Assembly (NCBI RefSeq): GCF_002234535.1
Contig: NZ_CP022521.1
Span: 186,001 to 250,000 of the forward strand
Length of the DNA: 64,000 nt
Source: Actinoalloteichus hoggarensis
GTDB taxonomy: Bacteria; Actinomycetota; Actinomycetes; Mycobacteriales; Pseudonocardiaceae
Reading direction: 5' to 3'
This document shows positions 1-64,000 of the stretch, in pieces. The translations under genes and the position numbers were made by a program. The notes beneath the pieces are model-generated. The model had not been told where the DNA came from, made no database searches, and worked only from the letters and a program-made list of their open reading frames with translations. The stretch's first letter is position 1, and the number at the start of each line of letters is the position of its first letter.

Positions 1-78
1 GTCGGCGGGGTGCTCGAGTCGGAGTGCGCCGCACTGTTGGATCGGTTCTTCCTCGGCCGCCGCCGCCCGCGTGAGTGA
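1..78 (+). CDS. C-terminal end of a CDS entering from the left
   Basis: Frame 1 is open from the window edge to a TGA at 76-78 and ends in LLDRFFLGRRRPRE. The acidic-then-basic tail would suit the end of a cytoplasmic protein such as a regulator. Only 25 residues are visible, so no family can be named. The 112 bases before the next gene hold no other plausible coding frame. Confidence 0.4.
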   Translation, partial: VGGVLESECAALLDRFFLGRRRPRE

Positions 79-190
79 CGAACCTCACAGATTTGTGACG
101 CTGCTGCGCGGGTTGGGCACCCCGTGGACATGAGGGCGGGCGTCACCCGACGCGGAGCCTTCTCGCCGATGAGAGCGAAGGAGTCACCCG

Positions 191-406
191 ATGGGCGTGT
201 TCGACAAGGCCAAGCACCAGGCTCAGGAAGTCGCGGGCAAGGCGAAGGAGGCCTTGGGCCGCGCCACTGACAACGAGGACATGGAGAACGCGGGGACGCG
301 GGACAGGTTGGAGAGCCAGGCCAAGCAGGCCGGTCAGGATGTCAAGGACAAGGCCGCCGGAGCGGTCGACGACATCAAGGGCAAGTTCGACGGCGGCAAC
401 CGCTGA
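191..406 (+). CDS. CsbD-like stress-response protein
   Basis: This 71-residue hydrophilic protein opens MGVFDKAKHQAQEVAGKAKE and then repeats short Lys/Glu/Asp/Ala-rich amphipathic segments. That is the CsbD family pattern of small, probably disordered or helical proteins induced by general stress in Gram-positive bacteria. There is no signal peptide or membrane segment. The ATG at 191 has an AAGGAG about 8 bases upstream (178-183). A strong hairpin at 546-575 ends the transcript before the sigma factor gene, so the two are probably transcribed separately. The molecular function of the family is unknown. Confidence 0.85.
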   Translation: MGVFDKAKHQAQEVAGKAKEALGRATDNEDMENAGTRDRLESQAKQAGQDVKDKAAGAVDDIKGKFDGGNR

Positions 407-545
407 GGCGTCGGCACGGTGAGCGCCCGTCGGCGTATCCCGAGGGTTCGGCCGGAAAGTCGCTTCGCGGGCAGCTGAACCGTCGCTGAACGCGAAAGTC
501 GCTCGGTATCTCGCCCGGCGGGGGCGCCCCGACGCTGCCACCATG

Positions 546-575
546 AGGCCCGTCCCACGACGGTGGGGCGGGCCT
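546..575 (+). terminator. hairpin terminator after the CsbD gene
   Basis: A 13-bp stem (546-558 with 563-575, one G-U pair) closes a GACG loop and is followed by TCC. It lies just upstream of the sigma factor and argues that the sigma gene has its own promoter or a start later than 580. Confidence 0.65.
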
Positions 576-606
576 TCCTGTGCGCGACCTCGGGGGTGTG
601 GCGAAG

Positions 607-1233
607 ATGGCCGAGCATCGGGACGTCGAGGTGGCCCGACCGGTTGCCCGCGGTGCGGTCGATCCGGCGGACGACGACCTGCCTGCCTCGGCTCGCGAGC
701 GGTCGCCGCTCACCGACGCGGACTTCGCGAAGCTGCTGCGCAGACATTCCGGCCAGGTGTTCGGTGTCGCGCTGCGGATGCTCGGTGATCGTGCCGAGGC
801 CGAGGACGTGACCCAGGACGTGTTCCTGATCTGCTGGCGAAAGCTCTCCGCTCTGCTGGAGCCCGAGGCGATCGGCGGCTGGCTGTTCCGCGTCACGCAA
901 CGGCAGTGTCTCCAGATTCTGCGGCTGCGCCGTCGACGACGCACCGAGCCCTACGCCGAGGTTCCCGAGCAGGACGTCGTCTTCTGGCCGGGCGGCGGTC
1001 ACTGCTGGGCGCAGCCGGAACGGACGGCCGAGGCGAGCGCCCAGCTCCGTGACCTCGGCGGTGCGGTGGGCACGCTGTCCTCGCCGCAGCGGGCGGTGTG
1101 GCTGCTCATCGACGTCGACGGTGCCTCGCACTCGGAGACCGCGCGACTGCTCGACCTCGACGAACGGGCCGTTCGGGGCAGGCTCTGCCGGGCGCGGAGT
1201 CGGCTGGCCGACGCCTTGCGGGCATGGCGCTGA
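607..1233 (+). CDS. ECF-type sigma-70 family RNA polymerase sigma factor
   Basis: The product has 208 residues from the ATG at 607; a GTG at 580 in the same frame lies only 4 bases past a terminator stem, so I prefer 607. Region 2 spans about residues 38-105 (FAKLLRRHSGQVFGVALRML, then AEDVTQDVFLICWRK, the -10 recognition helix). Region 4 spans about 145-205 and ends in the helix-turn-helix HSETARLLDLDERAVRGRL. An Arg-rich stretch and a loosely conserved linker separate them, and there is no region 1.1 or 3, as expected for group IV (ECF) sigma factors. No anti-sigma gene is adjacent, so the inducing signal cannot be read from context. Confidence 0.85.
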   Translation: MAEHRDVEVARPVARGAVDPADDDLPASARERSPLTDADFAKLLRRHSGQVFGVALRMLGDRAEAEDVTQDVFLICWRKLSALLEPEAIGGWLFRVTQRQCLQILRLRRRRRTEPYAEVPEQDVVFWPGGGHCWAQPERTAEASAQLRDLGGAVGTLSSPQRAVWLLIDVDGASHSETARLLDLDERAVRGRLCRARSRLADALRAWR

Positions 1234-1300
1234 CCGTGGCGCGGCCGGTTGGCGGCCCCCCCGTGCCGGCCGCGGTGGGTCGTTCGCTATTCTGGCGCAC

Positions 1301-1387
1301 GGTAGCGTGTCCGAGCGGCCTAAGGAGCGCGCCTCGAAAGCGCGTGAGGGTTTACCCCCTCCGTGGGTTCAAATCCCACCGCTACCG
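1301..1387 (+). tRNA. tRNA-Ser (anticodon CGA)
   Basis: The acceptor stem GGTAGCG pairs with CGCTACC (1380-1386) and G1387 is the discriminator base. The anticodon stem-loop reads CTCGAAA with anticodon CGA. A long variable arm (GAGGGTTTACCCCCTC) and the T-loop GGTTCAAATCC are present, as expected of a class II serine tRNA. CCA is not encoded (CGC follows). Confidence 0.95.
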
Positions 1388-1401
1388 CGCAGGATGCAGA
1401 C

Positions 1402-1441
1402 CGAACGCCGGGTGAGTCGATCATGACTCGCCCGGCGTTCG
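1402..1441 (+). terminator. terminator after tRNA-Ser(CGA)
   Basis: A 17-bp stem with one G-U pair (1402-1418 with 1425-1441) closes the 6-base loop GATCAT, 14 bases after the tRNA 3' end. Confidence 0.75.
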
Positions 1442-1525
1442 TCGTCGAGAGGGGCCTGTGGGAGACCCGTCGGTCGCGGGGCCGTCCGAGTCCCGACGCG
1501 CCGTCGGAGTCTCGATCGGACGAGC

Positions 1526-1551
1526 CCCCGGCGGGCCGCTGCCCGCCGGGG
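1526..1551 (-). terminator. terminator after the LLM/hemerythrin gene
   Basis: A perfect 11-bp G/C stem (1526-1536 with 1541-1551) with a 4-base loop sits 9 bases beyond the stop codon of the minus-strand gene that ends at 1561. Confidence 0.6.
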
Positions 1552-1560
1552 CCGACCGGA

Positions 1561-3201
1561 TCAGGTGAAGCCGAGACGGGCGAGCGGCTCGACGAGTTCG
1601 CGTTCCTCATAGGACAGGTGCGACAGCAGCGTGTCGGTCAACAGGTCGACACCGGCTCGCAGTCCCTTCATCCCGTTCGTCGGATCGGCGACGAAGGCGA
1701 CGAGCGCCCGGTCCAGCCCTTCCAGCACCTCGTGGATGACGTGGTGCTCCTCCTTCAGTCGGTCGAGGACCGGGGCGAGCCGGGGGTCCGCCTTCCGTAG
1801 ATGAGGAAACAGGCTCACGTCCTCGATGGTGTGGTGCGTGGTGACCACTCGGCAGTACGTCTCGCAGTAGACGCCGAGGGTCCAGTTGTTCTGCCGCATC
1901 GTCATCGTGTTGATGTGCGACCGGGCGCTGCCCGCGTCCAGGGTGCCTGCCGCGACCTGCTCGACGAGGTCGCGGACCTGGGCGAGCTCCTGCCGCAGGT
2001 GATCGTGGACGTCGACGAGATGACGGCCCGCCGCCTGCTCGTGCGCGGTGTAGCGCCGATCGGGGTCCGGGTCGGGGCCGCTGGGTCTGGTCGACTCGTC
2101 CCAGGCCGCGTGGTCGCTGTACCGCACGCCGTCGTCCGGAGTCGGTGTCACGGCGAAGCTCGTCGAGGCGACCCGGACCGGTGCGGTCGTCCGCTCGCGC
2201 TCGTCCCCGCTCGGCGCGTCGCCCGCCGCCGCGTCGCCGCGGTGCGGGCCGGGCCCGCCGCCCGCGTCGTGCGCCGCTCCACCCGCCTGCCGCTCATCGG
2301 ACGCCGCGCGGCGCAGGCCTCGTTCGGCCGCCACGAGCTCCCGTACGGCGGGGACGACCTCGGCGGCGAACCGTCGGATGTCCTCGGGGGAGTCCGAGGC
2401 GAGGATGTAGGTGCTCATCCCCTCCGTGAGCGTGAGCTCGGCCAGCTGTTCCGCCCAGACCGACGCCGGGCCGTGCAGGAATGTGCCGTCGTCGCGACCG
2501 AAGGACCCCATGAGGTTGTAGAGCCGGGTGATCTCCTCGGGTGCCCGGCCCGCCGCGACGGCGGCCTCGTCGATCGTCGCGTTCATCGCGGACAGGGCCT
2601 CGGGCGCGGCATAGGCGCTGCTGGGCAGCCAGCCGTCCGCCAGTCTGCCCGTCATCCGCAGCATCCGGGGCTTGTAGGCGCCGAGCCAGATTCCTATGTC
2701 GTGCGCCGGCGCGGGTCCCGAACGTGCGCCGGGGACCCGATACCGACTGCCGTCCACCCGTACCCGGCCGCCCTCCGGCGCCCAGATGCCCCGGATGATC
2801 TCGATCGCCTCCGCCAGGCCGGTGACCCGCTCGGCGGCGCTGAGTGTGGGCCCGCCGATGGAGGTGATCGCCTCCGCGAATCCCCCCGCGCCCAAGCCCA
2901 GCTCCACGCGCCCGCCGCTGAGGATGTCCAGGCTCGCGGCGCTGCGGCCGAGTACCACGGGCTGGCGCAGGGGGAGGTTCGCGACGTTGGGCGCCACCCG
3001 CAGTGTCTCGGTGCGGGCGGCGATCACCGACAGGAGCGTCCAGGTGTCCAGGAACCTCGCCTGGTAGGGGTGGTCCTGCACCGTCACCAGCTCGAGCCCC
3101 ACCTGTTCGGTGAGCCGCGCCAGCGCGACGACCTGGTCGGCGTGGTCGGCATCCGGGGTGAGGAACGTCCCGAAACGCAGATCATGCCCGTAGTCGGTCA
3201 T
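1561..3201 (-). CDS. luciferase-like flavin oxidoreductase fused to a hemerythrin (HHE) domain
   Basis: This is a 546-residue two-domain protein. Residues 1 to about 300 form a luciferase-like (LLM, F420/FMN) TIM-barrel oxidoreductase: RFGTFLTPDADHADQVVALA, then LDILSGGRVELGLGAGG and ADGWLPSSAY. After a roughly 80-residue Gly/Asp/Arg-rich linker, residues about 390-545 form a hemerythrin-like four-helix domain with the expected ligand positions (VHDHLRQEL, TTHHTIEDVSLFPHL, LKEEHHVIHEVL, LSHLSYEERELVEPL). The start is placed at 3201 because AAGGAGAGA lies just upstream; the frame stays open further 5'. It follows azoR by 40 bases in the same direction and is probably cotranscribed. The substrate is unknown. 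The HHE domain may sense or bind O2/NO or iron. Confidence 0.8.
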   Translation of the reverse strand: MTDYGHDLRFGTFLTPDADHADQVVALARLTEQVGLELVTVQDHPYQARFLDTWTLLSVIAARTETLRVAPNVANLPLRQPVVLGRSAASLDILSGGRVELGLGAGGFAEAITSIGGPTLSAAERVTGLAEAIEIIRGIWAPEGGRVRVDGSRYRVPGARSGPAPAHDIGIWLGAYKPRMLRMTGRLADGWLPSSAYAAPEALSAMNATIDEAAVAAGRAPEEITRLYNLMGSFGRDDGTFLHGPASVWAEQLAELTLTEGMSTYILASDSPEDIRRFAAEVVPAVRELVAAERGLRRAASDERQAGGAAHDAGGGPGPHRGDAAAGDAPSGDERERTTAPVRVASTSFAVTPTPDDGVRYSDHAAWDESTRPSGPDPDPDRRYTAHEQAAGRHLVDVHDHLRQELAQVRDLVEQVAAGTLDAGSARSHINTMTMRQNNWTLGVYCETYCRVVTTHHTIEDVSLFPHLRKADPRLAPVLDRLKEEHHVIHEVLEGLDRALVAFVADPTNGMKGLRAGVDLLTDTLLSHLSYEERELVEPLARLGFT

Positions 3202-3241
3202 CTTCTCTCTCCTTCGGCGACCGGGTCGGATGGTGCCTTGG

Positions 3242-3904
3242 TCAGACTGACGCGCCGACGACCCGCTCGGCCAGCGAACGGCCCTGGGTGCGAGCCGACT
3301 CACGCGCGTCATCGCGGGACTGGCGGGCCGTGTCGACGAGCGACTCCATGCCGGGCGTCAACTCGGCGAGGGTGAGTTCGGCGGCGCTGACCTGGACGTC
3401 GAGCCCGAGCACGTCGGCGAGGATGCGGACCATCCACGGGGTGGCGTGGTCCCAGCCCTCCTTGGGTGTGCCGGGGCCGTAGCCGCCGCCCCTGGCGGTG
3501 ACCAGCACGGCGGGCCTGCCCGCGATGGCGTCGCGCGGGCCGCCCGCGGCGAAGGTCGGGTCGGCGAGGACCAGGTCGACCCAGGTCTTGAAGTGCTGTG
3601 ACACGCCGTAGTTGTAGAGCGGCACGGCGAACAGGTAGGCCTCGGCGGCCACGAGCTCGGCTGCCAGCGTCGCCGCCAAGGCCTGGGCCGCGCGCTGGTC
3701 CGCGTCCTGCTCATCCACCGGCACGAAGCCGGACAGCGTCGCCGCGGCCCAGGCCCCCGAGGGGATCGGGTCGGCGCCGAGGTCACGCCGCACGACCGGC
3801 GCACCCGGCCTGGTGTCCTGCCAGGCGTTCTGCGCGACGTCGGCGATCTCGCGGGTCACCGAGTGCGCGGGGTTGATGCTGGCGTCGAGACGGAACAGGG
3901 ACAT
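3242..3904 (-). CDS. azoR: FMN-dependent NAD(P)H azoreductase (AzoR family)
   Basis: The 220-residue flavodoxin-fold protein starts MSLFRLDASINPAHSVTREI, the AzoR N-terminal FMN-binding pattern of (L)DAS then S-x-(T/S). It carries the characteristic FAVPLYNYGVSQHFKTWVD motif (about residues 95-113) and the ARGGGYGPG loop. These dimeric cytosolic enzymes reduce azo bonds and, more physiologically, quinones by two electrons. The start at 3904 is supported by GAGGAG 8 bases upstream. It is divergent from a MarR gene across 117 bases that contain three palindromes, so control by that regulator is likely, as for YodB-azoR1 in Bacillus (inference). Confidence 0.85.
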   Translation of the reverse strand: MSLFRLDASINPAHSVTREIADVAQNAWQDTRPGAPVVRRDLGADPIPSGAWAAATLSGFVPVDEQDADQRAAQALAATLAAELVAAEAYLFAVPLYNYGVSQHFKTWVDLVLADPTFAAGGPRDAIAGRPAVLVTARGGGYGPGTPKEGWDHATPWMVRILADVLGLDVQVSAAELTLAELTPGMESLVDTARQSRDDARESARTQGRSLAERVVGASV

Positions 3905-3927
3905 GAACAGCTCCTCGGTCACATTCG

Positions 3928-3978
3928 ATCTGCGTCGCAGATGTGTTGTGGATAAGACGTTATCTTATGCAGAAGATA
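3928..3978. promoter_or_regulatory. three palindromes, candidate MarR operators between azoR and marR
   Basis: Three inverted repeats are packed in the divergent intergenic region. They are ATCTGCG-T-CGCAGAT at 3928-3942, ATAAGA-N5-TCTTAT at 3952-3968, and TATCTTATGCAGAAGATA at 3961-3978, the last two overlapping. MarR dimers typically bind 15-20 bp AT-rich palindromes of this size. The AT-rich composition stands out against the GC-rich surroundings. Binding by the adjacent regulator is inferred. Confidence 0.65.
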
Positions 3979-4021
3979 TTTCGGGAAGATGGTAGGTGTC
4001 GCGGGGGGTACGCTGACACAC

Positions 4022-4534
4022 ATGGCGACTCCTGCCTCAGCGGAACCGGCCCGCGACGATGCGTGCGCGGCGGCGCTGGAGGACGACCTGGGCTGGGCGC
4101 TCGGCGTCGTCTTTCGCTCGCATGTGAAGGCGACTCACGCCGTGCTGGCGGACATCCCCGGCGGCCCGCGGGGCTATCAGGTGCTGGCCTCCGCGGTCCA
4201 GGACCTCGGCGGCAACCAGGGCGCGCTCGCGGCGCAGCTCGGTATCGATCGCACCGTCCTGACCTACCTGATCGACGATCTGGAGAAGATGGATCTCGTC
4301 GAGCGTCGCCCCGACCCGGCGGATCGACGGAGCCGCCTGGTCGTCGCCACGCCGAAGGGTCGCGCGCTGTGGACCGACCGACAGGCCGCGTTGCGGCAGG
4401 TCGAGCTGCGCGTGCTGGGCGTGCTGGGCGAGGATGCCGCCGCGTTTCGCATCCTGCTGCAACGGCTCGCGACGCACGCCAACGGGCTCGACCCCATCAC
4501 CCATACGTGCCAGCTGGTCGAGGAACTCCAGTAG
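4022..4534 (+). CDS. MarR-family transcriptional regulator, possible two-cysteine redox sensor
   Basis: The 170-residue protein has the MarR winged helix: the recognition region is ALAAQLGIDRTVLTYLIDDLEK (about residues 67-88) and the wing is VERRPDPADRRSRLVVATPKG. The ATG at 4022 is used; an upstream ATG at 3989 would overlap the operator region. There are only two cysteines, Cys15 near the N-terminus and Cys163 near the C-terminus. This spacing resembles thiol-based sensors such as two-Cys OhrR and YodB, which regulate peroxide- or quinone-response genes. Its divergent partner is an azoreductase, which fits quinone or electrophile sensing (inference). A GNAT gene follows after 9 bases. Confidence 0.85.
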   Translation: MATPASAEPARDDACAAALEDDLGWALGVVFRSHVKATHAVLADIPGGPRGYQVLASAVQDLGGNQGALAAQLGIDRTVLTYLIDDLEKMDLVERRPDPADRRSRLVVATPKGRALWTDRQAALRQVELRVLGVLGEDAAAFRILLQRLATHANGLDPITHTCQLVEELQ

Positions 4535-4543
4535 CCGCCACGC

Positions 4544-5065
4544 ATGCGGACGCGCGTACTGATCAGGGCGCGACGGCCCGAGGATCTCGACGGCTGCGTG
4601 GCGATGCTCGGCGACACGCACCGTGCCGACGGCTACCCGACGAGGTGGCCCGCCGATCCGGCTCGGTGGCTCAGGCCGCCCGGACCGGTCCTGGGCTCCT
4701 GGGTGGCCGTCGACTCCGGCGCGGTGGGCTCGCTGCTCGGCCATGTCACGCTGGTCGCCGCGGACGAGGAGATCGCGGGGCGGGCCTGGCTGCGGCACGC
4801 CGGCCCGGCCGCCGCGCGCCCGGCAGGCATCAGCAGGCTCTTCGTCTCCCCGGTCGCTCGAAGTCGGGGCGTCGGAACGCTGCTGCTCGACGCGGCCTGC
4901 GCGCAGGCCGGTCGGCATGGGCTGCTTCCGGTGCTCGACGTGCTCGACCGCGATCGTGCGGCCGTCCTGTTCTACCTCCGATACGGCTTCCGCCAGATCG
5001 ACGCGGTGCCGATGGAGTTGAACGGCGTCCAGGAGACCGCCCGCTGCCTCGCCCTTCGTACCTGA
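4544..5065 (+). CDS. GNAT-family N-acetyltransferase
   Basis: The 173-residue protein begins IRARRPEDLDGCVAML, a GNAT beta1-alpha1, and has the acetyl-CoA motif A as FVSPVARSRGVGTLLLDAAC (about residues 101-120). It ends with LDVLDRDRAAVLFYLRYGFRQ, the usual motif B with Tyr and the FYxxxGF signature. Length is normal for a single-domain GNAT. It follows the MarR gene by 9 bases and should be on the same transcript. The acceptor substrate cannot be deduced; a role in modifying a toxic amine is possible. Confidence 0.85.
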   Translation: MRTRVLIRARRPEDLDGCVAMLGDTHRADGYPTRWPADPARWLRPPGPVLGSWVAVDSGAVGSLLGHVTLVAADEEIAGRAWLRHAGPAAARPAGISRLFVSPVARSRGVGTLLLDAACAQAGRHGLLPVLDVLDRDRAAVLFYLRYGFRQIDAVPMELNGVQETARCLALRT

Positions 5066-5205
5066 GTCGCTCCGCCGTCACCGCCCGCCGCGGCTGACCC
5101 CGTGGGTCGCGGGCGCCGCTCGCCGGTTCCGCGCCGTTGTTCGTGACCTGATCACAACGATCTGGTAGCGGACCGTGTATCAGTTCCTCCGTTGTCTTCC
5201 TCGCG

Positions 5206-5223
5206 TTCACCCGCAAAGGTGAA
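5206..5223. promoter_or_regulatory. inverted repeat upstream of the nuclease gene
   Basis: TTCACC and GGTGAA are separated by six bases (CGCAAA), about 80 bases before the nuclease start at 5305. The preceding GTTCACC also resembles one half of an actinobacterial PHO box, but a second direct copy is missing, so phosphate control is only a guess. Confidence 0.35.
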
Positions 5224-5304
5224 GATTCTCCGACCGTGGGAGTCAGGCCGTCGGCCGCCGCACGTCTGGCGGCGCCCCGGCTCCTTGTCGACTCGGAGGA
5301 TCGA

Positions 5305-8043
5305 GTGAGTCTCTTGTCTTCATCCCGGCGCCGGTCTCGGTGCCGAGCCCCCGTCGGCGCGGCGGTGGGCCTGGCCGTCGCGGCAGGCCTGGCGTGGGTG
5401 CCCGTGGCGACGGCGCAGTCGGCCGACGTCGTGATCGCCGAGGTCTACGGCGGCGGGGGCAACTCCGGGGCCGCCCTGACCACCGACTTCGTCACTCTGG
5501 GCAATCGCGGATCCGCCGAGGTGTCGGTGGACGGCTGGAGCGTGCAGTACCTGACCGCCTCGCCGGGGCCGAACTCGCGATGGCAGGCCACCGCCCTGAC
5601 CGGCGGCGTGGCCGCGGACGGTCGTTTCCTGATCGCGCAGAGTCGCGGCGCGGGCGGCTCCGTGGAACTGCCCGAACCGGACGCCGTCGGTTCGATCGCC
5701 ATGTCGGCGAGCACCGGCACCGTGGCGCTGGTGAGCGACCGGGAACCGCTCACCTGTCTGACCTTCGCCGACTGCGCCGAGGACGATCGGATCGTCGACC
5801 TGGTGGGCTGGGGCTCCGCCGAGGTCCGGGAGGGCACGCCCGCGCCAGCGACGAACAACACCTCGTCGGTGCGGCGCGACGCCGACCTCACCGACACCGA
5901 CGACAACGCCGCCGACTTCACCGTCGGCCCGCCCGCGCCGGTGAACTCGGCGGGAGAGGGCCCGGGCGAGGCGGAGGAACCGGAGCTTCCACCGGGACCG
6001 GAGGAGCCCGGCGACCTGCGCATCCACGACATCCAGGGCGTCACCAGGATCTCGCCGCACCTCGGCGAGGAGGTCGTCGGCGTGCCGGGGATCGTCACCG
6101 CCGTCAACGCCTTCGGCTCGGCGCGCGGCTTCTGGTTCCAGGACGTCGAGGGCGACGGCGACGAACGGACCAGCGAAGGCCTGTTCGTCTTCACCGGCGG
6201 CACCACGCCGGACGTCGCGATCGGCGACGACGTCCTGGTCTCCGGCCGGGTCGACGAATACCGAGCGGGCGGTCAGGCAGGTGCCGCGCAGTCGATCACT
6301 CAGCTCGGCGGGGCGCGGTGGACGGTGCTCTCCAGCGAGAACCCGCTGCCCGAGGCCGAGCTGCTGGATGCCGAGGCGGTGCCGTTCACGCAGGCCCCGC
6401 ACGCGAACGGCGACATCGAGGGCCTGGAGCTGGAGCCCGCCGAGTATGCGCTGGACTTCTACGCCTCGCGGGAGAGCATGCTCGTCCGGGTGGAGGACGC
6501 CCCCGTGGTCGGGCCGACCGACGCCTACTCCGCGCTCTGGGTGACCACCAAGCCGGACCAGAACCGCAGCGAGCGCGGCGGCACGGTCTACCAGGGCTAC
6601 GGCGACTCGAACACGGGCAGACTGAAGATCGAGTCGCTTCTCCCGGCGGACGAGCGGCCGTTCCCGATCGCCGACGTCGGAGACGAGATCGTCGGAGTCA
6701 CCGAGGGGCCGCTGTACTACTCCCAGTACGGCGGCTACCTGATCAAGGCGACCACCCTTGGCGAGCACGTCTCCGGCGAGCTGGCGAGGGAGGTCACCAG
6801 ACCCGCCGAGGACTGGGAGCTGGCGGTGGCGACGTACAACGTCGAGAACCTCTCGCCCGCCGACGACCAGGAGAAGTTCGACCGGCTCGCCACGGGCGTG
6901 GTGGAGAACCTGTCCTCGCCCGACATCGTGGCGCTGGAGGAGATCCAGGACGACAGCGGTCCGACCGACGACGGCGTCGTCGGCGCGACGGCGACCCTCG
7001 ACCGGTTCACGGCGGCGATCACGGCGGCGGGCGGCCCGAGCTACGAATGGCGGCAGATCGACCCGAACGACCGACAGGACGGAGGGCAGCCCGGCGGCAA
7101 CATCCGGGTGGCATTCCTCTTCGACCCCGACCGGGTGTCCTTCGTGGACGCTCCCGGCGGGGACGCCGACACCGCCGTCGCGGTGCGTGCCGACGAGGAC
7201 GGGCGCGCGACGCTCAGCGTCTCGCCGGGCCGGATCGACCCTGCCGATCCGGCGTGGGTGGACAGCCGCAAGCCGCTGGTCGGGCAGTTCCGCTTCGAGG
7301 GCCGCAACGTCTTCGTCGTGGCCAATCACTTCGCCTCCAAGGGCGGGGATCAGCCGCTGCACGGCCGTTTCCAGCCCCCGCATCGGTCTTCGGAGGAACA
7401 GCGGCTGGAACAGGCCGCCGTCGTCCGGGCCTTCGTCGACGAGGTGGTCGCCGTGGACCCGGCCGCGAACGTGCTGGTGGTGGGCGACCTCAACGACTTC
7501 CAGTTCTCTCCGGTGCTCGGCACACTCACCGAGGCCGATGTGCTGGTCAACCCCATGAACGGCCTGCCTCCCACCGAGCGCTACGGGTACGTGTTCGACG
7601 GCAACTCGCAGGCGCTGGATCACCTGCTGGTCAGCGGGAACCTGTCGACGCGCGCCGACTACGACCCGGTGCGCATCAACGCCGAGTTCGCCGATCAGGC
7701 CAGCGACAACGATCCGCAGATCGTGCGATTCCGGCCGCTGTCGGGCGATGCCGAGATCGACGCGGCCGAGGAACGGGAGTACTACGGCGCGGGCGAGGAC
7801 GACGGTCAGGGCGGCGACGGCGGGGTCGACGACGCGCCGCCGGGCGGCGAGACCCCGCCGCCCGCCACCGAACCCGGCAGCCTGCCACCCGCTCTCGCGG
7901 GAGCGAGCGGCCTCGCCAACACCGGGGTGTCGGGCATGGTGTGGCTGGTGGTCGCCGCCGTGGTCCTGCTGGCGGGCGGCGGCACGGCACTGGTGCTGAC
8001 CCGCCGGAGGAAGACAGGCTCCGACGACTCCGAGTCGGCGTAG
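5305..8043 (+). CDS. extracellular ExeM/NucH-family nuclease, cell-wall sorted
   Basis: The 912-residue secreted protein starts at a GTG preceded by GGAGGA 4 bases upstream. An Arg-rich N-region and hydrophobic stretch end in VATAQSA, a signal peptide. A lamin-tail domain covers about residues 38-175 (VVIAEVYGGGGNSGAALTTD), then an OB-fold as in YhcR/ExeM (IHDIQGVTRISPHLGEEV, about 235-360). An endonuclease/exonuclease/phosphatase domain covers about 500-800, with YNVENL, ALEEIQDD, VANHFASKG, VVGDLNDF and ALDHLLV. After a Gly/Pro-rich linker the protein ends with LANTG (870-874), a hydrophobic helix and RRRK, a sortase-type (class E, LAxTG) anchor. It probably degrades extracellular DNA as a nutrient source. 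Confidence 0.88.
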   Translation: MSLLSSSRRRSRCRAPVGAAVGLAVAAGLAWVPVATAQSADVVIAEVYGGGGNSGAALTTDFVTLGNRGSAEVSVDGWSVQYLTASPGPNSRWQATALTGGVAADGRFLIAQSRGAGGSVELPEPDAVGSIAMSASTGTVALVSDREPLTCLTFADCAEDDRIVDLVGWGSAEVREGTPAPATNNTSSVRRDADLTDTDDNAADFTVGPPAPVNSAGEGPGEAEEPELPPGPEEPGDLRIHDIQGVTRISPHLGEEVVGVPGIVTAVNAFGSARGFWFQDVEGDGDERTSEGLFVFTGGTTPDVAIGDDVLVSGRVDEYRAGGQAGAAQSITQLGGARWTVLSSENPLPEAELLDAEAVPFTQAPHANGDIEGLELEPAEYALDFYASRESMLVRVEDAPVVGPTDAYSALWVTTKPDQNRSERGGTVYQGYGDSNTGRLKIESLLPADERPFPIADVGDEIVGVTEGPLYYSQYGGYLIKATTLGEHVSGELAREVTRPAEDWELAVATYNVENLSPADDQEKFDRLATGVVENLSSPDIVALEEIQDDSGPTDDGVVGATATLDRFTAAITAAGGPSYEWRQIDPNDRQDGGQPGGNIRVAFLFDPDRVSFVDAPGGDADTAVAVRADEDGRATLSVSPGRIDPADPAWVDSRKPLVGQFRFEGRNVFVVANHFASKGGDQPLHGRFQPPHRSSEEQRLEQAAVVRAFVDEVVAVDPAANVLVVGDLNDFQFSPVLGTLTEADVLVNPMNGLPPTERYGYVFDGNSQALDHLLVSGNLSTRADYDPVRINAEFADQASDNDPQIVRFRPLSGDAEIDAAEEREYYGAGEDDGQGGDGGVDDAPPGGETPPPATEPGSLPPALAGASGLANTGVSGMVWLVVAAVVLLAGGGTALVLTRRRKTGSDDSESA

Positions 8044-8079
8044 CGCGATCGCCGTCGGTGCGAGCGTGCACCGTGATCG

Positions 8080-8114
8080 GGACGGGGCCTCGGCGTCATG
8101 CCGGGGCCCCGTCC
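8080..8114 (+). terminator. terminator after the nuclease gene
   Basis: A 15-bp stem (8080-8094 with 8100-8114, one G-U pair) closes a 5-base loop, 36 bases after the stop codon. Confidence 0.7.
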
Positions 8115-8220
8115 GGCGTTCGAGGCGTGGCCTGCCGGTTCGCGCTGGTCCGTTCGAAGGATTGTGGTCACGCACCGGGGTTGATATGCAACGCCCTGGC
8201 GCGACTAGACGATGCACAGC

Positions 8221-8235
8221 GTGACGAAGCGTCAC
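8221..8235. promoter_or_regulatory. palindrome GTGACGAAGCGTCAC
   Basis: A perfect 6-3-6 inverted repeat lies about 60 bases upstream of the small Cys-containing gene at 8299. It may be an operator for that gene; no regulator is identified. Confidence 0.35.
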
Positions 8236-8298
8236 TGAACCGAGTGCAGGGTGCGCGCGGTCCGTGCCGCCGCAGGTGAGGCCTGGAGGACGATGCAG

Positions 8299-8583
8299 AT
8301 GCGTGACCACTGGTCGGACGTCCGCACATGCGGTCGGCCCACGCGCACGGGAAGACCGTGTCGATCGAGACTGCACGGGTACGACGTCGCCTGTGGAGTC
8401 CACGCCGACGAGCACGACCGGGCGCTCGCGGCGGCATACGGTCGCGGTTGGCGGGAGGGCTTCTCCGCCGGAGCGGACTCGGGTTCGCGGTCGATGAAGG
8501 GCGTGGTCGACCGGCTGAAGCACGACCTCGCCGAGGCGCGACGTCGACTCGAGGACGGCAGGCGGCCGCGCGCGACCCGGTGA
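8299..8583 (+). CDS. small Cys/His-containing protein of unknown function
   Basis: The 94-residue product begins MRDHWSDVRTCGRPTRTGRP and has a CGRPTRTGRPCRSRLHG...ACGVH pattern (three Cys and two His in the first 40 residues) that could bind a metal. It is followed by an Ala/Arg-rich coiled-coil-like helix (VVDRLKHDLAEARRRLEDG). A GGAGGA at 8285-8290 gives normal spacing to the ATG at 8299; the ATG at 8293 is too close. There is no signal peptide. It stands alone between a terminator and the convergent DeoR gene. The family is not recognised. Confidence 0.6.
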   Translation: MRDHWSDVRTCGRPTRTGRPCRSRLHGYDVACGVHADEHDRALAAAYGRGWREGFSAGADSGSRSMKGVVDRLKHDLAEARRRLEDGRRPRATR

Positions 8584-8704
8584 CACCGGGCGATCGCGGA
8601 CGCCGGGTCGTCGCGGGCGTCGGTACGTCGGGGGGACGTCGGTTCACCGGCCTCGGCGGACCGCGAACGACGCGAAAGCCCCGGTGGCAGACACCCCCGC
8701 GAGC

Positions 8705-9580
8705 TCAGCCTGCCTGTCCCGCCGCCGCGGTCGGCCCTGCTGCCCGCCGCGCCCGGCCCGCGTGCTCCTGAGAGGTGACGTCGACGCCGTTCGCGTCGGT
8801 GACGTCGACGCCGTTCGCGTCGGCGATGACGACGGTGACGCCCCGCTCATGGAAGGGCGCCAAGTCCGCCTCGCGGGCGGAGAGATCCGTCACCAATGTC
8901 CACTGTGGCGGCATCGGCGCCCAGGCGTGGAACGGGCGCCTGCCGATCTTCGAGCCGTGGGCGAGCACGTAGACCCGTTCACCGCGGCGCGCCATGAGCT
9001 CCTTGAGTCGCGTCTGCCGGATGTCGGCCTCACAGATGCCCTCCTGCGCGGTGACGCCGTCGGCCCCGAGGAACACCCGGTCGAAGGTGCGGCGCTCCAG
9101 AGCGGCCTCGGCGAGCGGTCCGATGAAGCCGAGGCTTTTCGGTCGGAGCACGCCGCCGAGGCATTCCACCGTCACCGTGTCGGAGACGGCGAGCTCCTGG
9201 AGCGCGGTCATCCCGGTGGTGACCACGGTGAGCGCGGGCACCGAGTGCAACTCGTGCGCGAGGGCGCCGGTGGTGGTGCCCGCGTCGAGCAGCAGAGTCT
9301 CGCCCGCTCCGATCTGGCTCGCCGCCCAGCGGGCGATGGCGCGCTTGGCCTCGAACTGCTCGCCGACACGCTGGCGCAGACTGGACTCGGGATGCGCGAC
9401 CAGCGCCATGGCGCCGCCGTAGGTGCGGGCGAGCGCCCCGGACCGCTCCAGCTGAGCGAGGTCGCGACGGATGGTCGACGCGGTGACGCCGAAGTGGGCG
9501 GACAGCTCGTCGACGTTGGCGAGGCCGTTGGTGGCCATCGCCACGATGGATTCTCGACGGAGCTCGGAATCACGGGGCAC
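8705..9580 (-). CDS. DeoR/GlpR-family transcriptional regulator of the acid-sugar locus
   Basis: The 291-residue protein has the DeoR helix-turn-helix at about residues 22-50 (VDELSAHFGVTASTIRRDL) and the sugar-phosphate sensing domain with LLLDAGTTTGALAHEL, VTTGMTALQEL and FLGADGV. DeoR repressors usually respond to a phosphorylated intermediate of the pathway they control. It lies 13 bases downstream of the pdxA-like gene, so it is the last gene of the minus-strand operon and probably controls both arms of the divergent locus. The C-terminal tail is unusual: an in-frame tandem duplication repeats DANGVDVT, followed by an Ala/Gly-rich end. Confidence 0.88.
   Translation of the reverse strand: MPRDSELRRESIVAMATNGLANVDELSAHFGVTASTIRRDLAQLERSGALARTYGGAMALVAHPESSLRQRVGEQFEAKRAIARWAASQIGAGETLLLDAGTTTGALAHELHSVPALTVVTTGMTALQELAVSDTVTVECLGGVLRPKSLGFIGPLAEAALERRTFDRVFLGADGVTAQEGICEADIRQTRLKELMARRGERVYVLAHGSKIGRRPFHAWAPMPPQWTLVTDLSAREADLAPFHERGVTVVIADANGVDVTDANGVDVTSQEHAGRARRAAGPTAAAGQAG
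8775..8822. repeat. 24-bp tandem duplication inside the DeoR gene
   Basis: Two identical 24-bp units (8775-8798 and 8799-8822) lie in tandem and keep the reading frame. They encode two copies of the octapeptide DANGVDVT near the C-terminus of the regulator, outside the predicted ligand-binding fold. Confidence 0.9.
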
Positions 9581-9593
9581 GCGCTCGTCCCTC

Positions 9594-10592
9594 TCAGCCT
9601 GCGGCGGCGGGCGCCAGCTCGGCAGCCTGGCGTAGCGCCTCGATCATGCTACCGACCTCCGCGGTGCCGGTGCCCGCGATGTCGAAGGCGGTGCCGTGGT
9701 CCACCGAGGTTCGGATGACCGGCAGGCCGACCGTGATGTTGACGCCCGCCTCGATGCCGAGCACCTTCACCGGCCCGTGGCCCTGGTCGTGATACATCGC
9801 CACGATCAGGTCGTAGTCGCCGCGACCCGCCAGGAAGAAGGCGGTGTCGGCGGGCAGCGGGCCGCGGGCGTCGATGCCGTCGGCCCGCAGCCGCTCCAGC
9901 GCGGGGACGATCTTCTCCTCCTCCTCACCCTCGCCGAACAGCCCGTTCTCCCCGGCGTGGGGGTTGATCGCACACACCCCGATCACCGGGGCGTCCACCC
10001 CGGAGGCCCGAATGGCCTCGTGGCCCCGGCGGACGGTCCGCTCGACCAGCCCCGGCTCGATCTTGGCGATGGCGGCGATCAGGCCGATGTGCGTGGTCAC
10101 GTGGATGACCTTGACCTTCGGCGTCGAGAGCATCATCGACACCTCTTCGGTCCCGGTCAGCGCGGCGAGCATCTCGGTGTGGCCGGGGTAGAGGTGCCCG
10201 GCGGCGTGCAGGGCCTCCTTGTTCAGCGGGGCGGTGCAGATGGCCTGCACCTCGCCCGCCAGCGCCAACTCGGAGGCGGTGCGGATGTACTGATACGCCG
10301 CGTCGCCCGCGGTCGCGCTCAACTCACCCCAGGGCAGGTCCTCGGGCAGCAGTCCGAGGTCGATGACGTCGATGCGGCCGGGCGTGAAACGGGCGTCGCC
10401 GACCGAGTCGACTCCGACGACCTCCACCTCCACGTTCATCAGCCGGGCGGCCGCGCGGAGGCGTCGTGCGTCGCCGATCACCAGCGGGTGACACCGTTCG
10501 TACACGGTCTGGGTGGCGAGCGCGCCGACGACGACCTCTGGGCCGATGCCGGCTCCGTCCCCCATGGTGATGGCGATCACGGGCGTGCTCAC
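9594..10592 (-). CDS. PdxA-type 4-phospho-hydroxyacid dehydrogenase (PdxA2-like)
   Basis: The 332-residue protein is full length for the PdxA family: ITMGDGAGIGPEV at the N-terminus, TAPLNKEAL, the metal-site region LYPGHTEMLA, and YHDQGHGPVKVLG. PdxA proper oxidises 4-phosphohydroxythreonine in pyridoxal phosphate synthesis. PdxA2 paralogues coded beside a four-carbon acid sugar kinase and a DeoR regulator instead oxidise 4-phospho-D-erythronate or -threonate to dihydroxyacetone phosphate and CO2. The context (a kinase-like gene overlapping by 4 bases upstream, DeoR 13 bases downstream) favours the PdxA2 role. No pyridoxal phosphate genes are nearby. Confidence 0.85.
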   Translation of the reverse strand: MSTPVIAITMGDGAGIGPEVVVGALATQTVYERCHPLVIGDARRLRAAARLMNVEVEVVGVDSVGDARFTPGRIDVIDLGLLPEDLPWGELSATAGDAAYQYIRTASELALAGEVQAICTAPLNKEALHAAGHLYPGHTEMLAALTGTEEVSMMLSTPKVKVIHVTTHIGLIAAIAKIEPGLVERTVRRGHEAIRASGVDAPVIGVCAINPHAGENGLFGEGEEEEKIVPALERLRADGIDARGPLPADTAFFLAGRGDYDLIVAMYHDQGHGPVKVLGIEAGVNITVGLPVIRTSVDHGTAFDIAGTGTAEVGSMIEALRQAAELAPAAAG

Positions 10593-11431
10593 GGGTCCTC
10601 CTGATGATCGGTATGACGAGGCTGGCGGGCGATCGGGAGCAGGCTGTCCGGGCCGCCGTGGCTGCCGGGCCTGGTCACGATCTCGTGGTGGGCGCCGGTG
10701 CGGGTGCGCACGGCGCCTGGATGGACCTGGTGGAGCAGGTCGAGTCGGGTGACGCCGAGGCGGGCGGGCGCTCGGCGGGCGGTGTCACGCGGTCTGCCGA
10801 AGACCGCGGCCCGGCGCGGCGACCCGACCGCGATCACGTCGGGGACCGCCGCAGCCGCGGCGGCGATGCCATCGAGGTCGGCGCCGGTCTCCGCGTCGCA
10901 CGGAGCCACGTGCCGCGTCGCGGCCGCCTCGGCCGGGCTCGCGGCTCGGTCCGTCGGGCGCACCGCCTCGAGCCGGAGACGTCGGATCGGCGGCCCGGCG
11001 AGCGCGGCCGTGACGGACGGCGGCCGTGGCTCTGCCCGGCCGGGAACGCCCGAGTGTGCGGCGAGCACCCCGTGACCGTCCGCGGCGGCCCGACTCTCGG
11101 CGGCCAGTGCCGGCAGCGTGGGCAGGACGGGCGCGCGGGCCCCGGTGCGGACGCGCCGATCGCGCGGACCGCGCACCGTCGGCGTGATGGCTGCGCGCAG
11201 CGGCGAGCCGATCTTGAGCGACACCGGTCCTGAGACGTCGGGAACGGTCGCGTGCACGTCGGTCGACGCCGCGCCGTTGCGAGTCGCGCAATGCGCGAAA
11301 CGCGCAACATTGGCGTCTGGTGGCGTGTGGCGCACCGACGAGTCGTCGCGGCCCTCGGTCGGTGAAAGGGCTGCTCCATCTGCGCCGGCGAGGTCATCGC
11401 ACAAGGCCAGGCGGCGTCTGCCTGATCTCAT
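10589..11431 (-). pseudogene. degenerate four-carbon acid sugar kinase (DUF1537/OtnK-like), open frame but motifs lost
   Basis: The frame encodes 280 residues against about 400 normally. Family landmarks are recognisable but eroded. RLALCDDLAGADGAAL stands for the usual LADDLTGA. SLKIGSPLRAAITPTVRG stands for KIDSTLRG. ARAPVLPTLPAL, CDAETGADLDGIAAAAA with VIAVGSPRRAAVFG (for VGSAGLAAAL), and a C-terminal IVTRPGSHGGPDSLL (for VVTKAGGFGxxDSL) are also present. About 100 residues around the TGGDTA nucleotide-binding motif are missing; only RDTARRAPARLGVTRLDLL remains. The ATGA overlap with the pdxA-like gene shows its ancestral operon position. It was probably an erythronate or threonate 4-kinase and is probably inactive now. 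I assign the family from memory of its motifs, without an alignment. Confidence 0.55.
11292..11306. promoter_or_regulatory. palindrome TGCGCGAAACGCGCA, possible DeoR site
   Basis: A perfect 6-3-6 inverted repeat lies within the 5' part of the degenerate kinase frame. It shares the TGCGCGAA core with the repeats at 11467-11503, so it could be a further site for the DeoR regulator. Confidence 0.4.
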
Positions 11432-11466
11432 GGATGCCTCCTCTCGGGCTGATCTATTACGTGTTC

Positions 11467-11503
11467 TGCGCGAATCACGCTATCGGTGTTGCGCATATCA
11501 CGC
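11467..11503. promoter_or_regulatory. direct repeats in the divergent promoter region, candidate DeoR operator
   Basis: TGCGCGAATCACGC (11467-11480) and TGCGCATATCACGC (11490-11503) differ at two positions and start 23 bases apart, about two helical turns. They lie between the divergent kinase remnant and the ABC importer, where the locus regulator should bind. DeoR proteins often use repeated half sites. Confidence 0.55.
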
Positions 11504-11577
11504 AAGCGTGCTTGGGTGGCGCTCCAGCAGGTGGTGCTCCACGGGCGACGGCGCCCGAGGGCAACGGAGGTTGGCGA

Positions 11578-13143
11578 ATGCAGACGAAGATGTCCCGGAG
11601 AGCGCTGCTCAAGGCCTTGGGCGTCACAGGCGGCGCGCTGGCCGCGGGCGCGCTCACCGGATGCGCGGGTCCGACCGGCGGACCACCCCCCGGCTCGGTG
11701 ACGCTCGGCCTCAACCGGTCGCTCGTCTCGCTCGACAACAAGCTCAACCAGTTCGACGCCGCGGTGACCGTCCAGCGGGCCGTCCGGCAGGGGCTGACCC
11801 GCATCGGCCCGGACCTGGCGCCGATCCCCGTCCTGGCCGAGCGCTTCGAGCTGACCGCGCCCACCCAGTGGACGGTGCGCCTGCGCGAGGGCGTGCGGTA
11901 CTCGGACGGAACGCCGATCGAGATCGCCGACGTCGAGACGGCGCTGGCGATGTATCGGCAGGTCAGCGGCTCCTATCTGGCCGCGTTCTTCCCCGAGTGG
12001 CCCGAGGTCGTGCCCATCGACGAGCACACCTTCACCCTGGAGACGAACCACCCGCTGCCCGTCCTCGACTACCTGATGGCGAACATCCTGATCACTCCCG
12101 CGGCCGCCAACGTGCCCGAGGAGCTCCAGACCGGCGTCGGCAGCGGCCCTTACCGCGTGACCGCGTCGAACCGGGGGACCGGCGACTACACGTTGCGCCG
12201 CAACGAGAACTACTGGGCCGACCGCCCCCGGGTGGAGCAGGTGCAGGTCCGGTTCATGCCGGAGGAGTCCAACCGCGTCGTCTCCCTGCGCTCCGGGGAG
12301 ATCGACGTCATCGACACGATCAGCCCCGACTCCGCGGAACAGCTCCAGGGCCTCCCCGACATCCGCATCGACCAGGTCAAGGGAACCCGGCTCAACCAGC
12401 TCTTCTACAACTTCCGCAAACCCTCGGACCATCCGCTGTCGAGGGCGTCGGTCCGGCAGGCGTTGTCCTTCGCCATCGACGGCAGGCGGCTGGCCGAGGA
12501 CATCCTCGCCGGCTCCGTGGAGGCCGCGCGAGGTCCGGTGGCGGAGACGCTCAACGGGTCCGTCGTCTGCGGCGAGTACGCCTACGACCCCCGGCGGGCC
12601 AAGCAGATGCTCGAGGCCGAGGGGATCGCCGACGGCGATCTGCGGCTGACCCTGATCTGGGAGACCGGCGAGTTCGCCAGCGACACCACCGTCATGGAGG
12701 CGGTGGTGCAGATGCTCGGCGACGTGGGCGTGCCCGTCCGCCTCCGACAGTTCGAGCCGGGTGGCGACATCTCCGAATGGCGGCAGGGCCGCGGCGGGGA
12801 CTGGGACGTCCTCGGCAACGGCTATGCCTCCCCGGTGGGCGCCGCTCTGCCGATCCTTCAGGGGATGTACGGCGGGACCCCGGAGCGCGAACGCACCCGC
12901 GACACCTACCACGGCTACGTCAACCCCCAGGTCGTCGCGCTGCTCGACGAGGCCTACGCGGAGGTCGACGCCGACCGGCGTCAGGAGATCACCGCCGAGC
13001 TGCAACAGGTGGTGTGGGACTCCTGGCCGAGCATGTGGGCCTTCGTCCCGAACTCGGTGCTCGCCTACCGACGGCGGATCAGCGACGTGGGACTGGAACC
13101 GACCAACTCCTACGAGCTCGCGCGCATCGGTCTGGAGGCGTAG
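11578..13143 (+). CDS. oligopeptide-type ABC transporter substrate-binding lipoprotein
   Basis: The 521-residue protein starts at 11578 behind GGAGG with 8-base spacing. The signal peptide has an SRRALLKALG motif compatible with Tat export and a lipobox LTGC (about residue 27). The mature part is an SBP_bac_5 (DppA/OppA class) protein: LAERFELTAPTQWTVRLREG, RYSDGTPIEIADVETAL, TISPDSAEQLQG, SRASVRQALSFAIDGRRLAE. This class binds peptides but also nickel, opines and some oligosaccharides. It is the first gene of a ten-gene plus-strand operon with acid-sugar enzymes, so a sugar conjugate is as likely a ligand as a peptide. Confidence 0.85.
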   Translation: MQTKMSRRALLKALGVTGGALAAGALTGCAGPTGGPPPGSVTLGLNRSLVSLDNKLNQFDAAVTVQRAVRQGLTRIGPDLAPIPVLAERFELTAPTQWTVRLREGVRYSDGTPIEIADVETALAMYRQVSGSYLAAFFPEWPEVVPIDEHTFTLETNHPLPVLDYLMANILITPAAANVPEELQTGVGSGPYRVTASNRGTGDYTLRRNENYWADRPRVEQVQVRFMPEESNRVVSLRSGEIDVIDTISPDSAEQLQGLPDIRIDQVKGTRLNQLFYNFRKPSDHPLSRASVRQALSFAIDGRRLAEDILAGSVEAARGPVAETLNGSVVCGEYAYDPRRAKQMLEAEGIADGDLRLTLIWETGEFASDTTVMEAVVQMLGDVGVPVRLRQFEPGGDISEWRQGRGGDWDVLGNGYASPVGAALPILQGMYGGTPERERTRDTYHGYVNPQVVALLDEAYAEVDADRRQEITAELQQVVWDSWPSMWAFVPNSVLAYRRRISDVGLEPTNSYELARIGLEA

Positions 13144-13145
13144 AG

Positions 13146-14081
13146 GTGCTCCGATACGTCCTGAAGCGACTCGGCCAGAGCGTCCTGGTCGTCATGCTCA
13201 CCGTCTCGACGGTCTTCGTGCTGATCCGGATGGCACCGGGCGACCCCGCGACGGCCTTCGCCGCGCCGAACGCCACCACCGAGGACCTCGCCGAGATCCG
13301 CACCCAGCTCGGACTCGACGGCTCGATCGGCTCGCAGTACCTGACCTTCCTCGGGCAGCTGTTCACCGGCGACCTCGGGACCTCGTACTCGTTCCGGGCC
13401 CCCGCCTTCGACGTGGTCCTGGAACGGGTGCCCTACACGATCACGCTGGCGTCGGCGGCGATCCTGTCGACCGCCCTCATCGCCCTCCCGCTGGGCATCT
13501 GGATGGCGAGCCGGGCCGACACCGCTCGGGAGACCGGCGCGAACATCGCGACCGTCGCGGCGCAGTCGATGCCGGAGTTCTGGAGCGGCATCATGCTGCT
13601 CACCGTCTTCTCCGTCCTGCTCCCGGTGCTGCCGTCGTCCGGCTTCACCACCTGGGGCGGGCTGGTGCTGCCCGCGGTCACCGTCGCGCTGCTCCAGATC
13701 GCGTTGATCTCCCGGCTGGTCCGCCGCGAGATGGTCTCCAACCTGACCGCGCCCTACCTGACGGTCGCCCGCGCGCACGGCTTCGGCGAACGCCGTCTCG
13801 TGTGGGGCTACGCGCTGGGCAACTCGATGATCCCGGTGCTCACCGCGCTGGGCACCCGCTTCGCCGCGATGCTCAACGGCGTGGTCGTGGTGGAGGTCGT
13901 GTTCGCCTGGCCGGGCGTCGGCTCCCTGGTCGTGCGGGCGTTGGAGACGCGCGACTATCCGCTGATCCAGGCGACGGTGCTGGTCACCGCCGCGCTCGCG
14001 ATCCTCGTCCAGCTCCTCATCGACCTGGTGTACCCGCTGCTCGACCCGCGGGTTCGGCTCGGAAAGGGCACGGCGCGATGA
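13146..14081 (+). CDS. ABC transporter permease, DppB/OppB type
   Basis: The 311-residue membrane protein starts at a GTG (13146) 3 bases after the binding-protein stop. It has about six transmembrane helices, the DppB-type opening RYVLKRLGQSVLVVMLTVST and the inner-membrane coupling motif near MVSNLTAPYLTVARAHGFGE. It forms the channel with the DppC-type protein whose gene overlaps its end by 4 bases (ATGA). Confidence 0.88.
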   Translation: MLRYVLKRLGQSVLVVMLTVSTVFVLIRMAPGDPATAFAAPNATTEDLAEIRTQLGLDGSIGSQYLTFLGQLFTGDLGTSYSFRAPAFDVVLERVPYTITLASAAILSTALIALPLGIWMASRADTARETGANIATVAAQSMPEFWSGIMLLTVFSVLLPVLPSSGFTTWGGLVLPAVTVALLQIALISRLVRREMVSNLTAPYLTVARAHGFGERRLVWGYALGNSMIPVLTALGTRFAAMLNGVVVVEVVFAWPGVGSLVVRALETRDYPLIQATVLVTAALAILVQLLIDLVYPLLDPRVRLGKGTAR

Positions 14082-14977
14082 CCACCACCTCACCCGAGAC
14101 CCGGCCGAGCCGGGTGACCGCCCGACAACTGCGCGACGCCGGGGTCGCCCGCCGCGCGCGCACCGCCAAGGCCAAGACCTGGATCGGCGCGCTGCTCACC
14201 GCCCTCGTCGTGCTGCCCATCCTGCTGGCCGACCTGCTGCCGCTTCCGGACGCCGACGAACAGGACCTCGGCTCGCGTCGCCTGCCGCCCCTGACCGACG
14301 GACACCTGTTCGGCACCGACCAGCTCGGCAGAGACCTGCTGGCCAGGATCCTCGACGGGGGCCAGGTCTCGGTCCTCATCGGCGTACTGGCCGTCGTCGT
14401 CTCCGGCCTGATCGGCCTCGTCGCGGGCGCGGCGGCAGGCTACTTCGGGGGCTGGGTCGACGCGGTCGTCTCCCGACTGCTCGAAGCCCAGATGTCGCTG
14501 CCGCTGCTGATGATGCTGCTGTTGGTCGTCGCACTCTTCGGCCCGTCGATCCCGGTCATCACCGCCGTCATCGCCATCGCCCAGTGGCCGGAGGTCGCCA
14601 GGCTGACGCGGTCGATGGTGATCGTCGAACGCGAGAAGCCGTATGTGGACGCCGCCAGGACCCTCGGGCTGACCCACTCCGGCGTGCTGTTCCGGCACCT
14701 GGTGCCCAACGTCGTCCGGCAGACCAGCCTCGTCGTGCTCCTGCTGCTGGCACAGGCCGTCCTGCTGGAGAGCGCGTTGAGCTACCTCGGCGCGGGACCG
14801 GAACGCCCCTACGCCACCTGGGGCCGGCTGATCTCCGACGGGCAGGACTACGTCACGACGTCCTGGTGGCTGGTGACGCTGCCCGGACTGGTGATCGTGC
14901 TGCTCGTGGTGGGAGTGAACCTGCTCGGCGACGGACTCCGGGACCGCACGCGCGGCAGGAAGGGAGTCACGGCATGA
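14078..14977 (+). CDS. ABC transporter permease, DppC/OppC type
   Basis: The 299-residue protein has an Arg/Lys-rich cytoplasmic N-terminus, a first helix at about residues 38-58, the family motif HLFGTDQLGRDLLARI (about residues 76-91) and the coupling loop EKPYVDAARTLGLTHSGVLF. It pairs with the preceding permease. Its ATG overlaps the previous stop (ATGA) and its own stop overlaps the next ATG, showing strict translational coupling. Confidence 0.88.
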   Translation: MTTTSPETRPSRVTARQLRDAGVARRARTAKAKTWIGALLTALVVLPILLADLLPLPDADEQDLGSRRLPPLTDGHLFGTDQLGRDLLARILDGGQVSVLIGVLAVVVSGLIGLVAGAAAGYFGGWVDAVVSRLLEAQMSLPLLMMLLLVVALFGPSIPVITAVIAIAQWPEVARLTRSMVIVEREKPYVDAARTLGLTHSGVLFRHLVPNVVRQTSLVVLLLLAQAVLLESALSYLGAGPERPYATWGRLISDGQDYVTTSWWLVTLPGLVIVLLVVGVNLLGDGLRDRTRGRKGVTA

Positions 14978-15780
14978 GCCGGATCGTGGACGTCGAAGAC
15001 CTGCAGATCGAACTGGTCACCGCCGACGGCGTGGTGCGCGCCGTCGACGGGGTATCGCTGCACATCGACGCGGGCGAGACCGTGACCCTGATCGGCGAGT
15101 CCGGTTCGGGGAAGTCGACCACGGCGATGGGGCTGCTGCGGCTCCTGCCCGCGGAACTGGCCGTGCTCTCCGGCCGGGCGATGCTGGCGGGCCACGACGT
15201 CGTGGCCGACCCCGCGTCGATCGCCGCACTGCGAGGCCGCGTCGTCGGACTGATCCCGCAGGATCCGATGACCGCGCTGAGCCCGGTGGAGACGATCGGC
15301 CGCAGGCTGACCAAGCTCGTCCGGCTCCGTGATCCGGGCACCGGCCGACAGGCCGCGCGGGCCAGGGCGGCGGCGCTGCTGGAGAGCGTGCGCGTCCCCG
15401 ACCCGGCGTGGCTGCTCGACCGCTATCCGCACCAGCTCTCAGGCGGACTCCAACAGCGGGTCCTGATCGCCTGCGCGCTCACCGGCGAGCCGGAACTGCT
15501 CGTCGCCGACGAGCCGACCAGCGCCCTGGACGTCACCGTGCAGGCGGGCGTGCTCGACCTGCTGATGGAACTGCAGGAGCGCACGGGCGTCGCGATCCTG
15601 ATGATCACCCACGACATCGGCGTGGCCCGACTGGTCTCCGACCGGGTGCACGTGATGCGGGCGGGTCGCTTCGTGGAGAGCGGCGACGTCGAAGAGGTGG
15701 TGGACGCCCCGAGGCATCCCTACACCCGGCAGCTGCTGGCCTCGGTGCCCCGACTCGTCGCGAAGGAGGGACGGGCATGA
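14974..15780 (+). CDS. ABC transporter ATP-binding protein, DppD/OppD type
   Basis: The 268-residue ATPase has Walker A GESGSGKST (about residues 39-47), a Q-loop in LIPQDPMTALSP, the signature HQLSGGLQQRVLIACAL, Walker B LLVADEPTSALD and the switch His in MITHDIGV. It lacks the long C-terminal Cys cluster of OppD, ending soon after HPYTRQLLASVPRL, so it is a short version. It overlaps both neighbours by 4 bases. Confidence 0.88.
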   Translation: MSRIVDVEDLQIELVTADGVVRAVDGVSLHIDAGETVTLIGESGSGKSTTAMGLLRLLPAELAVLSGRAMLAGHDVVADPASIAALRGRVVGLIPQDPMTALSPVETIGRRLTKLVRLRDPGTGRQAARARAAALLESVRVPDPAWLLDRYPHQLSGGLQQRVLIACALTGEPELLVADEPTSALDVTVQAGVLDLLMELQERTGVAILMITHDIGVARLVSDRVHVMRAGRFVESGDVEEVVDAPRHPYTRQLLASVPRLVAKEGRA

Positions 15781-16625
15781 GCGACACCCCGATCCTGTCC
15801 GTGCGGAACCTCGTCGTGGAGTTCCCCGGCACCGGCGGTGCGATCCGCGCGGTCTCCGACGTCGGGTTCGACCTGCACCGGGGCCGCACGGTGGGCGTCG
15901 TCGGCGAGTCCGGTTGCGGGAAGAGCACCATCGCGCGCAGCATCGTCCGCCTGCGGCGGCCCACGTCCGGCCGCATCCTGCTGGACGGCGTCGACATCAC
16001 CCACCTGTCCGAACGCAGGCTGCGGCCGATGCGGGCCAGGGTGCAGATGATCTTCCAGGACCCGTACGCCTCGCTCGATCCGCACCTGGACGCGGGCGAC
16101 ATCGTCGGGGAGCCGCTCAAGCTCCGCGGCGTGCGCGACGCCGCGGAGCGACGGCGGCAGGCGGCGGAGCTGCTGGCCCGCGTCGAGCTGCCGGAGAAGG
16201 CCCTCGGGCGACGTCCCGGCGAGTTCTCCGGCGGCCAACGGCAGCGCATCGGCATCGCCAGGGCACTGGCCTGCCGTCCCGACGTCCTGGTCTGCGACGA
16301 GGCCACCAGCGCGCTGGACGTCTCCGTGCAGGCCCAGGTCCTTCGGCTGCTCCAGGACATCCAGGCCGAGACGGGCGTGGCCTACGTGGTGATCTCGCAC
16401 AACCTCGGCGTGGTCCGCGAACTGAGCGACGAGGTGCTGGTGATGCGCCGCGGCTCGGTCGTCGAGCACGGACCCACCGAGCAGGTGCTCACCGCTCCCG
16501 CCGCCGAGTACACCCGTGTGCTGCGGGACGCGGCGCTGGACCCGACGGCGATCACCGGCCGCAAACCACGACACCTGCTGGCCGCGCTGCGCGCGGGCGG
16601 CTCCGAGGAGGAGAGGAACTCATGA
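15777..16625 (+). CDS. ABC transporter ATP-binding protein, DppF/OppF type
   Basis: The 282-residue ATPase has Walker [10 protein letters not shown] (about residues 43-51), MIFQDPYASLDP, the signature [16 protein letters not shown], Walker B VLVCDEATSALD (Cys where Ala is usual before Asp) and the H-loop VISHNLGV. The C-terminal Cys-rich segment typical of peptide-importer ATPases is absent, as in its partner. It completes a five-component importer. The next gene starts inside its stop codon (ATGA). Confidence 0.88.
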   Translation: MSDTPILSVRNLVVEFPGTGGAIRAVSDVGFDLHRGRTVGVVGESGCGKSTIARSIVRLRRPTSGRILLDGVDITHLSERRLRPMRARVQMIFQDPYASLDPHLDAGDIVGEPLKLRGVRDAAERRRQAAELLARVELPEKALGRRPGEFSGGQRQRIGIARALACRPDVLVCDEATSALDVSVQAQVLRLLQDIQAETGVAYVVISHNLGVVRELSDEVLVMRRGSVVEHGPTEQVLTAPAAEYTRVLRDAALDPTAITGRKPRHLLAALRAGGSEEERNS

Positions 16626-17575
16626 CGACCGGCACCCCCAGACTGGTCCTGGGGACGATGACGTTCGGGGACACCGTCTCGGCGACCGACGCCGAGCGGC
16701 TGCTGGATGCGGCGCTCGACGCGGGCATCACCGACGTCGACACCGCCAACGGGTACGCCAAGGGCACCACCGAGGAACTGCTCGCCCCGCTGATCTCCCG
16801 ACGCCGCGACCGGATCAGGCTGGCCACCAAGGCCGGAATGCCGCATCCGGACGCGGGTGAGCACTCGCCCTTGTCGCCCGCGGGACTGCGGGCGAGCGTC
16901 GAGGGCAGCCTCCGCAGGCTCGGCGTCGACCACATCGACCTCTTCTACCTGCACCAGCCGGACGCCGCCGCCCGGCCCGAGGACACGATGCGGACGGTCG
17001 CGGAACTCGTCGAGGAGGGCAAGATCCGCGGCCTCGGCGTGTCCAACTTCGCGGCCTGGCAGATCGTCGAGCTGAACCGGATCGCCGACCAGCTCGGCAC
17101 GCCCCGGCCCGTCATCGCCCAGCAGCTCTACAACCTGCTGGCCAGGCGGATCGACGAGGAGTACTCCGCGATGGCCGCCGCGACCGGACTGGACACGGTC
17201 GTCTACAACCCGCTCGGCGGCGGACTGCTCACCGGACGGCACCGCTTCGACAGCACCCCCGGCAGCGGCCGGTTCGGCGACTCGGTGCTGGCCGGGATGT
17301 ACCGGCAGCGCTACTGGGACGCCCAGCTCTTCGAGGCGGTCGACGCACTCGCGTCGATCGCGGCCCGGGCAGGCGTGCCGCTCACCGAGCTGGCGCTGCG
17401 CTGGCTGCTGTCCCGTCCGGTCGTCGACGCCGTGCTGCTCGGCGCCTCCCGGCTGGACCACCTCACCTCGAACATCGACGCGCTGGGCCGGGGTCCGCTG
17501 CCGGACGACGTCGTCGCCGCCTGCGACGACGTCGGTGCCCGGCTGCGTGGACCGATGCCCGCCTACAACCGCTGA
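16622..17575 (+). CDS. aldo/keto reductase
   Basis: The 317-residue (alpha/beta)8 NADPH-dependent oxidoreductase begins LVLGTMTFGDTVSATDAERL. The conserved residues are visible: Asp in ITDVDTANGYAKG with the catalytic Tyr of the NGY motif, Lys in IRLATKAGM and His in DLFYLHQPD. GVSNFAAWQI and VYNPLGGGLLTGRH are also characteristic. Such enzymes interconvert sugar aldehydes or ketoses and alcohols. Being translationally coupled to an importer and an aldolase suggests action on the imported sugar or on the aldehyde released by the aldolase. Confidence 0.88.
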   Translation: MTTGTPRLVLGTMTFGDTVSATDAERLLDAALDAGITDVDTANGYAKGTTEELLAPLISRRRDRIRLATKAGMPHPDAGEHSPLSPAGLRASVEGSLRRLGVDHIDLFYLHQPDAAARPEDTMRTVAELVEEGKIRGLGVSNFAAWQIVELNRIADQLGTPRPVIAQQLYNLLARRIDEEYSAMAAATGLDTVVYNPLGGGLLTGRHRFDSTPGSGRFGDSVLAGMYRQRYWDAQLFEAVDALASIAARAGVPLTELALRWLLSRPVVDAVLLGASRLDHLTSNIDALGRGPLPDDVVAACDDVGARLRGPMPAYNR

Positions 17576-17599
17576 GAACGAACAAGGAGCACCACTGTC

Positions 17600-18367
17600 A
17601 TGAGCGCACTCGACTTCGCCCGCCGCATCCGCGACCGGGAGCAGGCCGTCGGCTACTGGGTCGTGCTGGACGACCCGATCGCCACCGAGCGGCTCGCTCG
17701 GCTCGGCTACGACTACGTGGCCGTCGACGCCCAGCACGGGCTGCTCGGCTACGAGGGCATCCGCAACGCGATGCTGGCCATCGACGCCGGGGCGGCCTCG
17801 GCCGCCATGGTGCGGGTCGAGCAGAACGATCCCTTCGCCATCGGTCGGGTGCTCGACGCGGGCGCCACCGGCGTGATCGTCCCGCTGATCGACACGGCCG
17901 AGGACGCGGCGGCAGCGGTGCGCTCCACCCGTTATCCCCCGCACGGACGTCGTTCGTACGGGCCGATGCGGGCGCAGCTGCGGGTCGGCCCGACGCCCGC
18001 CGTCTCCGACGAGGCCACTCTGGTGCTGGCGATGATCGAGACGCCGGAGGGACTGGCCAACGTCGCGGAGATCTGCGCGACGCCCGGCCTGGACGGCGTC
18101 TACGTCGGGCCCTCCGACCTGCGGCTCGCGGTCGGCGGCGCCACGTCCACCGATCCGGCCGTCGACGGGCCCTTCGAGGAGGCCGTCACCAGGATCGCCG
18201 AGGCGGCCTCGGCCGCCGGGATCGCCGCGGGCATCCACACCCCGAACGGCGAGGTCGCCCGGCGTCGACTCGCCCAGGGATACACCTTCGCCTCGGTGGC
18301 CTCCGACCTCGTGCACCTGGAGCAGGCGGCGAAGGCCCACCTGAACGCCGCGCGGGGCGAGCAGTGA
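17600..18367 (+). CDS. HpcH/HpaI-family class II aldolase
   Basis: The 255-residue TIM-barrel protein carries the family landmarks. These are YVAVDAQHGLLGYEG (His base; Gln replaces the more common Glu), GVIVPLIDTAEDA, RRSYGP, the metal ligands in MIETPEGLANV and GVYVGPSDL, and GIHTPNGEVARRRLAQGY. These Mg/Mn enzymes cleave 4-hydroxy-2-oxoacids, including 2-keto-3-deoxy sugar acids, to pyruvate and an aldehyde. With the enolase-superfamily enzyme downstream as a candidate dehydratase, the pair would fit a dehydratase-aldolase route for an acid sugar (inference). Confidence 0.87.
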   Translation: MSALDFARRIRDREQAVGYWVVLDDPIATERLARLGYDYVAVDAQHGLLGYEGIRNAMLAIDAGAASAAMVRVEQNDPFAIGRVLDAGATGVIVPLIDTAEDAAAAVRSTRYPPHGRRSYGPMRAQLRVGPTPAVSDEATLVLAMIETPEGLANVAEICATPGLDGVYVGPSDLRLAVGGATSTDPAVDGPFEEAVTRIAEAASAAGIAAGIHTPNGEVARRRLAQGYTFASVASDLVHLEQAAKAHLNAARGEQ

Positions 18368-19542
18368 GCGTCCTGCGCGAGACGGGGCGGGGGCTGGCCG
18401 AGGCCAGCCTCGTCGCCCCGGTCGCGCAGTCGCATGCGGCGAACCTCGCCGTGCTGCCCGACGGCGACCTGGGCTGTGTCTGGTTCGGCGGCACGCAGGA
18501 GGGCGTGCACGACATCCGGATCTGGTTCGCGCGACTGGGCCCCAACGCGACCACCTGGTCCGACCCGGTCGCGTTGACCGACGACCCGGAGCGCTCCGAG
18601 CAGAACCCGCTGCTCTTCCACGCCCCGGACGACAGCCTCTGGCTGTTCTGGACCGCGCAGCACGCGGGCAGGCAGGACACGGCCGAGGTGCGCGTTCGTC
18701 GTTCCGTCGACAGCGGGCGCAGCTGGGACGAACCACGGGTCCTGCTGCCCGCCGACGAGCGCGGCGGCGTGTTCATCCGGCAGCCCGTGCAGGTCACGGC
18801 CGAGGGAACCTGGCTGCTGCCGACGTTCTCCTGTCGAATCCCCGCGACCGGCACCTGGTCCGGCGGCGAGGACACCAGCGCGGTGTACGCGAGCGACGAC
18901 GGCGGGACGAGTTGGACCCGCCACGACGTGCCCGGCAGCCGGGGCGCGGTGCACATGAACGTGCTGCCCGCCCAGGACGGCTACGTCGCGCTCTACCGGA
19001 GTCGGTTCGCCGACGCGATCCACGCCAGTGGTTCGTCCGACGGTGTGCGCTGGTCCGAGCCCGTGGCGACGGACCTGCCCAACAACAACTCCTCGGTGCA
19101 GGCGACGCGGCTCCGCGACGGCAGGCTAGCCCTGGTCTACAACGCGAGCAGCGCCGCCGAGGCGAGCCATCGGCGCGCGGGTCTCTACGACGAGGTCGAC
19201 GAGCACGGCGCGCTGGCAGGCCGGGAACGTCCTGCCGTGGCCGTCGAGCCCGGCGGCGTCGCCGACCGACGGGAGGCCTTCTGGGGCGCTCCTCGGGCGC
19301 CGATCGCGCTGGCCACCTCGTCCGACGACGGACGCACCTGGCGGCGGCACCCCGACCTGGCTCAGGGCGAGGGCACCTGCCTGACCAACAACTCGCGCGA
19401 CGGGCTCAACCGGGAGCTGTCCTATCCCTCGATCGTCGAGGACCCGCAGGGCCGGGTGCACGTCGCCTACACCCATCACCGCTCGTCCATCCGGCACGTC
19501 CGCATCGAACCGGACTGGCCGGGCTGGCAGGAGGCCCGATGA
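18364..19542 (+). CDS. cytoplasmic sialidase-like (Asp-box beta-propeller) protein
   Basis: The 392-residue protein starts at a GTG overlapping the aldolase stop (GTGA). It has at least three Asp-box motifs of the S-x-D-x-G-x-T/S-W type: RRSVDSGRSWDE, YASDDGGTSWT and SSDDGRTWRR, and TRLRDGRLALVYN between blades. This is the six-bladed propeller of the sialidase/BNR-repeat superfamily. No signal peptide is present, so it should act inside the cell on an imported glycoside rather than on external glycans. True sialidase activity is not proven; relatives include other exo-acting glycosidases and lyases. Confidence 0.75.
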   Translation: MSVLRETGRGLAEASLVAPVAQSHAANLAVLPDGDLGCVWFGGTQEGVHDIRIWFARLGPNATTWSDPVALTDDPERSEQNPLLFHAPDDSLWLFWTAQHAGRQDTAEVRVRRSVDSGRSWDEPRVLLPADERGGVFIRQPVQVTAEGTWLLPTFSCRIPATGTWSGGEDTSAVYASDDGGTSWTRHDVPGSRGAVHMNVLPAQDGYVALYRSRFADAIHASGSSDGVRWSEPVATDLPNNNSSVQATRLRDGRLALVYNASSAAEASHRRAGLYDEVDEHGALAGRERPAVAVEPGGVADRREAFWGAPRAPIALATSSDDGRTWRRHPDLAQGEGTCLTNNSRDGLNRELSYPSIVEDPQGRVHVAYTHHRSSIRHVRIEPDWPGWQEAR

Positions 19543-20480
19543 GCCGCACACTGATCACCACGCCGACCTTCGGCCGCTACTCCGCGACGCCGTGGGACCT
19601 GCTGCGCGACGCAGGCGTCGACGCCCGCCGACCTCGTGAGGACGGGCCGCTGCCCCGCGCCGAGCTGTTGGAGCAGGTGCCCGCGGCCGAGGCGTTGATC
19701 GTCGGCCTCGACACCATCGACCGGGCGGTCTTCGAGGCCGCGCCCCGGTTGAAGGTCGTCGCCAAGCACGGCGTCGGCTACGACAACATCGACCTCGACG
19801 CCGCGCGGGATCACGGCGTGCGGGTGGTCTACGCGCCGGGCAGCAACTCGCGGGCTGTCGCGGAGCTGACCTTCGGGCTGCTGCTGGACGTGGCCCGAGG
19901 CATCTCGGCCAACGACCGGGCCGTCCGTGCGGGCGGCTGGCCGAAGACCTTCGGCGTCGAACTCGCGGGCCGTCGTCTCGGCGTCGTCGGCTTCGGCCGG
20001 ATCGGGAGGCTGATGGCCGGCTACGCCACCGCCTTCGGGATGTCCGTCGTGGCACACGACCCGTTCGTGCCCGCCGACGGCTTCGGCGACGTTCCCTCGG
20101 TCGACCTCGACACCGCGATCGCCTGCGACGTGGTCAGCCTGCACCTGCCCGCCGTGCCCGGCTCCGGTCCGCTGCTCGACCGCGCCCGGCTGGAATCGAT
20201 GCGGCCGGGCGCGATCCTGCTCAACGCGGCCCGAGGCGGCCTCGTCGACGAGGCGGCGGCGGCCGAGCTGCTGCACAGCGGGCACCTGGCGGGCGCGGGC
20301 TTCGACGCCTTCGCCGTCGAGCCGATCGGCGACGGTCCGCTGTCGACGGCGCCGAACGTGGTGCTCACCGCACACATCGGGGCGTGCAGCCGCGAGGCCA
20401 ACGAGGCGATGGGCGTCGCCGTGGTCGAAGGCGTGCTGAGCGTGCTCGGCGGCCGCGAGCCGCGTCATTCCGCTTTCTAG
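19539..20480 (+). CDS. D-2-hydroxyacid dehydrogenase (SerA-like)
   Basis: The 313-residue protein has the NAD-binding Rossmann motif GVVGFGRIGRL (about residues 147-157), the catalytic Arg in LLNAARGGLVDE, the Glu region DAFAVEPIGDGPL and the His in HIGACS. PGSNSRAVAELTFGLLLDVAR is typical of phosphoglycerate dehydrogenase-like enzymes. It lacks the C-terminal ACT domain of biosynthetic SerA, which supports a catabolic role on a hydroxy acid. Its ATG overlaps the preceding stop by 4 bases. The substrate is unknown; a product of the aldolase or of acid-sugar oxidation is possible. Confidence 0.87.
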   Translation: MSRTLITTPTFGRYSATPWDLLRDAGVDARRPREDGPLPRAELLEQVPAAEALIVGLDTIDRAVFEAAPRLKVVAKHGVGYDNIDLDAARDHGVRVVYAPGSNSRAVAELTFGLLLDVARGISANDRAVRAGGWPKTFGVELAGRRLGVVGFGRIGRLMAGYATAFGMSVVAHDPFVPADGFGDVPSVDLDTAIACDVVSLHLPAVPGSGPLLDRARLESMRPGAILLNAARGGLVDEAAAAELLHSGHLAGAGFDAFAVEPIGDGPLSTAPNVVLTAHIGACSREANEAMGVAVVEGVLSVLGGREPRHSAF

Positions 20481-20507
20481 AAGGCCAGACATCGAAGAGG
20501 ATCACCC

Positions 20508-21668
20508 ATGAAGATCGATCGCATCAGGATCGACAAGGCCAGGTTCGACATGGTGGACTTCGCCAAGCATCCGACCGGCTTCTCCCTGGTCTACGAGCCG
20601 GGCAGCCGGAAGCCGACCAGTGCCTACGCCATCCGCGTCTACACCGACGAGGGCGTGACGGGCGGCTACGTCGGCGGCAACGCGATCGCCGCCGCCCAGG
20701 TGCGGATGTTCGGCGACTACCTGATCGGCAAGAACCCGTTGCAGCGCGAGCTGATCTACAACGACGTCAAACGGCAGCTCCGCAAGTTCGACAAGATGGG
20801 CATGGGCTTCGTCGACATCGCGCTCTGGGACCTCGCCGGACACGCGCACGACGCCTCGATCCGCACCCTCCTCGGCGGCTGGAAGACACGGCTGCCCGCC
20901 TACGCCTCGACGGCGGCGGGTGACCGCAACGGCGGGCTGGACAGCCCGGAGGCCTATGCGGACTTCGCCGTGGCGTGCAAGGACCTCGGCTATCGGGCCT
21001 ACAAGCTGCATGTGTGGGACGAGTACGAGGTCGCCGAGGTCGTCCGTACCATCCGGAAGGTCCGGGAGGCAGTCGGCCCGGAGATGGATCTGATGCTGGA
21101 CCCGGGCTGCAAGCTGGAGACCTTCGCACACGCGGTCCAGGTCGGCCGGGCCTGCGACGAGGCGGACTTCCTGTGGCTGGAGGATCCGTACAAGGACACC
21201 GGGATCTCGATCTTCGGGCACAAACGACTCCGTGAGCTGATCCGCACTCCGCTGCTCCAGACCGAGCACGTACGGGGGCTGGAGCAGCACGTCGACTTCG
21301 TCGTCGGCGGCGGAACCGACTTCGTACGCGCCGACGCGGAGTACGACGGCGGCATCACCGGCGCGTTGAAGATCGCGCATGCCACCGAGGGCTTCGGACT
21401 CGACGTCGAGCTGCACACCCCCGGGCCCGCGCAGCGGCAGCTGATGGCCTCGCTGCGCAACACCAACTACTACGAGATGTCCTTCGTCCACCCGAAGTCG
21501 AGCGAGATCGGCCGCAGCCAGCTCGTCTACGCGGACGACTATCGCGACGGGCTCACCGCCGTCGACTCCGAGGGCTGCGTGCCGGTGCCCGAGGGCAACG
21601 GACTCGGCGTGACCTACGACTGGGACCTCATCGAGGCGAACACCGTCGAGACCATGGAGTTCTCCTGA
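20508..21668 (+). CDS. enolase-superfamily (mandelate racemase/muconate lactonizing-like) enzyme
   Basis: The 386-residue protein has the capping domain (YAIRVYTDEGVTGGYVGGN) and a barrel with the metal ligands Asp in LMLDPGC, Glu in FLWLEDPYKD and Glu in LLQTEHV. A catalytic K-x-H pair sits in YRAYKLHVWD, and a later His lies in DVELHTPGP. Such enzymes abstract the proton alpha to a carboxylate; many members in sugar-acid operons are dehydratases making 2-keto-3-deoxy acids. That would supply the HpcH/HpaI aldolase encoded in the same operon. The exact sugar acid cannot be read from sequence. Confidence 0.85.
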   Translation: MKIDRIRIDKARFDMVDFAKHPTGFSLVYEPGSRKPTSAYAIRVYTDEGVTGGYVGGNAIAAAQVRMFGDYLIGKNPLQRELIYNDVKRQLRKFDKMGMGFVDIALWDLAGHAHDASIRTLLGGWKTRLPAYASTAAGDRNGGLDSPEAYADFAVACKDLGYRAYKLHVWDEYEVAEVVRTIRKVREAVGPEMDLMLDPGCKLETFAHAVQVGRACDEADFLWLEDPYKDTGISIFGHKRLRELIRTPLLQTEHVRGLEQHVDFVVGGGTDFVRADAEYDGGITGALKIAHATEGFGLDVELHTPGPAQRQLMASLRNTNYYEMSFVHPKSSEIGRSQLVYADDYRDGLTAVDSEGCVPVPEGNGLGVTYDWDLIEANTVETMEFS

Positions 21669-23074
21669 TGGCCGGCAAGACGGCGAGAGCCGAACAGCCC
21701 GACCTGTACGCGCTGCGCGCCGAGGACGTGCAGGAGCCGCCCACCACCCTGCGGGGCAGGCTGCGGTACCTCGGGCCGGGCATGATCCTCTCCGCGGCGG
21801 TGATCGGCTCCGGCGAGTTGATCCTCACCACCTCCCTCGGCGCGCGGGCGGGCTTCGCGCTGATGTGGCTGATCATCGTCGCCACGACGGTGAAGGTCTG
21901 GGTGCAGATGGAGCTCGGGCGGCTGACCGTCTTATACGGACGGCCCGCGCTCGAGGCGTTCAGCGACGTCGCCCCGCGCACTCGGCGCGGCAGCTGGATC
22001 AACTATCTGTGGATCGGCATGGACTTCGCCAAGATGTTCCAGCGCGGCGGGATCATCGGCGGAGCGGCGGCGGCCTGCTCGATCCTGTTCCCGATCGTCG
22101 GCGAACCGTTGAGCAGGGAGTCCACCACGGTCTGGTGCGTGGTGATCGTGGTGATCACGATCGCGATCCTCCAGAGCAGCAAGTACTCCATCGTCGAGAC
22201 CGCCTCGGTGATCGCCGTGGCGATGTTCACGATGATCACCGTCGGACTCGCCCTGGCACTGCCGTTCACCGAGTTCGGCTGGAGCATGGGTGACATCGCG
22301 GGCGGCCTGGAGCTGGCCGTGCCCGTGGGGGCGCTGGGTCTGGCCGTCGCGATGTTCGGCTCGACCGGGGTCGGCGCCGACGAGATGACGACCTACACCT
22401 ACTGGTGCATGGAGAAGGGCTACGCCCGGTGGACGGGACCCGCCGACGGCACCCCGGAGCGGGATCGGCGTGCGGAGGGCTGGCTCAAGGTCATGCGACT
22501 GGACGTCGCGGTGTCCTGGCTGGTCTGCACGATCTGCACGGTGGCCTTCTACATCATCGGCGCGTCCGTGCTGCATCCACAGGGACTCGTGCCCGAGGGC
22601 AACGAGATGATCACCACCCTGTCGCGGATGTACACCGACACGATCGGCGGCTGGGCGGAGATCGTCTTCCTGGTCGGTGCGATCGCCGTGCTGTTCTCGA
22701 CGAACATCGGCTCGACGGCGAGCGTGCCGAGGCTCTGGACGAACACGCTGGGCATCATCGGGGTGCTGGACTGGAAGAACCCCGAGGTGCGACGCAAGAC
22801 GATCCGGCTGCTCACCTTCTGCTTCCCGCCGTTGTGGGCGTCGTTCTATCTGTTCGTCCAGTCGCCGGTGCTGATGGTGCAGATCGGCGGCATCGGATCC
22901 GGTGTCTTCCTGATCGCCGTGGTCATCGGCGTGTGGTACCTGCGAACCAAGGAACCGGACAAGCGGTTCCGGCCCAATCCGTTCATCACCGGGGCGCTGG
23001 TGGTGAGCAGCATCGCCATCATGGCGTTGGGCGTGTACTCGGCGTTGGAGGTCTTCGGCATCTCGATCGGCTGA
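21668..23074 (+). CDS. Nramp-family-related permease lacking metal-site motifs
   Basis: The 468-residue protein has about 11 predicted transmembrane helices and the Nramp-like start YLGPGMILSAAVIGSGELIL. In true Nramp metal transporters, helix 1 carries DPGN and helix 6 carries MPH(N/S). Here the matching segments read VIGSGE and FGSTGVGADEM, so the Asp, Asn, Met and His of the metal site are absent. It is translationally coupled (TGATG) to the enolase-superfamily gene and is last in the catabolic operon, followed by a strong terminator. A role in taking up or exporting an organic acid or an untypical cation is plausible; divalent-metal uptake is doubtful. Confidence 0.75.
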   Translation: MAGKTARAEQPDLYALRAEDVQEPPTTLRGRLRYLGPGMILSAAVIGSGELILTTSLGARAGFALMWLIIVATTVKVWVQMELGRLTVLYGRPALEAFSDVAPRTRRGSWINYLWIGMDFAKMFQRGGIIGGAAAACSILFPIVGEPLSRESTTVWCVVIVVITIAILQSSKYSIVETASVIAVAMFTMITVGLALALPFTEFGWSMGDIAGGLELAVPVGALGLAVAMFGSTGVGADEMTTYTYWCMEKGYARWTGPADGTPERDRRAEGWLKVMRLDVAVSWLVCTICTVAFYIIGASVLHPQGLVPEGNEMITTLSRMYTDTIGGWAEIVFLVGAIAVLFSTNIGSTASVPRLWTNTLGIIGVLDWKNPEVRRKTIRLLTFCFPPLWASFYLFVQSPVLMVQIGGIGSGVFLIAVVIGVWYLRTKEPDKRFRPNPFITGALVVSSIAIMALGVYSALEVFGISIG

Positions 23075-23094
23075 GTCGGCTCGCCACCGGCCGG

Positions 23095-23122
23095 GAGAGG
23101 CCCCCGACAGCGGGGGCCTCTC
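23095..23122 (+). terminator. terminator ending the catabolic operon
   Basis: A perfect 12-bp stem (23095-23106 with 23111-23122) closes the loop ACAG, 20 bases after the permease stop. Confidence 0.85.
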
Positions 23123-23306
23123 ATCGCGGCCTCTCGCGGTCTGCTCGGGTCGCCGCCGCCGTTCGCGACGAGTCGTTCCGGCGGCGGATCACGGTCGTCG
23201 GCGTCGTGGCCGGGTGCTGCCGTGACCTGTCGAGCATCGTGGTCCGCGCGGCGATCCGCGGCCGTTCTCGACCGCGCCGTCTGCTCCGACGCCCGTCGAA
23301 GCAGGC

Positions 23307-24053
23307 TCACGGCCGCTGCCGCACCGGGCGCACGATGATCTCGTTGACGTCGACGGCCGGATCGGCGTTGATCGCGTAGCTCATCGCATCGGCGATCGCG
23401 GTGGCCGGGATCGCGCCGGACCGGTATTCACGCATGGCGGCACGCGCGTCCGGATCGGAGATCGTCTCGGCGAGCTCCGACTCCGTGACACCGGGGGTGA
23501 TGGTCGTGACCCGAAGCCAGGGTTCGGACTCGATCCGCAGTCCTTCGCTGATCGCCCAGGCCGCGTACTTCGTCGCGCAGTAGACCGCCGCCGTCGGGAC
23601 CACCTCGTGGGCTCCCGTCGAGGCGACCGTGATGACGTGCCCCGATCGCTGGGCGCGCATGACGGGAAGAGCGGCGGAGATCCCGTGCAGCACGCCCCGG
23701 ATGTTCACGTCGATCATCCGGTTCCATTCCTCGACCTTGTTCTCCGCCAGGGCGGACACCGGCATCACGCCTGCGTTGTTGATCAGCACGTCCAGCCTGC
23801 CGTGCTCTTCGCGGACGTGATCGACGGCCCGTCGGACGCTGTCGGCGTCGGTGACGTCGAGATGCACGGAGTCGACGGCGCCGCCGGTGCCGCTCAACCG
23901 GGTCACCGATTCCGCGAGCCGGTCGACGCGGCGGGCACCCAGCACGACGGTGTGCCCCTCCCGCACCAGCCGGGCGGCGGTGGCGGCGCCGATCCCACTG
24001 GAGGCTCCGGTGACGAGCACGGTCTTGGGCAGGTGGGCAGAGTGTCTGATCAT
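23307..24053 (-). CDS. short-chain dehydrogenase/reductase
   Basis: The 248-residue classical SDR has TGASSGIGAATA (cofactor loop, about residues 12-23), LINNAGVMP, the catalytic Ser in VASTG and YCATK (Tyr-x-x-x-Lys). An Arg (LGARRVDRL) after strand 2 suggests NADPH preference. The start at 24053 has GGAAGG about 6 bases upstream. It is divergent from an XRE-type regulator across about 150 bases, a common arrangement in actinobacteria in which the regulator controls the reductase. The substrate is unknown. Confidence 0.87.
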   Translation of the reverse strand: MIRHSAHLPKTVLVTGASSGIGAATAARLVREGHTVVLGARRVDRLAESVTRLSGTGGAVDSVHLDVTDADSVRRAVDHVREEHGRLDVLINNAGVMPVSALAENKVEEWNRMIDVNIRGVLHGISAALPVMRAQRSGHVITVASTGAHEVVPTAAVYCATKYAAWAISEGLRIESEPWLRVTTITPGVTESELAETISDPDARAAMREYRSGAIPATAIADAMSYAINADPAVDVNEIIVRPVRQRP

Positions 24054-24205
24054 GGCGCCTTCCGTCGGGTCGTGGCACTCATGCTCGCGATCCGCGGCGG
24101 CCGGAGACAGGCCGCGCCGCATCGGGCCGCGCCCCGACCTGTCCGCGCAAGGGGGCAGCGACAGGGCCAGGAAGGCGTGTGCGATGCCGCCTAGGCTCGA
24201 CGGAC

Positions 24206-25075
24206 ATGGAGATCGGCGAGTATCTGCGCGGCCTGCGCGGCCGGTTGATGCCTGGGCGGCTCGGGCTGCCCGACACCGGACAGCGTCGCGTCACCGGTCT
24301 GCGACGCGAAGAGGTCGCGGTGCTGGCGGGCATCAGCGTGGACTACTACCGCCGCCTGGAGCAGGGCCGCGAGCGGAATCCCTCGGTGCAGATCATCGAA
24401 TCCCTCGCCCGAGGCCTGAACCTCACCACGGAGGAACGGCGGCATCTCTTCAGGCTGGCGGGTTACAGCCCGCCGGTTCAGGCGTCGGCGGACACGGTCC
24501 GCCCCGCGTTGGCCGGGCAGCTCGGCCGCTGGCACGATCAGGCCGCCTTCGTCCTGACCGGCACCCTGGGCGTTCTGGCGCCGAATGTCGTCGCGCAGGC
24601 CCTCTTCGCCCCGTTGACACACGCGGACAATCTGGCTCGCGCGGTGTTCGTGGACCCGGCGGGCCGGACGTTCTATCGGGATTGGGAGCATGTCGCGGAG
24701 AACACGGTCGCCGTGCTGCGGCACAACTCCACCCTGGTGCCGGCCGCCGAATTCGACCCCTTCATCGAGGAGCTGGCCGAAGCCGACGATCACTTCCGAA
24801 CGCTCTGGGCACGCAGGCACGTACGCGGCAAGACCCATGCGGCCAAACGGATCCGTCACCCCGAGGTGGGCGACCTGACTCTGGAGTACCACGCGCTCGA
24901 CGTCCCCGAGAGCCCGGGACACCAGGTGATCGTCTACGACGCGGAGCCGGGCACCTCGGCGGCGGAGGCGTTCGCCCTGCTGCGACTGCGAGCACACGGT
25001 CTGCGTGCGGCCGCGGCCGCTTCGGTGCCGGGCGCGGACGTCGACTCCCTCGGGGCGGCGCGTCCGCGACGCTGA
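24206..25075 (+). CDS. XRE-family regulator with MmyB-like ligand-binding domain
   Basis: The 289-residue protein starts MEIGEYLRGLRGRLMPGRLG. Its helix-turn-helix lies at about residues 30-60 (RREEVAVLAGISVDYYRRLE, followed by QGRERNPS). The C-terminal two-thirds match the MmyB-like PAS-fold ligand domain (DNLARAVFVDPAGRTFYRDW, with HPEVGDLTLEYHALDVP). These regulators usually act on an adjacent divergent oxidoreductase, here the SDR. The ATG at 24206 is chosen over 24179 because homologues begin near this point. Confidence 0.85.
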   Translation: MEIGEYLRGLRGRLMPGRLGLPDTGQRRVTGLRREEVAVLAGISVDYYRRLEQGRERNPSVQIIESLARGLNLTTEERRHLFRLAGYSPPVQASADTVRPALAGQLGRWHDQAAFVLTGTLGVLAPNVVAQALFAPLTHADNLARAVFVDPAGRTFYRDWEHVAENTVAVLRHNSTLVPAAEFDPFIEELAEADDHFRTLWARRHVRGKTHAAKRIRHPEVGDLTLEYHALDVPESPGHQVIVYDAEPGTSAAEAFALLRLRAHGLRAAAAASVPGADVDSLGAARPRR

Positions 25076-25088
25076 CCGCCTCGGGAAG

Positions 25089-25541
25089 ATGGTCGGCCGC
25101 GCCCGGCCGAGGGCTCTGCCAGACTGCCCGCATGACGATCCGGAGGCCGCCCGTCTGCTGATCGCGGGCGGGACGACGGTGGTCGGAATCCTGCTACTCG
25201 CCTACTCCGTCCGGGCACGTCGCGGCGGCTCCGCCTCGGCACGGCAGTGGATGGGTGACGGGTTCGGCGAGCGGACGGTGGACGAGCGGAGGACGGTGCT
25301 CGGTGCGCCACTGCTCGCCGTGATGTGTCTGTGTCTCGTCCTCGGCATCCTCCCGACGGTCGGCGAGTATCTGATGCTGGTGACGTCTCCGATCGCGGCG
25401 CTGCTGTTCCTGCCCTTCCTGGTCGTCCTGCTGCCGTTCATCCCACTGCCGAATCTCCTCTACCCGAGGTGGGCCCGCCCCTTGCGTGCACGCGATCGTC
25501 GGGCGGAGAGGGCCGTCCGGGCCGCGCCGCGCCGCCGGTGA
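25089..25541 (+). CDS. small membrane protein of unknown function
   Basis: The frame holds a clear three-helix membrane protein: LLIAGGTTVVGILLLAYSV, APLLAVMCLCLVLGILP and LLFLPFLVVLLPFIPLP, with a basic C-terminus. The start is uncertain. The ATG at 25089 gives 150 residues, but a later in-frame GTG (near 25180) would give a more compact protein with the first helix near its N-terminus. No family is recognised. It follows the XRE regulator by a few bases in the same direction and could share its transcript. Confidence 0.5.
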   Translation: MVGRARPRALPDCPHDDPEAARLLIAGGTTVVGILLLAYSVRARRGGSASARQWMGDGFGERTVDERRTVLGAPLLAVMCLCLVLGILPTVGEYLMLVTSPIAALLFLPFLVVLLPFIPLPNLLYPRWARPLRARDRRAERAVRAAPRRR

Positions 25542-25812
25542 GCCGTCCGTGCCTGTCGAAAGGGTCGCACCACGCTCGCGGCACGTCCGTCGGTGACGAC
25601 GAGCGCCCGTCGAGGCGAATCGGAGCCGCCCGGTGCGGAAGCGCCGTTCGATTCACCACGCGAGGACATCGTGCGACTCGACGGGCCTGCGAGTCGGTGC
25701 CGAGCAGGACGTCGCTTCCCGGCGGCCCACGCCGACCCGGTGTCTTCGGGACGGCGGCGCACCATCTCGCCGGGCGAACGCGTGCCCGCCGAGGCACGGC
25801 CTCGAAACGACC

Positions 25813-25846
25813 AGAGGCCCGAGCGCAGGAACACGCTCGGGCCTCT
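25813..25846 (-). terminator. terminator after tRNA-Ser(GGA)
   Basis: A perfect 13-bp stem (25813-25825 with 25834-25846) and 8-base loop lie 6 bases beyond the encoded CCA on the minus strand. Confidence 0.75.
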
Positions 25847-25852
25847 GACCTG

Positions 25853-25940
25853 TGGCGGAGGATACGGGATTCGAACCCGTGAGGGTTTTAGCCCAACACG
25901 ATTTCCAATCGTGCGCCTTAGGCCGCTCGGCCAATCCTCC
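25853..25940 (-). tRNA. tRNA-Ser (anticodon GGA)
   Basis: On the minus strand the acceptor stem GGAGGAT (25934-25940) pairs with ATCCTCC (25857-25863). The anticodon loop is TTGGAAA with anticodon GGA. There is a long class II variable arm and the T-loop GGTTCGAATCC. The discriminator is G and CCA is encoded (25853-25855). Confidence 0.95.
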
Positions 25941-25965
25941 GAGAGAGACTCTACCCGATCGGGTC

Positions 25966-25988
25966 TTCGGGGCGGAAACCGCCCCGGA
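25966..25988 (-). terminator. terminator after the ribose-type ABC operon
   Basis: CGGGGCGG and CCGCCCCG (25968-25975 with 25979-25986), extended by weaker pairs, form a tight hairpin 84 bases beyond the permease stop and upstream of the tRNA gene. Confidence 0.5.
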
Positions 25989-26071
25989 CCTGCCCGAACG
26001 CGGACGTGCCTGTGGACGTCGCTCGGGCTTCGGCAGGGCGGTGGCGGGCCCACCAGGCGGGCCCGCCCCGG

Positions 26072-27103
26072 TCAACCCGTCGGCACCACCGACCGCCGGG
26101 ATCGGTACTCGTTGAGCATCACGGCGAGGATGATCACCGCGCCCTGGATGGCCTGCTGCCAGTACGCGCTCACCTGGAGGGCGATCAGCCCGTTGGTGAT
26201 GACGCTGAGCAGCACCGCCCCGAGCACGGTGCCGAGGATGGTGCCCCGGCCGCCGAAGAGGCTCGCCCCGCCGATCACCACCGCGCCGATGGCGGTCAGC
26301 TCGTAGCCGACGCCCGCACTGGGCTGGGCCACCGACAGTCGCGCCGTCTCCAACAGGCTCGACAGCGCCGCCAGCGAACCCGCCGTGGCGTAGACGAACA
26401 GCTTGACCCGCTCGACGCGGATGCCGGAGAGCACGGCGGCAGGCTCGTTGGAGCCGGTGAAGTAGACGTGCCTGCCGAGCGTGGTGCGGCTCAACACCAG
26501 ATGAGCCGCCACGGCGACCACGGCCGCGATCCACACCGGGATCGGGATGCCCAGCCAGGAGCCCTGGCCCAGCGCCAGGAACGGCGGTGCGAAGCCCGTC
26601 TGCGTCGAGCCGCTGGTCAGGCCCAGCGCCAGACCTCGCGCGATGCCGAGCATGCCCAGGGTGATGATGAACGGAGGCACCCTGGTCACCACGATCAACA
26701 CGCCGTTGAGCACACCGCATGCCAGGCCGGTGAGCAGGGCGAACGGGATGGCCACGATGTAGGGCAGGTCCGCGACGATGACCCAGTAGCCGGTGGCCAC
26801 CGACGTCAGTGCCACCACCGAGCCCACGGACAGGTCGATCCCGCCCGTGGCGATCACGAAGGTCACGCCGACGGCGATGATCACCACCAGCGCGGCCTGC
26901 CTGGCCACGACCACGAGGTTGTCCAGAGTCACGAAGCTGTCGGTCCGCACCGCCAGCAGCACCAGTAAGGCGATGAGCACCAGCACGAGTCCGGACTCGC
27001 GCGCCCGCAGCGCCCGCTGCCAGAACGGCACCGCCGAGGGGGTCGCCGCCGCCTCGGTCCGGCCGGGAGGGTCCGGCGGGTTCGCGGACTTCGTCTCAAC
27101 CAT
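26072..27103 (-). CDS. ribose/xylose-type sugar ABC transporter permease
   Basis: The 343-residue protein has 8-10 hydrophobic helices and the RbsC/XylH landmarks: VTFVIATGGIDLSVGSVVAL, IITLGMLGIARGLALGLTSG, GRHVYFTGSNEPAAVLSGI and AIGAVVIGGASLFGGRGTI. It is third in the minus-strand operon (binding protein, ATPase, permease), 16 bases after the ATPase. It would form the homodimeric channel for a monosaccharide or polyol. The substrate cannot be deduced from the permease. Confidence 0.88.
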   Translation of the reverse strand: MVETKSANPPDPPGRTEAAATPSAVPFWQRALRARESGLVLVLIALLVLLAVRTDSFVTLDNLVVVARQAALVVIIAVGVTFVIATGGIDLSVGSVVALTSVATGYWVIVADLPYIVAIPFALLTGLACGVLNGVLIVVTRVPPFIITLGMLGIARGLALGLTSGSTQTGFAPPFLALGQGSWLGIPIPVWIAAVVAVAAHLVLSRTTLGRHVYFTGSNEPAAVLSGIRVERVKLFVYATAGSLAALSSLLETARLSVAQPSAGVGYELTAIGAVVIGGASLFGGRGTILGTVLGAVLLSVITNGLIALQVSAYWQQAIQGAVIILAVMLNEYRSRRSVVPTG

Positions 27104-27119
27104 GGATGGACACTCCTCC

Positions 27120-28622
27120 TCAACCGGCGGATGCCGTGGTCACACCGGTGGCCAGCGCCACCACCGTCTCCTCGGTCGCGCTCGCCGCGTCCAGTTCGCC
27201 GACCGAGCGCCCCTCGTGCAGAACGACGATCCGATCGCTCATGCCCAGGACCTCCGTCAGCTCGCTGGAGATCAGCACGATGGCGACGCCCTCGGCGGCC
27301 AGGCCCCGGATGATCCGATAGATCTCGGCCTTCGCGCCGATGTCGACGCCTCGGGTCGGCTCGTCCAGCAGCAGCACCGTCGGGTTCACGGCCAGCCACT
27401 TGGCCAGGGCCACCTTCTGCTGGTTCCCGCCGGAGAGCGCCCCGGTGATCGAGGAGACGTCGGGACAGGCGATGCGCAGGTCGGCGCGGAACCGCTCGCC
27501 GAGCCGTCGTTCGCGGCCCGCGCGGAACCAGCCGCCCGGCGCCACCTGCTCCGGGACGGTCACGGAGATGTTGCCGCCGACGGACTTGTCCAGGAACAGA
27601 CCGGACAGCGCCCGATCCTCCGACAGATAGCCCACTCCCGCGCGCACCGCCTGGCGGGGATGTCGGAAGGAGACCGCGGCGCCGCGCAGCCGGATCTCAC
27701 CGTCGAAGCGGGCCGCTCCGAACACGGCCTTGGCCGTCTCGGTGCGGCCGGAGCCGACCAGGCCCGCCAGGCCGACGATCTCGCCCGCACGCACGCTGAA
27801 GGAGACGTCGTGCACGCGCGGTCCACTGCGCAGGCCGCGCACCTCGAGGACCACCTCGTCGCGGGCGGCGTCGGAGCGTTCGCCGTAGAGCCGGGTGATC
27901 TCCCGGCCGACCATGCGGGTCACCAGGGCGTCCGAGTCGGTCTCGGCCACCGCCAGGACGCCGTTGTGCCTGCCGTCGCGCAGGACGGTGACCCGGTCGC
28001 AGACCGCGAAGACCTCCCGCATCCGGTGGCTGACGTAGACCACCGACACGCCGGAGTCCCGCAGCCTGCGCACCACGTCCAGCAGCAGGTCCACCTCGTC
28101 CTCGGTCAGCGCCGAGGTCGGCTCGTCCATCACCACGATCCGAGCCTTCGCGGCCAGCGCCCTGGCGATCTCCACGAGCTGCTGCCGGGCCAGCGACAGG
28201 GTGCCCACCTCGGCCCACGGGTCGATCGCGACACCGAGTTCGGCCAGGGCCGCCGTGCTGCGCCGCGTCATCTCGGCCTTGTCCAGCATTCCGAACCGCG
28301 TCGGCTCCGCCGCCACCAGGATGTTCTCGGCCACCGAGAGGTCGGGTGCCAGCGTCAGCTCCTGGTGGATGACGGCGATCCCGTTGGCCTTGGAGACGCG
28401 CGGATCGGTGATCCGGACCGGCTCGCCGGACAGTTCGGTGCTGCCCGCGTCGGGCAGGACGGCGCCCGCGAGGATCTTCAACAGCGTCGACTTGCCCGCG
28501 CCGTTCTCGCCGACCAGGCCCATGACCTCGCCGGCGCGGACCTCGAAGTCCACCTCGTCCAGGGCCCGCACGCCCGGGTAGGTCTTCACGACCCCGGTCA
28601 TCCGCACGGCCGGGCTCGTCAT
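27120..28622 (-). CDS. ribose/xylose-type sugar ABC transporter ATP-binding protein (two NBDs)
   Basis: The 500-residue protein contains two fused nucleotide-binding domains. The first has Walker A GENGAGKST (about residues 38-46), LSLARQQLVEIARAL and VVMDEPTSAL. The second has the degenerate P-loop GLVGSGRTETAKAV and then LSGGNQQKVALAKWL and LLLDEPTRGVD, as usual in RbsA/XylG/MglA proteins. The ATG at 28622 overlaps the stop of the binding-protein gene (ATGA), confirming the start although the frame extends further upstream. Confidence 0.9.
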   Translation of the reverse strand: MTSPAVRMTGVVKTYPGVRALDEVDFEVRAGEVMGLVGENGAGKSTLLKILAGAVLPDAGSTELSGEPVRITDPRVSKANGIAVIHQELTLAPDLSVAENILVAAEPTRFGMLDKAEMTRRSTAALAELGVAIDPWAEVGTLSLARQQLVEIARALAAKARIVVMDEPTSALTEDEVDLLLDVVRRLRDSGVSVVYVSHRMREVFAVCDRVTVLRDGRHNGVLAVAETDSDALVTRMVGREITRLYGERSDAARDEVVLEVRGLRSGPRVHDVSFSVRAGEIVGLAGLVGSGRTETAKAVFGAARFDGEIRLRGAAVSFRHPRQAVRAGVGYLSEDRALSGLFLDKSVGGNISVTVPEQVAPGGWFRAGRERRLGERFRADLRIACPDVSSITGALSGGNQQKVALAKWLAVNPTVLLLDEPTRGVDIGAKAEIYRIIRGLAAEGVAIVLISSELTEVLGMSDRIVVLHEGRSVGELDAASATEETVVALATGVTTASAG

Positions 28623-29653
28623 GAGACGACCTCTTCGAAGGCGTCCAGCGTCTCGGGGGTGACCGCGACGACGCCGGTGTCCAGCTCGGTCTCGGCGGGC
28701 GTCTCGCCGTTGGCCATCGCCACCAGCAGTTGCAGACCCGCGGCGGTCATTCCGTAGGGCCGCTGGGAGACCAGCAGCTGGATGCACTCGGCGCGCATCA
28801 GGTCTCGGGACTGCGGAATGGCGTCGAAGCCGGCTACCAGCACCTCCCCGCAGCGGTTCTGCTGCTGGAGGGCGACGGCGGCGCCGGGGGCGTCGCCGCC
28901 GTTGACTCCGACGATCGCTCGGACGTCCGGGTGGACGGACAGGATGGCCTCGGTGCGACTGGTCGCCTGCGCGAGGCTGTCGTTGGACTCCTCGATCGCG
29001 ACGATCTCCATGTTCGGCTCGGCCTCGATCACCTCGCGGAGGCCGGTGAGTCGCTGTTGGGAGTTCACCGCGCCGAGCGAGCCCACGATGACGGCGACCT
29101 CGCCCTCCCCGCCGAGCTCGTCGACGAGGTTCTCGCCGAACGTGCGCCCGGCCTGGGTGTTGTCGGTGCCGATGTAGCCCTGCACGTCGCTGTCGGGAAC
29201 GGGGGAGTCCCAGGCGATCACCTGGATTCCGGCGTCCCTTGCCGCGGAGATGGTGGCCTGCACCGATGCGGGATCATTGGGGGAGATCGCGATTCCAGCA
29301 GGTCGGCGGGACACGGCGGCCTCGAACATCTGCACCTGCTGACCGACGTCGGTGGTCTGCGGGCCGATGAACTCGGCGCTGACGCCTAATCGTTCGGCCG
29401 CCGCGTTCATCCCCAGTCTCGCGTCGTCCCAGTACGGGTTGTCCAGCGATTTGGGCAGGAAGATGTAGAGGTCATCCGATTCGCCCGTGACTTCGGGAAT
29501 GCCCAATTCGGCGGCGAGGTCCGCCGCGTCCTGTTGGCTCGCGTCGTCGGGGATCGTTTCACGCTGTTGTGCCAGGTAATCGGAATTGGAGCCGCAACCG
29601 GTCGCGACGAGGGCGACCAGGACGACGGAAACCGCGAGCGGGAACGGTCGCAC
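28619..29653 (-). CDS. ribose-type sugar ABC transporter substrate-binding lipoprotein
   Basis: The 344-residue protein starts at a GTG with AAGGG about 10 bases upstream. It has a short signal sequence ending in the lipobox VATGC (Cys about residue 20). The mature part is a periplasmic-binding-protein-I fold (peripla_BP_4): IFLPKSLDNPYWDDARLGMN, RRPAGIAISPNDPASV, GYIGTDNTQAGRTFGENLV and VVGVNGGDAPGAA. It is first in the operon, and a pair of 9-bp direct repeats lies just upstream. No metabolic gene is adjacent, so the ligand is unknown. Confidence 0.88.
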   Translation of the reverse strand: MRPFPLAVSVVLVALVATGCGSNSDYLAQQRETIPDDASQQDAADLAAELGIPEVTGESDDLYIFLPKSLDNPYWDDARLGMNAAAERLGVSAEFIGPQTTDVGQQVQMFEAAVSRRPAGIAISPNDPASVQATISAARDAGIQVIAWDSPVPDSDVQGYIGTDNTQAGRTFGENLVDELGGEGEVAVIVGSLGAVNSQQRLTGLREVIEAEPNMEIVAIEESNDSLAQATSRTEAILSVHPDVRAIVGVNGGDAPGAAVALQQQNRCGEVLVAGFDAIPQSRDLMRAECIQLLVSQRPYGMTAAGLQLLVAMANGETPAETELDTGVVAVTPETLDAFEEVVS

Positions 29654-29683
29654 CCTCGCACATCCCTTCGGTGACCACGCTGT

Positions 29684-29711
29684 TCCGAGATATCGGATGC
29701 TGTCCGAGATA
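29684..29711. promoter_or_regulatory. direct repeats upstream of the sugar ABC operon
   Basis: TCCGAGATA occurs at 29684-29692 and 29703-29711, 19 bases apart. The first copy also forms TCCGA-N4-TCGGA. The repeats lie 31-58 bases upstream of the minus-strand binding-protein start, where an operator or activator site is expected. Confidence 0.4.
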
Positions 29712-30410
29712 CTGTCGCAAAGTTAGGCCAGTCGTGGGTGGCCGTCAAGAACCGTATTCACGTCGGGCATCCTCGGACTGAGCCGTTCGGACGAACCACT
29801 GCGGCGTCGCTCCTGCTGGGACGCCTGCGTGTCGCCGCCGATTCGGATGGCGGCGGTGCGCGTCGTTCTTCGGCCTGCGGCGAGTCGTCGACCTGTTTCG
29901 GTCCTGGGATCGCCGCGTCGGCGCCGAATCTTCATTCCGACGGGCCAGTCGTTTCACCCGTCCGGCCCTTGTCATCGATCGCCGGATCAAGGGGAGAAGC
30001 ACTTTCTGTCAGCACGAATCGACGAGGTGATTCGGTCGGCATGGCAGCGCGCGCCGCAGGGTCGGCGACGTCGAACGCCGTGGCGCCGCTCCTCGCGCCG
30101 GACGCTCCTCACTCTGGGGCCTTCCGCCAGGAGGAACCACGGGTCGCCGCCTGCCGCGCCCGGCCGCACACCGTGATCACGACGCACCGGATCACGACGC
30201 CGCACGGCCGGCGTCCGCTCAGCCGCCCGGGAGCCCGCGTCGTCGATCGACGCCGACACGGCGCCGGCCGGTGATCCGGCCTCGACCCGGCGCCCGACCC
30301 CGCCGCCGACACGGCATCACACTGCGGCTGAACTGGGGAGACGCCGGCGCGGCGCGGATGGTGCCCCCGCCCGTCCCACGCCCCCGGCAGGGGTCGCTAC
30401 ACTTGTCCTC
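29712..30410. other. long intergenic stretch with no convincing gene
   Basis: About 700 bases separate the sugar transporter promoter from the SRP RNA. Open frames exist on both strands, but they are Arg/Ser/Pro-rich and lack recognisable domains. Base composition is slightly less GC-rich around 29880-30010. The part next to 30410 must contain the ffs promoter. Confidence 0.5.
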
Positions 30411-30496
30411 GGACCCCGTGCGGCGTCCATCCTGTGAACTCCCCCAGGGCCGGAAGGCAGCAAGGGTAAGCGGGCTCTGGCGGGTGCACGGGGTCC
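30411..30496 (+). ncRNA. ffs: bacterial small signal recognition particle RNA (4.5S RNA)
   Basis: GGACCCCGTG (30411-30420) pairs with CACGGGGTCC (30487-30496) as the closing helix. The apical domain contains the conserved CAGGGCCGGAAGGCAGCAAG segment with the GGAA tetraloop and the asymmetric loop that binds Ffh. The position immediately upstream of dnaX is the usual one in actinobacteria. The mature RNA may extend a few bases on each side. Confidence 0.93.
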
Positions 30497-30708
30497 CCTT
30501 CTGTCTCCAGGCCCGTGCGTCGCCGGCCTCGGCAAGGGCCTCCGGCCTTCCCCGTTCCGCGGGCAGGCCGTCGAGGCGCCGGTCGCCGACGGGCGAGCGA
30601 ACCGGCCGCCGGTCTCCCCGCGCGATGCCCAGGCCAGGGCGTCCGTCGGTCGCCCGGGTCGCCCAGGCTTGTCGCCACCGTGTCCGGGGGGCCGCGTAGC
30701 CTCGTCGT

Positions 30709-32916
30709 GTGGCGCTGGCCCTTTACCGCAAATACCGTCCGGCGACCTTCGCCGAGGTCGTCGGTCAGGAACATGTCACCGAGCCGATCCGCACCGCGTT
30801 GGCGGCGGGCCGGATCAATCACGCCTACCTGTTCTCGGGGCCGAGGGGCTGTGGGAAGACGTCGAGCGCGCGCATCCTGGCACGGTCGCTGAACTGCGTC
30901 GACGGTCCCACCCCCGACCCGTGCGGGACGTGCTCCTCCTGTGTGGCGCTGGCCCCGGAAGGCTCCGGCAACGTGGACGTCGTCGAACTCGACGCCGCCA
31001 GCCACGGCGGGGTGGACGACGCGCGGGAGCTCCGAGACCGTGCCTTCTACGCGCCCGCCGAGTCCCGCTACCGCGTGTTCATCGTCGACGAGGCGCACAT
31101 GGTCACGACGCAGGGTTTCAACGCTCTGCTGAAGATCGTGGAGGAGCCGCCGGAACACCTGATCTTCATCTTCGCCACCACCGAGCCGGACAAGGTGCTG
31201 CCCACCATCCGTTCGCGCACCCACCACTACCCGTTCCGGCTGATGCCGCCCGCCACCATGCGCGGACTGCTGGAGCGGATCTGCGCGGAGGAGGGCGTGG
31301 CCGTCGAGCCCGCCGTCTACCCGCTGGTGATCAAGGCGGGCGGCGGGTCCGCGCGGGACACCCAGTCGGTGCTCGATCAGCTCCTCGCGGGCGCCGGGCC
31401 GGAGGGGGTCACCTACCAGCGCGCGGTCACGCTGCTCGGCGTCACCGATGCCGCGCTGATCGACGAGATGGTCGACGCGCTGGGCGCCGCCGATCACGCC
31501 GCCGCCTACGGGACGGTGGACCGACTGGCCGACGCGGGGCACGATCCCCGCCGATTCGCCGCCGACCTGCTGGAGCGGCTTCGGGACCTGGTCCTGCTAC
31601 AGGCGGTCCCGGACGCCGCCGAGCGCGGTCTGGTGGACGTCCCCGCCGATCAACTCGCCGTGATGATCCGGCAGGCCGGGCAGTTCGGGCCCGGCACCCT
31701 CGCCCGGTTCGCCGAGGTCGTGCACGCCGGGCTGGGGGAGATGCGCGGCGCCACCGCGCCGAGGCTGCTGCTCGAACTGCTGTGTGCCCGGATGCTGCTG
31801 CCCGCCGTCGCCGACACCGAGCAGGCCCTGTTGCAGCGGCTGGAGCAGGTGGAACGACGGATGTCGGCCGCGAGCCCGGCCGCCGCGCCCTCCGATCGAC
31901 AGTCCGCCGAGCAGGCCGGTCCCCGGCAGGCCGCGCCGCCTGTCGCCCGTCCGCCGGACCGTGCCGCCGCGGACCGGGTCCCGGCCGAGGAACCGCCGCG
32001 CCCTGCCGGTCGACAGCCCGTCCAGCAGCAGGCCGCGACCGCCCCGGAGCCCTCCCCGCCGCGTCGGCCTGCCGAGCCGAGGGCAGACCACGACGAGCCG
32101 ACGAGAGCAGGCCCGGCGGCGGGACAGACCGCACCGCCCGCAGGCCCCGCCGTGGAGCAGGCCTCGCCGACGGAGCAGTCCCGGTCGACGGTGGAGGCCT
32201 CATCGACGGTGGAGGCCGCGGGTGCCGTCGACGCCGCAGCCGTCCGCCGAGTGTGGACGACTCTGCTCGGCACCGTCCGAGACCGGAGCCGAAGCCTGGC
32301 CGCGATGCTGTCCGATGCCACGGTGCATGCGGTCCAAGGCAATCTGCTCGTGCTCACCCACATGTCCGCCCCGCTGGCCCGGCGCCTGGCGGACAGCAGG
32401 AACTCCGAGGCGATCGCCGGGGCGGTGAGCCAGGTGCTCGGCGGATCGTGGCAGGTGCGCTGCGCCCCGACCGACGAGGTCGCCGCGATCACGCCCGGTC
32501 GGTCCTCGGCGCCCGCCGCCCCGCCGGTGCGGGAGGCGCCGCCACGCCGGGAGGCGCCTGCTCGCCCGCGGCGTCCGGCGGAGGGCGAACAGCCCGCGGG
32601 CGGTGGTCGTCCACGTCGGGTGGACACCGTCGACGCGGACGGGGTGCCGCTGCCACCGGAGCCGCCGGACATGGAGCCCCCGGAACCCGATCCCGCCGAC
32701 TCCCGATTCGCCGCCGACCCGGCGCCCGCTCAAGCCGAGTTCAGCCGGCCCGCACACCCTCGTCGGGACCATCACGAGCCGTCTCGTCCGACGGACACCG
32801 TCGAGGCGACCGGCCCCGGACCCTCCGCGAGCGGGTCGGACCGGCCGCAGGACCCGATGCGGCAGGCCGAACAGCTCCTCACCCAGGAACTCGGCGTGAG
32901 CAGGCTCCGTATCTGA
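30709..32916 (+). CDS. dnaX: DNA polymerase III gamma/tau subunit
   Basis: The 735-residue clamp-loader ATPase starts at a GTG: ALALYRKYRPATFAEVVGQE. It has Walker A GPRGCGKTSSA (about residues 44-54), a four-Cys zinc module (LNC...PCGTCSSC), Walker B with DEAH (VFIVDEAHM), sensor 1 IFIFATTEPDKV and the sensor 2 region SARDTQSVLDQLL. Domain III ends near residue 370. A long Pro/Ala/Arg-rich linker and a C-terminal domain (about 500-600, AVRRVWTTLLGTVRDRSRSL) form the tau-type tail. No slippery A-run for frameshifting to a short gamma form is evident. ybaB and recR follow, the standard order. Confidence 0.95.
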   Translation: MALALYRKYRPATFAEVVGQEHVTEPIRTALAAGRINHAYLFSGPRGCGKTSSARILARSLNCVDGPTPDPCGTCSSCVALAPEGSGNVDVVELDAASHGGVDDARELRDRAFYAPAESRYRVFIVDEAHMVTTQGFNALLKIVEEPPEHLIFIFATTEPDKVLPTIRSRTHHYPFRLMPPATMRGLLERICAEEGVAVEPAVYPLVIKAGGGSARDTQSVLDQLLAGAGPEGVTYQRAVTLLGVTDAALIDEMVDALGAADHAAAYGTVDRLADAGHDPRRFAADLLERLRDLVLLQAVPDAAERGLVDVPADQLAVMIRQAGQFGPGTLARFAEVVHAGLGEMRGATAPRLLLELLCARMLLPAVADTEQALLQRLEQVERRMSAASPAAAPSDRQSAEQAGPRQAAPPVARPPDRAAADRVPAEEPPRPAGRQPVQQQAATAPEPSPPRRPAEPRADHDEPTRAGPAAGQTAPPAGPAVEQASPTEQSRSTVEASSTVEAAGAVDAAAVRRVWTTLLGTVRDRSRSLAAMLSDATVHAVQGNLLVLTHMSAPLARRLADSRNSEAIAGAVSQVLGGSWQVRCAPTDEVAAITPGRSSAPAAPPVREAPPRREAPARPRRPAEGEQPAGGGRPRRVDTVDADGVPLPPEPPDMEPPEPDPADSRFAADPAPAQAEFSRPAHPRRDHHEPSRPTDTVEATGPGPSASGSDRPQDPMRQAEQLLTQELGVSRLRI

Positions 32917-33140
32917 CGACGTCGTGCGGTGTCCTGTACCGGCGCCCTGCGGTCCGGGTTCGACCGCCCGATCGGCCTCGGCCTGTCGCGACGGTTCTCG
33001 TCGGTCCGCCGTGCGAGGCTCCTCTCGGTCACGCCGCCGCCCGGCGGCCGGTCGTCGGCGCCGCCACACCGCATCGGAGCCCGGCGAACACGCCGTAGGC
33101 TGACGGCAGTCCCCGCCCGTCGTGGAGAGGAACCAGACAA

Positions 33141-33533
33141 GTGCAGCCCGGTGGACCCAACATGCAGCAGATCCTTCAGCAGGCACAGCGGATGCAGCAG
33201 CAGGTGCTCGCCGCGCAGCAGGAACTCGCCGAGGCCGAGGTGACCGGCAGCGCGGGCGGCGGCCTGGTGACCGCGACGGTCAACGGCTCCGGCGAGCTCC
33301 AGACGGTGAACATCGATGCGAAGGTCGTCGACCCGGACGACACGGAGACGCTCGGCGACCTGGTCGTGGCGGCGGTGCGCGACGCGAACCGGCAGGCCCA
33401 GGAGCTGGCACAGCAGAAGCTCGGCCCGGTGGCAGGCGGGCTCGGCGGCCTGGGCGACCTGGGCGGCCTCGGTGGTCTCGGTGGTCTCGGCGGCGGTCCC
33501 GGCGGTCCGGCACTGCCGGGGTTCTCCCAGTAG
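33141..33533 (+). CDS. YbaB/EbfC nucleoid-associated protein
   Basis: The 130-residue protein has the EbfC core: [20 protein letters not shown] (coiled coil), [20 protein letters not shown] and [16 protein letters not shown]. It binds DNA as a dimer and sits between dnaX and recR as in most bacteria. The GTG at 33141 (after GAGAGGAACC) or the ATG at 33162 could be the start. The C-terminus is extended by about 30 residues of Gly-Leu-Gly repeats ([18 protein letters not shown]), a low-complexity tail seen in some actinobacterial members. Confidence 0.9.
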
Positions 33534-33645
33534 TCGATCGGCACGCGGACGGCATGGCCGAGGCCGCCCGACACGGACGTGTGTCGCGCCGCCGTCCCTC
33601 GGCGGTCCGCCGCCCGCGGAACCGCCAGGTTAAGGAGAGGTCGGG

Positions 33646-34254
33646 TTGTACGAGGGTCCGGTTCAGGATCTGATCGACGAGCTGGGGCGACTGCCCGGCA
33701 TCGGTCCTAAGAGCGCCCAGCGGATCGCCTTCCACCTGCTCTCCGCCGAGCCCGCCGACGTGACCCGGCTGCAAGAGGTGTTGCAGCGGGTCAAGGAGGG
33801 CGTGGTGTTCTGCGACGTCTGCGGGAACGTCTCCGAGGAGCCGACCTGTCGGATCTGTCGGGACGTGCGGCGGGACCCGAGGGTGGTCTGCGTCGTCGAG
33901 GAGCCCAAGGACGTGCCCGCCGTGGAGCGCACCCGTGAGTTCCGGGGGCGCTACCACGTCCTGGGCGGGGCGTTGGACCCGCTGTCCGGTGTCGGTCCCG
34001 ACCAGCTTCGGATTCGTGAGCTGCTCGCGAGGATCGGCAGCTCGGTGGACGGGGTCGAGGTGAACGAGGTGATCATCGCGACCGACCCCAACACCGAGGG
34101 GGAGGCCACCGCCACCTACCTGATCCGCATGCTGCGTGACTTCCCCGGACTGACGGTCACCAGGCTGGCCTCCGGCCTGCCGATGGGCGGCGATCTGGAG
34201 TTCGCCGACGAGCTGACACTGGGTCGGGCGCTGTCCGGACGCCGCACGGTGTGA
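33646..34254 (+). CDS. recR: recombination mediator protein RecR
   Basis: The 202-residue protein starts at a TTG (33646) with a strong AAGGAGAGG upstream. It has the helix-hairpin-helix [20 protein letters not shown], the four-Cys zinc finger [16 protein letters not shown] (about residues 57-72), the Toprim domain with [10 protein letters not shown] and a conserved C-terminus ([18 protein letters not shown]). With RecF and RecO it loads RecA onto SSB-coated gaps. Length and position are canonical. Confidence 0.95.
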
Positions 34255-34967
34255 CCGGCGGCGAGCGGACCGATCGCGAGATGCCCGGTCGTGAGCGGCC
34301 CGACCGTGCGGAGTCCTGCGGCCCGCAGGCCGAGCAGTCCTGCGGCGGGGACGCGCCGTGGCCCGCCGGGACGCCCGCCCGGCTGGTCGACACCGTGCTA
34401 GGACGGCCGCCGAGACTCGGCTCGGTCCGGGTGGCGGCGGTCGACGGGCCGTCCGGGTCGGGGAAGTCGACGCTGGCGGACGCGATGGTCGCCGAGTCAC
34501 GGGCCCGCGGCGTCGTCACGGGCCTGGTGCGCTCGGACCATTTCGCCACCTGGACCGAGCCCGCGAGCTGGTGGCACCGGCTCGAACACGAGGTGCTGGT
34601 CCCGCTGCGGGCGGGCCGGGCGGGCGGCTACCGGCCCGTCGAATGGACGGTGTCGGGGCCGAGGCTCGGCGGTCCGGTCCGGGTCGAGGTCCCCGAGGTG
34701 CTGGTTCTCGAGGGCGTCACCACGGGACGGCGGGCCGCCGCGGGACTGCTGTGTCTACTGGTCTGGGTCTGCTGGGGTGACGAAGGGCACAGACGTGAGC
34801 GGGCGGTGGCCAGGGACGGCGAGTCGATCCGTGTGCCCCTGCTCGGCTGGCAGCGCTTCGAGCGCGCCTGGTTCGCCGAGGATCGGCCGTGGGAGCGTGC
34901 GGACGTCCTCCTCACGGACGGCGGCCCGCCTGGACTGCAAGCCACAGCCGATCATCACTGTGAGTGA
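34251..34967 (+). CDS. uridine kinase-like P-loop protein
   Basis: The 238-residue protein starts at a GTG overlapping the recR stop (GTGA). After a roughly 55-residue variable N-terminus comes a P-loop [19 protein letters not shown] (about residues 61-79), then [25 protein letters not shown] and [20 protein letters not shown]. This matches actinobacterial uridine/cytidine kinase-like ATPases of the AAA_18 or Udk type. The first-product assignment to uridine is by family resemblance only; some relatives are of unknown substrate. Confidence 0.75.
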
Positions 34968-35011
34968 CGGCGACACGCGAATTCTGGTGGCATAGTTCAG
35001 CGTGTCGGGAT

Positions 35012-35026
35012 CGTGACCCGGTCACG
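35012..35026. promoter_or_regulatory. perfect palindrome upstream of the second oligopeptide ABC operon
   Basis: CGTGACC-C-GGTCACG is a 7-1-7 inverted repeat 72-86 bases upstream of the binding-protein start at 35098. It is a candidate operator; no regulator gene is adjacent. Confidence 0.4.
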
Positions 35027-35097
35027 CTACGGATCGGTAGTGCCCAAGGGTTATCGTCTGCGACCAACTGTGAGTTAGCCGAACACCGAGGTGCGTG

Positions 35098-36792
35098 ATG
35101 GCCACATCCCGAACGGCCCAGAGGTCGCGGCTCCTACGGCTGAGCGCCGTGGGCCTCGCCGGAGCCCTAGCCCTGTCCGCCTGCGCTGAGTCGGAGCGAG
35201 CCTCCGACGGTGACTCGAACGGCGGTACAGGCGACACATTCGTCTTCGGTGCCGCCGGAGCGCCCGCGCTGTTCGACCCGTTCTACGCCAGCGACGGCGA
35301 GACCTTCCGGGTCTCGCGGCAGATCTTCGAGGGCCTCGTCGGCTTCGAACCGGGCGGCGTGGACGTCGAGCCCGAGCTGGCAACCGACTGGGAGGCCTCG
35401 GACGACGGCCTCACGTGGACCTTCAACCTCGAGGAGGGCGTCACCTTCCACGACGGCACGCCCTTCAACGCCGAGGCGGTCTGCTTCAACTTCGACCGCT
35501 GGTACAACCAGGAGGGCACCGGGCAGAACCCGGCCATCTCCTACTACTGGAACAACACCTTCGGCGGCTTCTCCGACGGTGAGTCTCCGTCGCTGTTCGA
35601 GTCCTGCTCCGTGGAGGACGAGAGCACCGCGGTCATCCAGCTGACCAGGGCCACCGGCAAGTTCCCGTCGATCCTCGGGCTGCCCTCGTTCTCCATGCAG
35701 TCGCCCACCGCGCTGGAGGAGTACGACGCGAACAACGTCCAGGCCGAGGGCGACAGCTTCGTCTTCTCGGAGTACGCCCGTGAGCACCCGACCGGCACCG
35801 GTCCGTTCCAGTTCTCGTCTTACGACGAGGGCAACGCGACGATCGAGCTGACCCGCTACGCGGACTACTGGGACGCCGACGCCGCGGCGCAGATCGAGAA
35901 GCTGATCTTCCGGATCATCCCGGACGAGACCACCCGCCGCCAGGAGCTCCAGTCCGGCGGGATCGACGGCTACGACCTGCCGAACCCGGCCGACTACCAG
36001 ACGCTGCAGGACGGCGGCTTCCAGGTCGAGATCCGCGAGCCGTTCAACATCCTCTACCTGGGCATCTCCCAGAAGGAGAACGAATCGCTGCGTGACCTGC
36101 GGGTCCGGCAGGCCATCGCGCACGCCATCGACCGTGAGGAACTGGTCTCCTCGACCATGCCCGCGGGGGCCGAGGTCGCGACCCAGTTCTACCCGGAGTC
36201 GGTGGAGGGCTACGCCGACGACGTGCAGACCTACGAGTACGACCCCGAGCTGGCCGAGTCGCTGCTCGCCGAGGCGGGCGCGTCCGACCTGACGGTGGAG
36301 TTCAACTGGCCCACCGAGGTCACCCGCCCGTACATGCCGAACCCGCAGACCATCTTCAACGCGATCTCCGAGGACCTGGAGGCCGTCGGCATCACCGTCG
36401 AGGCCGTCAGCAGCCCGTGGAACGGCGGCTACATCGAGGCGACCAACCAGGGCAACGCCCAGCTCTTCCTGCTCGGCTGGACCGGCGACTACAACACCGC
36501 CGACAACTTCATCGGCACCTTCTTCACCGAGCTGGAAGGCCAGTTCTACACCGGTGAGTCCGAGGGCGGCGCGGAGCTGTCCGAGGCTCTGCAGGCCGCC
36601 GACGCCGAGCCGGACGCCGATGCCCGCGCGGCGCTCTACGAGGACATCAACCGCAACATGATGTCCGACTGGCTGCCGTCGATCCCGCTGTCGCACTCGC
36701 CGCCCGCGATCGTCGTCGGGCCGAACGTCGAGGGCTTGATCACCAGTCCGCTCACGGCGGAGGAGTTCAACACCATCACCGTGACCGAGTAG
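35098..36792 (+). CDS. peptide-type ABC transporter substrate-binding lipoprotein
   Basis: The 564-residue SBP_bac_5 protein has a signal sequence rich in Arg/Ser and a lipobox LSAC (Cys about residue 29). The mature part contains LATDWEASDDGLTWTFNLEE, VTFHDGTPFNAEAVCFNFDR, RDLRVRQAIAHAIDREELV and LFLLGWTGDYNTADNFIGTF, typical of DppA/OppA. GTG at 35095 is directly followed by ATG at 35098; either may initiate. It begins a complete five-gene importer operon ending at 40924, unrelated in sequence detail to the importer at 11.6-16.6 kb, with no enzyme genes attached. Confidence 0.88.
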   Translation: MATSRTAQRSRLLRLSAVGLAGALALSACAESERASDGDSNGGTGDTFVFGAAGAPALFDPFYASDGETFRVSRQIFEGLVGFEPGGVDVEPELATDWEASDDGLTWTFNLEEGVTFHDGTPFNAEAVCFNFDRWYNQEGTGQNPAISYYWNNTFGGFSDGESPSLFESCSVEDESTAVIQLTRATGKFPSILGLPSFSMQSPTALEEYDANNVQAEGDSFVFSEYAREHPTGTGPFQFSSYDEGNATIELTRYADYWDADAAAQIEKLIFRIIPDETTRRQELQSGGIDGYDLPNPADYQTLQDGGFQVEIREPFNILYLGISQKENESLRDLRVRQAIAHAIDREELVSSTMPAGAEVATQFYPESVEGYADDVQTYEYDPELAESLLAEAGASDLTVEFNWPTEVTRPYMPNPQTIFNAISEDLEAVGITVEAVSSPWNGGYIEATNQGNAQLFLLGWTGDYNTADNFIGTFFTELEGQFYTGESEGGAELSEALQAADAEPDADARAALYEDINRNMMSDWLPSIPLSHSPPAIVVGPNVEGLITSPLTAEEFNTITVTE

Positions 36793-36832
36793 ATCAGCTC
36801 CGACACCGAACCCCACCACAAGAGGCGAACGC

Positions 36833-37843
36833 GTGCTCCGATACACCGTTCGGCGGCTGGCTCAGCTGGTGCTGGTCATCGCCGTGCTCTCGGTGCTGCT
36901 GTTCGGCTGGCTTCGGATCCTCCCGGGAGGGCCTGTCTCGGCCCTCCTGGGAGACCGATCCACCCCCGAATCCGCAGCGCAGCTTCGAACCGAGCTGGGC
37001 CTGGACCAGCCGATCTTCGTGCAGTACTTCAGCTTCCTGGAACGTGCCTTCACCGGGAACTTCGGCACCTCGACCGGCGTTCAGCGCGGCGTGCCCGCTT
37101 TAGAGGTCTTCCTCCAGCGGTTCCCCGCCACGCTCGAACTGTCGTTCATGGCGATCCTCATCGCGATCGCGGTGGGCATCCCGGTCGGGTACCTCGCCGC
37201 GCGTCGGCGGGGCGGCCTGCTGGACAACCTGAGCGTCGGCTGGTCGCTGATCGGCATCGCGGTGCCCGTGTTCTTCCTGGCATTCCTGTTCAAGTGGATC
37301 TTCGCCGTGGAGCTGGGCTGGCTGCCCGCCTCCGGGAGGCAGAGCACGGGACTCGACGCGACCAGGATCACCGGGTTCTACATCCTCGACGGCCTGATGA
37401 CGAGGGAGTGGGACGCGGCATGGGATGCGTTCCTGCATCTGATCCTCCCCGCGATCGCGTTGTCGACCATCCCGTTCGCCGTGATCTTCCGGATCACCAG
37501 GGCGGCGGTGCTCGACGTGCTGGACGAGGACTACGTCCGCACGGCGCGGTCCAAGGGCCTGGCGAGTTCGGTGATCCGACGTCGCCACGTGCTGCGCAAC
37601 GCGATGCTGCCCGTGGTCACGACGATCGGTCTCCAGACCGGCGCGCTGCTCTCGGGAGCGGTGCTGACCGAGCGCGTGTTCAACATCTCCGGGCTCGGGC
37701 AGGCGTTGGCGCTGGGCTTCGAGCGTAAGGACTTTCCAGTGCTTCAGGTCGTGATCATCGCAGCGGCGATGGTGTACGTGCTGGTGAACCTGGTGGTCGA
37801 TCTGTCCTATGCGGCGATCGATCCCCGGATCAGGACGCGGTGA
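36833..37843 (+). CDS. ABC transporter permease, DppB type
   Basis: The 336-residue protein starts at a GTG with AAGAGGCGAAC upstream and opens LRYTVRRLAQLVLVIAVLSV. It has six helices, QYFSFLERAFTGNFGTS, the coupling helix YVRTARSKGLASSVIRRRHV and LTERVFNISGLG near the C-terminus. Its stop overlaps the next ATG (TGATG). Confidence 0.9.
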   Translation: MLRYTVRRLAQLVLVIAVLSVLLFGWLRILPGGPVSALLGDRSTPESAAQLRTELGLDQPIFVQYFSFLERAFTGNFGTSTGVQRGVPALEVFLQRFPATLELSFMAILIAIAVGIPVGYLAARRRGGLLDNLSVGWSLIGIAVPVFFLAFLFKWIFAVELGWLPASGRQSTGLDATRITGFYILDGLMTREWDAAWDAFLHLILPAIALSTIPFAVIFRITRAAVLDVLDEDYVRTARSKGLASSVIRRRHVLRNAMLPVVTTIGLQTGALLSGAVLTERVFNISGLGQALALGFERKDFPVLQVVIIAAAMVYVLVNLVVDLSYAAIDPRIRTR

Positions 37844-38778
37844 TGGCGATCGGAAACGCTCGCAAGGAGCGCATCGACTCTCTGGCCGAGGCGGGTCCCG
37901 CCGAGTCGGGCACCAGCCTGGCGGCCTCGGCGTGGCGGCGACTTCGTCGCAGCCCGACCTTCCTCGTCGGCGCCACGATCATCGGGCTCTTCGTGCTGCT
38001 GGCGCTGCTCGCACCGCTGCTGGCCCCGCACGATCCCGGTTCGCGGCTGCTCGCCGACCAGGTGTCGGCGGCGACGAACAGCATCCCGCCCGCGCAGGAC
38101 GGCCACCCGCTGGGCGGCGACCAGAACGGTCGGGACCTGCTGTCCCGACTGTTGCTCGGCTCGCAGCAGACGCTGCTGGTGGCGTTGTTCGCCACGTTGA
38201 TCGGCCTCGGCGGTGGTCTCACCCTCGGCACGCTGGCCGGCGCGTTCGGCGGCTGGGTCGACTCGCTGGTCATGCGGATCGTCGACGTGATGCTGTCGGT
38301 CCCGTCGCTGCTGCTGGCCGTGTCCATCGGCGCGCTGTTCGCGGGGCAGACGCAGTTCACGGTGATCCTGGCCGTGGCGATCGTGCAGATCCCGGTCTTC
38401 GCCCGGCTGCTGCGCGGCGCGATGCTCGCGCAGCGATCCAGCGACCACGTCCTCGCGGCGCGGGCCCTGGGCGTCAAGCGGGGCGCGATCGTGTTCCGAC
38501 ACATGCTGCCCAACGCGCTGGGCCCGGTGATCGTGCAGGCGACGCTCGTGCTGGCCGTCGCCATCATCGACGCCGCCGCGCTGTCCTTCCTCGGTCTCGG
38601 CGCGGCCAACGACGCCATCCCCGAGTGGGGACAGATGCTCGGCAGTGCGCAGACGGTCATCGACACACATCCACACCTGGCGTTCTATCCAGCGAGCTGC
38701 ATCATCCTGGTGGCGCTCGGCTTCACCCTCGTCGGTGAGTCGATGCGGGACGCGCTTGACCCGAAGAGGCGGCGGTAA
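37843..38778 (+). CDS. ABC transporter permease, DppC type
   Basis: The 311-residue protein has a cytoplasmic N-terminus, LRRSPTFLVGATIIGLFVLL as first helix, HPLGGDQNGRDLLSRLLLGS (the DppC landmark), the coupling motif VLAARALGVKRGAIVF and AIPEWGQML. The ATG at 37843 overlaps the preceding stop by 1 base, preferred over the GTG at 37840. Confidence 0.9.
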   Translation: MAIGNARKERIDSLAEAGPAESGTSLAASAWRRLRRSPTFLVGATIIGLFVLLALLAPLLAPHDPGSRLLADQVSAATNSIPPAQDGHPLGGDQNGRDLLSRLLLGSQQTLLVALFATLIGLGGGLTLGTLAGAFGGWVDSLVMRIVDVMLSVPSLLLAVSIGALFAGQTQFTVILAVAIVQIPVFARLLRGAMLAQRSSDHVLAARALGVKRGAIVFRHMLPNALGPVIVQATLVLAVAIIDAAALSFLGLGAANDAIPEWGQMLGSAQTVIDTHPHLAFYPASCIILVALGFTLVGESMRDALDPKRRR

Positions 38779-38780
38779 GG

Positions 38781-39776
38781 ATGGCACTGCTCGAAGTCCG
38801 TGACCTCTCCGTCACGTTCCAACGCAAGGGCGAGAAGCCCTTCACCGCGGTCGACGGCATCAGTTTCGACGTGGAGCCCGGCCAGACGGTCGGCCTGGTC
38901 GGCGAGTCGGGTTGCGGCAAGTCCGTCACCTCGCTGGCCATCATGGGTCTGCTGCCGGAGCGCGGCACGAAGGTCGGCGGCAGCGTCGAGTTCGAGGGCA
39001 CCGATCTGCTTCGGCTCAACTCCAGGCAGATGGACGAGCGGCGGGGCCGCGACCTGGGAATGGTCTTCCAGGACCCGCTCTCCTCGCTGAACCCGGTGGT
39101 CCCCATCGGGCTTCAGGTCACCGAGGTGCTGGAGCGTCACCGGGGCATGAGCCGCAAGGCGGCCAGGGTCGAGGCGACCGAACTGCTCGATCGGGTCGGC
39201 ATCCCCGACCCGACGCGCAGGCTCGACGAGTTCCCGCATCAGCTCTCCGGCGGCATGCGGCAGCGCGGACTCATCGCGATCGCGCTGGCCTGCAAGCCGC
39301 GGCTGCTGATCGCCGACGAGCCGACCACCGCCCTCGACGTCACCATCCAGGCGCAGATCCTGTCGCTGCTGGCCGAACTGGTCCGCGACACCGGGACCGC
39401 GCTGATCATGATCACGCACGACCTGGGCGTCGTCGCGGGCCTCTGCGACGAGGTGAACGTCCTCTACGGCGGCCGGATGGTCGAGCGCGCGGGCAGGCAC
39501 CGGCTGTTCGCCGAGCCGAGGCATCCCTACACCTCCGGGCTGCTCGCCTCCATCCCTCGGCTGGACTCGTTGAAGGGGGAGCGACTGACCCCCATCGAGG
39601 GTTCGATGGCGGACAACCTGCCGTGGCACTCCGCCTGTGCCTTCGCCCCGCGCTGCCCGAATCGGCTGGACGTCTGCGAGCAGGACTCGCCCGCGATGGA
39701 GTCCGACGAGGATCGACTGCTGCGCTGCCACAACCCGATCAAGCGGCGGACCGAGAAGCAGGAGGCGGCCCGATGA
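38781..39776 (+). CDS. ABC transporter ATP-binding protein, DppD type
   Basis: The 331-residue ATPase has Walker [11 protein letters not shown] (about residues 40-49), [13 protein letters not shown], the signature [17 protein letters not shown], Walker [14 protein letters not shown] and MITHDLGV. Unlike the shorter ATPases of the catabolic-locus importer, it keeps the C-terminal oligopeptide-type extension with Cys residues ([17 protein letters not shown]), which in some homologues holds an iron-sulfur cluster. Confidence 0.9.
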
Positions 39777-40924
39777 GCCCTGCCGACACCACCGCCGACA
39801 CCACCGCCGCCGAGCAGCCGGATGTGCTGGTCTCCGTGGAGGACCTGAAGGTCCACTTCCCGATCAAGCGCGGCATGATCCTGGACCGCACCGTCGGCTA
39901 TGTCTACGCGGTCGACGGCGTGGACCTGACGATCCGCCGTGGCGAGACCTACGGCCTGGTGGGGGAGTCCGGCTGCGGGAAGTCCACCCTCGGCAGGGCG
40001 CTGCTGCGGCTGGTGGACGAGACCACCGGGAGCGTCGTCTTCGACGGCACCGATCTGTCCACGCTCAAGGGCGAGCCGCTTCGGCGGATGCGCAAGCGGA
40101 TGCAGATGGTGTTCCAGGACCCGCTGTCCTCGCTCGACCCTCGTCAGTCGGTCGAGTCGATCCTCGTGGAGGGCCTGCGGGCCCACGGCCTCGACAAGGA
40201 CCGCGAGGAGACGAGCAGTCGGCTGCGAAGCCTGCTCAAGGCCGTCGGGCTGCCTGAGAGCGCGCTGCGGAAGTATCCGCACGAGTTCTCCGGCGGGCAG
40301 CGGCAGCGGATCGGCATCGCCCGTGCGCTGACGGTCAACCCGGATCTGATCGTGGCCGACGAGCCCGTCTCGGCGCTGGACGTCTCGGTGCAGGCCCAGG
40401 TGATCAACCTGCTCGGCGACCTGCAGCAGGAGTTCGGCCTGACCTACCTGGTGATCGCGCACGACCTGGCCGTCGTGCGGCACATCTCGGATCGGGTCGG
40501 CGTGATGTATCTGGGCGGAATCGTCGAGGAGGCCACCTCCGACGCGCTCTACACCGAACCGCTGCATCCGTACACCCGTGCGCTGCTCTCGGCGGTCCCG
40601 GTGCCCGATCCGGCGTTGGAGGATCGGCGGGAGCACATCCTGCTCTCCGGCGATCTGCCGTCGCCCGCCGCTCCGCCCAGCGGCTGTCGTTTCCACACTC
40701 GGTGTCCGTGGCGGCAGGAGACGCGGTGTGACACCGAGCGTCCCGTCCTGCGGGAGCTGACGCCCGGCCATCGGGTGGCGTGCCACTTCGCGGAGGACAT
40801 CCGGGACGGCAGGATCGGGCGGCATGAGGTGACGGCCGAGGCGGTCGATCCCGATCTCGCCACCGGTTCGACCGATTCGCCGTTCGGGCCCGCCTCGGTC
40901 ACCGAGGCGCTGGATCACCCGTGA
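39773..40924 (+). CDS. ABC transporter ATP-binding protein, DppF type
   Basis: The 383-residue ATPase begins with a short Thr/Asp/Ala repeat ([10 protein letters not shown]), then [16 protein letters not shown], Walker [52 protein letters not shown] and VIAHDLAV. The C-terminal Cys motif [18 protein letters not shown] is present, and an additional roughly 50-residue acidic tail follows. Its ATG overlaps the dppD-like stop by 4 bases. It is the last gene of the operon, followed by a UUCG-loop hairpin. Confidence 0.9.
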
Positions 40925-40957
40925 CGAGCTGATCGCAGCCGTCCGGCGCGGACGAGA

Positions 40958-40989
40958 GACGCCCGGCCCGATTCGTCGGGTCGGGCGTC
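40958..40989 (+). terminator. terminator after the second oligopeptide ABC operon
   Basis: A 14-bp stem with one G-U pair (40958-40971 with 40976-40989) is capped by a TTCG tetraloop, 33 bases after the stop. Confidence 0.8.
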
Positions 40990-41065
40990 CGCCGTGTCCG
41001 GGGTTCGCGCTGCCGCAGGCGGCCTCAGCGCCTGGTGTGTCGCCGGGAGGCGAGCATCCGAATAG

Positions 41066-41299
41066 TCAGGAGAGCACCTGACACGCCTCGGCGGCGACGA
41101 CCTTCTGGGCGTCGGAGGCGCGTTCGAGGGCCTGGGCCAGGCCGACGGCGTCCGCCGGGCCCAGGACGGCGGTCTCGCCGGGCGGCGTCACGACCGCCAC
41201 GCGGTCACCCAGCACGAGGACGGTGAGCTGCCGGTCTCGCCCCGAGGCGTCCGAGCAGTCGACCCACCAGCGCAGTGTCTCGTCCGGTCCGGCGTTCAT
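41066..41299 (-). CDS. small conserved-looking protein of unknown function
   Basis: The 77-residue product is MNAGPDETLRWWVDCSDASG, then a beta-rich middle (RQLTVLVLGDRVAVVTPPGE) and an Ala-rich helix with a Cys near the C-terminus. The ATG at 41299 has GGAGA with 5-base spacing; an ATG at 41314 would add MNGDG. No signal peptide or membrane helix is present. It lies downstream of leuA on the same strand but is separated from it by a hairpin. No function can be assigned. Confidence 0.6.
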   Translation of the reverse strand: MNAGPDETLRWWVDCSDASGRDRQLTVLVLGDRVAVVTPPGETAVLGPADAVGLAQALERASDAQKVVAAEACQVLS

Positions 41300-41419
41300 G
41301 CCGTCTCCATTCATCGCTAGTAGGGCCGGGATAACCTGAATTGTATTCACAGTACTGGCGTCCGGTTTCACGGCGATCGTTCGGCCGGTGCCCGACGGAT
41401 GCCGACCCGCCGCCTCGGT

Positions 41420-41448
41420 CGGCGCCGTGACCCGCGGGGCGCCGACGT
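41420..41448 (-). terminator. possible terminator after leuA
   Basis: GTCGGCGCC and GGCGCCGAC form a perfect 9-bp stem (41420-41428 with 41440-41448) with an 11-base loop, 100 bases beyond the leuA stop on the minus strand. Confidence 0.45.
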
Positions 41449-41547
41449 CGAACAGCGGGGCGGATCGTGCCCCGGCCCGCCCCGACTCGACCTGCCGGGG
41501 CGGGAGAAAGGCGCCGTCGCCGGGCGTCGGCGTCGACCGATTCCGCC

Positions 41548-44626
<3,079 letters not shown>

Positions 44627-44829
44627 CAGGGAGTCCTTCCTGCTCAGGGTTGTCGCCGGTCAGGGTAGCGATGCTCGAGCCCGGGCGACGACGTCGTTCA
44701 CCCGGTGGAATCCGGCGGGCCGTTCTCCACCCGCGCCCGCCGCGAACATCCGCGCGAACGGCCCCCGGCGGCCCGGCCGGGAGGCCCGCCTGTGCCGAGC
44801 CTTCGAGGACGCTCGCGGGTCGTCGAGAC

Positions 44830-46086
44830 TCAGATCGCGTACGGCCAGGCCACGAGCGCATAGGCGCCGAACCACGAGCCGGCCAGCGCGGCGGCCGCCA
44901 CGACCGCCACCGCCGTGCCGGGTCGGCGCCTGCCGAGGCCTAGCGCGACGGGGATCAACAGGGTGAACGCGGGCAGCAGCAGCCGTGCCTTGGAGTTCAT
45001 CAGTCCGTTCGAGCCGAGATCCATGACCAGCACGCCCGCCCCGTAGACCACCAGCGGCCAGGGCAGGCGCATCCGCACGGCGACCACGGTGGAGACCACC
45101 CCCGCGATCAGGAGGGCGACCGTGCCGACCTCCAGCACGGACTGGCCGCTCGCGAGCACCTCCGTGGTGAAGCGCAGCGTCGCCGCGCCGCCGTCGAAGC
45201 GGGAGTCCCAGCCCGCCTGCTGCACGTCGAACCAACCGGTCGGGGAGCCGGTGCGCACGGCGACCCAGCCGAGATAGCCGAGCATCCCCAGCGGGGCGAG
45301 CAGCCCCGCGACCCAGGGCCGCCACCCGTCCCGGCGATGCAGCACCGCGACCAGCGCCGCCAGCCCGACGGCCAGGATCAGGGCGGCGGCGGTCGGCCGG
45401 ACCAGTCCCGTCGCGGCACAGCACAGGCCCGCGAGCAGCCAACGGCGTTCCACGACGCCGACGAGCGCCCAGGCCGCCAGCGCGCAGAACAACGCCTCGG
45501 AGTACGCCATCGACAGCGCGATCGACAGCGGGGTGCAGGTGAAGAGCGCCACCAGGATCAGCCCGACGCGGCGCGAGTCGGACACCGAGGCGGCCAGCCG
45601 CATCAGCGCATAGGCGCAGGCCACCCCGCTCAGCAGGCTCACCAGCAGCGCGGCCGGGACGGCCTCGCCGCCCGGGACGGCGTCCAACAGCCGGACCAGG
45701 GCCGGATAGCCGGGGAAGAACGCCGTGGAGGTGTCCTCGGTGCGACGACCGAAGGCGTCGTACAGGTCCGGCGAGACGTCGGAGTACCCCCGGGTGGCGA
45801 TGCTCAGGTACCACTGGCCGTCCCACGAGGTGCGCGCGTCGATCGGTGACACTCCGTGTCGATCAGCCGCCCAGCCGAGGACGATCAGGCCCAGCTGGCG
45901 AAGTGCGAGGTAGACCACAGCGGGCGCCGCGAGCACCGCGAGCCGGGCCGTTCGGGGATGCGTCGCGGCCCAGTCGGCGAGCCGCGCGGCGATCGACGGT
46001 CTTGCCTGCTCAGACCCCCGGCCGTGCGAGGGGTCCGAACGTGCGTCCTCGGCCGTCGACGTGGCGGACAAGCCGGTCCTCCCCAA
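44830..46086 (-). CDS. PIG-V-like integral membrane mannosyltransferase
   Basis: The 418-residue GT-C-fold membrane protein has about 10 helices. The first extracytoplasmic loop contains ARTSWDGQWYLSIATRGY (about residues 87-104), with the Asp expected for GT-C catalysis, followed by TAFFPGYPALVRLLD. This matches the actinobacterial mannosyltransferase family related to GPI mannosyltransferase II (PIG-V). Such enzymes use polyprenyl-phosphate mannose to glycosylate lipids, glycans or secreted proteins. It is monocistronic and upstream, divergently, of ask. The acceptor is unknown. Confidence 0.8.
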   Translation of the reverse strand: MGRTGLSATSTAEDARSDPSHGRGSEQARPSIAARLADWAATHPRTARLAVLAAPAVVYLALRQLGLIVLGWAADRHGVSPIDARTSWDGQWYLSIATRGYSDVSPDLYDAFGRRTEDTSTAFFPGYPALVRLLDAVPGGEAVPAALLVSLLSGVACAYALMRLAASVSDSRRVGLILVALFTCTPLSIALSMAYSEALFCALAAWALVGVVERRWLLAGLCCAATGLVRPTAAALILAVGLAALVAVLHRRDGWRPWVAGLLAPLGMLGYLGWVAVRTGSPTGWFDVQQAGWDSRFDGGAATLRFTTEVLASGQSVLEVGTVALLIAGVVSTVVAVRMRLPWPLVVYGAGVLVMDLGSNGLMNSKARLLLPAFTLLIPVALGLGRRRPGTAVAVVAAAALAGSWFGAYALVAWPYAI

Positions 46087-46257
46087 GGTCGGTTGATCGG
46101 GGGGTCAAGGCTAGTCGGAGCCCTGGGAACTCGGGTTATCCGTGAATTCTCTGTAGGCTGACCTGGCAGCGGAGCGACCTCGCGGGGGCTCGATGCTGTT
46201 GTCATCGAGTCGACGTCCGGGGTCGCATCAAGGCTGATCTTCAGGAGGTTCGAAGAC

Positions 46258-47523
<1,266 letters not shown>

Positions 47524-47531
47524 GAGGAGCA

Positions 47532-48629
47532 GTGAACACTCCGGTGACACAGACGACGGGCGACGACACGAGACGACCGACGCTGGCCATCGTCGGCGCG
47601 ACCGGTGCCGTCGGCTCGGTGATGATCGACATTCTCGACGGCCGCGAGTCGGTGCCGTGGGGGGAGATCCGGCTGATCGCCTCGGCGCGCTCGGCCGGGA
47701 AGAAGATCACGGTGCGCGGGCGTGAACTGACGGTGCGGGCACTGGCCCCGGAGGTCTTCGACGGCGTCGACGTCGCGTGCTTCGACGTGCCGGACGAGAT
47801 CTCGGCCGAGTGGGCGCCCGTGGCGGCGGCGCGCGGCGCGGTGGCGGTGGACAACTCTGGTGCCTTCCGGATGGACCCGGAGGTGCCGCTGGTGGTGCCC
47901 GAGGTCAACGTGGACGACGTCGCGCGGCGGCCGAAGGGCATCATCGCCAACCCCAACTGCACCACGCTGTCGATGATGGCCGCGATGGGCGCGCTGCACC
48001 GGGAGTTCGGGCTCCGGGAACTGGTCGTGGCGTCGTACCAGGCGGTCTCCGGCGCGGGTCAGGCAGGCGTCGACCGGCTGTACGCGGAGCTCGCCGCGGT
48101 GGCGGGCAAGGACGTCGGCGTCCGCGCGGGTGACGTGCGGGAGGCGTTGACCGCCGCGGGCCTCGTGCAGGCCGACTCGCCGTTCCCGGCGCCGTTGGCG
48201 CTCAACGTCGTGCCGTGGGCGGGCTCGCTCAAGGACGACGGCTGGGCGTCGGAGGAGATCAAGGTCCGCAACGAGTCGCGCAAGATCCTGGGCATCCCCG
48301 ATCTGAAGGTCTCGGCGACCTGTGTCCGGGTGCCCGTGGTGACCACGCACTCGGTGGCGGTGCATGCCGTGTTCGAGCGTCCGGTGACGGTGGCCCAGGC
48401 TCGCGAGGTCTTCGACGCGCAGCCGACGGTCGTGCTGCTGGACGATCCGGAGAACGGCGTCTACCCGACTCCCGCCGACGTCGTCGGCGGCGACCCGACC
48501 TATGTGGGGCGCATCCGGCAGGCGCTGGACTTCCCGAACGCGCTCGACTTCTTCGTCTGCGGCGACAATCTGCGCAAGGGCGCCGCCCTCAACACCTACG
48601 AGATCGCGGAGCAGGTCGTGGCGGGCTGA
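47532..48629 (+). CDS. asd: aspartate-semialdehyde dehydrogenase
   Basis: The 365-residue protein has the NADP loop [47 protein letters not shown], the catalytic Cys in ANPNCTTL (about residue 143) and CVRVPV with the active-site His further on (TTHSVAVHA). GTG at 47532 follows GAGAGGAGC; GTG at 47520 would overlap the ask stop and is an alternative. It reduces aspartyl phosphate to the semialdehyde, the step after ask in the same operon. A strong hairpin ends the transcript. Confidence 0.94.
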
Positions 48630-48656
48630 TCTTCGCCGCGTCTCCTCCTCTGCTGG

Positions 48657-48684
48657 TCGGCCGCCGGGTTCTCCCGGCGGCCGA
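48657..48684 (+). terminator. terminator of the ask-asd operon
   Basis: A perfect 12-bp stem (48657-48668 with 48673-48684) closes the TTCT loop, 27 bases after asd. Confidence 0.85.
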
Positions 48685-48814
48685 TCCCGTCTTCGGGGGC
48701 GGACCCGGGCCCGGGCCGTCCGCCGGCAGGGTTCGGGCCGCCGGGGTTTCGGACCGCACGGCTCCGGGCCGCTCGACGCCCGTCTGGCGCCTGAAACAGA
48801 TCGGAACCGACCAA

Positions 48815-48838
48815 TTTCTTGACTTATTCCAGTTTAGC
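48815..48838. promoter_or_regulatory. FurA-type operator/promoter of furA-katA
   Basis: An AT-rich block with TTGACTTATTCCAGTTTAGC lies 18-42 bases before the furA start. It closely resembles the mycobacterial furA-katG operator core TTGACTNATTCCAG, and the AT content contrasts sharply with its surroundings. It implies autoregulation and peroxide induction of the operon (inference from the motif). Confidence 0.75.
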
Positions 48839-48856
48839 TGGTGGACTGTCCTCCGT

Positions 48857-49309
48857 ATGGCTCCCACCACGGCACCCAGGCAGGGCCGCGACGCGGCTCC
48901 CGACCCGCGCGACGCACTGCGCGGCGTCGGTCTGCGAGTGACGGCTCCTCGGCTGGCAGTGCTCGAATGGCTGGCCCGACACCCGCACTCGACGGCGGAA
49001 CAGGTCGCCACCGCCGCGCGATCTCGGCTCGGCGTCGTCTCCACCCAGGCCGTGTACGACGTGCTGCGTGCCTGCACCGACCGAGGTCTGCTCCGGCGGA
49101 TCGAGCCCGCGGGACACCCGGCCCGCTTCGAGACCCGCACGGGCGACAATCATCACCATCTGGTCTGCAGGCAGTGCGGGCGCACTGTCGACGTCGACTG
49201 CGTACACGGTGACTCACCGTGCCTGGAGCCTTCCGACACGGCGGGATTCGTCGTCGACGAGGCGGAAGTCGTCTTCTGGGGCCGGTGTGCCCCCTGTTCG
49301 GCCGAGTGA
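48857..49309 (+). CDS. furA: Fur-family regulator of catalase (FurA/CatR-like)
   Basis: The 150-residue protein has the Fur winged helix ([20 protein letters not shown], then [19 protein letters not shown]), a His-rich metal hinge ([20 protein letters not shown]) and two CxxC zinc motifs (CRQC at about 97-100 and CAPC at the C-terminus). It is encoded 43 bases upstream of a catalase gene. FurA/CatR/PerR-type proteins repress the linked catalase and are inactivated by peroxide through metal-catalysed oxidation. The start is the ATG at 48857; no strong ribosome-binding site precedes it, and the leader is short. Confidence 0.87.
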
Positions 49310-49352
49310 CGGCCGGGCAGATCACCCTGAAGCGAACAAGGAGGTTGGGCGC

Positions 49353-50804
49353 GTGACCGACGCACGCTTCACCACGAACAACGTGGGCATCCCGGTGGCG
49401 AGTGATGATCACTCGCTGACCGCAGGCCCGAACGGCCCGATCCTGCTGCAGGATCACTACCTGATCGAGAAGAACGCGCAGTTCAACCGCGAGCGCGTGC
49501 CGGAGCGGGTCGTGCACGCCAAGGGCGGCGGCGCCTTCGGCTTCCTCGAGGTCACCGAGGACGTCAGCCAGTACACCAAGGCGGCGCTCTTCCAGCCCGG
49601 AGTCAAGACCGAGGCGCTGACCCGGTTCTCCACCGTCGCGGGCGAGCTGGGCTCCCCGGACACCTGGCGGGACCCGCGCGGTTTCGCGATCAAGTTCTAC
49701 ACCAGCGAGGGCAACTACGACCTCGTCGGCAACAACACGCCGGTCTTCTTCCTGCGGGACCCCATCAAGTTCCCCGACTTCATCCGCTCCCAGAAGCGTC
49801 GGGCCGACAACGGGCGTCGGGACCACGACCAGCAGTGGGACTTCTGGACGCTGCAGCCGGAGACGGCGCACCAGGTGACCTGGCTGATGGGTGACCGGGG
49901 AATCCCGAAGACCTGGCGGCACCAGAACGGCTACGGCTCCCACACCTACCTGTGGGAGAACGCGGGCGGTGAGAAGTTCTGGGTCAAGTACCACTTCAAG
50001 ACCGACCAGGGCATCGACTTCCTCACCTCCGGCGAGGCGGCGACCCTCGCGGGTGAGAACGCCGATCACCACATCGCCGACCTCTGGGACGCCATCGTCG
50101 CGGGCGACCACCCGAGCTGGACGCTGTACGTCCAGGTCATGCCGTACGAGGACGCCGCCGACTACCGGTTCAACCCCTTCGACCTGACGAAGGTGTGGCC
50201 GCACGGCGACTACCCGCTGATCAAGGTCGGCAGGCTCGTGCTGGACCGCAACCCGGAGAACTACTTCGCGCAGATCGAGCAGAGCGCGTTCGAGCCGACG
50301 AACCTGGTGCCGGGCATCGGGCCGTCGCCGGACAAGATGCTGCTGGGGCGGATGTTCTCCTACCCGGACGCGCACCGCTACCGCATCGGGGCGAACTACG
50401 CCCAGCTGCCGGTGAACCAGCCCAAGTCGCCGGTCAACTCGTACTCCAAGGACGGCGCGATGCGCTACTCCAACCCGGGTGACCCCGTGTACGCGCCGAA
50501 CTCCTACGGCGGGCCGCACGCGGACGCACGGAAGGCGGGCGAGACCAGCGCGGCGTTCGGCGTGACGGACGAGATCGTCCGGTCGGCCTACCGGCTGCAC
50601 GCCGAGGACGACGACTTCGGGCAGGCCGGCACGATGGTCCGCTCCGTGCTGAACGACGACCAGCGTGCTCGGCTGGTGGCCAACGTCCAGGGCCACCTGA
50701 GCAACGGCGTCTCGAAGCCGGTCCTGGAGCGGGCGCTGCAGTACTGGCGGAACGTCGACAAGGGCCTGGGCGACAAGATCGCCGCTGCCTTCGACGGCAG
50801 CTGA
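49353..50804 (+). CDS. katA: monofunctional heme catalase
   Basis: The 483-residue protein starts at a GTG preceded by AAGGAGG. It has the catalytic His55 in [13 protein letters not shown], the core [20 protein letters not shown] and [18 protein letters not shown]. The proximal heme Tyr337 lies in [14 protein letters not shown]. Length and motifs match small-subunit clade 3 catalases, which lack the C-terminal flavodoxin domain and bind NADPH. It is cytosolic and destroys hydrogen peroxide. Co-transcription with furA indicates peroxide-responsive control. A terminator follows 9 bases after the stop. Confidence 0.95.
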
Positions 50805-50813
50805 CGCGACTCC

Positions 50814-50850
50814 CCTCGATCCTGTGGGACCCCCAGCCGCAGGATCGAGG
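50814..50850 (+). terminator. terminator of furA-katA
   Basis: A perfect 11-bp stem (50814-50824 with 50840-50850) with a 15-base loop that can pair further lies 9 bases after katA. Confidence 0.7.
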
Positions 50851-51255
50851 GACCTGGGGACGGCGATGGCCGTCCGGCGGCCCGGCGAGCTCCCCCTCTC
50901 GCCGGGCCGCTCCGTCCCGCCTCCATCACGTCGCCGTCGGGCGGCCGCACGCCGGCGCGCCGCAGGCCGCGCGCTCGCGGGACGGCGCGGATCTCACGGA
51001 GGGACGCGGCCGGCCGATGGTCGGCGACTTCGACTTCCGCTCGGGCTTCCGCCTTCTCGACGGCGAACGATGTCGGTGTCCGTGGCCGAGTGAGATGTCC
51101 CATACCAGCTGACCACTCGTCGTGTCCGGCGCTGTCGGTCACTCGGCCCGGCCGGCTCGAGGCACCGGGCGGGGCCGCCGCGCCGTCGGGAGCACCGCGA
51201 GAGGTCGTCGGCCGCGTCTCGCTGCTTCACGCGCCGGGGCGGCGGGGAGGCGGCC
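50851..51255. other. intergenic stretch with no convincing gene
   Basis: About 400 bases between the katA terminator and the small zinc-ribbon gene contain only short Arg/Pro/Ser-rich frames on both strands. A somewhat AT-richer patch around 51060-51110 may be a promoter remnant. I see no RNA gene or repeat here. Confidence 0.5.
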
Positions 51256-51459
51256 TCAGGCCAGCGGTCGCAGGCCCGGCAGGTAGCCGGACTCCCTGCA
51301 CCAGGGGCAGGGCCGCAGGTGGTGGACGGTGCGTCCCACGTCACCGAGCAGCGCCAACGCGGGCTCCACGATCTGACCGCTCCCCTCGCAGCTCGGGCAG
51401 ACGGTGGAGAGCTTGGGCCGCGGTCCTGGCAGGGTCGACTCGAATTGCTCCTCGCTCAC
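51256..51459 (-). CDS. small zinc-ribbon (DnaJ-type CxxCxGxG) protein
   Basis: The 67-residue product, VSEEQFESTLPGPRPKLSTV..., has CPSCEGSGQIVEPALALLGD followed by CPWCRESGYLPG. These two CxxCxxxG knuckles resemble half of the DnaJ zinc-binding module. The likely start is the GTG at 51459, with AGGA directly adjacent (or leaderless); an in-frame extension further upstream has unlikely composition. It is divergent from the FMN reductase gene. Its function is unknown. Confidence 0.6.
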   Translation of the reverse strand: MSEEQFESTLPGPRPKLSTVCPSCEGSGQIVEPALALLGDVGRTVHHLRPCPWCRESGYLPGLRPLA

Positions 51460-51581
51460 TCCTGCACAGTAGGCCGGGCCGGCCTCGCGCCCCAATCCTC
51501 CGACCGCCGTGCCCCCTTGCGGCCATGACCCTGGGACGAGCGGGAACGGCGTCGCCACCGGGGGAGATCCGCCCCGATGCC

Positions 51582-51612
51582 TTGACCTACAGCAAACTTG
51601 AGGTTTTAGTCT
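51582..51612 (+). promoter_or_regulatory. SoxR-type promoter of the FMN reductase
   Basis: CCTACAGCAAACTTGAGG (51586-51603) matches the SoxR box consensus CCTCAAGTTAACTTGAGG at 14 of 18 positions. A -35 TTGACC (51582-51587) and a -10 TAGTCT (51607-51612) are separated by 19 bases, the long spacing typical of MerR/SoxR-activated promoters. In Streptomyces coelicolor an NADPH-dependent FMN reductase gene belongs to the SoxR regulon. Confidence 0.7.
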
Positions 51613-51695
51613 GTGGGCGTGAGCCGAACCGTGTCGATCGCCATGGGCGATACATCGAGCCCCGCCCGACCCGACGCCGAACGGGTGCGGTGCGC

Positions 51696-52256
51696 GTGAG
51701 CATCCGGGTGGTGGGCATCGGCGGATCGATCCGGTCGGACTCGCAATCGGAGCGCACCCTGAGCGCGGTCCTCGCGGGTGCTCGGCAGGCAGGCGCGGAG
51801 ACGACGACCCTCGCCGGAACAGACCTGGTGCTGCCGTTCTACGACCCGTCGGTGGCCGAGCGCACGGACGGCGCGCGCCGCCTGGTCGACGTCCTGCGCA
51901 ACGCCGACGGCGTGATCCTCGTGTCGCCGGGATACCACGGCACGGTGTCGGGCCTGGTGAAGAACGCGCTCGACTACGTGGAGGACCTGCGCGGCGACGC
52001 GCGGCCGTATCTCGACGGTCGAGCCGTCGGCTGCGTCGGCACCGCGCAGGGCTGGCAGGCGGCCGTCAGCACCCTCACCGCGCTGCGGTCCATCGTGCAC
52101 GCGCTGCGTGGCTGGCCGACGCCGCTCGGTGCCGCGCTGCACGCGGGCGAGGTGCGGTTCGACGAGCACGGGGCCTGCACGGACGCCAAGACGGCGGGCA
52201 CCCTGCACGCCATCGGCGAGCAGGTCGTCGACTTCGCCCGCCGCAGGCACGGCTGA
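51696..52256 (+). CDS. NADPH-dependent FMN reductase
   Basis: The 186-residue flavodoxin-fold protein begins VSIRVVGIGGSIRSDSQSER, with the FMN phosphate loop GSIRSDSQSE. SPGYHGTVSGLVKNALDY (about residues 77-94) and the C-terminal helix are also typical. Upstream GTG codons (51684, 51690) are alternative starts. These dimeric cytosolic enzymes reduce FMN or quinones with NADPH. A SoxR-type promoter about 85 bases upstream suggests induction by redox-cycling compounds. It stands alone. Confidence 0.83.
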   Translation: MSIRVVGIGGSIRSDSQSERTLSAVLAGARQAGAETTTLAGTDLVLPFYDPSVAERTDGARRLVDVLRNADGVILVSPGYHGTVSGLVKNALDYVEDLRGDARPYLDGRAVGCVGTAQGWQAAVSTLTALRSIVHALRGWPTPLGAALHAGEVRFDEHGACTDAKTAGTLHAIGEQVVDFARRRHG

Positions 52257-52785
52257 TCGCAGGCGGCCCATGCCGCGCCTGCCTGCCGGCAGGCGCACCG
52301 ACCGCGCCTCGGCCGGTGACGGTCGGCACGGCGCGGTCGTGAGCGGACAACGGCCCGACGGCAGGCGTGGGCTCGCGGCTTGCCGGTGCCGGTGAGCGGA
52401 TCGACGTTTCCGCGACCGCGCGTCCTGCCGCCACCGCTGTCCTGCCGTCGCCGTCCGCCCCTGCCGCAGCCGCCGTCCCACCGGGCTGGTGCTGCGGGTG
52501 GCGACGCCCGAGCACGCGTTCGCCTTGGCGCCGTCGCCGGTCGGAAGGCGGCACCCGGTGCTTGGGGAGTCCGGGTTCATCCCGCCGTCGAGCCTGGTCA
52601 GGACCAGTCGGAGCCGTCTCGTCGAAGGGACCCCGCCTACGTCGATCCCCGGGCGCCGACGTCGTCGGCGTCAGACGGAACGCATAACCGCCCGGCCGGA
52701 CGGGTACTCCCACCCTTGAGCGCAGGAGGCCGCGCGGTCGGCCGGTGCGGAAAGGATTCTCGTCCAGCGTCTGGAGGCCTTCACC
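52257..52785. other. intergenic stretch with no convincing gene
   Basis: About 530 bases between the FMN reductase and ohr. The frames present are Arg/Pro-rich shadows without domains or ribosome-binding sites. The 3' end (about 52690-52785) should carry the ohr promoter and leader. No ohrR-like operator palindrome was recognised. Confidence 0.5.
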
Positions 52786-53211
52786 ATGAGCCCGCTGTAC
52801 ATCGCAGAAGCCGTGTCCACCGGGCAGGGCCGAGACGGCGAGGTGCGCTCCTCGGACGGCGTGATCGACGAACGGCTGTCCAGCCCGACAGAACTGGGTG
52901 GTCCCGGCGGTGCGTACACCAACCCGGAACAGCTCTTCGCCGCGGGTTACTCCGCCTGCTTTCACAGTGCGCTGCGTGCCGCGGCGGCCAGGTCGGGAAC
53001 GCCGTTGGAGCGCAGCGAGGTGACGGCGCGGGTGGGCATCGGCAAGGACGAGGCCGATGGCGGCTTCCAGCTGTCCGTCTCGTTGGAGGCGAGACTGCCC
53101 GAGTTGAGTCAGGCCCAGGCCGACGAGGTCGTCGAGGCCGCGCACACAGTCTGCCCCTACTCGAAGGCCACGCGGGGCAACATCGACATCACGGTGTCCG
53201 TCGTCGTCTAG
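52786..53211 (+). CDS. ohr: organic hydroperoxide resistance protein (Ohr, OsmC family)
   Basis: The 141-residue protein has the Ohr landmarks: PLYIAEAVSTGQGRDGEVRS, LGGPGGAYTNPEQLFAAGYS, the peroxidatic Cys58 in YSACFHSAL and the resolving Cys123 in AHTVCPYSKATRGN. The catalytic Arg of the loop and Glu in the helix also look conserved. It is a lipoyl-dependent cytosolic peroxidase for organic and fatty-acid hydroperoxides. No ohrR gene is adjacent, so its regulator must lie elsewhere. It neighbours dps in the same direction with a 78-base gap. Confidence 0.92.
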   Translation: MSPLYIAEAVSTGQGRDGEVRSSDGVIDERLSSPTELGGPGGAYTNPEQLFAAGYSACFHSALRAAAARSGTPLERSEVTARVGIGKDEADGGFQLSVSLEARLPELSQAQADEVVEAAHTVCPYSKATRGNIDITVSVVV

Positions 53212-53289
53212 ACCGCAGGCGACCGACCTCCGTTCCATCGTGGGCATCGTGCACTCCACTGAATCCGTCACGAGAAGGTGTGAGGACCC

Positions 53290-53781
53290 ATGAGCAAGAA
53301 CTCGATCAGCAGCCCGTTGACCAGCCCACTCGGTGACGGTGAGCGTGACGTGACCTGTCACGCCCTCCAGGCCACGCTGCTCGAACTCATCGATCTGCAC
53401 CTGCTGGGCAAACAGCTGCACTGGAACGTCGTCGGGGTGAACTTCCGGTCCGCGCACCTCCAGCTCGACAAGCTCGTCTCCACGGCACGTGACTTCGCCG
53501 ATGACGTCGCGGAACGGATGTCGGCGCTCGCCGTGTCGCCCGACGGCCGGGCGGCCACCGTGGCGCAGGGCAGCGGACTCCGCCACGTGCATGCGGGCTG
53601 GCGTTCGGTGGAGCAGGTGGTCAACGACGTCGTCGAGGCGCTCAGCGAGGTCGTGCACCGGCTGCGGGCACGCATCGACGAGACGGAGAAGACCGACCAG
53701 GTCACGCAGGACCTGCTCATCCAGATCACCGCGAAGCTGGAGAAGGCGCGGTGGATGTGGCAGACGCAGCAGCAGAAGTAG
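53290..53781 (+). CDS. dps: Dps-family DNA-binding ferritin-like protein
   Basis: The 163-residue four-helix protein has the Dps ferroxidase signature: LIDLHLLGKQLHWNVVGVNF with the His, followed by FRSAHLQLDKLVSTARDFAD and DDVAERM carrying the Asp and Glu of the inter-subunit site. The C-terminal helix (TAKLEKARWMWQTQQQK) ends basic. Dodecamers oxidise Fe(II) with peroxide and shield DNA during starvation or oxidative stress. AAGGTGTGAGG lies upstream of the ATG at 53290. A long perfect hairpin follows. Confidence 0.92.
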   Translation: MSKNSISSPLTSPLGDGERDVTCHALQATLLELIDLHLLGKQLHWNVVGVNFRSAHLQLDKLVSTARDFADDVAERMSALAVSPDGRAATVAQGSGLRHVHAGWRSVEQVVNDVVEALSEVVHRLRARIDETEKTDQVTQDLLIQITAKLEKARWMWQTQQQK

Positions 53782-53807
53782 ACGACAGCCGGGAGAACGG
53801 CGAGCAG

Positions 53808-53839
53808 CTCGGGCCGGACGCGAACGCGTCCGGCCCGAG
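53808..53839 (+). terminator. terminator after dps
   Basis: A perfect 14-bp stem (53808-53821 with 53826-53839) closes the GAAC loop, 26 bases after the stop. Confidence 0.85.
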
Positions 53840-54090
53840 GCGTGTGCGGTCTCGGGACGGCCGCGCCGCGGCCGGTCGAGGTGACACCCGGGTCCCCGGC
53901 GCCCCGTCGGGAGGCCTGCGGTGTCCGCGCCCGCACCCCGTCGCCCTCGCGTAGCGGCGGACGCCCCCGCACCGCCGTGCCCGCCCGGCCTGGCCTGCCT
54001 CGGCGCCGTCGAACGCCGTCCGATCGGAGGGCGGCTGCTTCCGTCGGGTACGACGCCGAGCGCTTCGGACGGTCCTTGATCGAGCAATCC

Positions 54091-54118
54091 TTGACAGGCG
54101 CGACTGGTCTAGTCCATT
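54091..54118 (+). promoter_or_regulatory. DasR-type site within the chitinase promoter
   Basis: ACTGGTCTAGTCCATT (54103-54118) resembles the dre consensus ACTGGTCTAGACCACT bound by the GntR-family regulator DasR. A -35 like TTGACA lies at 54091-54096, so the site would occlude the promoter. DasR represses chitinase genes until N-acetylglucosamine-derived phosphates accumulate. Confidence 0.75.
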
Positions 54119-54169
54119 TTCGTGATGCGGATCACCGCCGCGTCCGGTCTGCCCTGTCAAGGAGACGAC

Positions 54170-55351
54170 ATGCGAACTCGGGTCCGAAGTCTCATCGCCA
54201 CCGCGGTGGGAATCCTGTTCCTACCCCTGATCGGAGGCGGTCCAGCGGTGGCGGATCAAGCCCCCGCACCCGGTGCGACACAGGCCTGCGCGGCGCCCGC
54301 CTGGAACGCGGGAATCGCCTACGTGGCAGGCGATCGGGTCTCGCACGGCGGCGCCGAGTGGCGCGCCAAGTGGTGGACACAGGGCGAGACGCCCGGAACC
54401 ACCGGCGAGTGGGGCGTCTGGGAACACCTCGGCGCCTGCGGCGGGCCGGAGGAGCCGGGTGAGCCCGCCGACCCGGGTGCCATCGCGGTGGCGCCCTACC
54501 TCTACTACGGCTGGGGCAACCCGCCGAGCGCCGTCGAGGTCATGAACGCGACGGGCGTCGAGTGGTTCACGATGGCCTTCATCCTGTCCTCGGGCGGCTG
54601 CACCCCGTCCTGGGACGGCCAGCGACCGCTCACCGGCGGGATCGACGAACAGCGCATCGACGAGATCCGCGCGGCGGGCGGCGACGTCATCCCGTCCATC
54701 GGCGGCTGGAACGGCAACAAGCTCGGCGAGTCCTGTCAGGACGCCGCCTCGCTGGCCGCCGCCTACCAACAGGTCATCGACGCGTTCGACCTCAAGGCGA
54801 TCGACCTCGACATCGAGAACACCGAGTTCTACGGCGAGGTCACGCAGCAGCGCAACATCGACGCGCTGTCGATCATCGCCAGAGACAACCCGGATCTGCT
54901 CATCTACATCACCATGGGCACCGCCGTCTCCGGCCCGGACTCCAACGGGCGCCGGCTGATCCAGAAGGGCGCCGCGGCAGGCCTGGACGTGGACGGCTGG
55001 ACGATCATGCCCTTCAACTTCAACGGCAGCAGCGAGATGGGACAGGACTCCATCCGCGCCGCCGAAGGCCTGCAGGACGCCGTGCGCGCCGCCTACGGCT
55101 ACTCCGAGACCGAGGCCTATCAGCGCATCGGCATCTCCTCGATGAACGGCATGACCGACCAGGGCGAGACCGTGACCCAGCAGCACTTCCGCGAGATGCT
55201 CGGGTATGCACAGCAGCACGGGCTCGCCCGGCTCACCTTCTGGTCGGTCAACCGGGACCGACCGTGCACCGGGGGCGACGTCTCGGCATGCAGCGGCATC
55301 GGGCAGCGGCCCTGGGAGTTCACCGGCATCCTCGCCGAATACCTGGACTGA
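54170..55351 (+). CDS. secreted GH18 chitinase with N-terminal chitin-binding module
   Basis: The 393-residue protein starts at 54170 behind AAGGAGA. The signal peptide runs to about residue 27 (PAVA-DQA). A CBM5/12-type module follows (about 35-85: WNAGIAYVAGDRVSHGGAEW, with exposed Trp residues), then a Pro/Glu linker and a GH18 barrel (about 105-393). In the catalytic motif the residues Asp212, Asp214 and Glu216 (AIDLDIE) are present, but the first Asp of DxxDxDxE is Lys209. It has ChiC/ChiD-like features (PYLYYGWGNPPSAVEVMNAT). It hydrolyses chitin outside the cell. A DasR-type operator overlaps the promoter. Confidence 0.88.
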   Translation: MRTRVRSLIATAVGILFLPLIGGGPAVADQAPAPGATQACAAPAWNAGIAYVAGDRVSHGGAEWRAKWWTQGETPGTTGEWGVWEHLGACGGPEEPGEPADPGAIAVAPYLYYGWGNPPSAVEVMNATGVEWFTMAFILSSGGCTPSWDGQRPLTGGIDEQRIDEIRAAGGDVIPSIGGWNGNKLGESCQDAASLAAAYQQVIDAFDLKAIDLDIENTEFYGEVTQQRNIDALSIIARDNPDLLIYITMGTAVSGPDSNGRRLIQKGAAAGLDVDGWTIMPFNFNGSSEMGQDSIRAAEGLQDAVRAAYGYSETEAYQRIGISSMNGMTDQGETVTQQHFREMLGYAQQHGLARLTFWSVNRDRPCTGGDVSACSGIGQRPWEFTGILAEYLD

Positions 55352-55372
55352 CGTCGACCGCGGCACCGGCAT

Positions 55373-55415
55373 GGCCGCCTCGCCACCGCCCGTTCGCGGA
55401 CGGGGCGAGGCGGCC
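55373..55415. terminator. bidirectional terminator between chitinase and S9 peptidase
   Basis: A perfect 12-bp outer stem (55373-55384 with 55404-55415) with further inner pairing lies between two convergent genes. Confidence 0.75.
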
Positions 55416-55435
55416 TTCCGCCACCGCGACGCGTC

Positions 55436-57322
55436 TCAGACGACCGGGGAGGCCAGCCCCAGTGCCCGCCGGGCGAAGTGCACCTCGGCGACCCGCTGCC
55501 GCAGCGACTCCGAGATGACCAGCGACCCGTGCCCCGCGTCGAAGCGGTACACCTCATAGCCCACGCCGCGCTCCGCCAGTCGATCCAGGTAGTTGTCGAT
55601 CTGCCGGATCGGGCAGCGCGGATCGTTCTCACCCGCGAGCACCAGCACCGGGGCGCGCACCTCGTCCACATAGGTCAGCGGCGAGCACTCCCGGTACCGA
55701 TCGGGCACCTCGGCGGGCGACCCGCCGAACAGCGCGCGGTCGAAGGCACGCAGCGGTTCCATCTCGTCCTCGTAGGCCGCCAGGTAGTCGGCGACCGGAA
55801 CCGCCGCGACACCCGCCGCCCAGCGCTCCGGTTGCGTGCCCAGCGCGAGCAGCGTGAGGTAGCCGCCCCAGGAGCCGCCCTCCACCACGCACTTCGCCGG
55901 ATCGGCCAGCCCCGTGCGCACCGCCCAGTCGTGGACCGCGGCGACGTCCTCCAGCTCGGTGAGGCCGGGCCTGCCCTCGATGGCGTCGCGCCACTGGGAC
56001 CCGTACCCGGTCGAGCCTCGATAGTTGACGTGCACCACCACGAAACCCGCGTCGACCCAGAGCGCCCGGTGCGCCGAGAACCGGTCCTCGTCCTCCGCGT
56101 GCGGCCCGCCGTGCAGGCTGAACAGCGTGGGCAGCGGCCCGTCGGGTGCATCGGCGGGGCGGGTCACCAGGGCGTGGATCTCACCGCCGGGGCCGGGCAC
56201 GAACGCGTCGGTCAGTGCCACCGACGGCGGTGCGGGCTCCCCGGGCGGCGTCAGGACGACCTGGTCCGTGCCGTCGGTGAACAGGGCGCGCACCACGGAC
56301 GGCGAGTGCGAACTGGACCACCCGTACTCCACGGTGCCGTCCGGACGGACGGCGGCCGAGCCGACCGTGCCCGGTCGGGTGTTCAACCGGGTCAGCGTCC
56401 CCTCGGCGAGGTCGTAGCGGTACAGCTCGCCGCGTGCCCGGTACTGGTGCGAGATGAGCAGCGAGCGGCCGTCCGGGTACCAGTCCGCCGACAGCTCGCC
56501 GGGCAGATCGAGATGCAGCTCCGTCTCGGTGTCGGTGGCGAGGTCCCAGATCAGCAGTTCGGGCCTGCCGCGACGCTCGTGTGACACCAGCAGCCGCTGA
56601 TCGCCCGCGATCGGCGGGAACACGATCGCGTCGAGTCCCTTGCCCTCACCGTCCCACTTCTCGGCCACCACCGTGTTGTCCTCCTCGCGCGAACCGTCGC
56701 CGAGGCGCAGCACACGCAGTGCGGGATGCCGGGAGTCGCCGTGCTCGGAATGCGAGATCGCCAGCAGCGTCTCGTCGTAGGACAGTGCCGCGGCACCGGC
56801 GTCGTGCTCACTCTGGTAGACGATGGTCGCGCCGCCGCGCTCGCCCTGAACGCCTCGGTTCACCCAGATCGTCGTGCCGTCGTCGGTCGCCGTGGCGGAG
56901 GCGACCAGGTCGCTGCCGATCTCCAGGCCCGCCGGGTAGCCGTCGTGCACCCCCGGCAGGGCCTGCTGCGGCTCTTCGCCGGGCGCCCGACCGCCGAAGG
57001 GCTCGACCATCCACTGGCCGAACTCGTCGCCGTCGGTGTCTGCGAACCACCAGATCGTCTCGCCGTCGGGGCTCAACGTGGCATGACTCGTCCCGTTAGG
57101 ACGGTCGGTCACCTGCCGATGGGTGTCGGTGGCGCGGTCCCAGGCGTAGACCTCCCAGACACCACTGATGTTGGACACGTACAGGTTTCGATCGGGCGCC
57201 AGTCGGGCCCAGTCCGGCGTCGAATTGCGCGCCGAGGTGAATCTGGCGCGCCATCGGGCCTCGGCCTCGGGGTCGGTGAAGAGCTGATCGGGAATCTCGG
57301 CGTGGGGGTGGATGCTCACCAC
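55436..57322 (-). CDS. S9-family prolyl oligopeptidase-like serine peptidase
   Basis: The 628-residue protein has an N-terminal beta-propeller (about residues 30-380, with repeats such as LYVSNISGVWEVYAWDRATD and SHATLSPDGETIWWFADTDG). A C-terminal alpha/beta-hydrolase domain carries Ser484 in GGSWGGYL, Asp567 in GENDPRCP and His598 in DAGHGS. The oxyanion and HGGP motif is LFSLHGGPHAEDED. No signal peptide is seen, so it is probably cytosolic and degrades short peptides. The start is one of two adjacent GTG codons (57322, 57319); no clear ribosome-binding site precedes them, which may mean a leaderless transcript. Confidence 0.88.
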   Translation of the reverse strand: MVSIHPHAEIPDQLFTDPEAEARWRARFTSARNSTPDWARLAPDRNLYVSNISGVWEVYAWDRATDTHRQVTDRPNGTSHATLSPDGETIWWFADTDGDEFGQWMVEPFGGRAPGEEPQQALPGVHDGYPAGLEIGSDLVASATATDDGTTIWVNRGVQGERGGATIVYQSEHDAGAAALSYDETLLAISHSEHGDSRHPALRVLRLGDGSREEDNTVVAEKWDGEGKGLDAIVFPPIAGDQRLLVSHERRGRPELLIWDLATDTETELHLDLPGELSADWYPDGRSLLISHQYRARGELYRYDLAEGTLTRLNTRPGTVGSAAVRPDGTVEYGWSSSHSPSVVRALFTDGTDQVVLTPPGEPAPPSVALTDAFVPGPGGEIHALVTRPADAPDGPLPTLFSLHGGPHAEDEDRFSAHRALWVDAGFVVVHVNYRGSTGYGSQWRDAIEGRPGLTELEDVAAVHDWAVRTGLADPAKCVVEGGSWGGYLTLLALGTQPERWAAGVAAVPVADYLAAYEDEMEPLRAFDRALFGGSPAEVPDRYRECSPLTYVDEVRAPVLVLAGENDPRCPIRQIDNYLDRLAERGVGYEVYRFDAGHGSLVISESLRQRVAEVHFARRALGLASPVV

Positions 57323-57703
57323 GCCGATACTGCCGGACGCGAGGGCGTCTTCGGCGCCGGCCCGCACCGCCGGTTCGGGCGGGCGTGGTGCGACTCGGCG
57401 CGAGAAGCCGGGCGGCAGCGGCGGAGACGGCCGTGCCCCGCCTCCCCGACATCGCCCGCAGGACCGCGAGCCTGCTCGGTCCGGCGGACCGGGCTCGGCC
57501 CGCGAACCGAGCCTTTTTGGCGCACCAGCCCGGCGAACAGGCCGCCGGCCCGGCCCGATGACGATCAGGCCTTCGGCCACCATCGAAGATCACTCGGCTG
57601 TATTCGGTGAGCCACCGTCGGGCGGCGGTCGGCCACGCTCGTTCCCGCGCGCGGGCACGGGATCGCTGGGAGGACGGCGTCAGAGCCGTCGGGCCGTCCT
57701 GAA
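57323..57703. other. intergenic stretch with no convincing gene
   Basis: About 380 bases between the S9 peptidase start and the terminator of the first serine protease. The frames here are Arg/Pro/Gly-rich and match no family. It should contain the promoter of the S9 gene near 57323-57400. Confidence 0.5.
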
Positions 57704-57732
57704 CGGCCCCGGCGAGGTGATCGCCGGGGCCG
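57704..57732 (-). terminator. terminator after the first secreted serine protease
   Basis: A perfect 12-bp stem (57704-57715 with 57721-57732) with a 5-base loop lies 50 bases beyond the stop on the minus strand. Confidence 0.75.
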
Positions 57733-57781
57733 CGGGCCGCGTGTCGTCACTCGACCCGACGCGAACCGGGCTGACAGGCCG

Positions 57782-58744
57782 CTACTGCAGACTGATCAGG
57801 AAGTCGAAGAGACCCCTGGTGATTCGAGTCCCCTTGTTGTAAGCGACGTTGCTCGTCCCATAGGCGTGAATCGCGATCGCGAGCTGACTCCCCGAATCGA
57901 CGATGAAGACCGGAGATCCGCTCTGGCCACCACTGGTGTCGATGGTGTAGAAGAGCTGGTTTCCGGCGGTCTGGCGAATCGGCTCGCCATGCGTCCACAT
58001 GGTGTTCACGGGCCGCTTCTCGGCGGGATAACCACGAACGTTGGCGTACTGGTCGTTGAAAGAGCCCGTCTGCCACCGCATTCCGATCCAACCGGTGGTG
58101 TTCCCGATCTTGCAGTTCAGCCGGATGGCTCCCCAGTCCTGCCTCGGGTCGGCCGACTCCGTCCAGGCGACGTCCGTCCACAGCTGCGTGGCCGAGCAGG
58201 TCCCGTAGGGGTACGAGGTTCCGTTCTGGCCGGGTGACACTCGGACGTTGCTGTAGAACGCCGTCCCCCGGCCGGTCCCACCCGGGTGGATGCAGTGGCC
58301 TGCGGTCACGACGAGGTCGGGTCCGAAGAGGAAACCGCTACAGGTTCCTCCGCTGGAGCTGACCCTGGCGAAGCTGCGGTTCGGGAACGCCGTGGTCCCG
58401 TTGACGCGAGTGCGCTGATCGGTTCCGAACACCGACGACGGCTGCCAGACGGGGTCGCCTGTCGGCACAGGATCGAAGGAGACGTTCGGCCCCGCGTCGG
58501 CGATGTCGCCGGTGCCGTGGAACCCCTCCGTCGAGGTCACGCCCGACGAGGCGATGCTCGTGGGCAGGAAGAACTCGTCGGCGGGTCCGTCGACGTCTTG
58601 ACCGATCGGCTGGGCCTCGGTGTACTCGGTGTACTCGGTGGCGATACCGGAGGCCTCATCGGCCTGCGCGGTCGTCGTCACGGTCAGTGTGGGAATGACG
58701 GCCATGCACAACAGTGCGGCCACGGTTCTCGTCTTGATCTGCAT
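57782..58744 (-). CDS. secreted trypsin/V8-like serine endopeptidase, paralogue 1
   Basis: The 320-residue protein has a signal peptide (MQIKTRTVAALLCMAVIPTL to TTTAQA), a roughly 80-residue propeptide with a TEYTEYTE repeat, and an S1/S1B protease domain. The triad is His in VVTAGHCIHPGG, Asp in RQDWGAIRL and Ser in TSGGQSGSPVF. This layout resembles glutamyl endopeptidases. It starts at 58744 after a GGGGGAT. A second copy of the same architecture lies at 59542-60501, so the two arose by duplication. It probably acts in extracellular protein degradation; the specificity is unknown. Confidence 0.88.
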   Translation of the reverse strand: MQIKTRTVAALLCMAVIPTLTVTTTAQADEASGIATEYTEYTEAQPIGQDVDGPADEFFLPTSIASSGVTSTEGFHGTGDIADAGPNVSFDPVPTGDPVWQPSSVFGTDQRTRVNGTTAFPNRSFARVSSSGGTCSGFLFGPDLVVTAGHCIHPGGTGRGTAFYSNVRVSPGQNGTSYPYGTCSATQLWTDVAWTESADPRQDWGAIRLNCKIGNTTGWIGMRWQTGSFNDQYANVRGYPAEKRPVNTMWTHGEPIRQTAGNQLFYTIDTSGGQSGSPVFIVDSGSQLAIAIHAYGTSNVAYNKGTRITRGLFDFLISLQ

Positions 58745-59052
58745 TCCAGTGATCCCCCAGTGCCTCATCGGCATGCACGGTCTTCCCGGCAAGCCTGATC
58801 CGCCCGCCGAGAACCGTAGAAGAATATCAGCCAGTTGATCACTGATAATCAGGCTTTCGGCGCCGTCCGAAACGCGCTGAGGCGAATGCCGGATACGGCC
58901 GGGTGTCTGAATAGGGCGAAATCCGTCATCCGTGGTGCGCACCACGTACGACTCGAACACGGCCGCCGGGACGCCTGCTCCGGTCGAAGCACCGGGTGAG
59001 TGCCATGATTCGCTTGGCGACCGCGTCTCGGCAGACACCGACACACCCGCGC
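58745..59052. other. promoter region of the first secreted protease, no gene seen
   Basis: About 300 bases between the protease start and the next terminator. It is AT-richer around 58810-58860, with CTGATTATCAG (minus strand) and TGATCA palindromic elements. A similar CTGATCATC lies upstream of paralogue 2 near 60585-60595, suggesting shared control. Confidence 0.4.
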
Positions 59053-59083
59053 GGCCGGCGGGCGCCGTGTTCGCTCGCCGGCC
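59053..59083 (-). terminator. terminator after the lipoprotein gene
   Basis: An 11-bp stem with one G-U pair (59053-59063 with 59073-59083) and a 9-base loop lies 24 bases beyond the stop on the minus strand. Confidence 0.65.
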
Positions 59084-59107
59084 GCCGGTCGGTCACCCGC
59101 TCGCCGC

Positions 59108-59542
59108 TTACGCGACGACGATGGTCACCGAGGCCGTCTCGGCCTTCTCGGCACGAACCGCGTCGCTCGTGCCGCTCAGCGAGTCATGGTCGGCGGAGGC
59201 ATCCGGATGCGCCTCGGAGTCGCACGTGGTGGAGAAGGTGTAGGTCCCCGAGGGCAGCGTCCAGGCGAAGGCGCCGTCCGCGTCGGAGAAGACGGCCAGC
59301 TCCGGGATCTCGACGGCGCCGTCCACCGACTCGGGAGTGATCAGGCACCCCGGGACCGCCTCGCCGCTCACCGTCTCCACCCGGCCCGCGAAGGTCGCGC
59401 TGGTGCGGGTCCCTGAGCCCGCGTCGGCGTCGGCGTCGGACACCGGCCGCGCGTCGGACCCGGAGCCGCATGCCGCCAGGAACCCCCCGGCGAGCAGCGC
59501 GAGGACGGCGCCCGCGAGCCCGCGGCGCGGCCGGGGCGCCAT
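59108..59542 (-). CDS. lipoprotein with carboxypeptidase-regulatory-like domain
   Basis: The 144-residue protein has a signal sequence (MAPRPRRGLAGAVLALLAGG) and the lipobox LAAC. A short Asp/Ala/Ser-rich spacer is followed by one beta-sandwich domain: FAGRVETVSGEAVPGCLITP, LAVFSDADGAFAWTLPSGTY and TFSTTC. This is the CarboxypepD_reg-like (prealbumin-like) pattern. Two Cys in the domain may form a disulfide. Its ATG overlaps the stop of protease paralogue 2 (TGATG), so it is translationally coupled to it. It could anchor or inhibit the protease or bind its substrate; no function is established. Confidence 0.8.
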   Translation of the reverse strand: MAPRPRRGLAGAVLALLAGGFLAACGSGSDARPVSDADADAGSGTRTSATFAGRVETVSGEAVPGCLITPESVDGAVEIPELAVFSDADGAFAWTLPSGTYTFSTTCDSEAHPDASADHDSLSGTSDAVRAEKAETASVTIVVA

Positions 59543-60501
59543 CAGCGCACCCCGTCGATGAACTCGAACAGACTCTGAGTGATGCGGGTTCCCTTGTTGT
59601 AGTCGACCTGCGGTGTTCGGCCGTTGGAGTGAATGGCGATCGCACTGAGATCGTCATTGTAGACCGGTGATCCGCTCTGCCCGCCGACCGTGTCCACCGT
59701 GTAATGGAGTTTGTTGCCGAGGGATTGCCGAATCGGGCCGCCGTGAAACCACATGGTGCCTGCCTGCTTGTCGCCTGGATATCCTCGAATGGTGATGTGG
59801 GTGCCGTCGTAGGAGGCCGACTGCCAGCGGAACCCGAACCAGCCGGTGGTGTTCCCGACCGCGCAGTCCAACTTGATGACGCCCCAGTCCTGATTCGTGT
59901 TGCTGCTGTCGATCCAGGTCTGGTCGGTCCACATCGTGGTGCGTCCGCAGCTGCCGTACGGGAGTGTGCTGCCGTTGCGGCCGGGAGCCACCCGCACGTT
60001 GGTGTAGAAGTCGGCGGCGCTGCCTGTCCCGCCCGGATGGAGGCAGTGACCTGCGGTCAGAACGGTGTCGGCGGAGACCAGGAAGCCGCTGCACCCGCCC
60101 CGGCCGGTCGCCGTGGTGTGGACGACGGCCCGGCTGGGGAAGGTCGTGGTCACGCCCGCCCGCGAGCGCTGATCGGGCTCGAAGATCGATAATGGCTCGC
60201 CGTCGCCAAAGGTCGTCTCCGGCGGGGCGACGTCATCGACGACGCTCGATCCGACATCGCCCGGTCCGCCCGTCCCGGCGAAGAACGAGCGGTTCACGCC
60301 GTCGGGTGCGGGTCGCGTCGGCACGTCGAAGGGACTCAGGATTCGCCCGTCGAAGTCCTGCCCGACCGGACGAGCCGTCTCGAACGTCGGTTCGTGGAAA
60401 TCGGATCGCGAGGACGCGAAGGCAGTGCTCGTACCTGAGGTCAGTGTGATGGTCAGGGCGGCGCATAAGAACATCGAGGCCGCGCGAGGCAGTGTCTGCA
60501 T
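59542..60501 (-). CDS. secreted trypsin/V8-like serine endopeptidase, paralogue 2
   Basis: The 319-residue protein has a signal peptide (MQTLPRAASMFLCAALTITL to AFA), a propeptide and an S1/S1B domain with His in VLTAGHCLHPGG, Asp in NQDWGVIKL and Ser in VGGQSGSPVY. Long stretches are nearly superimposable on paralogue 1 (NTTGWFGFRWQSASY with NTTGWIGMRWQTGSF; NKGTRITQSLFEF with NKGTRITRGLFDF). Both starts follow GGGGGAT and MQ. The gene is first in a two-gene operon with the coupled lipoprotein, which paralogue 1 lacks. Confidence 0.88.
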   Translation of the reverse strand: MQTLPRAASMFLCAALTITLTSGTSTAFASSRSDFHEPTFETARPVGQDFDGRILSPFDVPTRPAPDGVNRSFFAGTGGPGDVGSSVVDDVAPPETTFGDGEPLSIFEPDQRSRAGVTTTFPSRAVVHTTATGRGGCSGFLVSADTVLTAGHCLHPGGTGSAADFYTNVRVAPGRNGSTLPYGSCGRTTMWTDQTWIDSSNTNQDWGVIKLDCAVGNTTGWFGFRWQSASYDGTHITIRGYPGDKQAGTMWFHGGPIRQSLGNKLHYTVDTVGGQSGSPVYNDDLSAIAIHSNGRTPQVDYNKGTRITQSLFEFIDGVR

Positions 60502-60848
60502 AGCCAGGTATCCCCCAATACTCGGCAGTGATCGGCACAGCATCTGAATCGAAACGGAATTCGAGAGAAGTCCCCCTGTGCCGATGATCAGGATATCGAT
60601 CTCCGTTGCTGTCGACAAGGCCGGACCGCGTCATCCCGTCGTTCGACGGCCGGATTCGGTGAACGAATGGTCGGCCGGGATGCGCGCGGAAGGACCGTCG
60701 GGCTCGGCCGTCGGGGCGGTCGGGCAGGCAGGACCCGCCCCGAACGGGTGGCTCGGCCCCGGAGCGAGGGGTGGCAGGCCCCACTGACAGCGGGCCGGAG
60801 TCGTCGCAGGCTGATCGTCGACGGAGACCACCGCGGAAGGACCACAGC
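60502..60848. other. divergent promoter region, no gene seen
   Basis: About 350 bases between protease paralogue 2 (minus) and the membrane protein (plus). The segment 60520-60605 is AT-richer and contains CTGATCATC on the minus strand, resembling the element upstream of paralogue 1. The remainder is GC-rich without domains. Confidence 0.4.
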
Positions 60849-61364
60849 ATGATCAGCCGGCACACCGTCCAGTCGGCGGCCACGCAGGCCGCGGACGTCG
60901 GGCGGACTCGCACCCGATCCTCGGGCCGCCCCGCCTCGGTGCGGGCGGCATTCTCGTTGTGGCTGCTGGCGTTGACGACGGGTGTGCTCGAGACCATGCT
61001 CGGCATCACAGGCGAACTGATCGGCCCGGAGGGAGCGATGACCGTCGGGGCGATCCTCGCCGCCGCGGGCCTGCGGGTCGTCGTCACAGTCGTGTTCGTC
61101 GCGTTGGCACTGCTCATGCGGGACGCCTGGAACTGGGCACGTGTCTGCCTGGCCGTCCTGCTCGGCGGCGTCGGGCTCCTCACGATGGTCGCCGACCCGA
61201 TCGGAGACCTCGCCTCGGGAGCGTCGGTGGCCGCGGCATTCGGCACCGCGGGACCGCTGGGCGGCCTCTTCGCCGTGGTGCGGCTGGTCCACCTGCTCGC
61301 CGTGCCCGCCGCCGTGATCGCGATGTTCCTGCCGTCGGCGAACGCCTACTTCCGACGTGGTTGA
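60849..61364 (+). CDS. four-helix membrane protein of unknown function
   Basis: The 171-residue protein has a basic N-terminus and four hydrophobic helices: AFSLWLLALTTGVLETMLGI, LRVVVTVVFVALALLMR, VCLAVLLGGVGLLTMVADP and LVHLLAVPAAVIAMFLPSAN. This layout is common among actinobacterial DUF-type membrane proteins, but I cannot name the family. The ATG at 60849 has GGAAGGA upstream. A bidirectional hairpin follows and the tRNA-Pro gene converges. Confidence 0.75.
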   Translation: MISRHTVQSAATQAADVGRTRTRSSGRPASVRAAFSLWLLALTTGVLETMLGITGELIGPEGAMTVGAILAAAGLRVVVTVVFVALALLMRDAWNWARVCLAVLLGGVGLLTMVADPIGDLASGASVAAAFGTAGPLGGLFAVVRLVHLLAVPAAVIAMFLPSANAYFRRG

Positions 61365-61498
61365 CGCTCGACGTCGACACCAGGCGCACCGACGCCGGCG
61401 CCTCGACTTCTCGGCGCGCTGGTGATCCGGGCGACGGTCCTGCCGACCTGCCTGCACGGGTCCGCGAACTCCCTGCTGACTACCGGACAGCGGACATG

Positions 61499-61551
61499 CG
61501 AAAGGCCCAGGTCTCGGACCCGCACCGCGAGTCTGTGACCTGGGCCTTTCG
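61499..61551. terminator. bidirectional terminator between the membrane protein and tRNA-Pro
   Basis: A perfect 15-bp stem (61499-61513 with 61537-61551) with a 23-base loop directly follows the tRNA-Pro 3' end on the minus strand. Confidence 0.75.
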
Positions 61552-61552
61552 G

Positions 61553-61630
<78 letters not shown>

Positions 61631-61678
61631 CCCGCCACGCGATTCTCCCCAGGGGGTCATCGTGCGACGAGACATAGT

Positions 61679-62641
61679 CTAGCTGATGTCCTGCCCACTT
61701 CCGAAACCGGCTGGTACCTGGCTTGCGCGGGCGCTCGGCCTGCCTTCGGACTCCCTGGGCACCAGCGTCAGCAGACTGGCTTCCGGCCGGCACGCGAAAC
61801 GCACGGGCGCGTACGGCGACGTGCCCAGACCTGCGGAGACGTTCAGCCAGGTGTGCGCCCCCCACCGGGAGACCCCCCTGGCGCGCGAACGATCGATCCC
61901 ACAGTTGGTGACCAGCGCGCCGTAGCCGGGGACTCGCAGCTGACCGCCGTGGGTGTGGCCGGCCAGCACCAGGTCGTAGCCGTCGGCGGCGAAGGCGTCC
62001 AGCACGTGTGGTTCCGGGGAGTGCGTCACGCCCAGCCGCAGCCTGGCCTTCGGGTCGGGTATGCCCGCGATGTCGGCGTACCGGTCCCGCCGGAGGTGCG
62101 GATCGTCCACTCCGGCGGCCACGATCGTGTTGCTCTGCACGCTGAAGGTGCGCCGCCGGTGCGTCAGGTCGAGCCAGCCGCGTTCGGAGAGCGCGGCCCG
62201 CAGATCGCGCCACGGCAACGGCACGCCGTGAATGCGCTTGGCCGTGCGTGCGGGCAGCAGGTAGCGCGCGGGATTCTTCGGCTTCGGGGCGTAGTAGTCG
62301 TTGCTGCCGAAGACGAAGACGCCGCGTCGATCCAACAACGGTCCCAGCGCACGCAGCACCGAGGGCACCGCCGCCTGATGCGCCAGATTGTCGCCGGTGT
62401 TGACGACGAGATCCGGTTCCAGTTCGTCGAGCGCGGCCACCCACCGCTGCTTCGACCGCTGGTTCGGCATCATGTGCAGGTCGGAGATGTGCAGGACACG
62501 AAGCGGTCGTGCGCCGGGGGACAGGACCGGCAGCGTCGCGTGCCGAAGCGCCCACGCCGTCCGTTCGATGCCGACGGCATAGCCGAGGGCGGCGACGCCG
62601 AGCGCGGCGGTCCCGATCAGGGTGCGGCCGATGGTGTTCAT
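61679..62641 (-). CDS. calcineurin-like metallophosphoesterase
   Basis: The 320-residue protein has an N-terminal hydrophobic segment ([20 protein letters not shown]) and the full metallophosphoesterase signature: [29 protein letters not shown] and [12 protein letters not shown]. It belongs to the YkuE-like, membrane-associated group that may act on lipid-linked or wall phosphates. The start at 62641 is inferred from this N-terminus. It is divergent from the YqeY-like gene, an arrangement I have seen in related actinobacteria. The C-terminal tail is Ser/Arg-rich. Confidence 0.88.
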
Positions 62642-62803
62642 CCCGCTCAGCCTAGAAGGCCCGACAGGGCGACGCCGAATCCCGGCACCGCGTCGAGCCG
62701 AAGCCGACCGCCGGGTCGTCTCGGCGGGTCGCCTGCCGCTCCACGGTCCCGCTCGGCCGTGACTCGTGAGCAACGCGAGGCCCCGACCGATAGGTTCACC
62801 ACC

Positions 62804-63274
62804 ATGACAGAGCTGAAAGCACGACTGAGGGCGGAGCTCGTCACCGCGATGAAGGCACGGGAAGCCCTCGTGGTGTCCACCCTGCGGATGGCGCTCGCCG
62901 CGGTGAGCACCGAGGAGGTCTCGGGGAAGAGCGCGCGAGAGCTCACCGACGATGAGGTGCTCAAGGTACTGGCCAAGGAGGCCAAGAAGCGCGACGAGGC
63001 GGCTGAGGCCTTCGCCGCCGCGGGCCGCCCCGAGCAGGCCGAGGCCGAGCGCGCCGAAGGCGACGTACTGCGTCGCTACCTGCCCGCGCAGCTCGACGAC
63101 GCCGAACTCGCGGCCATCGCGGAGCAGGCGGTGGCCGAGGTCACCGAGACGCTCGGCGAGCGTCCAGGCCAGCGTCAGATGGGGCAGGTCATGAAGATCG
63201 CCACCGCCAGGTCCGCGGGCCGGGCCGACGGCGGCCGGGTGGCCGCGGCGGTACGCGCGCTGCTCCAGGGCTGA
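62804..63274 (+). CDS. GatB/YqeY-domain protein
   Basis: The 156-residue protein is MTELKARLRAELVTAMKARE..., full length for YqeY. It has LRMALAAVSTEE, LAKEAKKRDEAAEAFAAAGR, LRRYLPAQLDDAELAAIAEQ and MGQVMKIATARSAGRADGGRVAAAV, the C-terminal helical part related to the GatB tail that contacts tRNA. The protein is widespread, and its own biochemical role is not settled. It is monocistronic, with a bulged hairpin after the stop. Confidence 0.9.
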   Translation: MTELKARLRAELVTAMKAREALVVSTLRMALAAVSTEEVSGKSARELTDDEVLKVLAKEAKKRDEAAEAFAAAGRPEQAEAERAEGDVLRRYLPAQLDDAELAAIAEQAVAEVTETLGERPGQRQMGQVMKIATARSAGRADGGRVAAAVRALLQG

Positions 63275-63286
63275 GCTCCTACGGGT

Positions 63287-63314
63287 CCGAGGCCCGCGGC
63301 CGACGCGGCCTCGG
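63287..63314 (+). terminator. possible terminator after the YqeY-like gene
   Basis: CCGAGGC plus CGCG pairs with CGCG plus GCCTCGG with one bulged C and a 5-base loop, 12 bases after the stop. Confidence 0.5.
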
Positions 63315-63773
63315 TCCCGGTCGCGGCGCTGTCGCGGCCTTCGCACCTCGCACGCCGCACCGCGCGATTCATGCCGCGTCTCTCCGACGGGGGTTCGCCG
63401 AGCATCGCCCCGGCCGGAGTCATGGCCTGCGGTGGGGCTCCTTCTACGTCCGCCGCGGCCGCACGCCGTCTGCCCGGCGGCGGAGTGACCAAACTGCGTC
63501 GATCACCGTGCGGTCGTGCGGTCGTGCGGTCCTGAAGTGGATCGGCCTACGCGGCGTCCAAGCCTGCGGCGGTCCAGCCCGTCCGCCGCCGTGATGACGG
63601 CCGCCTCGTGCCTCGGCGCGTTCCGCGTCCGCACGGCGAACCGGCGAGATCGGAGGCGCGGGCGAGCGTGGGCATGGCGCCCCCGCTCGACAGCCGCGCC
63701 GGACACCGAGCGTTCCGTCGAGAAGCGGTCGGCTTGATACGCATCAGACGATCACTGACATAGTCTTCCGCGC
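63315..63773. other. intergenic stretch with no convincing gene
   Basis: About 460 bases. Short overlapping frames on both strands are Arg/Ala-rich without domains. The last 40 bases are AT-richer (ACTGACATAGTCTTC) and probably hold the promoter of the EI24-family gene, which may be leaderless. Confidence 0.5.
63508..63531. repeat. three tandem copies of GTGCGGTC
   Basis: Three perfect 8-bp units lie in tandem in non-coding DNA. They are probably a replication-slippage microsatellite. Confidence 0.8.
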
Positions 63774-64000
63774 GTGATCCGCCCCATGCGAGACGCGTTC
63801 ACCGGCCTGGGCATCGCAGGCCGCGGCTACGCGCTCCTCTTCAGCTCACGTCGTCATCTGCTTCGGGGCGCCGTGCCTGCCCTGCTGACGTCGCTGCTCT
63901 ATCTCGGCCTGCTGATCACGCTCGTGGTCTTCAGCGGAGACATCACCGCCTGGCTGACGCCCTTCGCCGACGGCTGGGCGGAACCGCTGCGGTCGTTGAC
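63774..64000 (+). CDS. EI24-family membrane protein, N-terminal part (runs off the window)
   Basis: From the GTG at 63774 the frame stays open to the window end, giving 75 residues: VIRPMRDAFTGLGIAGRGYA, then SSRRHLLRGAVPALLTSLLY and a hydrophobic helix LGLLITLVVFSGDI. This is the start of the EI24/CysZ-like multi-pass family (DUF540 type). No ribosome-binding site is seen, and TAGTCT at 63761-63766 would be a -10 about 8 bases upstream, consistent with a leaderless transcript. An ATG at 63786 is the alternative start. Confidence 0.7.
   Translation, partial: MIRPMRDAFTGLGIAGRGYALLFSSRRHLLRGAVPALLTSLLYLGLLITLVVFSGDITAWLTPFADGWAEPLRSL

Follow-up and report, generated by a model that had tools for sequence, protein, structure and literature searches.

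The window, by which we mean the whole 64,000-nucleotide stretch of DNA analysed here, contains at positions 8705-23074 a locus that probably serves as an operon for the breakdown of a 3-deoxy-2-keto diacid resembling sialic acid. The most likely substrate is 3-deoxy-D-lyxo-hept-2-ulosaric acid (Dha) of pectin rhamnogalacturonan II (RG-II), and judging from gene content we put the probability of this reading at about 55%. RG-II is a conserved and very complex domain of pectin, and Dha is a rare sugar in it. In the accessible parts of two reports, Dha is termed a seven-carbon sialic acid analogue (PMC6811678) and in plants is exclusive to RG-II (PMC12168206). It is proposed that a family-5 ABC importer would take up the Dha conjugate as a small glycoside or oligosaccharide, a cytoplasmic BNR_2 protein would release Dha, and an HpcH aldolase would split Dha (C7) into pyruvate (C3) and D-threo 2,3-dihydroxy-4-oxobutanoate (C4). 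An aldo/keto reductase (AKR) would convert the C4 aldehyde to D-threonate, a DUF1537 kinase would form D-threonate 4-phosphate, and its oxidation and decarboxylation by PdxA2 would give DHAP and CO2. We infer the substrate and the first four steps from the genes, and the last two would follow the published D-threonate pathway. Since the aldehyde reductase and the tetronate kinase need a carboxylate-bearing fragment, the substrate should be a diacid, and C5 and C6 of a D-lyxo acid would give the configuration of D-threonate (derived by hand). Because a 3-deoxy-2-ulosaric acid is already 2-keto-3-deoxy, no dehydratase would be necessary to make the aldolase substrate. A search of the open literature found no printed bacterial route for RG-II Dha after its release, nor any paper on this gene set or on heptulosaric acid together with threonate; the accessible part of a paper on human N-acetylneuraminate lyase (PMC13220900) does not treat Dha.

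Organization of the locus

Verification of coordinates and families gave 14 genes, three on the minus and 11 on the plus strand, the latter with intergenic gaps of at most 27 bases. The sequence-only reading had counted ten plus-strand genes; its gene families, largest gap and divergent deoR/PdxA/kinase arrangement agreed with our measurements and Pfam scans. The minus strand carries a DeoR-family regulator (deoR, 8705-9580; DeoRC and HTH_DeoR above the Pfam cut-off), a PdxA2-like dehydrogenase (pdxA, 9594-10592; Pfam PdxA 350 bits) predicted to be a D-threonate 4-phosphate dehydrogenase, and a dead remnant of a DUF1537 (four-carbon acid sugar) kinase in an open 280-aa frame (10589-11431). On the plus strand the importer comprises a family-5 solute-binding lipoprotein (SBP_bac_5, 11578-13143; 204 bits), two BPD_transp_1 permeases (13146-14081, with GTG at 13146 as the first usable start by inspection, and 14078-14977) and two ATPases (14974-15780, ABC_tran and oligo_HPY; 15777-16625, ABC_tran). 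A peptide or nickel importer as such was rejected, as the listed NikA/Opp NCBIfam models were all under cut-off for the binding protein and the first permease. It is followed on the plus strand by the AKR (16622-17575; Pfam), whose predicted role is the reduction of the C4 aldehyde acid, yielding D-threonate, the HpcH/HpaI (GarL-like) aldolase (17600-18367; Pfam 121 bits), predicted to cleave a 3-deoxy-2-ulosaric acid, and the BNR_2 protein of GH33 sialidase fold (18364-19542; 204 bits), a predicted ulosaric-acid (Dha) glycosidase. An accessory module completes the locus: a D-2-hydroxyacid dehydrogenase (HDH, 19539-20480; 2-Hacid_dh_C 157 bits), an enolase-superfamily acid-sugar dehydratase (20508-21668; MR_MLE_C 139 bits) and an Nramp-like permease (21668-23074; Nramp 66 bits).

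Recurrence of the gene set and its last steps

The 80 loci surveyed are the best BNR_2 matches and are related, not independent. In the 64 actinobacterial loci of at least 19 kb holding a BNR_2 gene, a DUF1537 kinase was found near it in 61, PdxA in 61, AKR in 62 and HpcH in 55 (absent from nine), whereas each of the four occurred in 0/20 control stretches, drawn from four genomes all of the source organism's own family, which gave only one ATPase and two SDR hits. On these counts chance assembly of the set was rejected. The earlier reading had proposed a single catabolic locus with its own importer, and had held that a neighbourhood analysis would speak against it if the genes were rarely together; the genes do group around BNR_2, which supports the proposal. 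That reading, which named PdxA and the decayed kinase, missed that both belong to the core of the locus, and with them in the core the aldehyde would most likely end as D-threonate and then DHAP.

It was confirmed that the local kinase is decayed. Compared with the open 414-aa frame of a relative (G297, locus L010), in which both domains exceed the cut-off, the remnant lacks the motif that reads KIDSLLRGN there and most of the nucleotide-binding domain, and its C-terminal end gives a weak NBD_C match (E 2.7e-4, 21.9 bits; Pfam cut-off 28.3). No kinase was detected in another relative (G296, locus L011). An adjacent intact kinase, though usual in the actinobacterial loci, is wanting in the present locus. 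A second DUF1537/PdxA/KdgT-type locus (L107) elsewhere in the same genome seems to be the plain known form of the D-threonate pathway, and its kinase could supply the phosphorylation step, the local copy being dead. Zhang et al. (2016) reportedly described this pathway with the DUF1537 kinase DtnK and PdxA2. The accessible part of one source gives D-threonate kinase and 4-phospho-D-threonate dehydrogenase leading to DHAP, with KdgT as importer (PMC10079672), and that of another also covers DtnK and PdxA2 (PMC10971088). The PdxA of the locus scored 491 against 4jqp, 316 against 2hi1 (PdxA 2) and 301 against 6e85 (D-threonate 4-phosphate dehydrogenase), the next PdxA entries reaching at most 192. 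Among NCBIfam models it exceeds the general pdxA (vitamin B6) cut-off (362 vs 290) and falls under that of the D-threonate equivalog (348 vs 583), whereas the PdxA of a BNR_2 cluster in Pantoea (L100) passes both (363 vs 290; 658 vs 583). For all four kinases scanned the best NCBIfam model was D-threonate kinase, under its cut-off.

Most proteobacterial loci that were read keep the kinase, PdxA and BNR_2, with an iron-containing alcohol dehydrogenase (iron ADH) in place of AKR and a NanA/DHDPS-type aldolase in place of HpcH. In 16 plasmid loci, selected by us and read individually, a DHDPS-family aldolase is annotated in 15, and tblastn found iron ADH in 14, PdxA in 14 and the kinase in 12. 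Two loci (L076, L079) have HpcH-family hits (32-34% identity) together with iron ADH, so that one enzyme type seems able to stand in for the other at both the aldolase and the reductase step. L098 and L109 have neither kinase nor PdxA nor iron ADH nearby, and L100 has no kinase. The cluster, found here in an actinobacterium of soil type, is thus shared with many bacteria associated with plants and soil; versions of it lie on pSymB of Sinorhizobium meliloti and pAt of Agrobacterium fabrum GV3101.

DeoR, a candidate repressor for both divergent units, has a homologue in 57 of these 64 actinobacterial loci. The divergent promoter region contains tandem operator-like sites, TGCGCGAATCACGCT and TGCGCATATCACGCA, 23 bp apart at 11467-11504. 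The genome holds a single copy of this tandem pattern, and a similar tandem pair was found in 47/72 upstream regions as compared to 12/1420 random pieces, the motif having been picked after viewing the data.

The sialidase-fold protein, the accessory module and rival explanations

The predicted structure of BNR_2 (pLDDT 92) is a single-domain, six-bladed propeller of the sialidase fold; its Foldseek matches are sialidases (TM up to 0.77 by target length), and hhalign against a profile of ten RIP-type proteins from the same bacterial class gave 99%. Tyr354 aligns with the GH33 Tyr nucleophile and is identical in 108/108, and the invariant Arg214 and Arg311 align with two Arg of the GH33 triad. 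The catalytic Glu of GH33, the partner of Tyr, is replaced by His197 (His in 108/108), and the RIP Arg falls opposite Leu16, near the N-terminus where the alignment is weak, with no RIP motif in the protein. Given these two differences, BNR_2 may not be a glycosidase. No hydrophobic stretch precedes the first propeller strand in 107/107 homologues, which supports the cytoplasmic location suggested earlier.

The invariant His would also suit an anomerase or lactonase acting on the free imported acid, with importer and aldolase handling a monosaccharide. Sodium:solute symporters or Nramp-like permeases beside BNR_2 in some loci, most without an ABC importer, suggest such a small substrate. Against this, Tyr354 and the two Arg are invariant, and two Pantoea loci have a separate YhcH gene directly after BNR_2 whose nearest model is a sialic-acid anomerase; we consider this explanation unlikely. 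Equally, the same enzymology could serve a substrate other than pectin Dha. This might be a 3-deoxy-2-ulosaric acid from bacteria or algae, or a different conjugate that yields an aldol fragment reducible to D-threonate. Sequence cannot reveal substrate specificity, importers vary among BNR_2 loci (ABC, SSS, Nramp-like), and Dha occurs also in the scales of prasinophyte algae, as given in the accessible part of PMC6930497. The plasmid matches, in a collection that is itself uneven, are mostly from Rhizobium, Sinorhizobium, Pantoea and Agrobacterium, which speaks against another substrate. We also know of no other natural sugar with the carbon count and stereochemistry of Dha, and there is perhaps one chance in a handful for this alternative. 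A sialic acid pathway (Neu5Ac, Kdn or Kdo) with misjudged end steps would account for the sialidase fold and the NanA-family aldolase of the proteobacterial loci; family-5 binding proteins, moreover, can carry sialic acid. Cleavage of a mono-acid, however, gives mannosamine, mannose or arabinose, useless to the tetronate kinase/PdxA pair, and NanE, NanK, NagA and NagB are not among the 14 genes. Canonical sialic acid catabolism was rejected, and the wider alternative is disfavoured as highly improbable.

The sequence-only reading had the enolase dehydrate an acid sugar to a 2-keto-3-deoxy acid for HpcH cleavage. Its import, intracellular sialidase-fold protein and aldolase split were retained, as were an acid sugar as likely substrate and pyruvate and an aldehyde as likely products, but a place for the enolase in the core was not supported. 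It occurs in just 4/64 actinobacterial and 0/16 plasmid loci, and in eight of 200 family genomes as compared to 27 with BNR_2; the core exists without it. Enolase, HDH and Nramp-like permease make up an accessory module without a place in the proposed route, so that a dehydratase-first core is upheld only in part. On the other side, all eight enolase carriers among the 200 also have BNR_2 (Fisher p 4e-8, kinship ignored), and in G454 and G398 (L128, L129) the genes for Nramp, HDH, AKR, HpcH and enolase are joined in a single unit. The kinase, too, was undetected only with HDH/Nramp (3/8 actinobacterial loci of at least 19 kb vs 0/56 without). This is mere association and was rejected as proof that the module replaces the kinase, one locus (L017) having neither detected kinase nor enolase in its 21 kb. 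A dehydratase-first main route is in our view distinctly unlikely. The enolase matches 1rvk, 4hcd and 4mmw, and has the MR_MLE fold with KLH, MLD, LEDP, TEH and ELH aligned to 1rvk, positions which we take to hold the Lys, the Asp-Glu-Glu metal ligands and the catalytic His. Nine listed NCBIfam substrate-class models were all under cut-off, and a search of 296 sampled phylum genomes at E <= 1e-60 found the enolase itself only. An SDR gene follows BNR_2 in many relatives and has no role in the proposed route; its strict exclusion with the HDH/Nramp module was clean in the first 91 loci and was broken by L128, which has both.

Several points weigh against the Dha route itself: the nine loci without HpcH, a PdxA under the D-threonate cut-off, L098 and L109 without kinase, PdxA and iron ADH, L100 without the kinase, the His for Glu and unaligned RIP Arg of BNR_2, a closest solved aldolase of hydroxyketoacid type, and an SDR and accessory module outside the route.

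Comparison with known systems

A more far-reaching reading, to which we give somewhat less than even odds, is that Actinomycetota and Pseudomonadota share a Dha pathway via internal D-threonate. Cytoplasmic Dha hydrolases with the GH33 fold would then form a new family, and two branches of the Nramp superfamily would have switched from metals to acid sugars as cargo, the first following BNR_2 in most ABC-less actinobacterial loci and the second accompanying the HDH/enolase module. The cluster offers candidate genes for each step of Dha breakdown and a possible natural source of D-threonate, and its versions in S. meliloti and A. fabrum make the route testable in tractable strains. If the route is right, the label 'exo-alpha-sialidase' on such BNR_2 proteins and that of metal transporter on such Nramp-like permeases would be misleading across many genomes.

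With the class II aldolases GarL and HpaI, its nearest curated NCBIfam models, the aldolase shares the HpcH_HpaI family, but it is under both cut-offs (163 bits vs 407 for GarL, 2-dehydro-3-deoxyglucarate aldolase). Its PDB matches are 6r62 and 1dxe, the closest solved aldolase being a hydroxyketoacid aldolase. Glucarate/galactarate genes were not recognised alongside HpcH here, and the GarL glucarate pathway was rejected. The Nan systems likewise have an importer, a sialidase fold, a pyruvate-releasing aldolase and, as in Pantoea, a YhcH-type anomerase; here, in contrast, the Nan and Nag enzymes named above are missing, the aldehyde would become a four-carbon acid and the sialidase-fold protein is cytoplasmic. 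The D-threonate pathway shares the kinase/PdxA pair, as reflected in the model ranked first for the four kinases and in the Pantoea PdxA. The present locus adds to that pair an importer, a protein of sialidase fold, an aldolase and an aldehyde reductase, so that D-threonate would arise inside the cell. Nramp metal-ion transporters have DPGN in TM1 and MPH in TM6. Our permease is above the Pfam Nramp cut-off but, aligned with solved MntH/Nramp chains, has IGSGE at MDPGN and no MPH, in a context of acid-sugar catabolism; one subfamily of such metal-motif-less proteins follows BNR_2 in 7/9 actinobacterial loci with an empty ABC importer slot. BNR_2 would share its substrate, Dha, with the GH143 Dha hydrolase of Bacteroides thetaiotaomicron, but the latter, in the accessible part of its description, belongs to a bimodular enzyme whose five-fold site is described as unlike those of other sialidases (PMC6811678), whereas BNR_2 is a single domain modelled with the GH33 fold.

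Layout and conservation of the locus

The window corresponds to G000:C1:186001-250000 of a host genome of 6.6 Mb in a single contig, and the gene positions of the sequence-only reading agree with the re-examined coordinates. That reading counted ten plus-strand genes; the count is 11, spanning 11578-23074, and the tight packing it described holds (overlaps of 1-4 bases, otherwise gaps of 2, 24 and 27 bases). The opposite strand carries deoR and pdxA, together with an open frame of 280 aa. This frame had been called a decayed kinase and is indeed a DUF1537 kinase remnant, having the NBD_C tail only, with a weak match. The same-genus locus L010 (G297) carries an intact kinase frame of 414 aa with both SBD_N and NBD_C above cut-off, and its motif reads KIDSLLRGN vs KIGSPLRAA in the window copy; in the other same-genus locus, L011 (G296), the kinase was not detected. 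A 935-aa frame at 5236-8043 (+), with a hydrophobic stretch and an RRRK-type tail at its end, looks by eye like a cell-wall-anchored extracellular nuclease.

The sialidase-fold gene BNR_2 (18364-19542, +) was taken as the anchor because it is the oddest member of the locus. It was found in 8 of the 60 relatives searched, including the window's own genome (E <= 1e-30). In the 20-kb surroundings of the 7 other BNR_2 genes deoR, pdxA, AKR and HpcH were each present in 7/7, the kinase in 6/7 (missing from L011) and the ABC importer in 5/7. When named genome contigs were searched using profile A1, at least 570 relatives were confirmed. The best 80 of these were analysed, gene presence being called by tblastn searches in which reference proteins from the cluster served as queries (E <= 1e-12). 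Kinase, PdxA, AKR, HpcH and permeases were found in 75, 74, 69, 65 and 64 of these 80 loci, in 67, 67, 62, 57 and 57 of the 70 that reach 19 kb and in 61, 61, 62, 55 and 57 of the 64 actinobacterial loci of that length, HpcH thus missing from 9 of the last; the counts are not independent events because the 80 loci are best matches and mutually related. Twenty control stretches of 20 kb, at fixed positions in four genomes of the window's own family, gave 0/20 by tblastn for each of the five, with an ABC ATPase match in 1/20 and an SDR match in 2/20. The genes recur together, against the rarity that would have refuted the sequence-only reading, and it can be said with very high confidence that the locus is a conserved catabolic unit. 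An SDR match occurs in 54 of the best 80 loci; an SDR oxidoreductase stands 3' of BNR_2 in many relatives (L014, L024, L025, L034 and others), with none there in the window.

Between the divergent units lie two operator-like sites, TGCGCGAATCACGCT (11467-11481) and TGCGCATATCACGCA (11490-11504), spaced by 23 bp. A similar tandem was found in 47/72 importer upstream regions vs 12/1420 random pieces from the same loci, a contrast that is descriptive since the pattern was picked after inspecting those upstream regions. The genome as a whole contains a single instance of the specific tandem pattern. Inside the dead kinase gene, TGCGCGAAACGCGCA (11292-11306) resembles the half-sites of the operator and gives a match, with 2 mismatches, on either strand.

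The sialidase-fold protein

The structure model of BNR_2 (pLDDT 92) was compared by Foldseek, and nearly all of the 50 matches listed were sialidases, TM reaching 0.77 by target length (0.70 by query) with 1eus; an Aspergillus Kdnase came at rank 41 and the uncharacterised 5hx0 at ranks 44 and 48. A profile built from ten RIP- and Asp-box-bearing proteins of the same bacterial class gave 99% in hhalign. In GH33 enzymes a Tyr nucleophile, a Glu and an Arg triad have functional roles. Tyr354 aligns with the nucleophile, and Arg214 and Arg311 with two members of the triad; His197 occupies the position of the Glu, and the RIP Arg falls on Leu16, where the alignment is weak towards its end. Tyr354, Arg214, Arg311 and His197 are invariant in 108/108 sequences, a few organisms being counted twice (L012/L019, L018/L127). 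The protein is of GH33 fold but has no Glu there and probably no RIP Arg, and is for that reason labelled sialidase-like; it is predicted to be a glycosidase for another ulosonic-type acid. Elsewhere in the genome, L175 (G000:C1:2725994-2726902) encodes another BNR_2 protein, which has four Asp boxes as well as a RIP motif and is likely a true GH33 sialidase.

The cytoplasmic placing in the sequence-only reading is most likely right, judging from the protein sequences, because a ten-residue hydrophobic run upstream of the first propeller strand was found in 0/107 homologues; the run seen in three of them is the first propeller strand itself.

Variation in importer, aldolase and accessory genes

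The Nramp-like protein of the window passes the cut-off of the NCBIfam divalent metal transporter model; its IGSGE aligns with MDPGN of a solved MntH/Nramp protein, and MPH is absent. A second Nramp-like subfamily, above the Pfam cut-off in 4/4 members scanned (L015, L020, L022, L029), lies 3' of BNR_2 in nine loci (L012, L019, L015, L020-L023, L029, L038), and the permeases of L015, L020-L023 and L029 lack the DPGN/MPH motifs. No ABC importer was detected in any of the nine. Leaving out L038, which starts just upstream of BNR_2, and counting L012 and L019 as one organism, the combination is found in seven organisms, three of them Saccharopolyspora. Seen from the other side, kinase and AKR adjoin with no ABC importer between them in nine actinobacterial organisms, 7/9 of which have the second-subfamily gene; L030 and L071 have neither. 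An ABC permease was detected in 71 of the loci L010-L100; in none of these was the second subfamily found at >=60% identity, the sole match being L013, at 26%, to a window-type Nramp-like gene. As it stands where the ABC importer is missing and is absent where that is present, the distribution suggests that the second subfamily imports the substrate.

Aldolase and reductase also vary. In the plasmid collection 297 records had a match, chiefly from Rhizobium (128), Sinorhizobium (78), Pantoea (27) and Agrobacterium (17), and annotation was read in 16 of the 297 loci, picked for variety among the matches listed (one, L114, is from a record marked unverified organism). An aldolase of the dihydrodipicolinate-synthase family, the fold family of NanA, was annotated in 15/16 (all but L098) and detected by tblastn in 13/16. 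By tblastn PdxA and an iron-containing alcohol dehydrogenase were each found in 14 of the 16 and the DUF1537 kinase in 12, with HpcH and AKR in 0/16; kinase, PdxA and the alcohol dehydrogenase are all absent from the stretches of L098 and L109. In L076 (Bradyrhizobium) and L079 (Bosea) an HpcH-family match of 32-34% identity occurs together with the iron-containing alcohol dehydrogenase. BNR_2, kinase and PdxA are thus accompanied by one or the other of two mutually unrelated aldolases, and likewise by one or the other of two unrelated reductases. In the Pantoea loci L098 and L100 a YhcH protein lies directly 3' of BNR_2; the best NCBIfam model for the one scanned was N-acetylneuraminate anomerase (86 bits vs a cut-off of 160). 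A fructuronate reductase lies ~6 kb from BNR_2 in L100.

The sequence-only reading had the acid split by dehydratase and aldolase. Dehydration of a C4-C7 acid sugar feeding HpcH is still the likeliest role of the enolase-superfamily enzyme, but among the best 80 of the at least 570 loci this enzyme occurs in only 4, HDH and the window-type Nramp in 8. In 200 family genomes the enolase (E <= 1e-100) was found in 8 and BNR_2 in 27, and 8/8 enolase genomes carry BNR_2 within ~13 kb (Fisher p 4e-8, kinship ignored). A separate unit in L128 and L129 joins Nramp, HDH, AKR, HpcH and enolase, so the product of the dehydratase may go to the same aldolase. In actinobacterial loci of at least 19 kb the kinase was undetected in 3/8 with HDH/Nramp vs 0/56 others. 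D-threonate is one candidate dehydratase substrate, as some AraD enzymes show D-threonate dehydratase activity according to PMC10079672.

Predicted route and substrate

The window PdxA scored 491 bits against 4jqp, 316 against 2hi1 (PdxA2) and 301 against 6e85 (D-threonate 4-phosphate dehydrogenase), the remaining PdxA entries of the PDB giving <=192 bits. In NCBIfam it is over the cut-off of the general pdxA model (362 vs 290) and under that of the D-threonate model (348 vs 583); the PdxA of Pantoea L100 exceeds both, scoring 658 vs 583 on the latter. For 4/4 kinases scanned, three from BNR_2 clusters (L013, L097, L099) and that of L107, the best model was D-threonate kinase, all under cut-off. 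Conversion of D-threonate to DHAP by kinase and dehydrogenase is described in PMC10079672, where the D-threonate importer is credited to Zhang et al. 2016; DtnK is named in PMC10971088.

An aldolase and an aldehyde reductase ahead of a D-threonate kinase imply that the aldolase fragment would be a C4 aldehyde already bearing a carboxylate, and therefore that the imported parent would be a C7 3-deoxy-2-keto diacid; the reductase would then give D-threonate, and kinase and PdxA would give DHAP. We put the probability that aldolase, reductase, kinase and PdxA lead to DHAP via D-threonate at about three in four. In the window the kinase is dead, and its genome has two further DUF1537 genes. L107 (G000:C1:1832000-1851999) combines a DUF1537 kinase with PdxA and a KdgT permease, the layout of the known D-threonate locus, and is a second, plain D-threonate-type locus, so D-threonate from the dead-kinase locus could still be used. 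In L106 (G000:C1:3050500-3070499) the DUF1537 gene is accompanied by frames of class II aldolase type and of GntP type, judged by eye; this locus also has a DeoR-like regulator and resembles erythronate/threonate loci.

The stereochemistry was worked out by hand: in a Fischer projection of D-lyxo Dha, C5 (left) and C6 (right) correspond, once the acid is turned, to its C3 and C2, which makes it D-threonate. Dha is the predicted substrate, a choice we favour by a little over even odds. It is described as a seven-carbon analogue of sialic acid (PMC6811678), confined in plants to RG-II (PMC12168206), within a side-chain disaccharide borne by the pectin backbone (PMC12282258), and contained also in prasinophyte algal scales (PMC6930497). 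In the open literature covered, in part for the wider topics, no description was found of heptulosaric acid or Dha catabolism with threonate or aldolase, or of this gene set; one may exist elsewhere, since subscription papers lie mostly outside that literature. Cleavage of the related acids Kdo, Kdn and Neu5Ac would yield neutral or amino sugars, unlike that of Dha.
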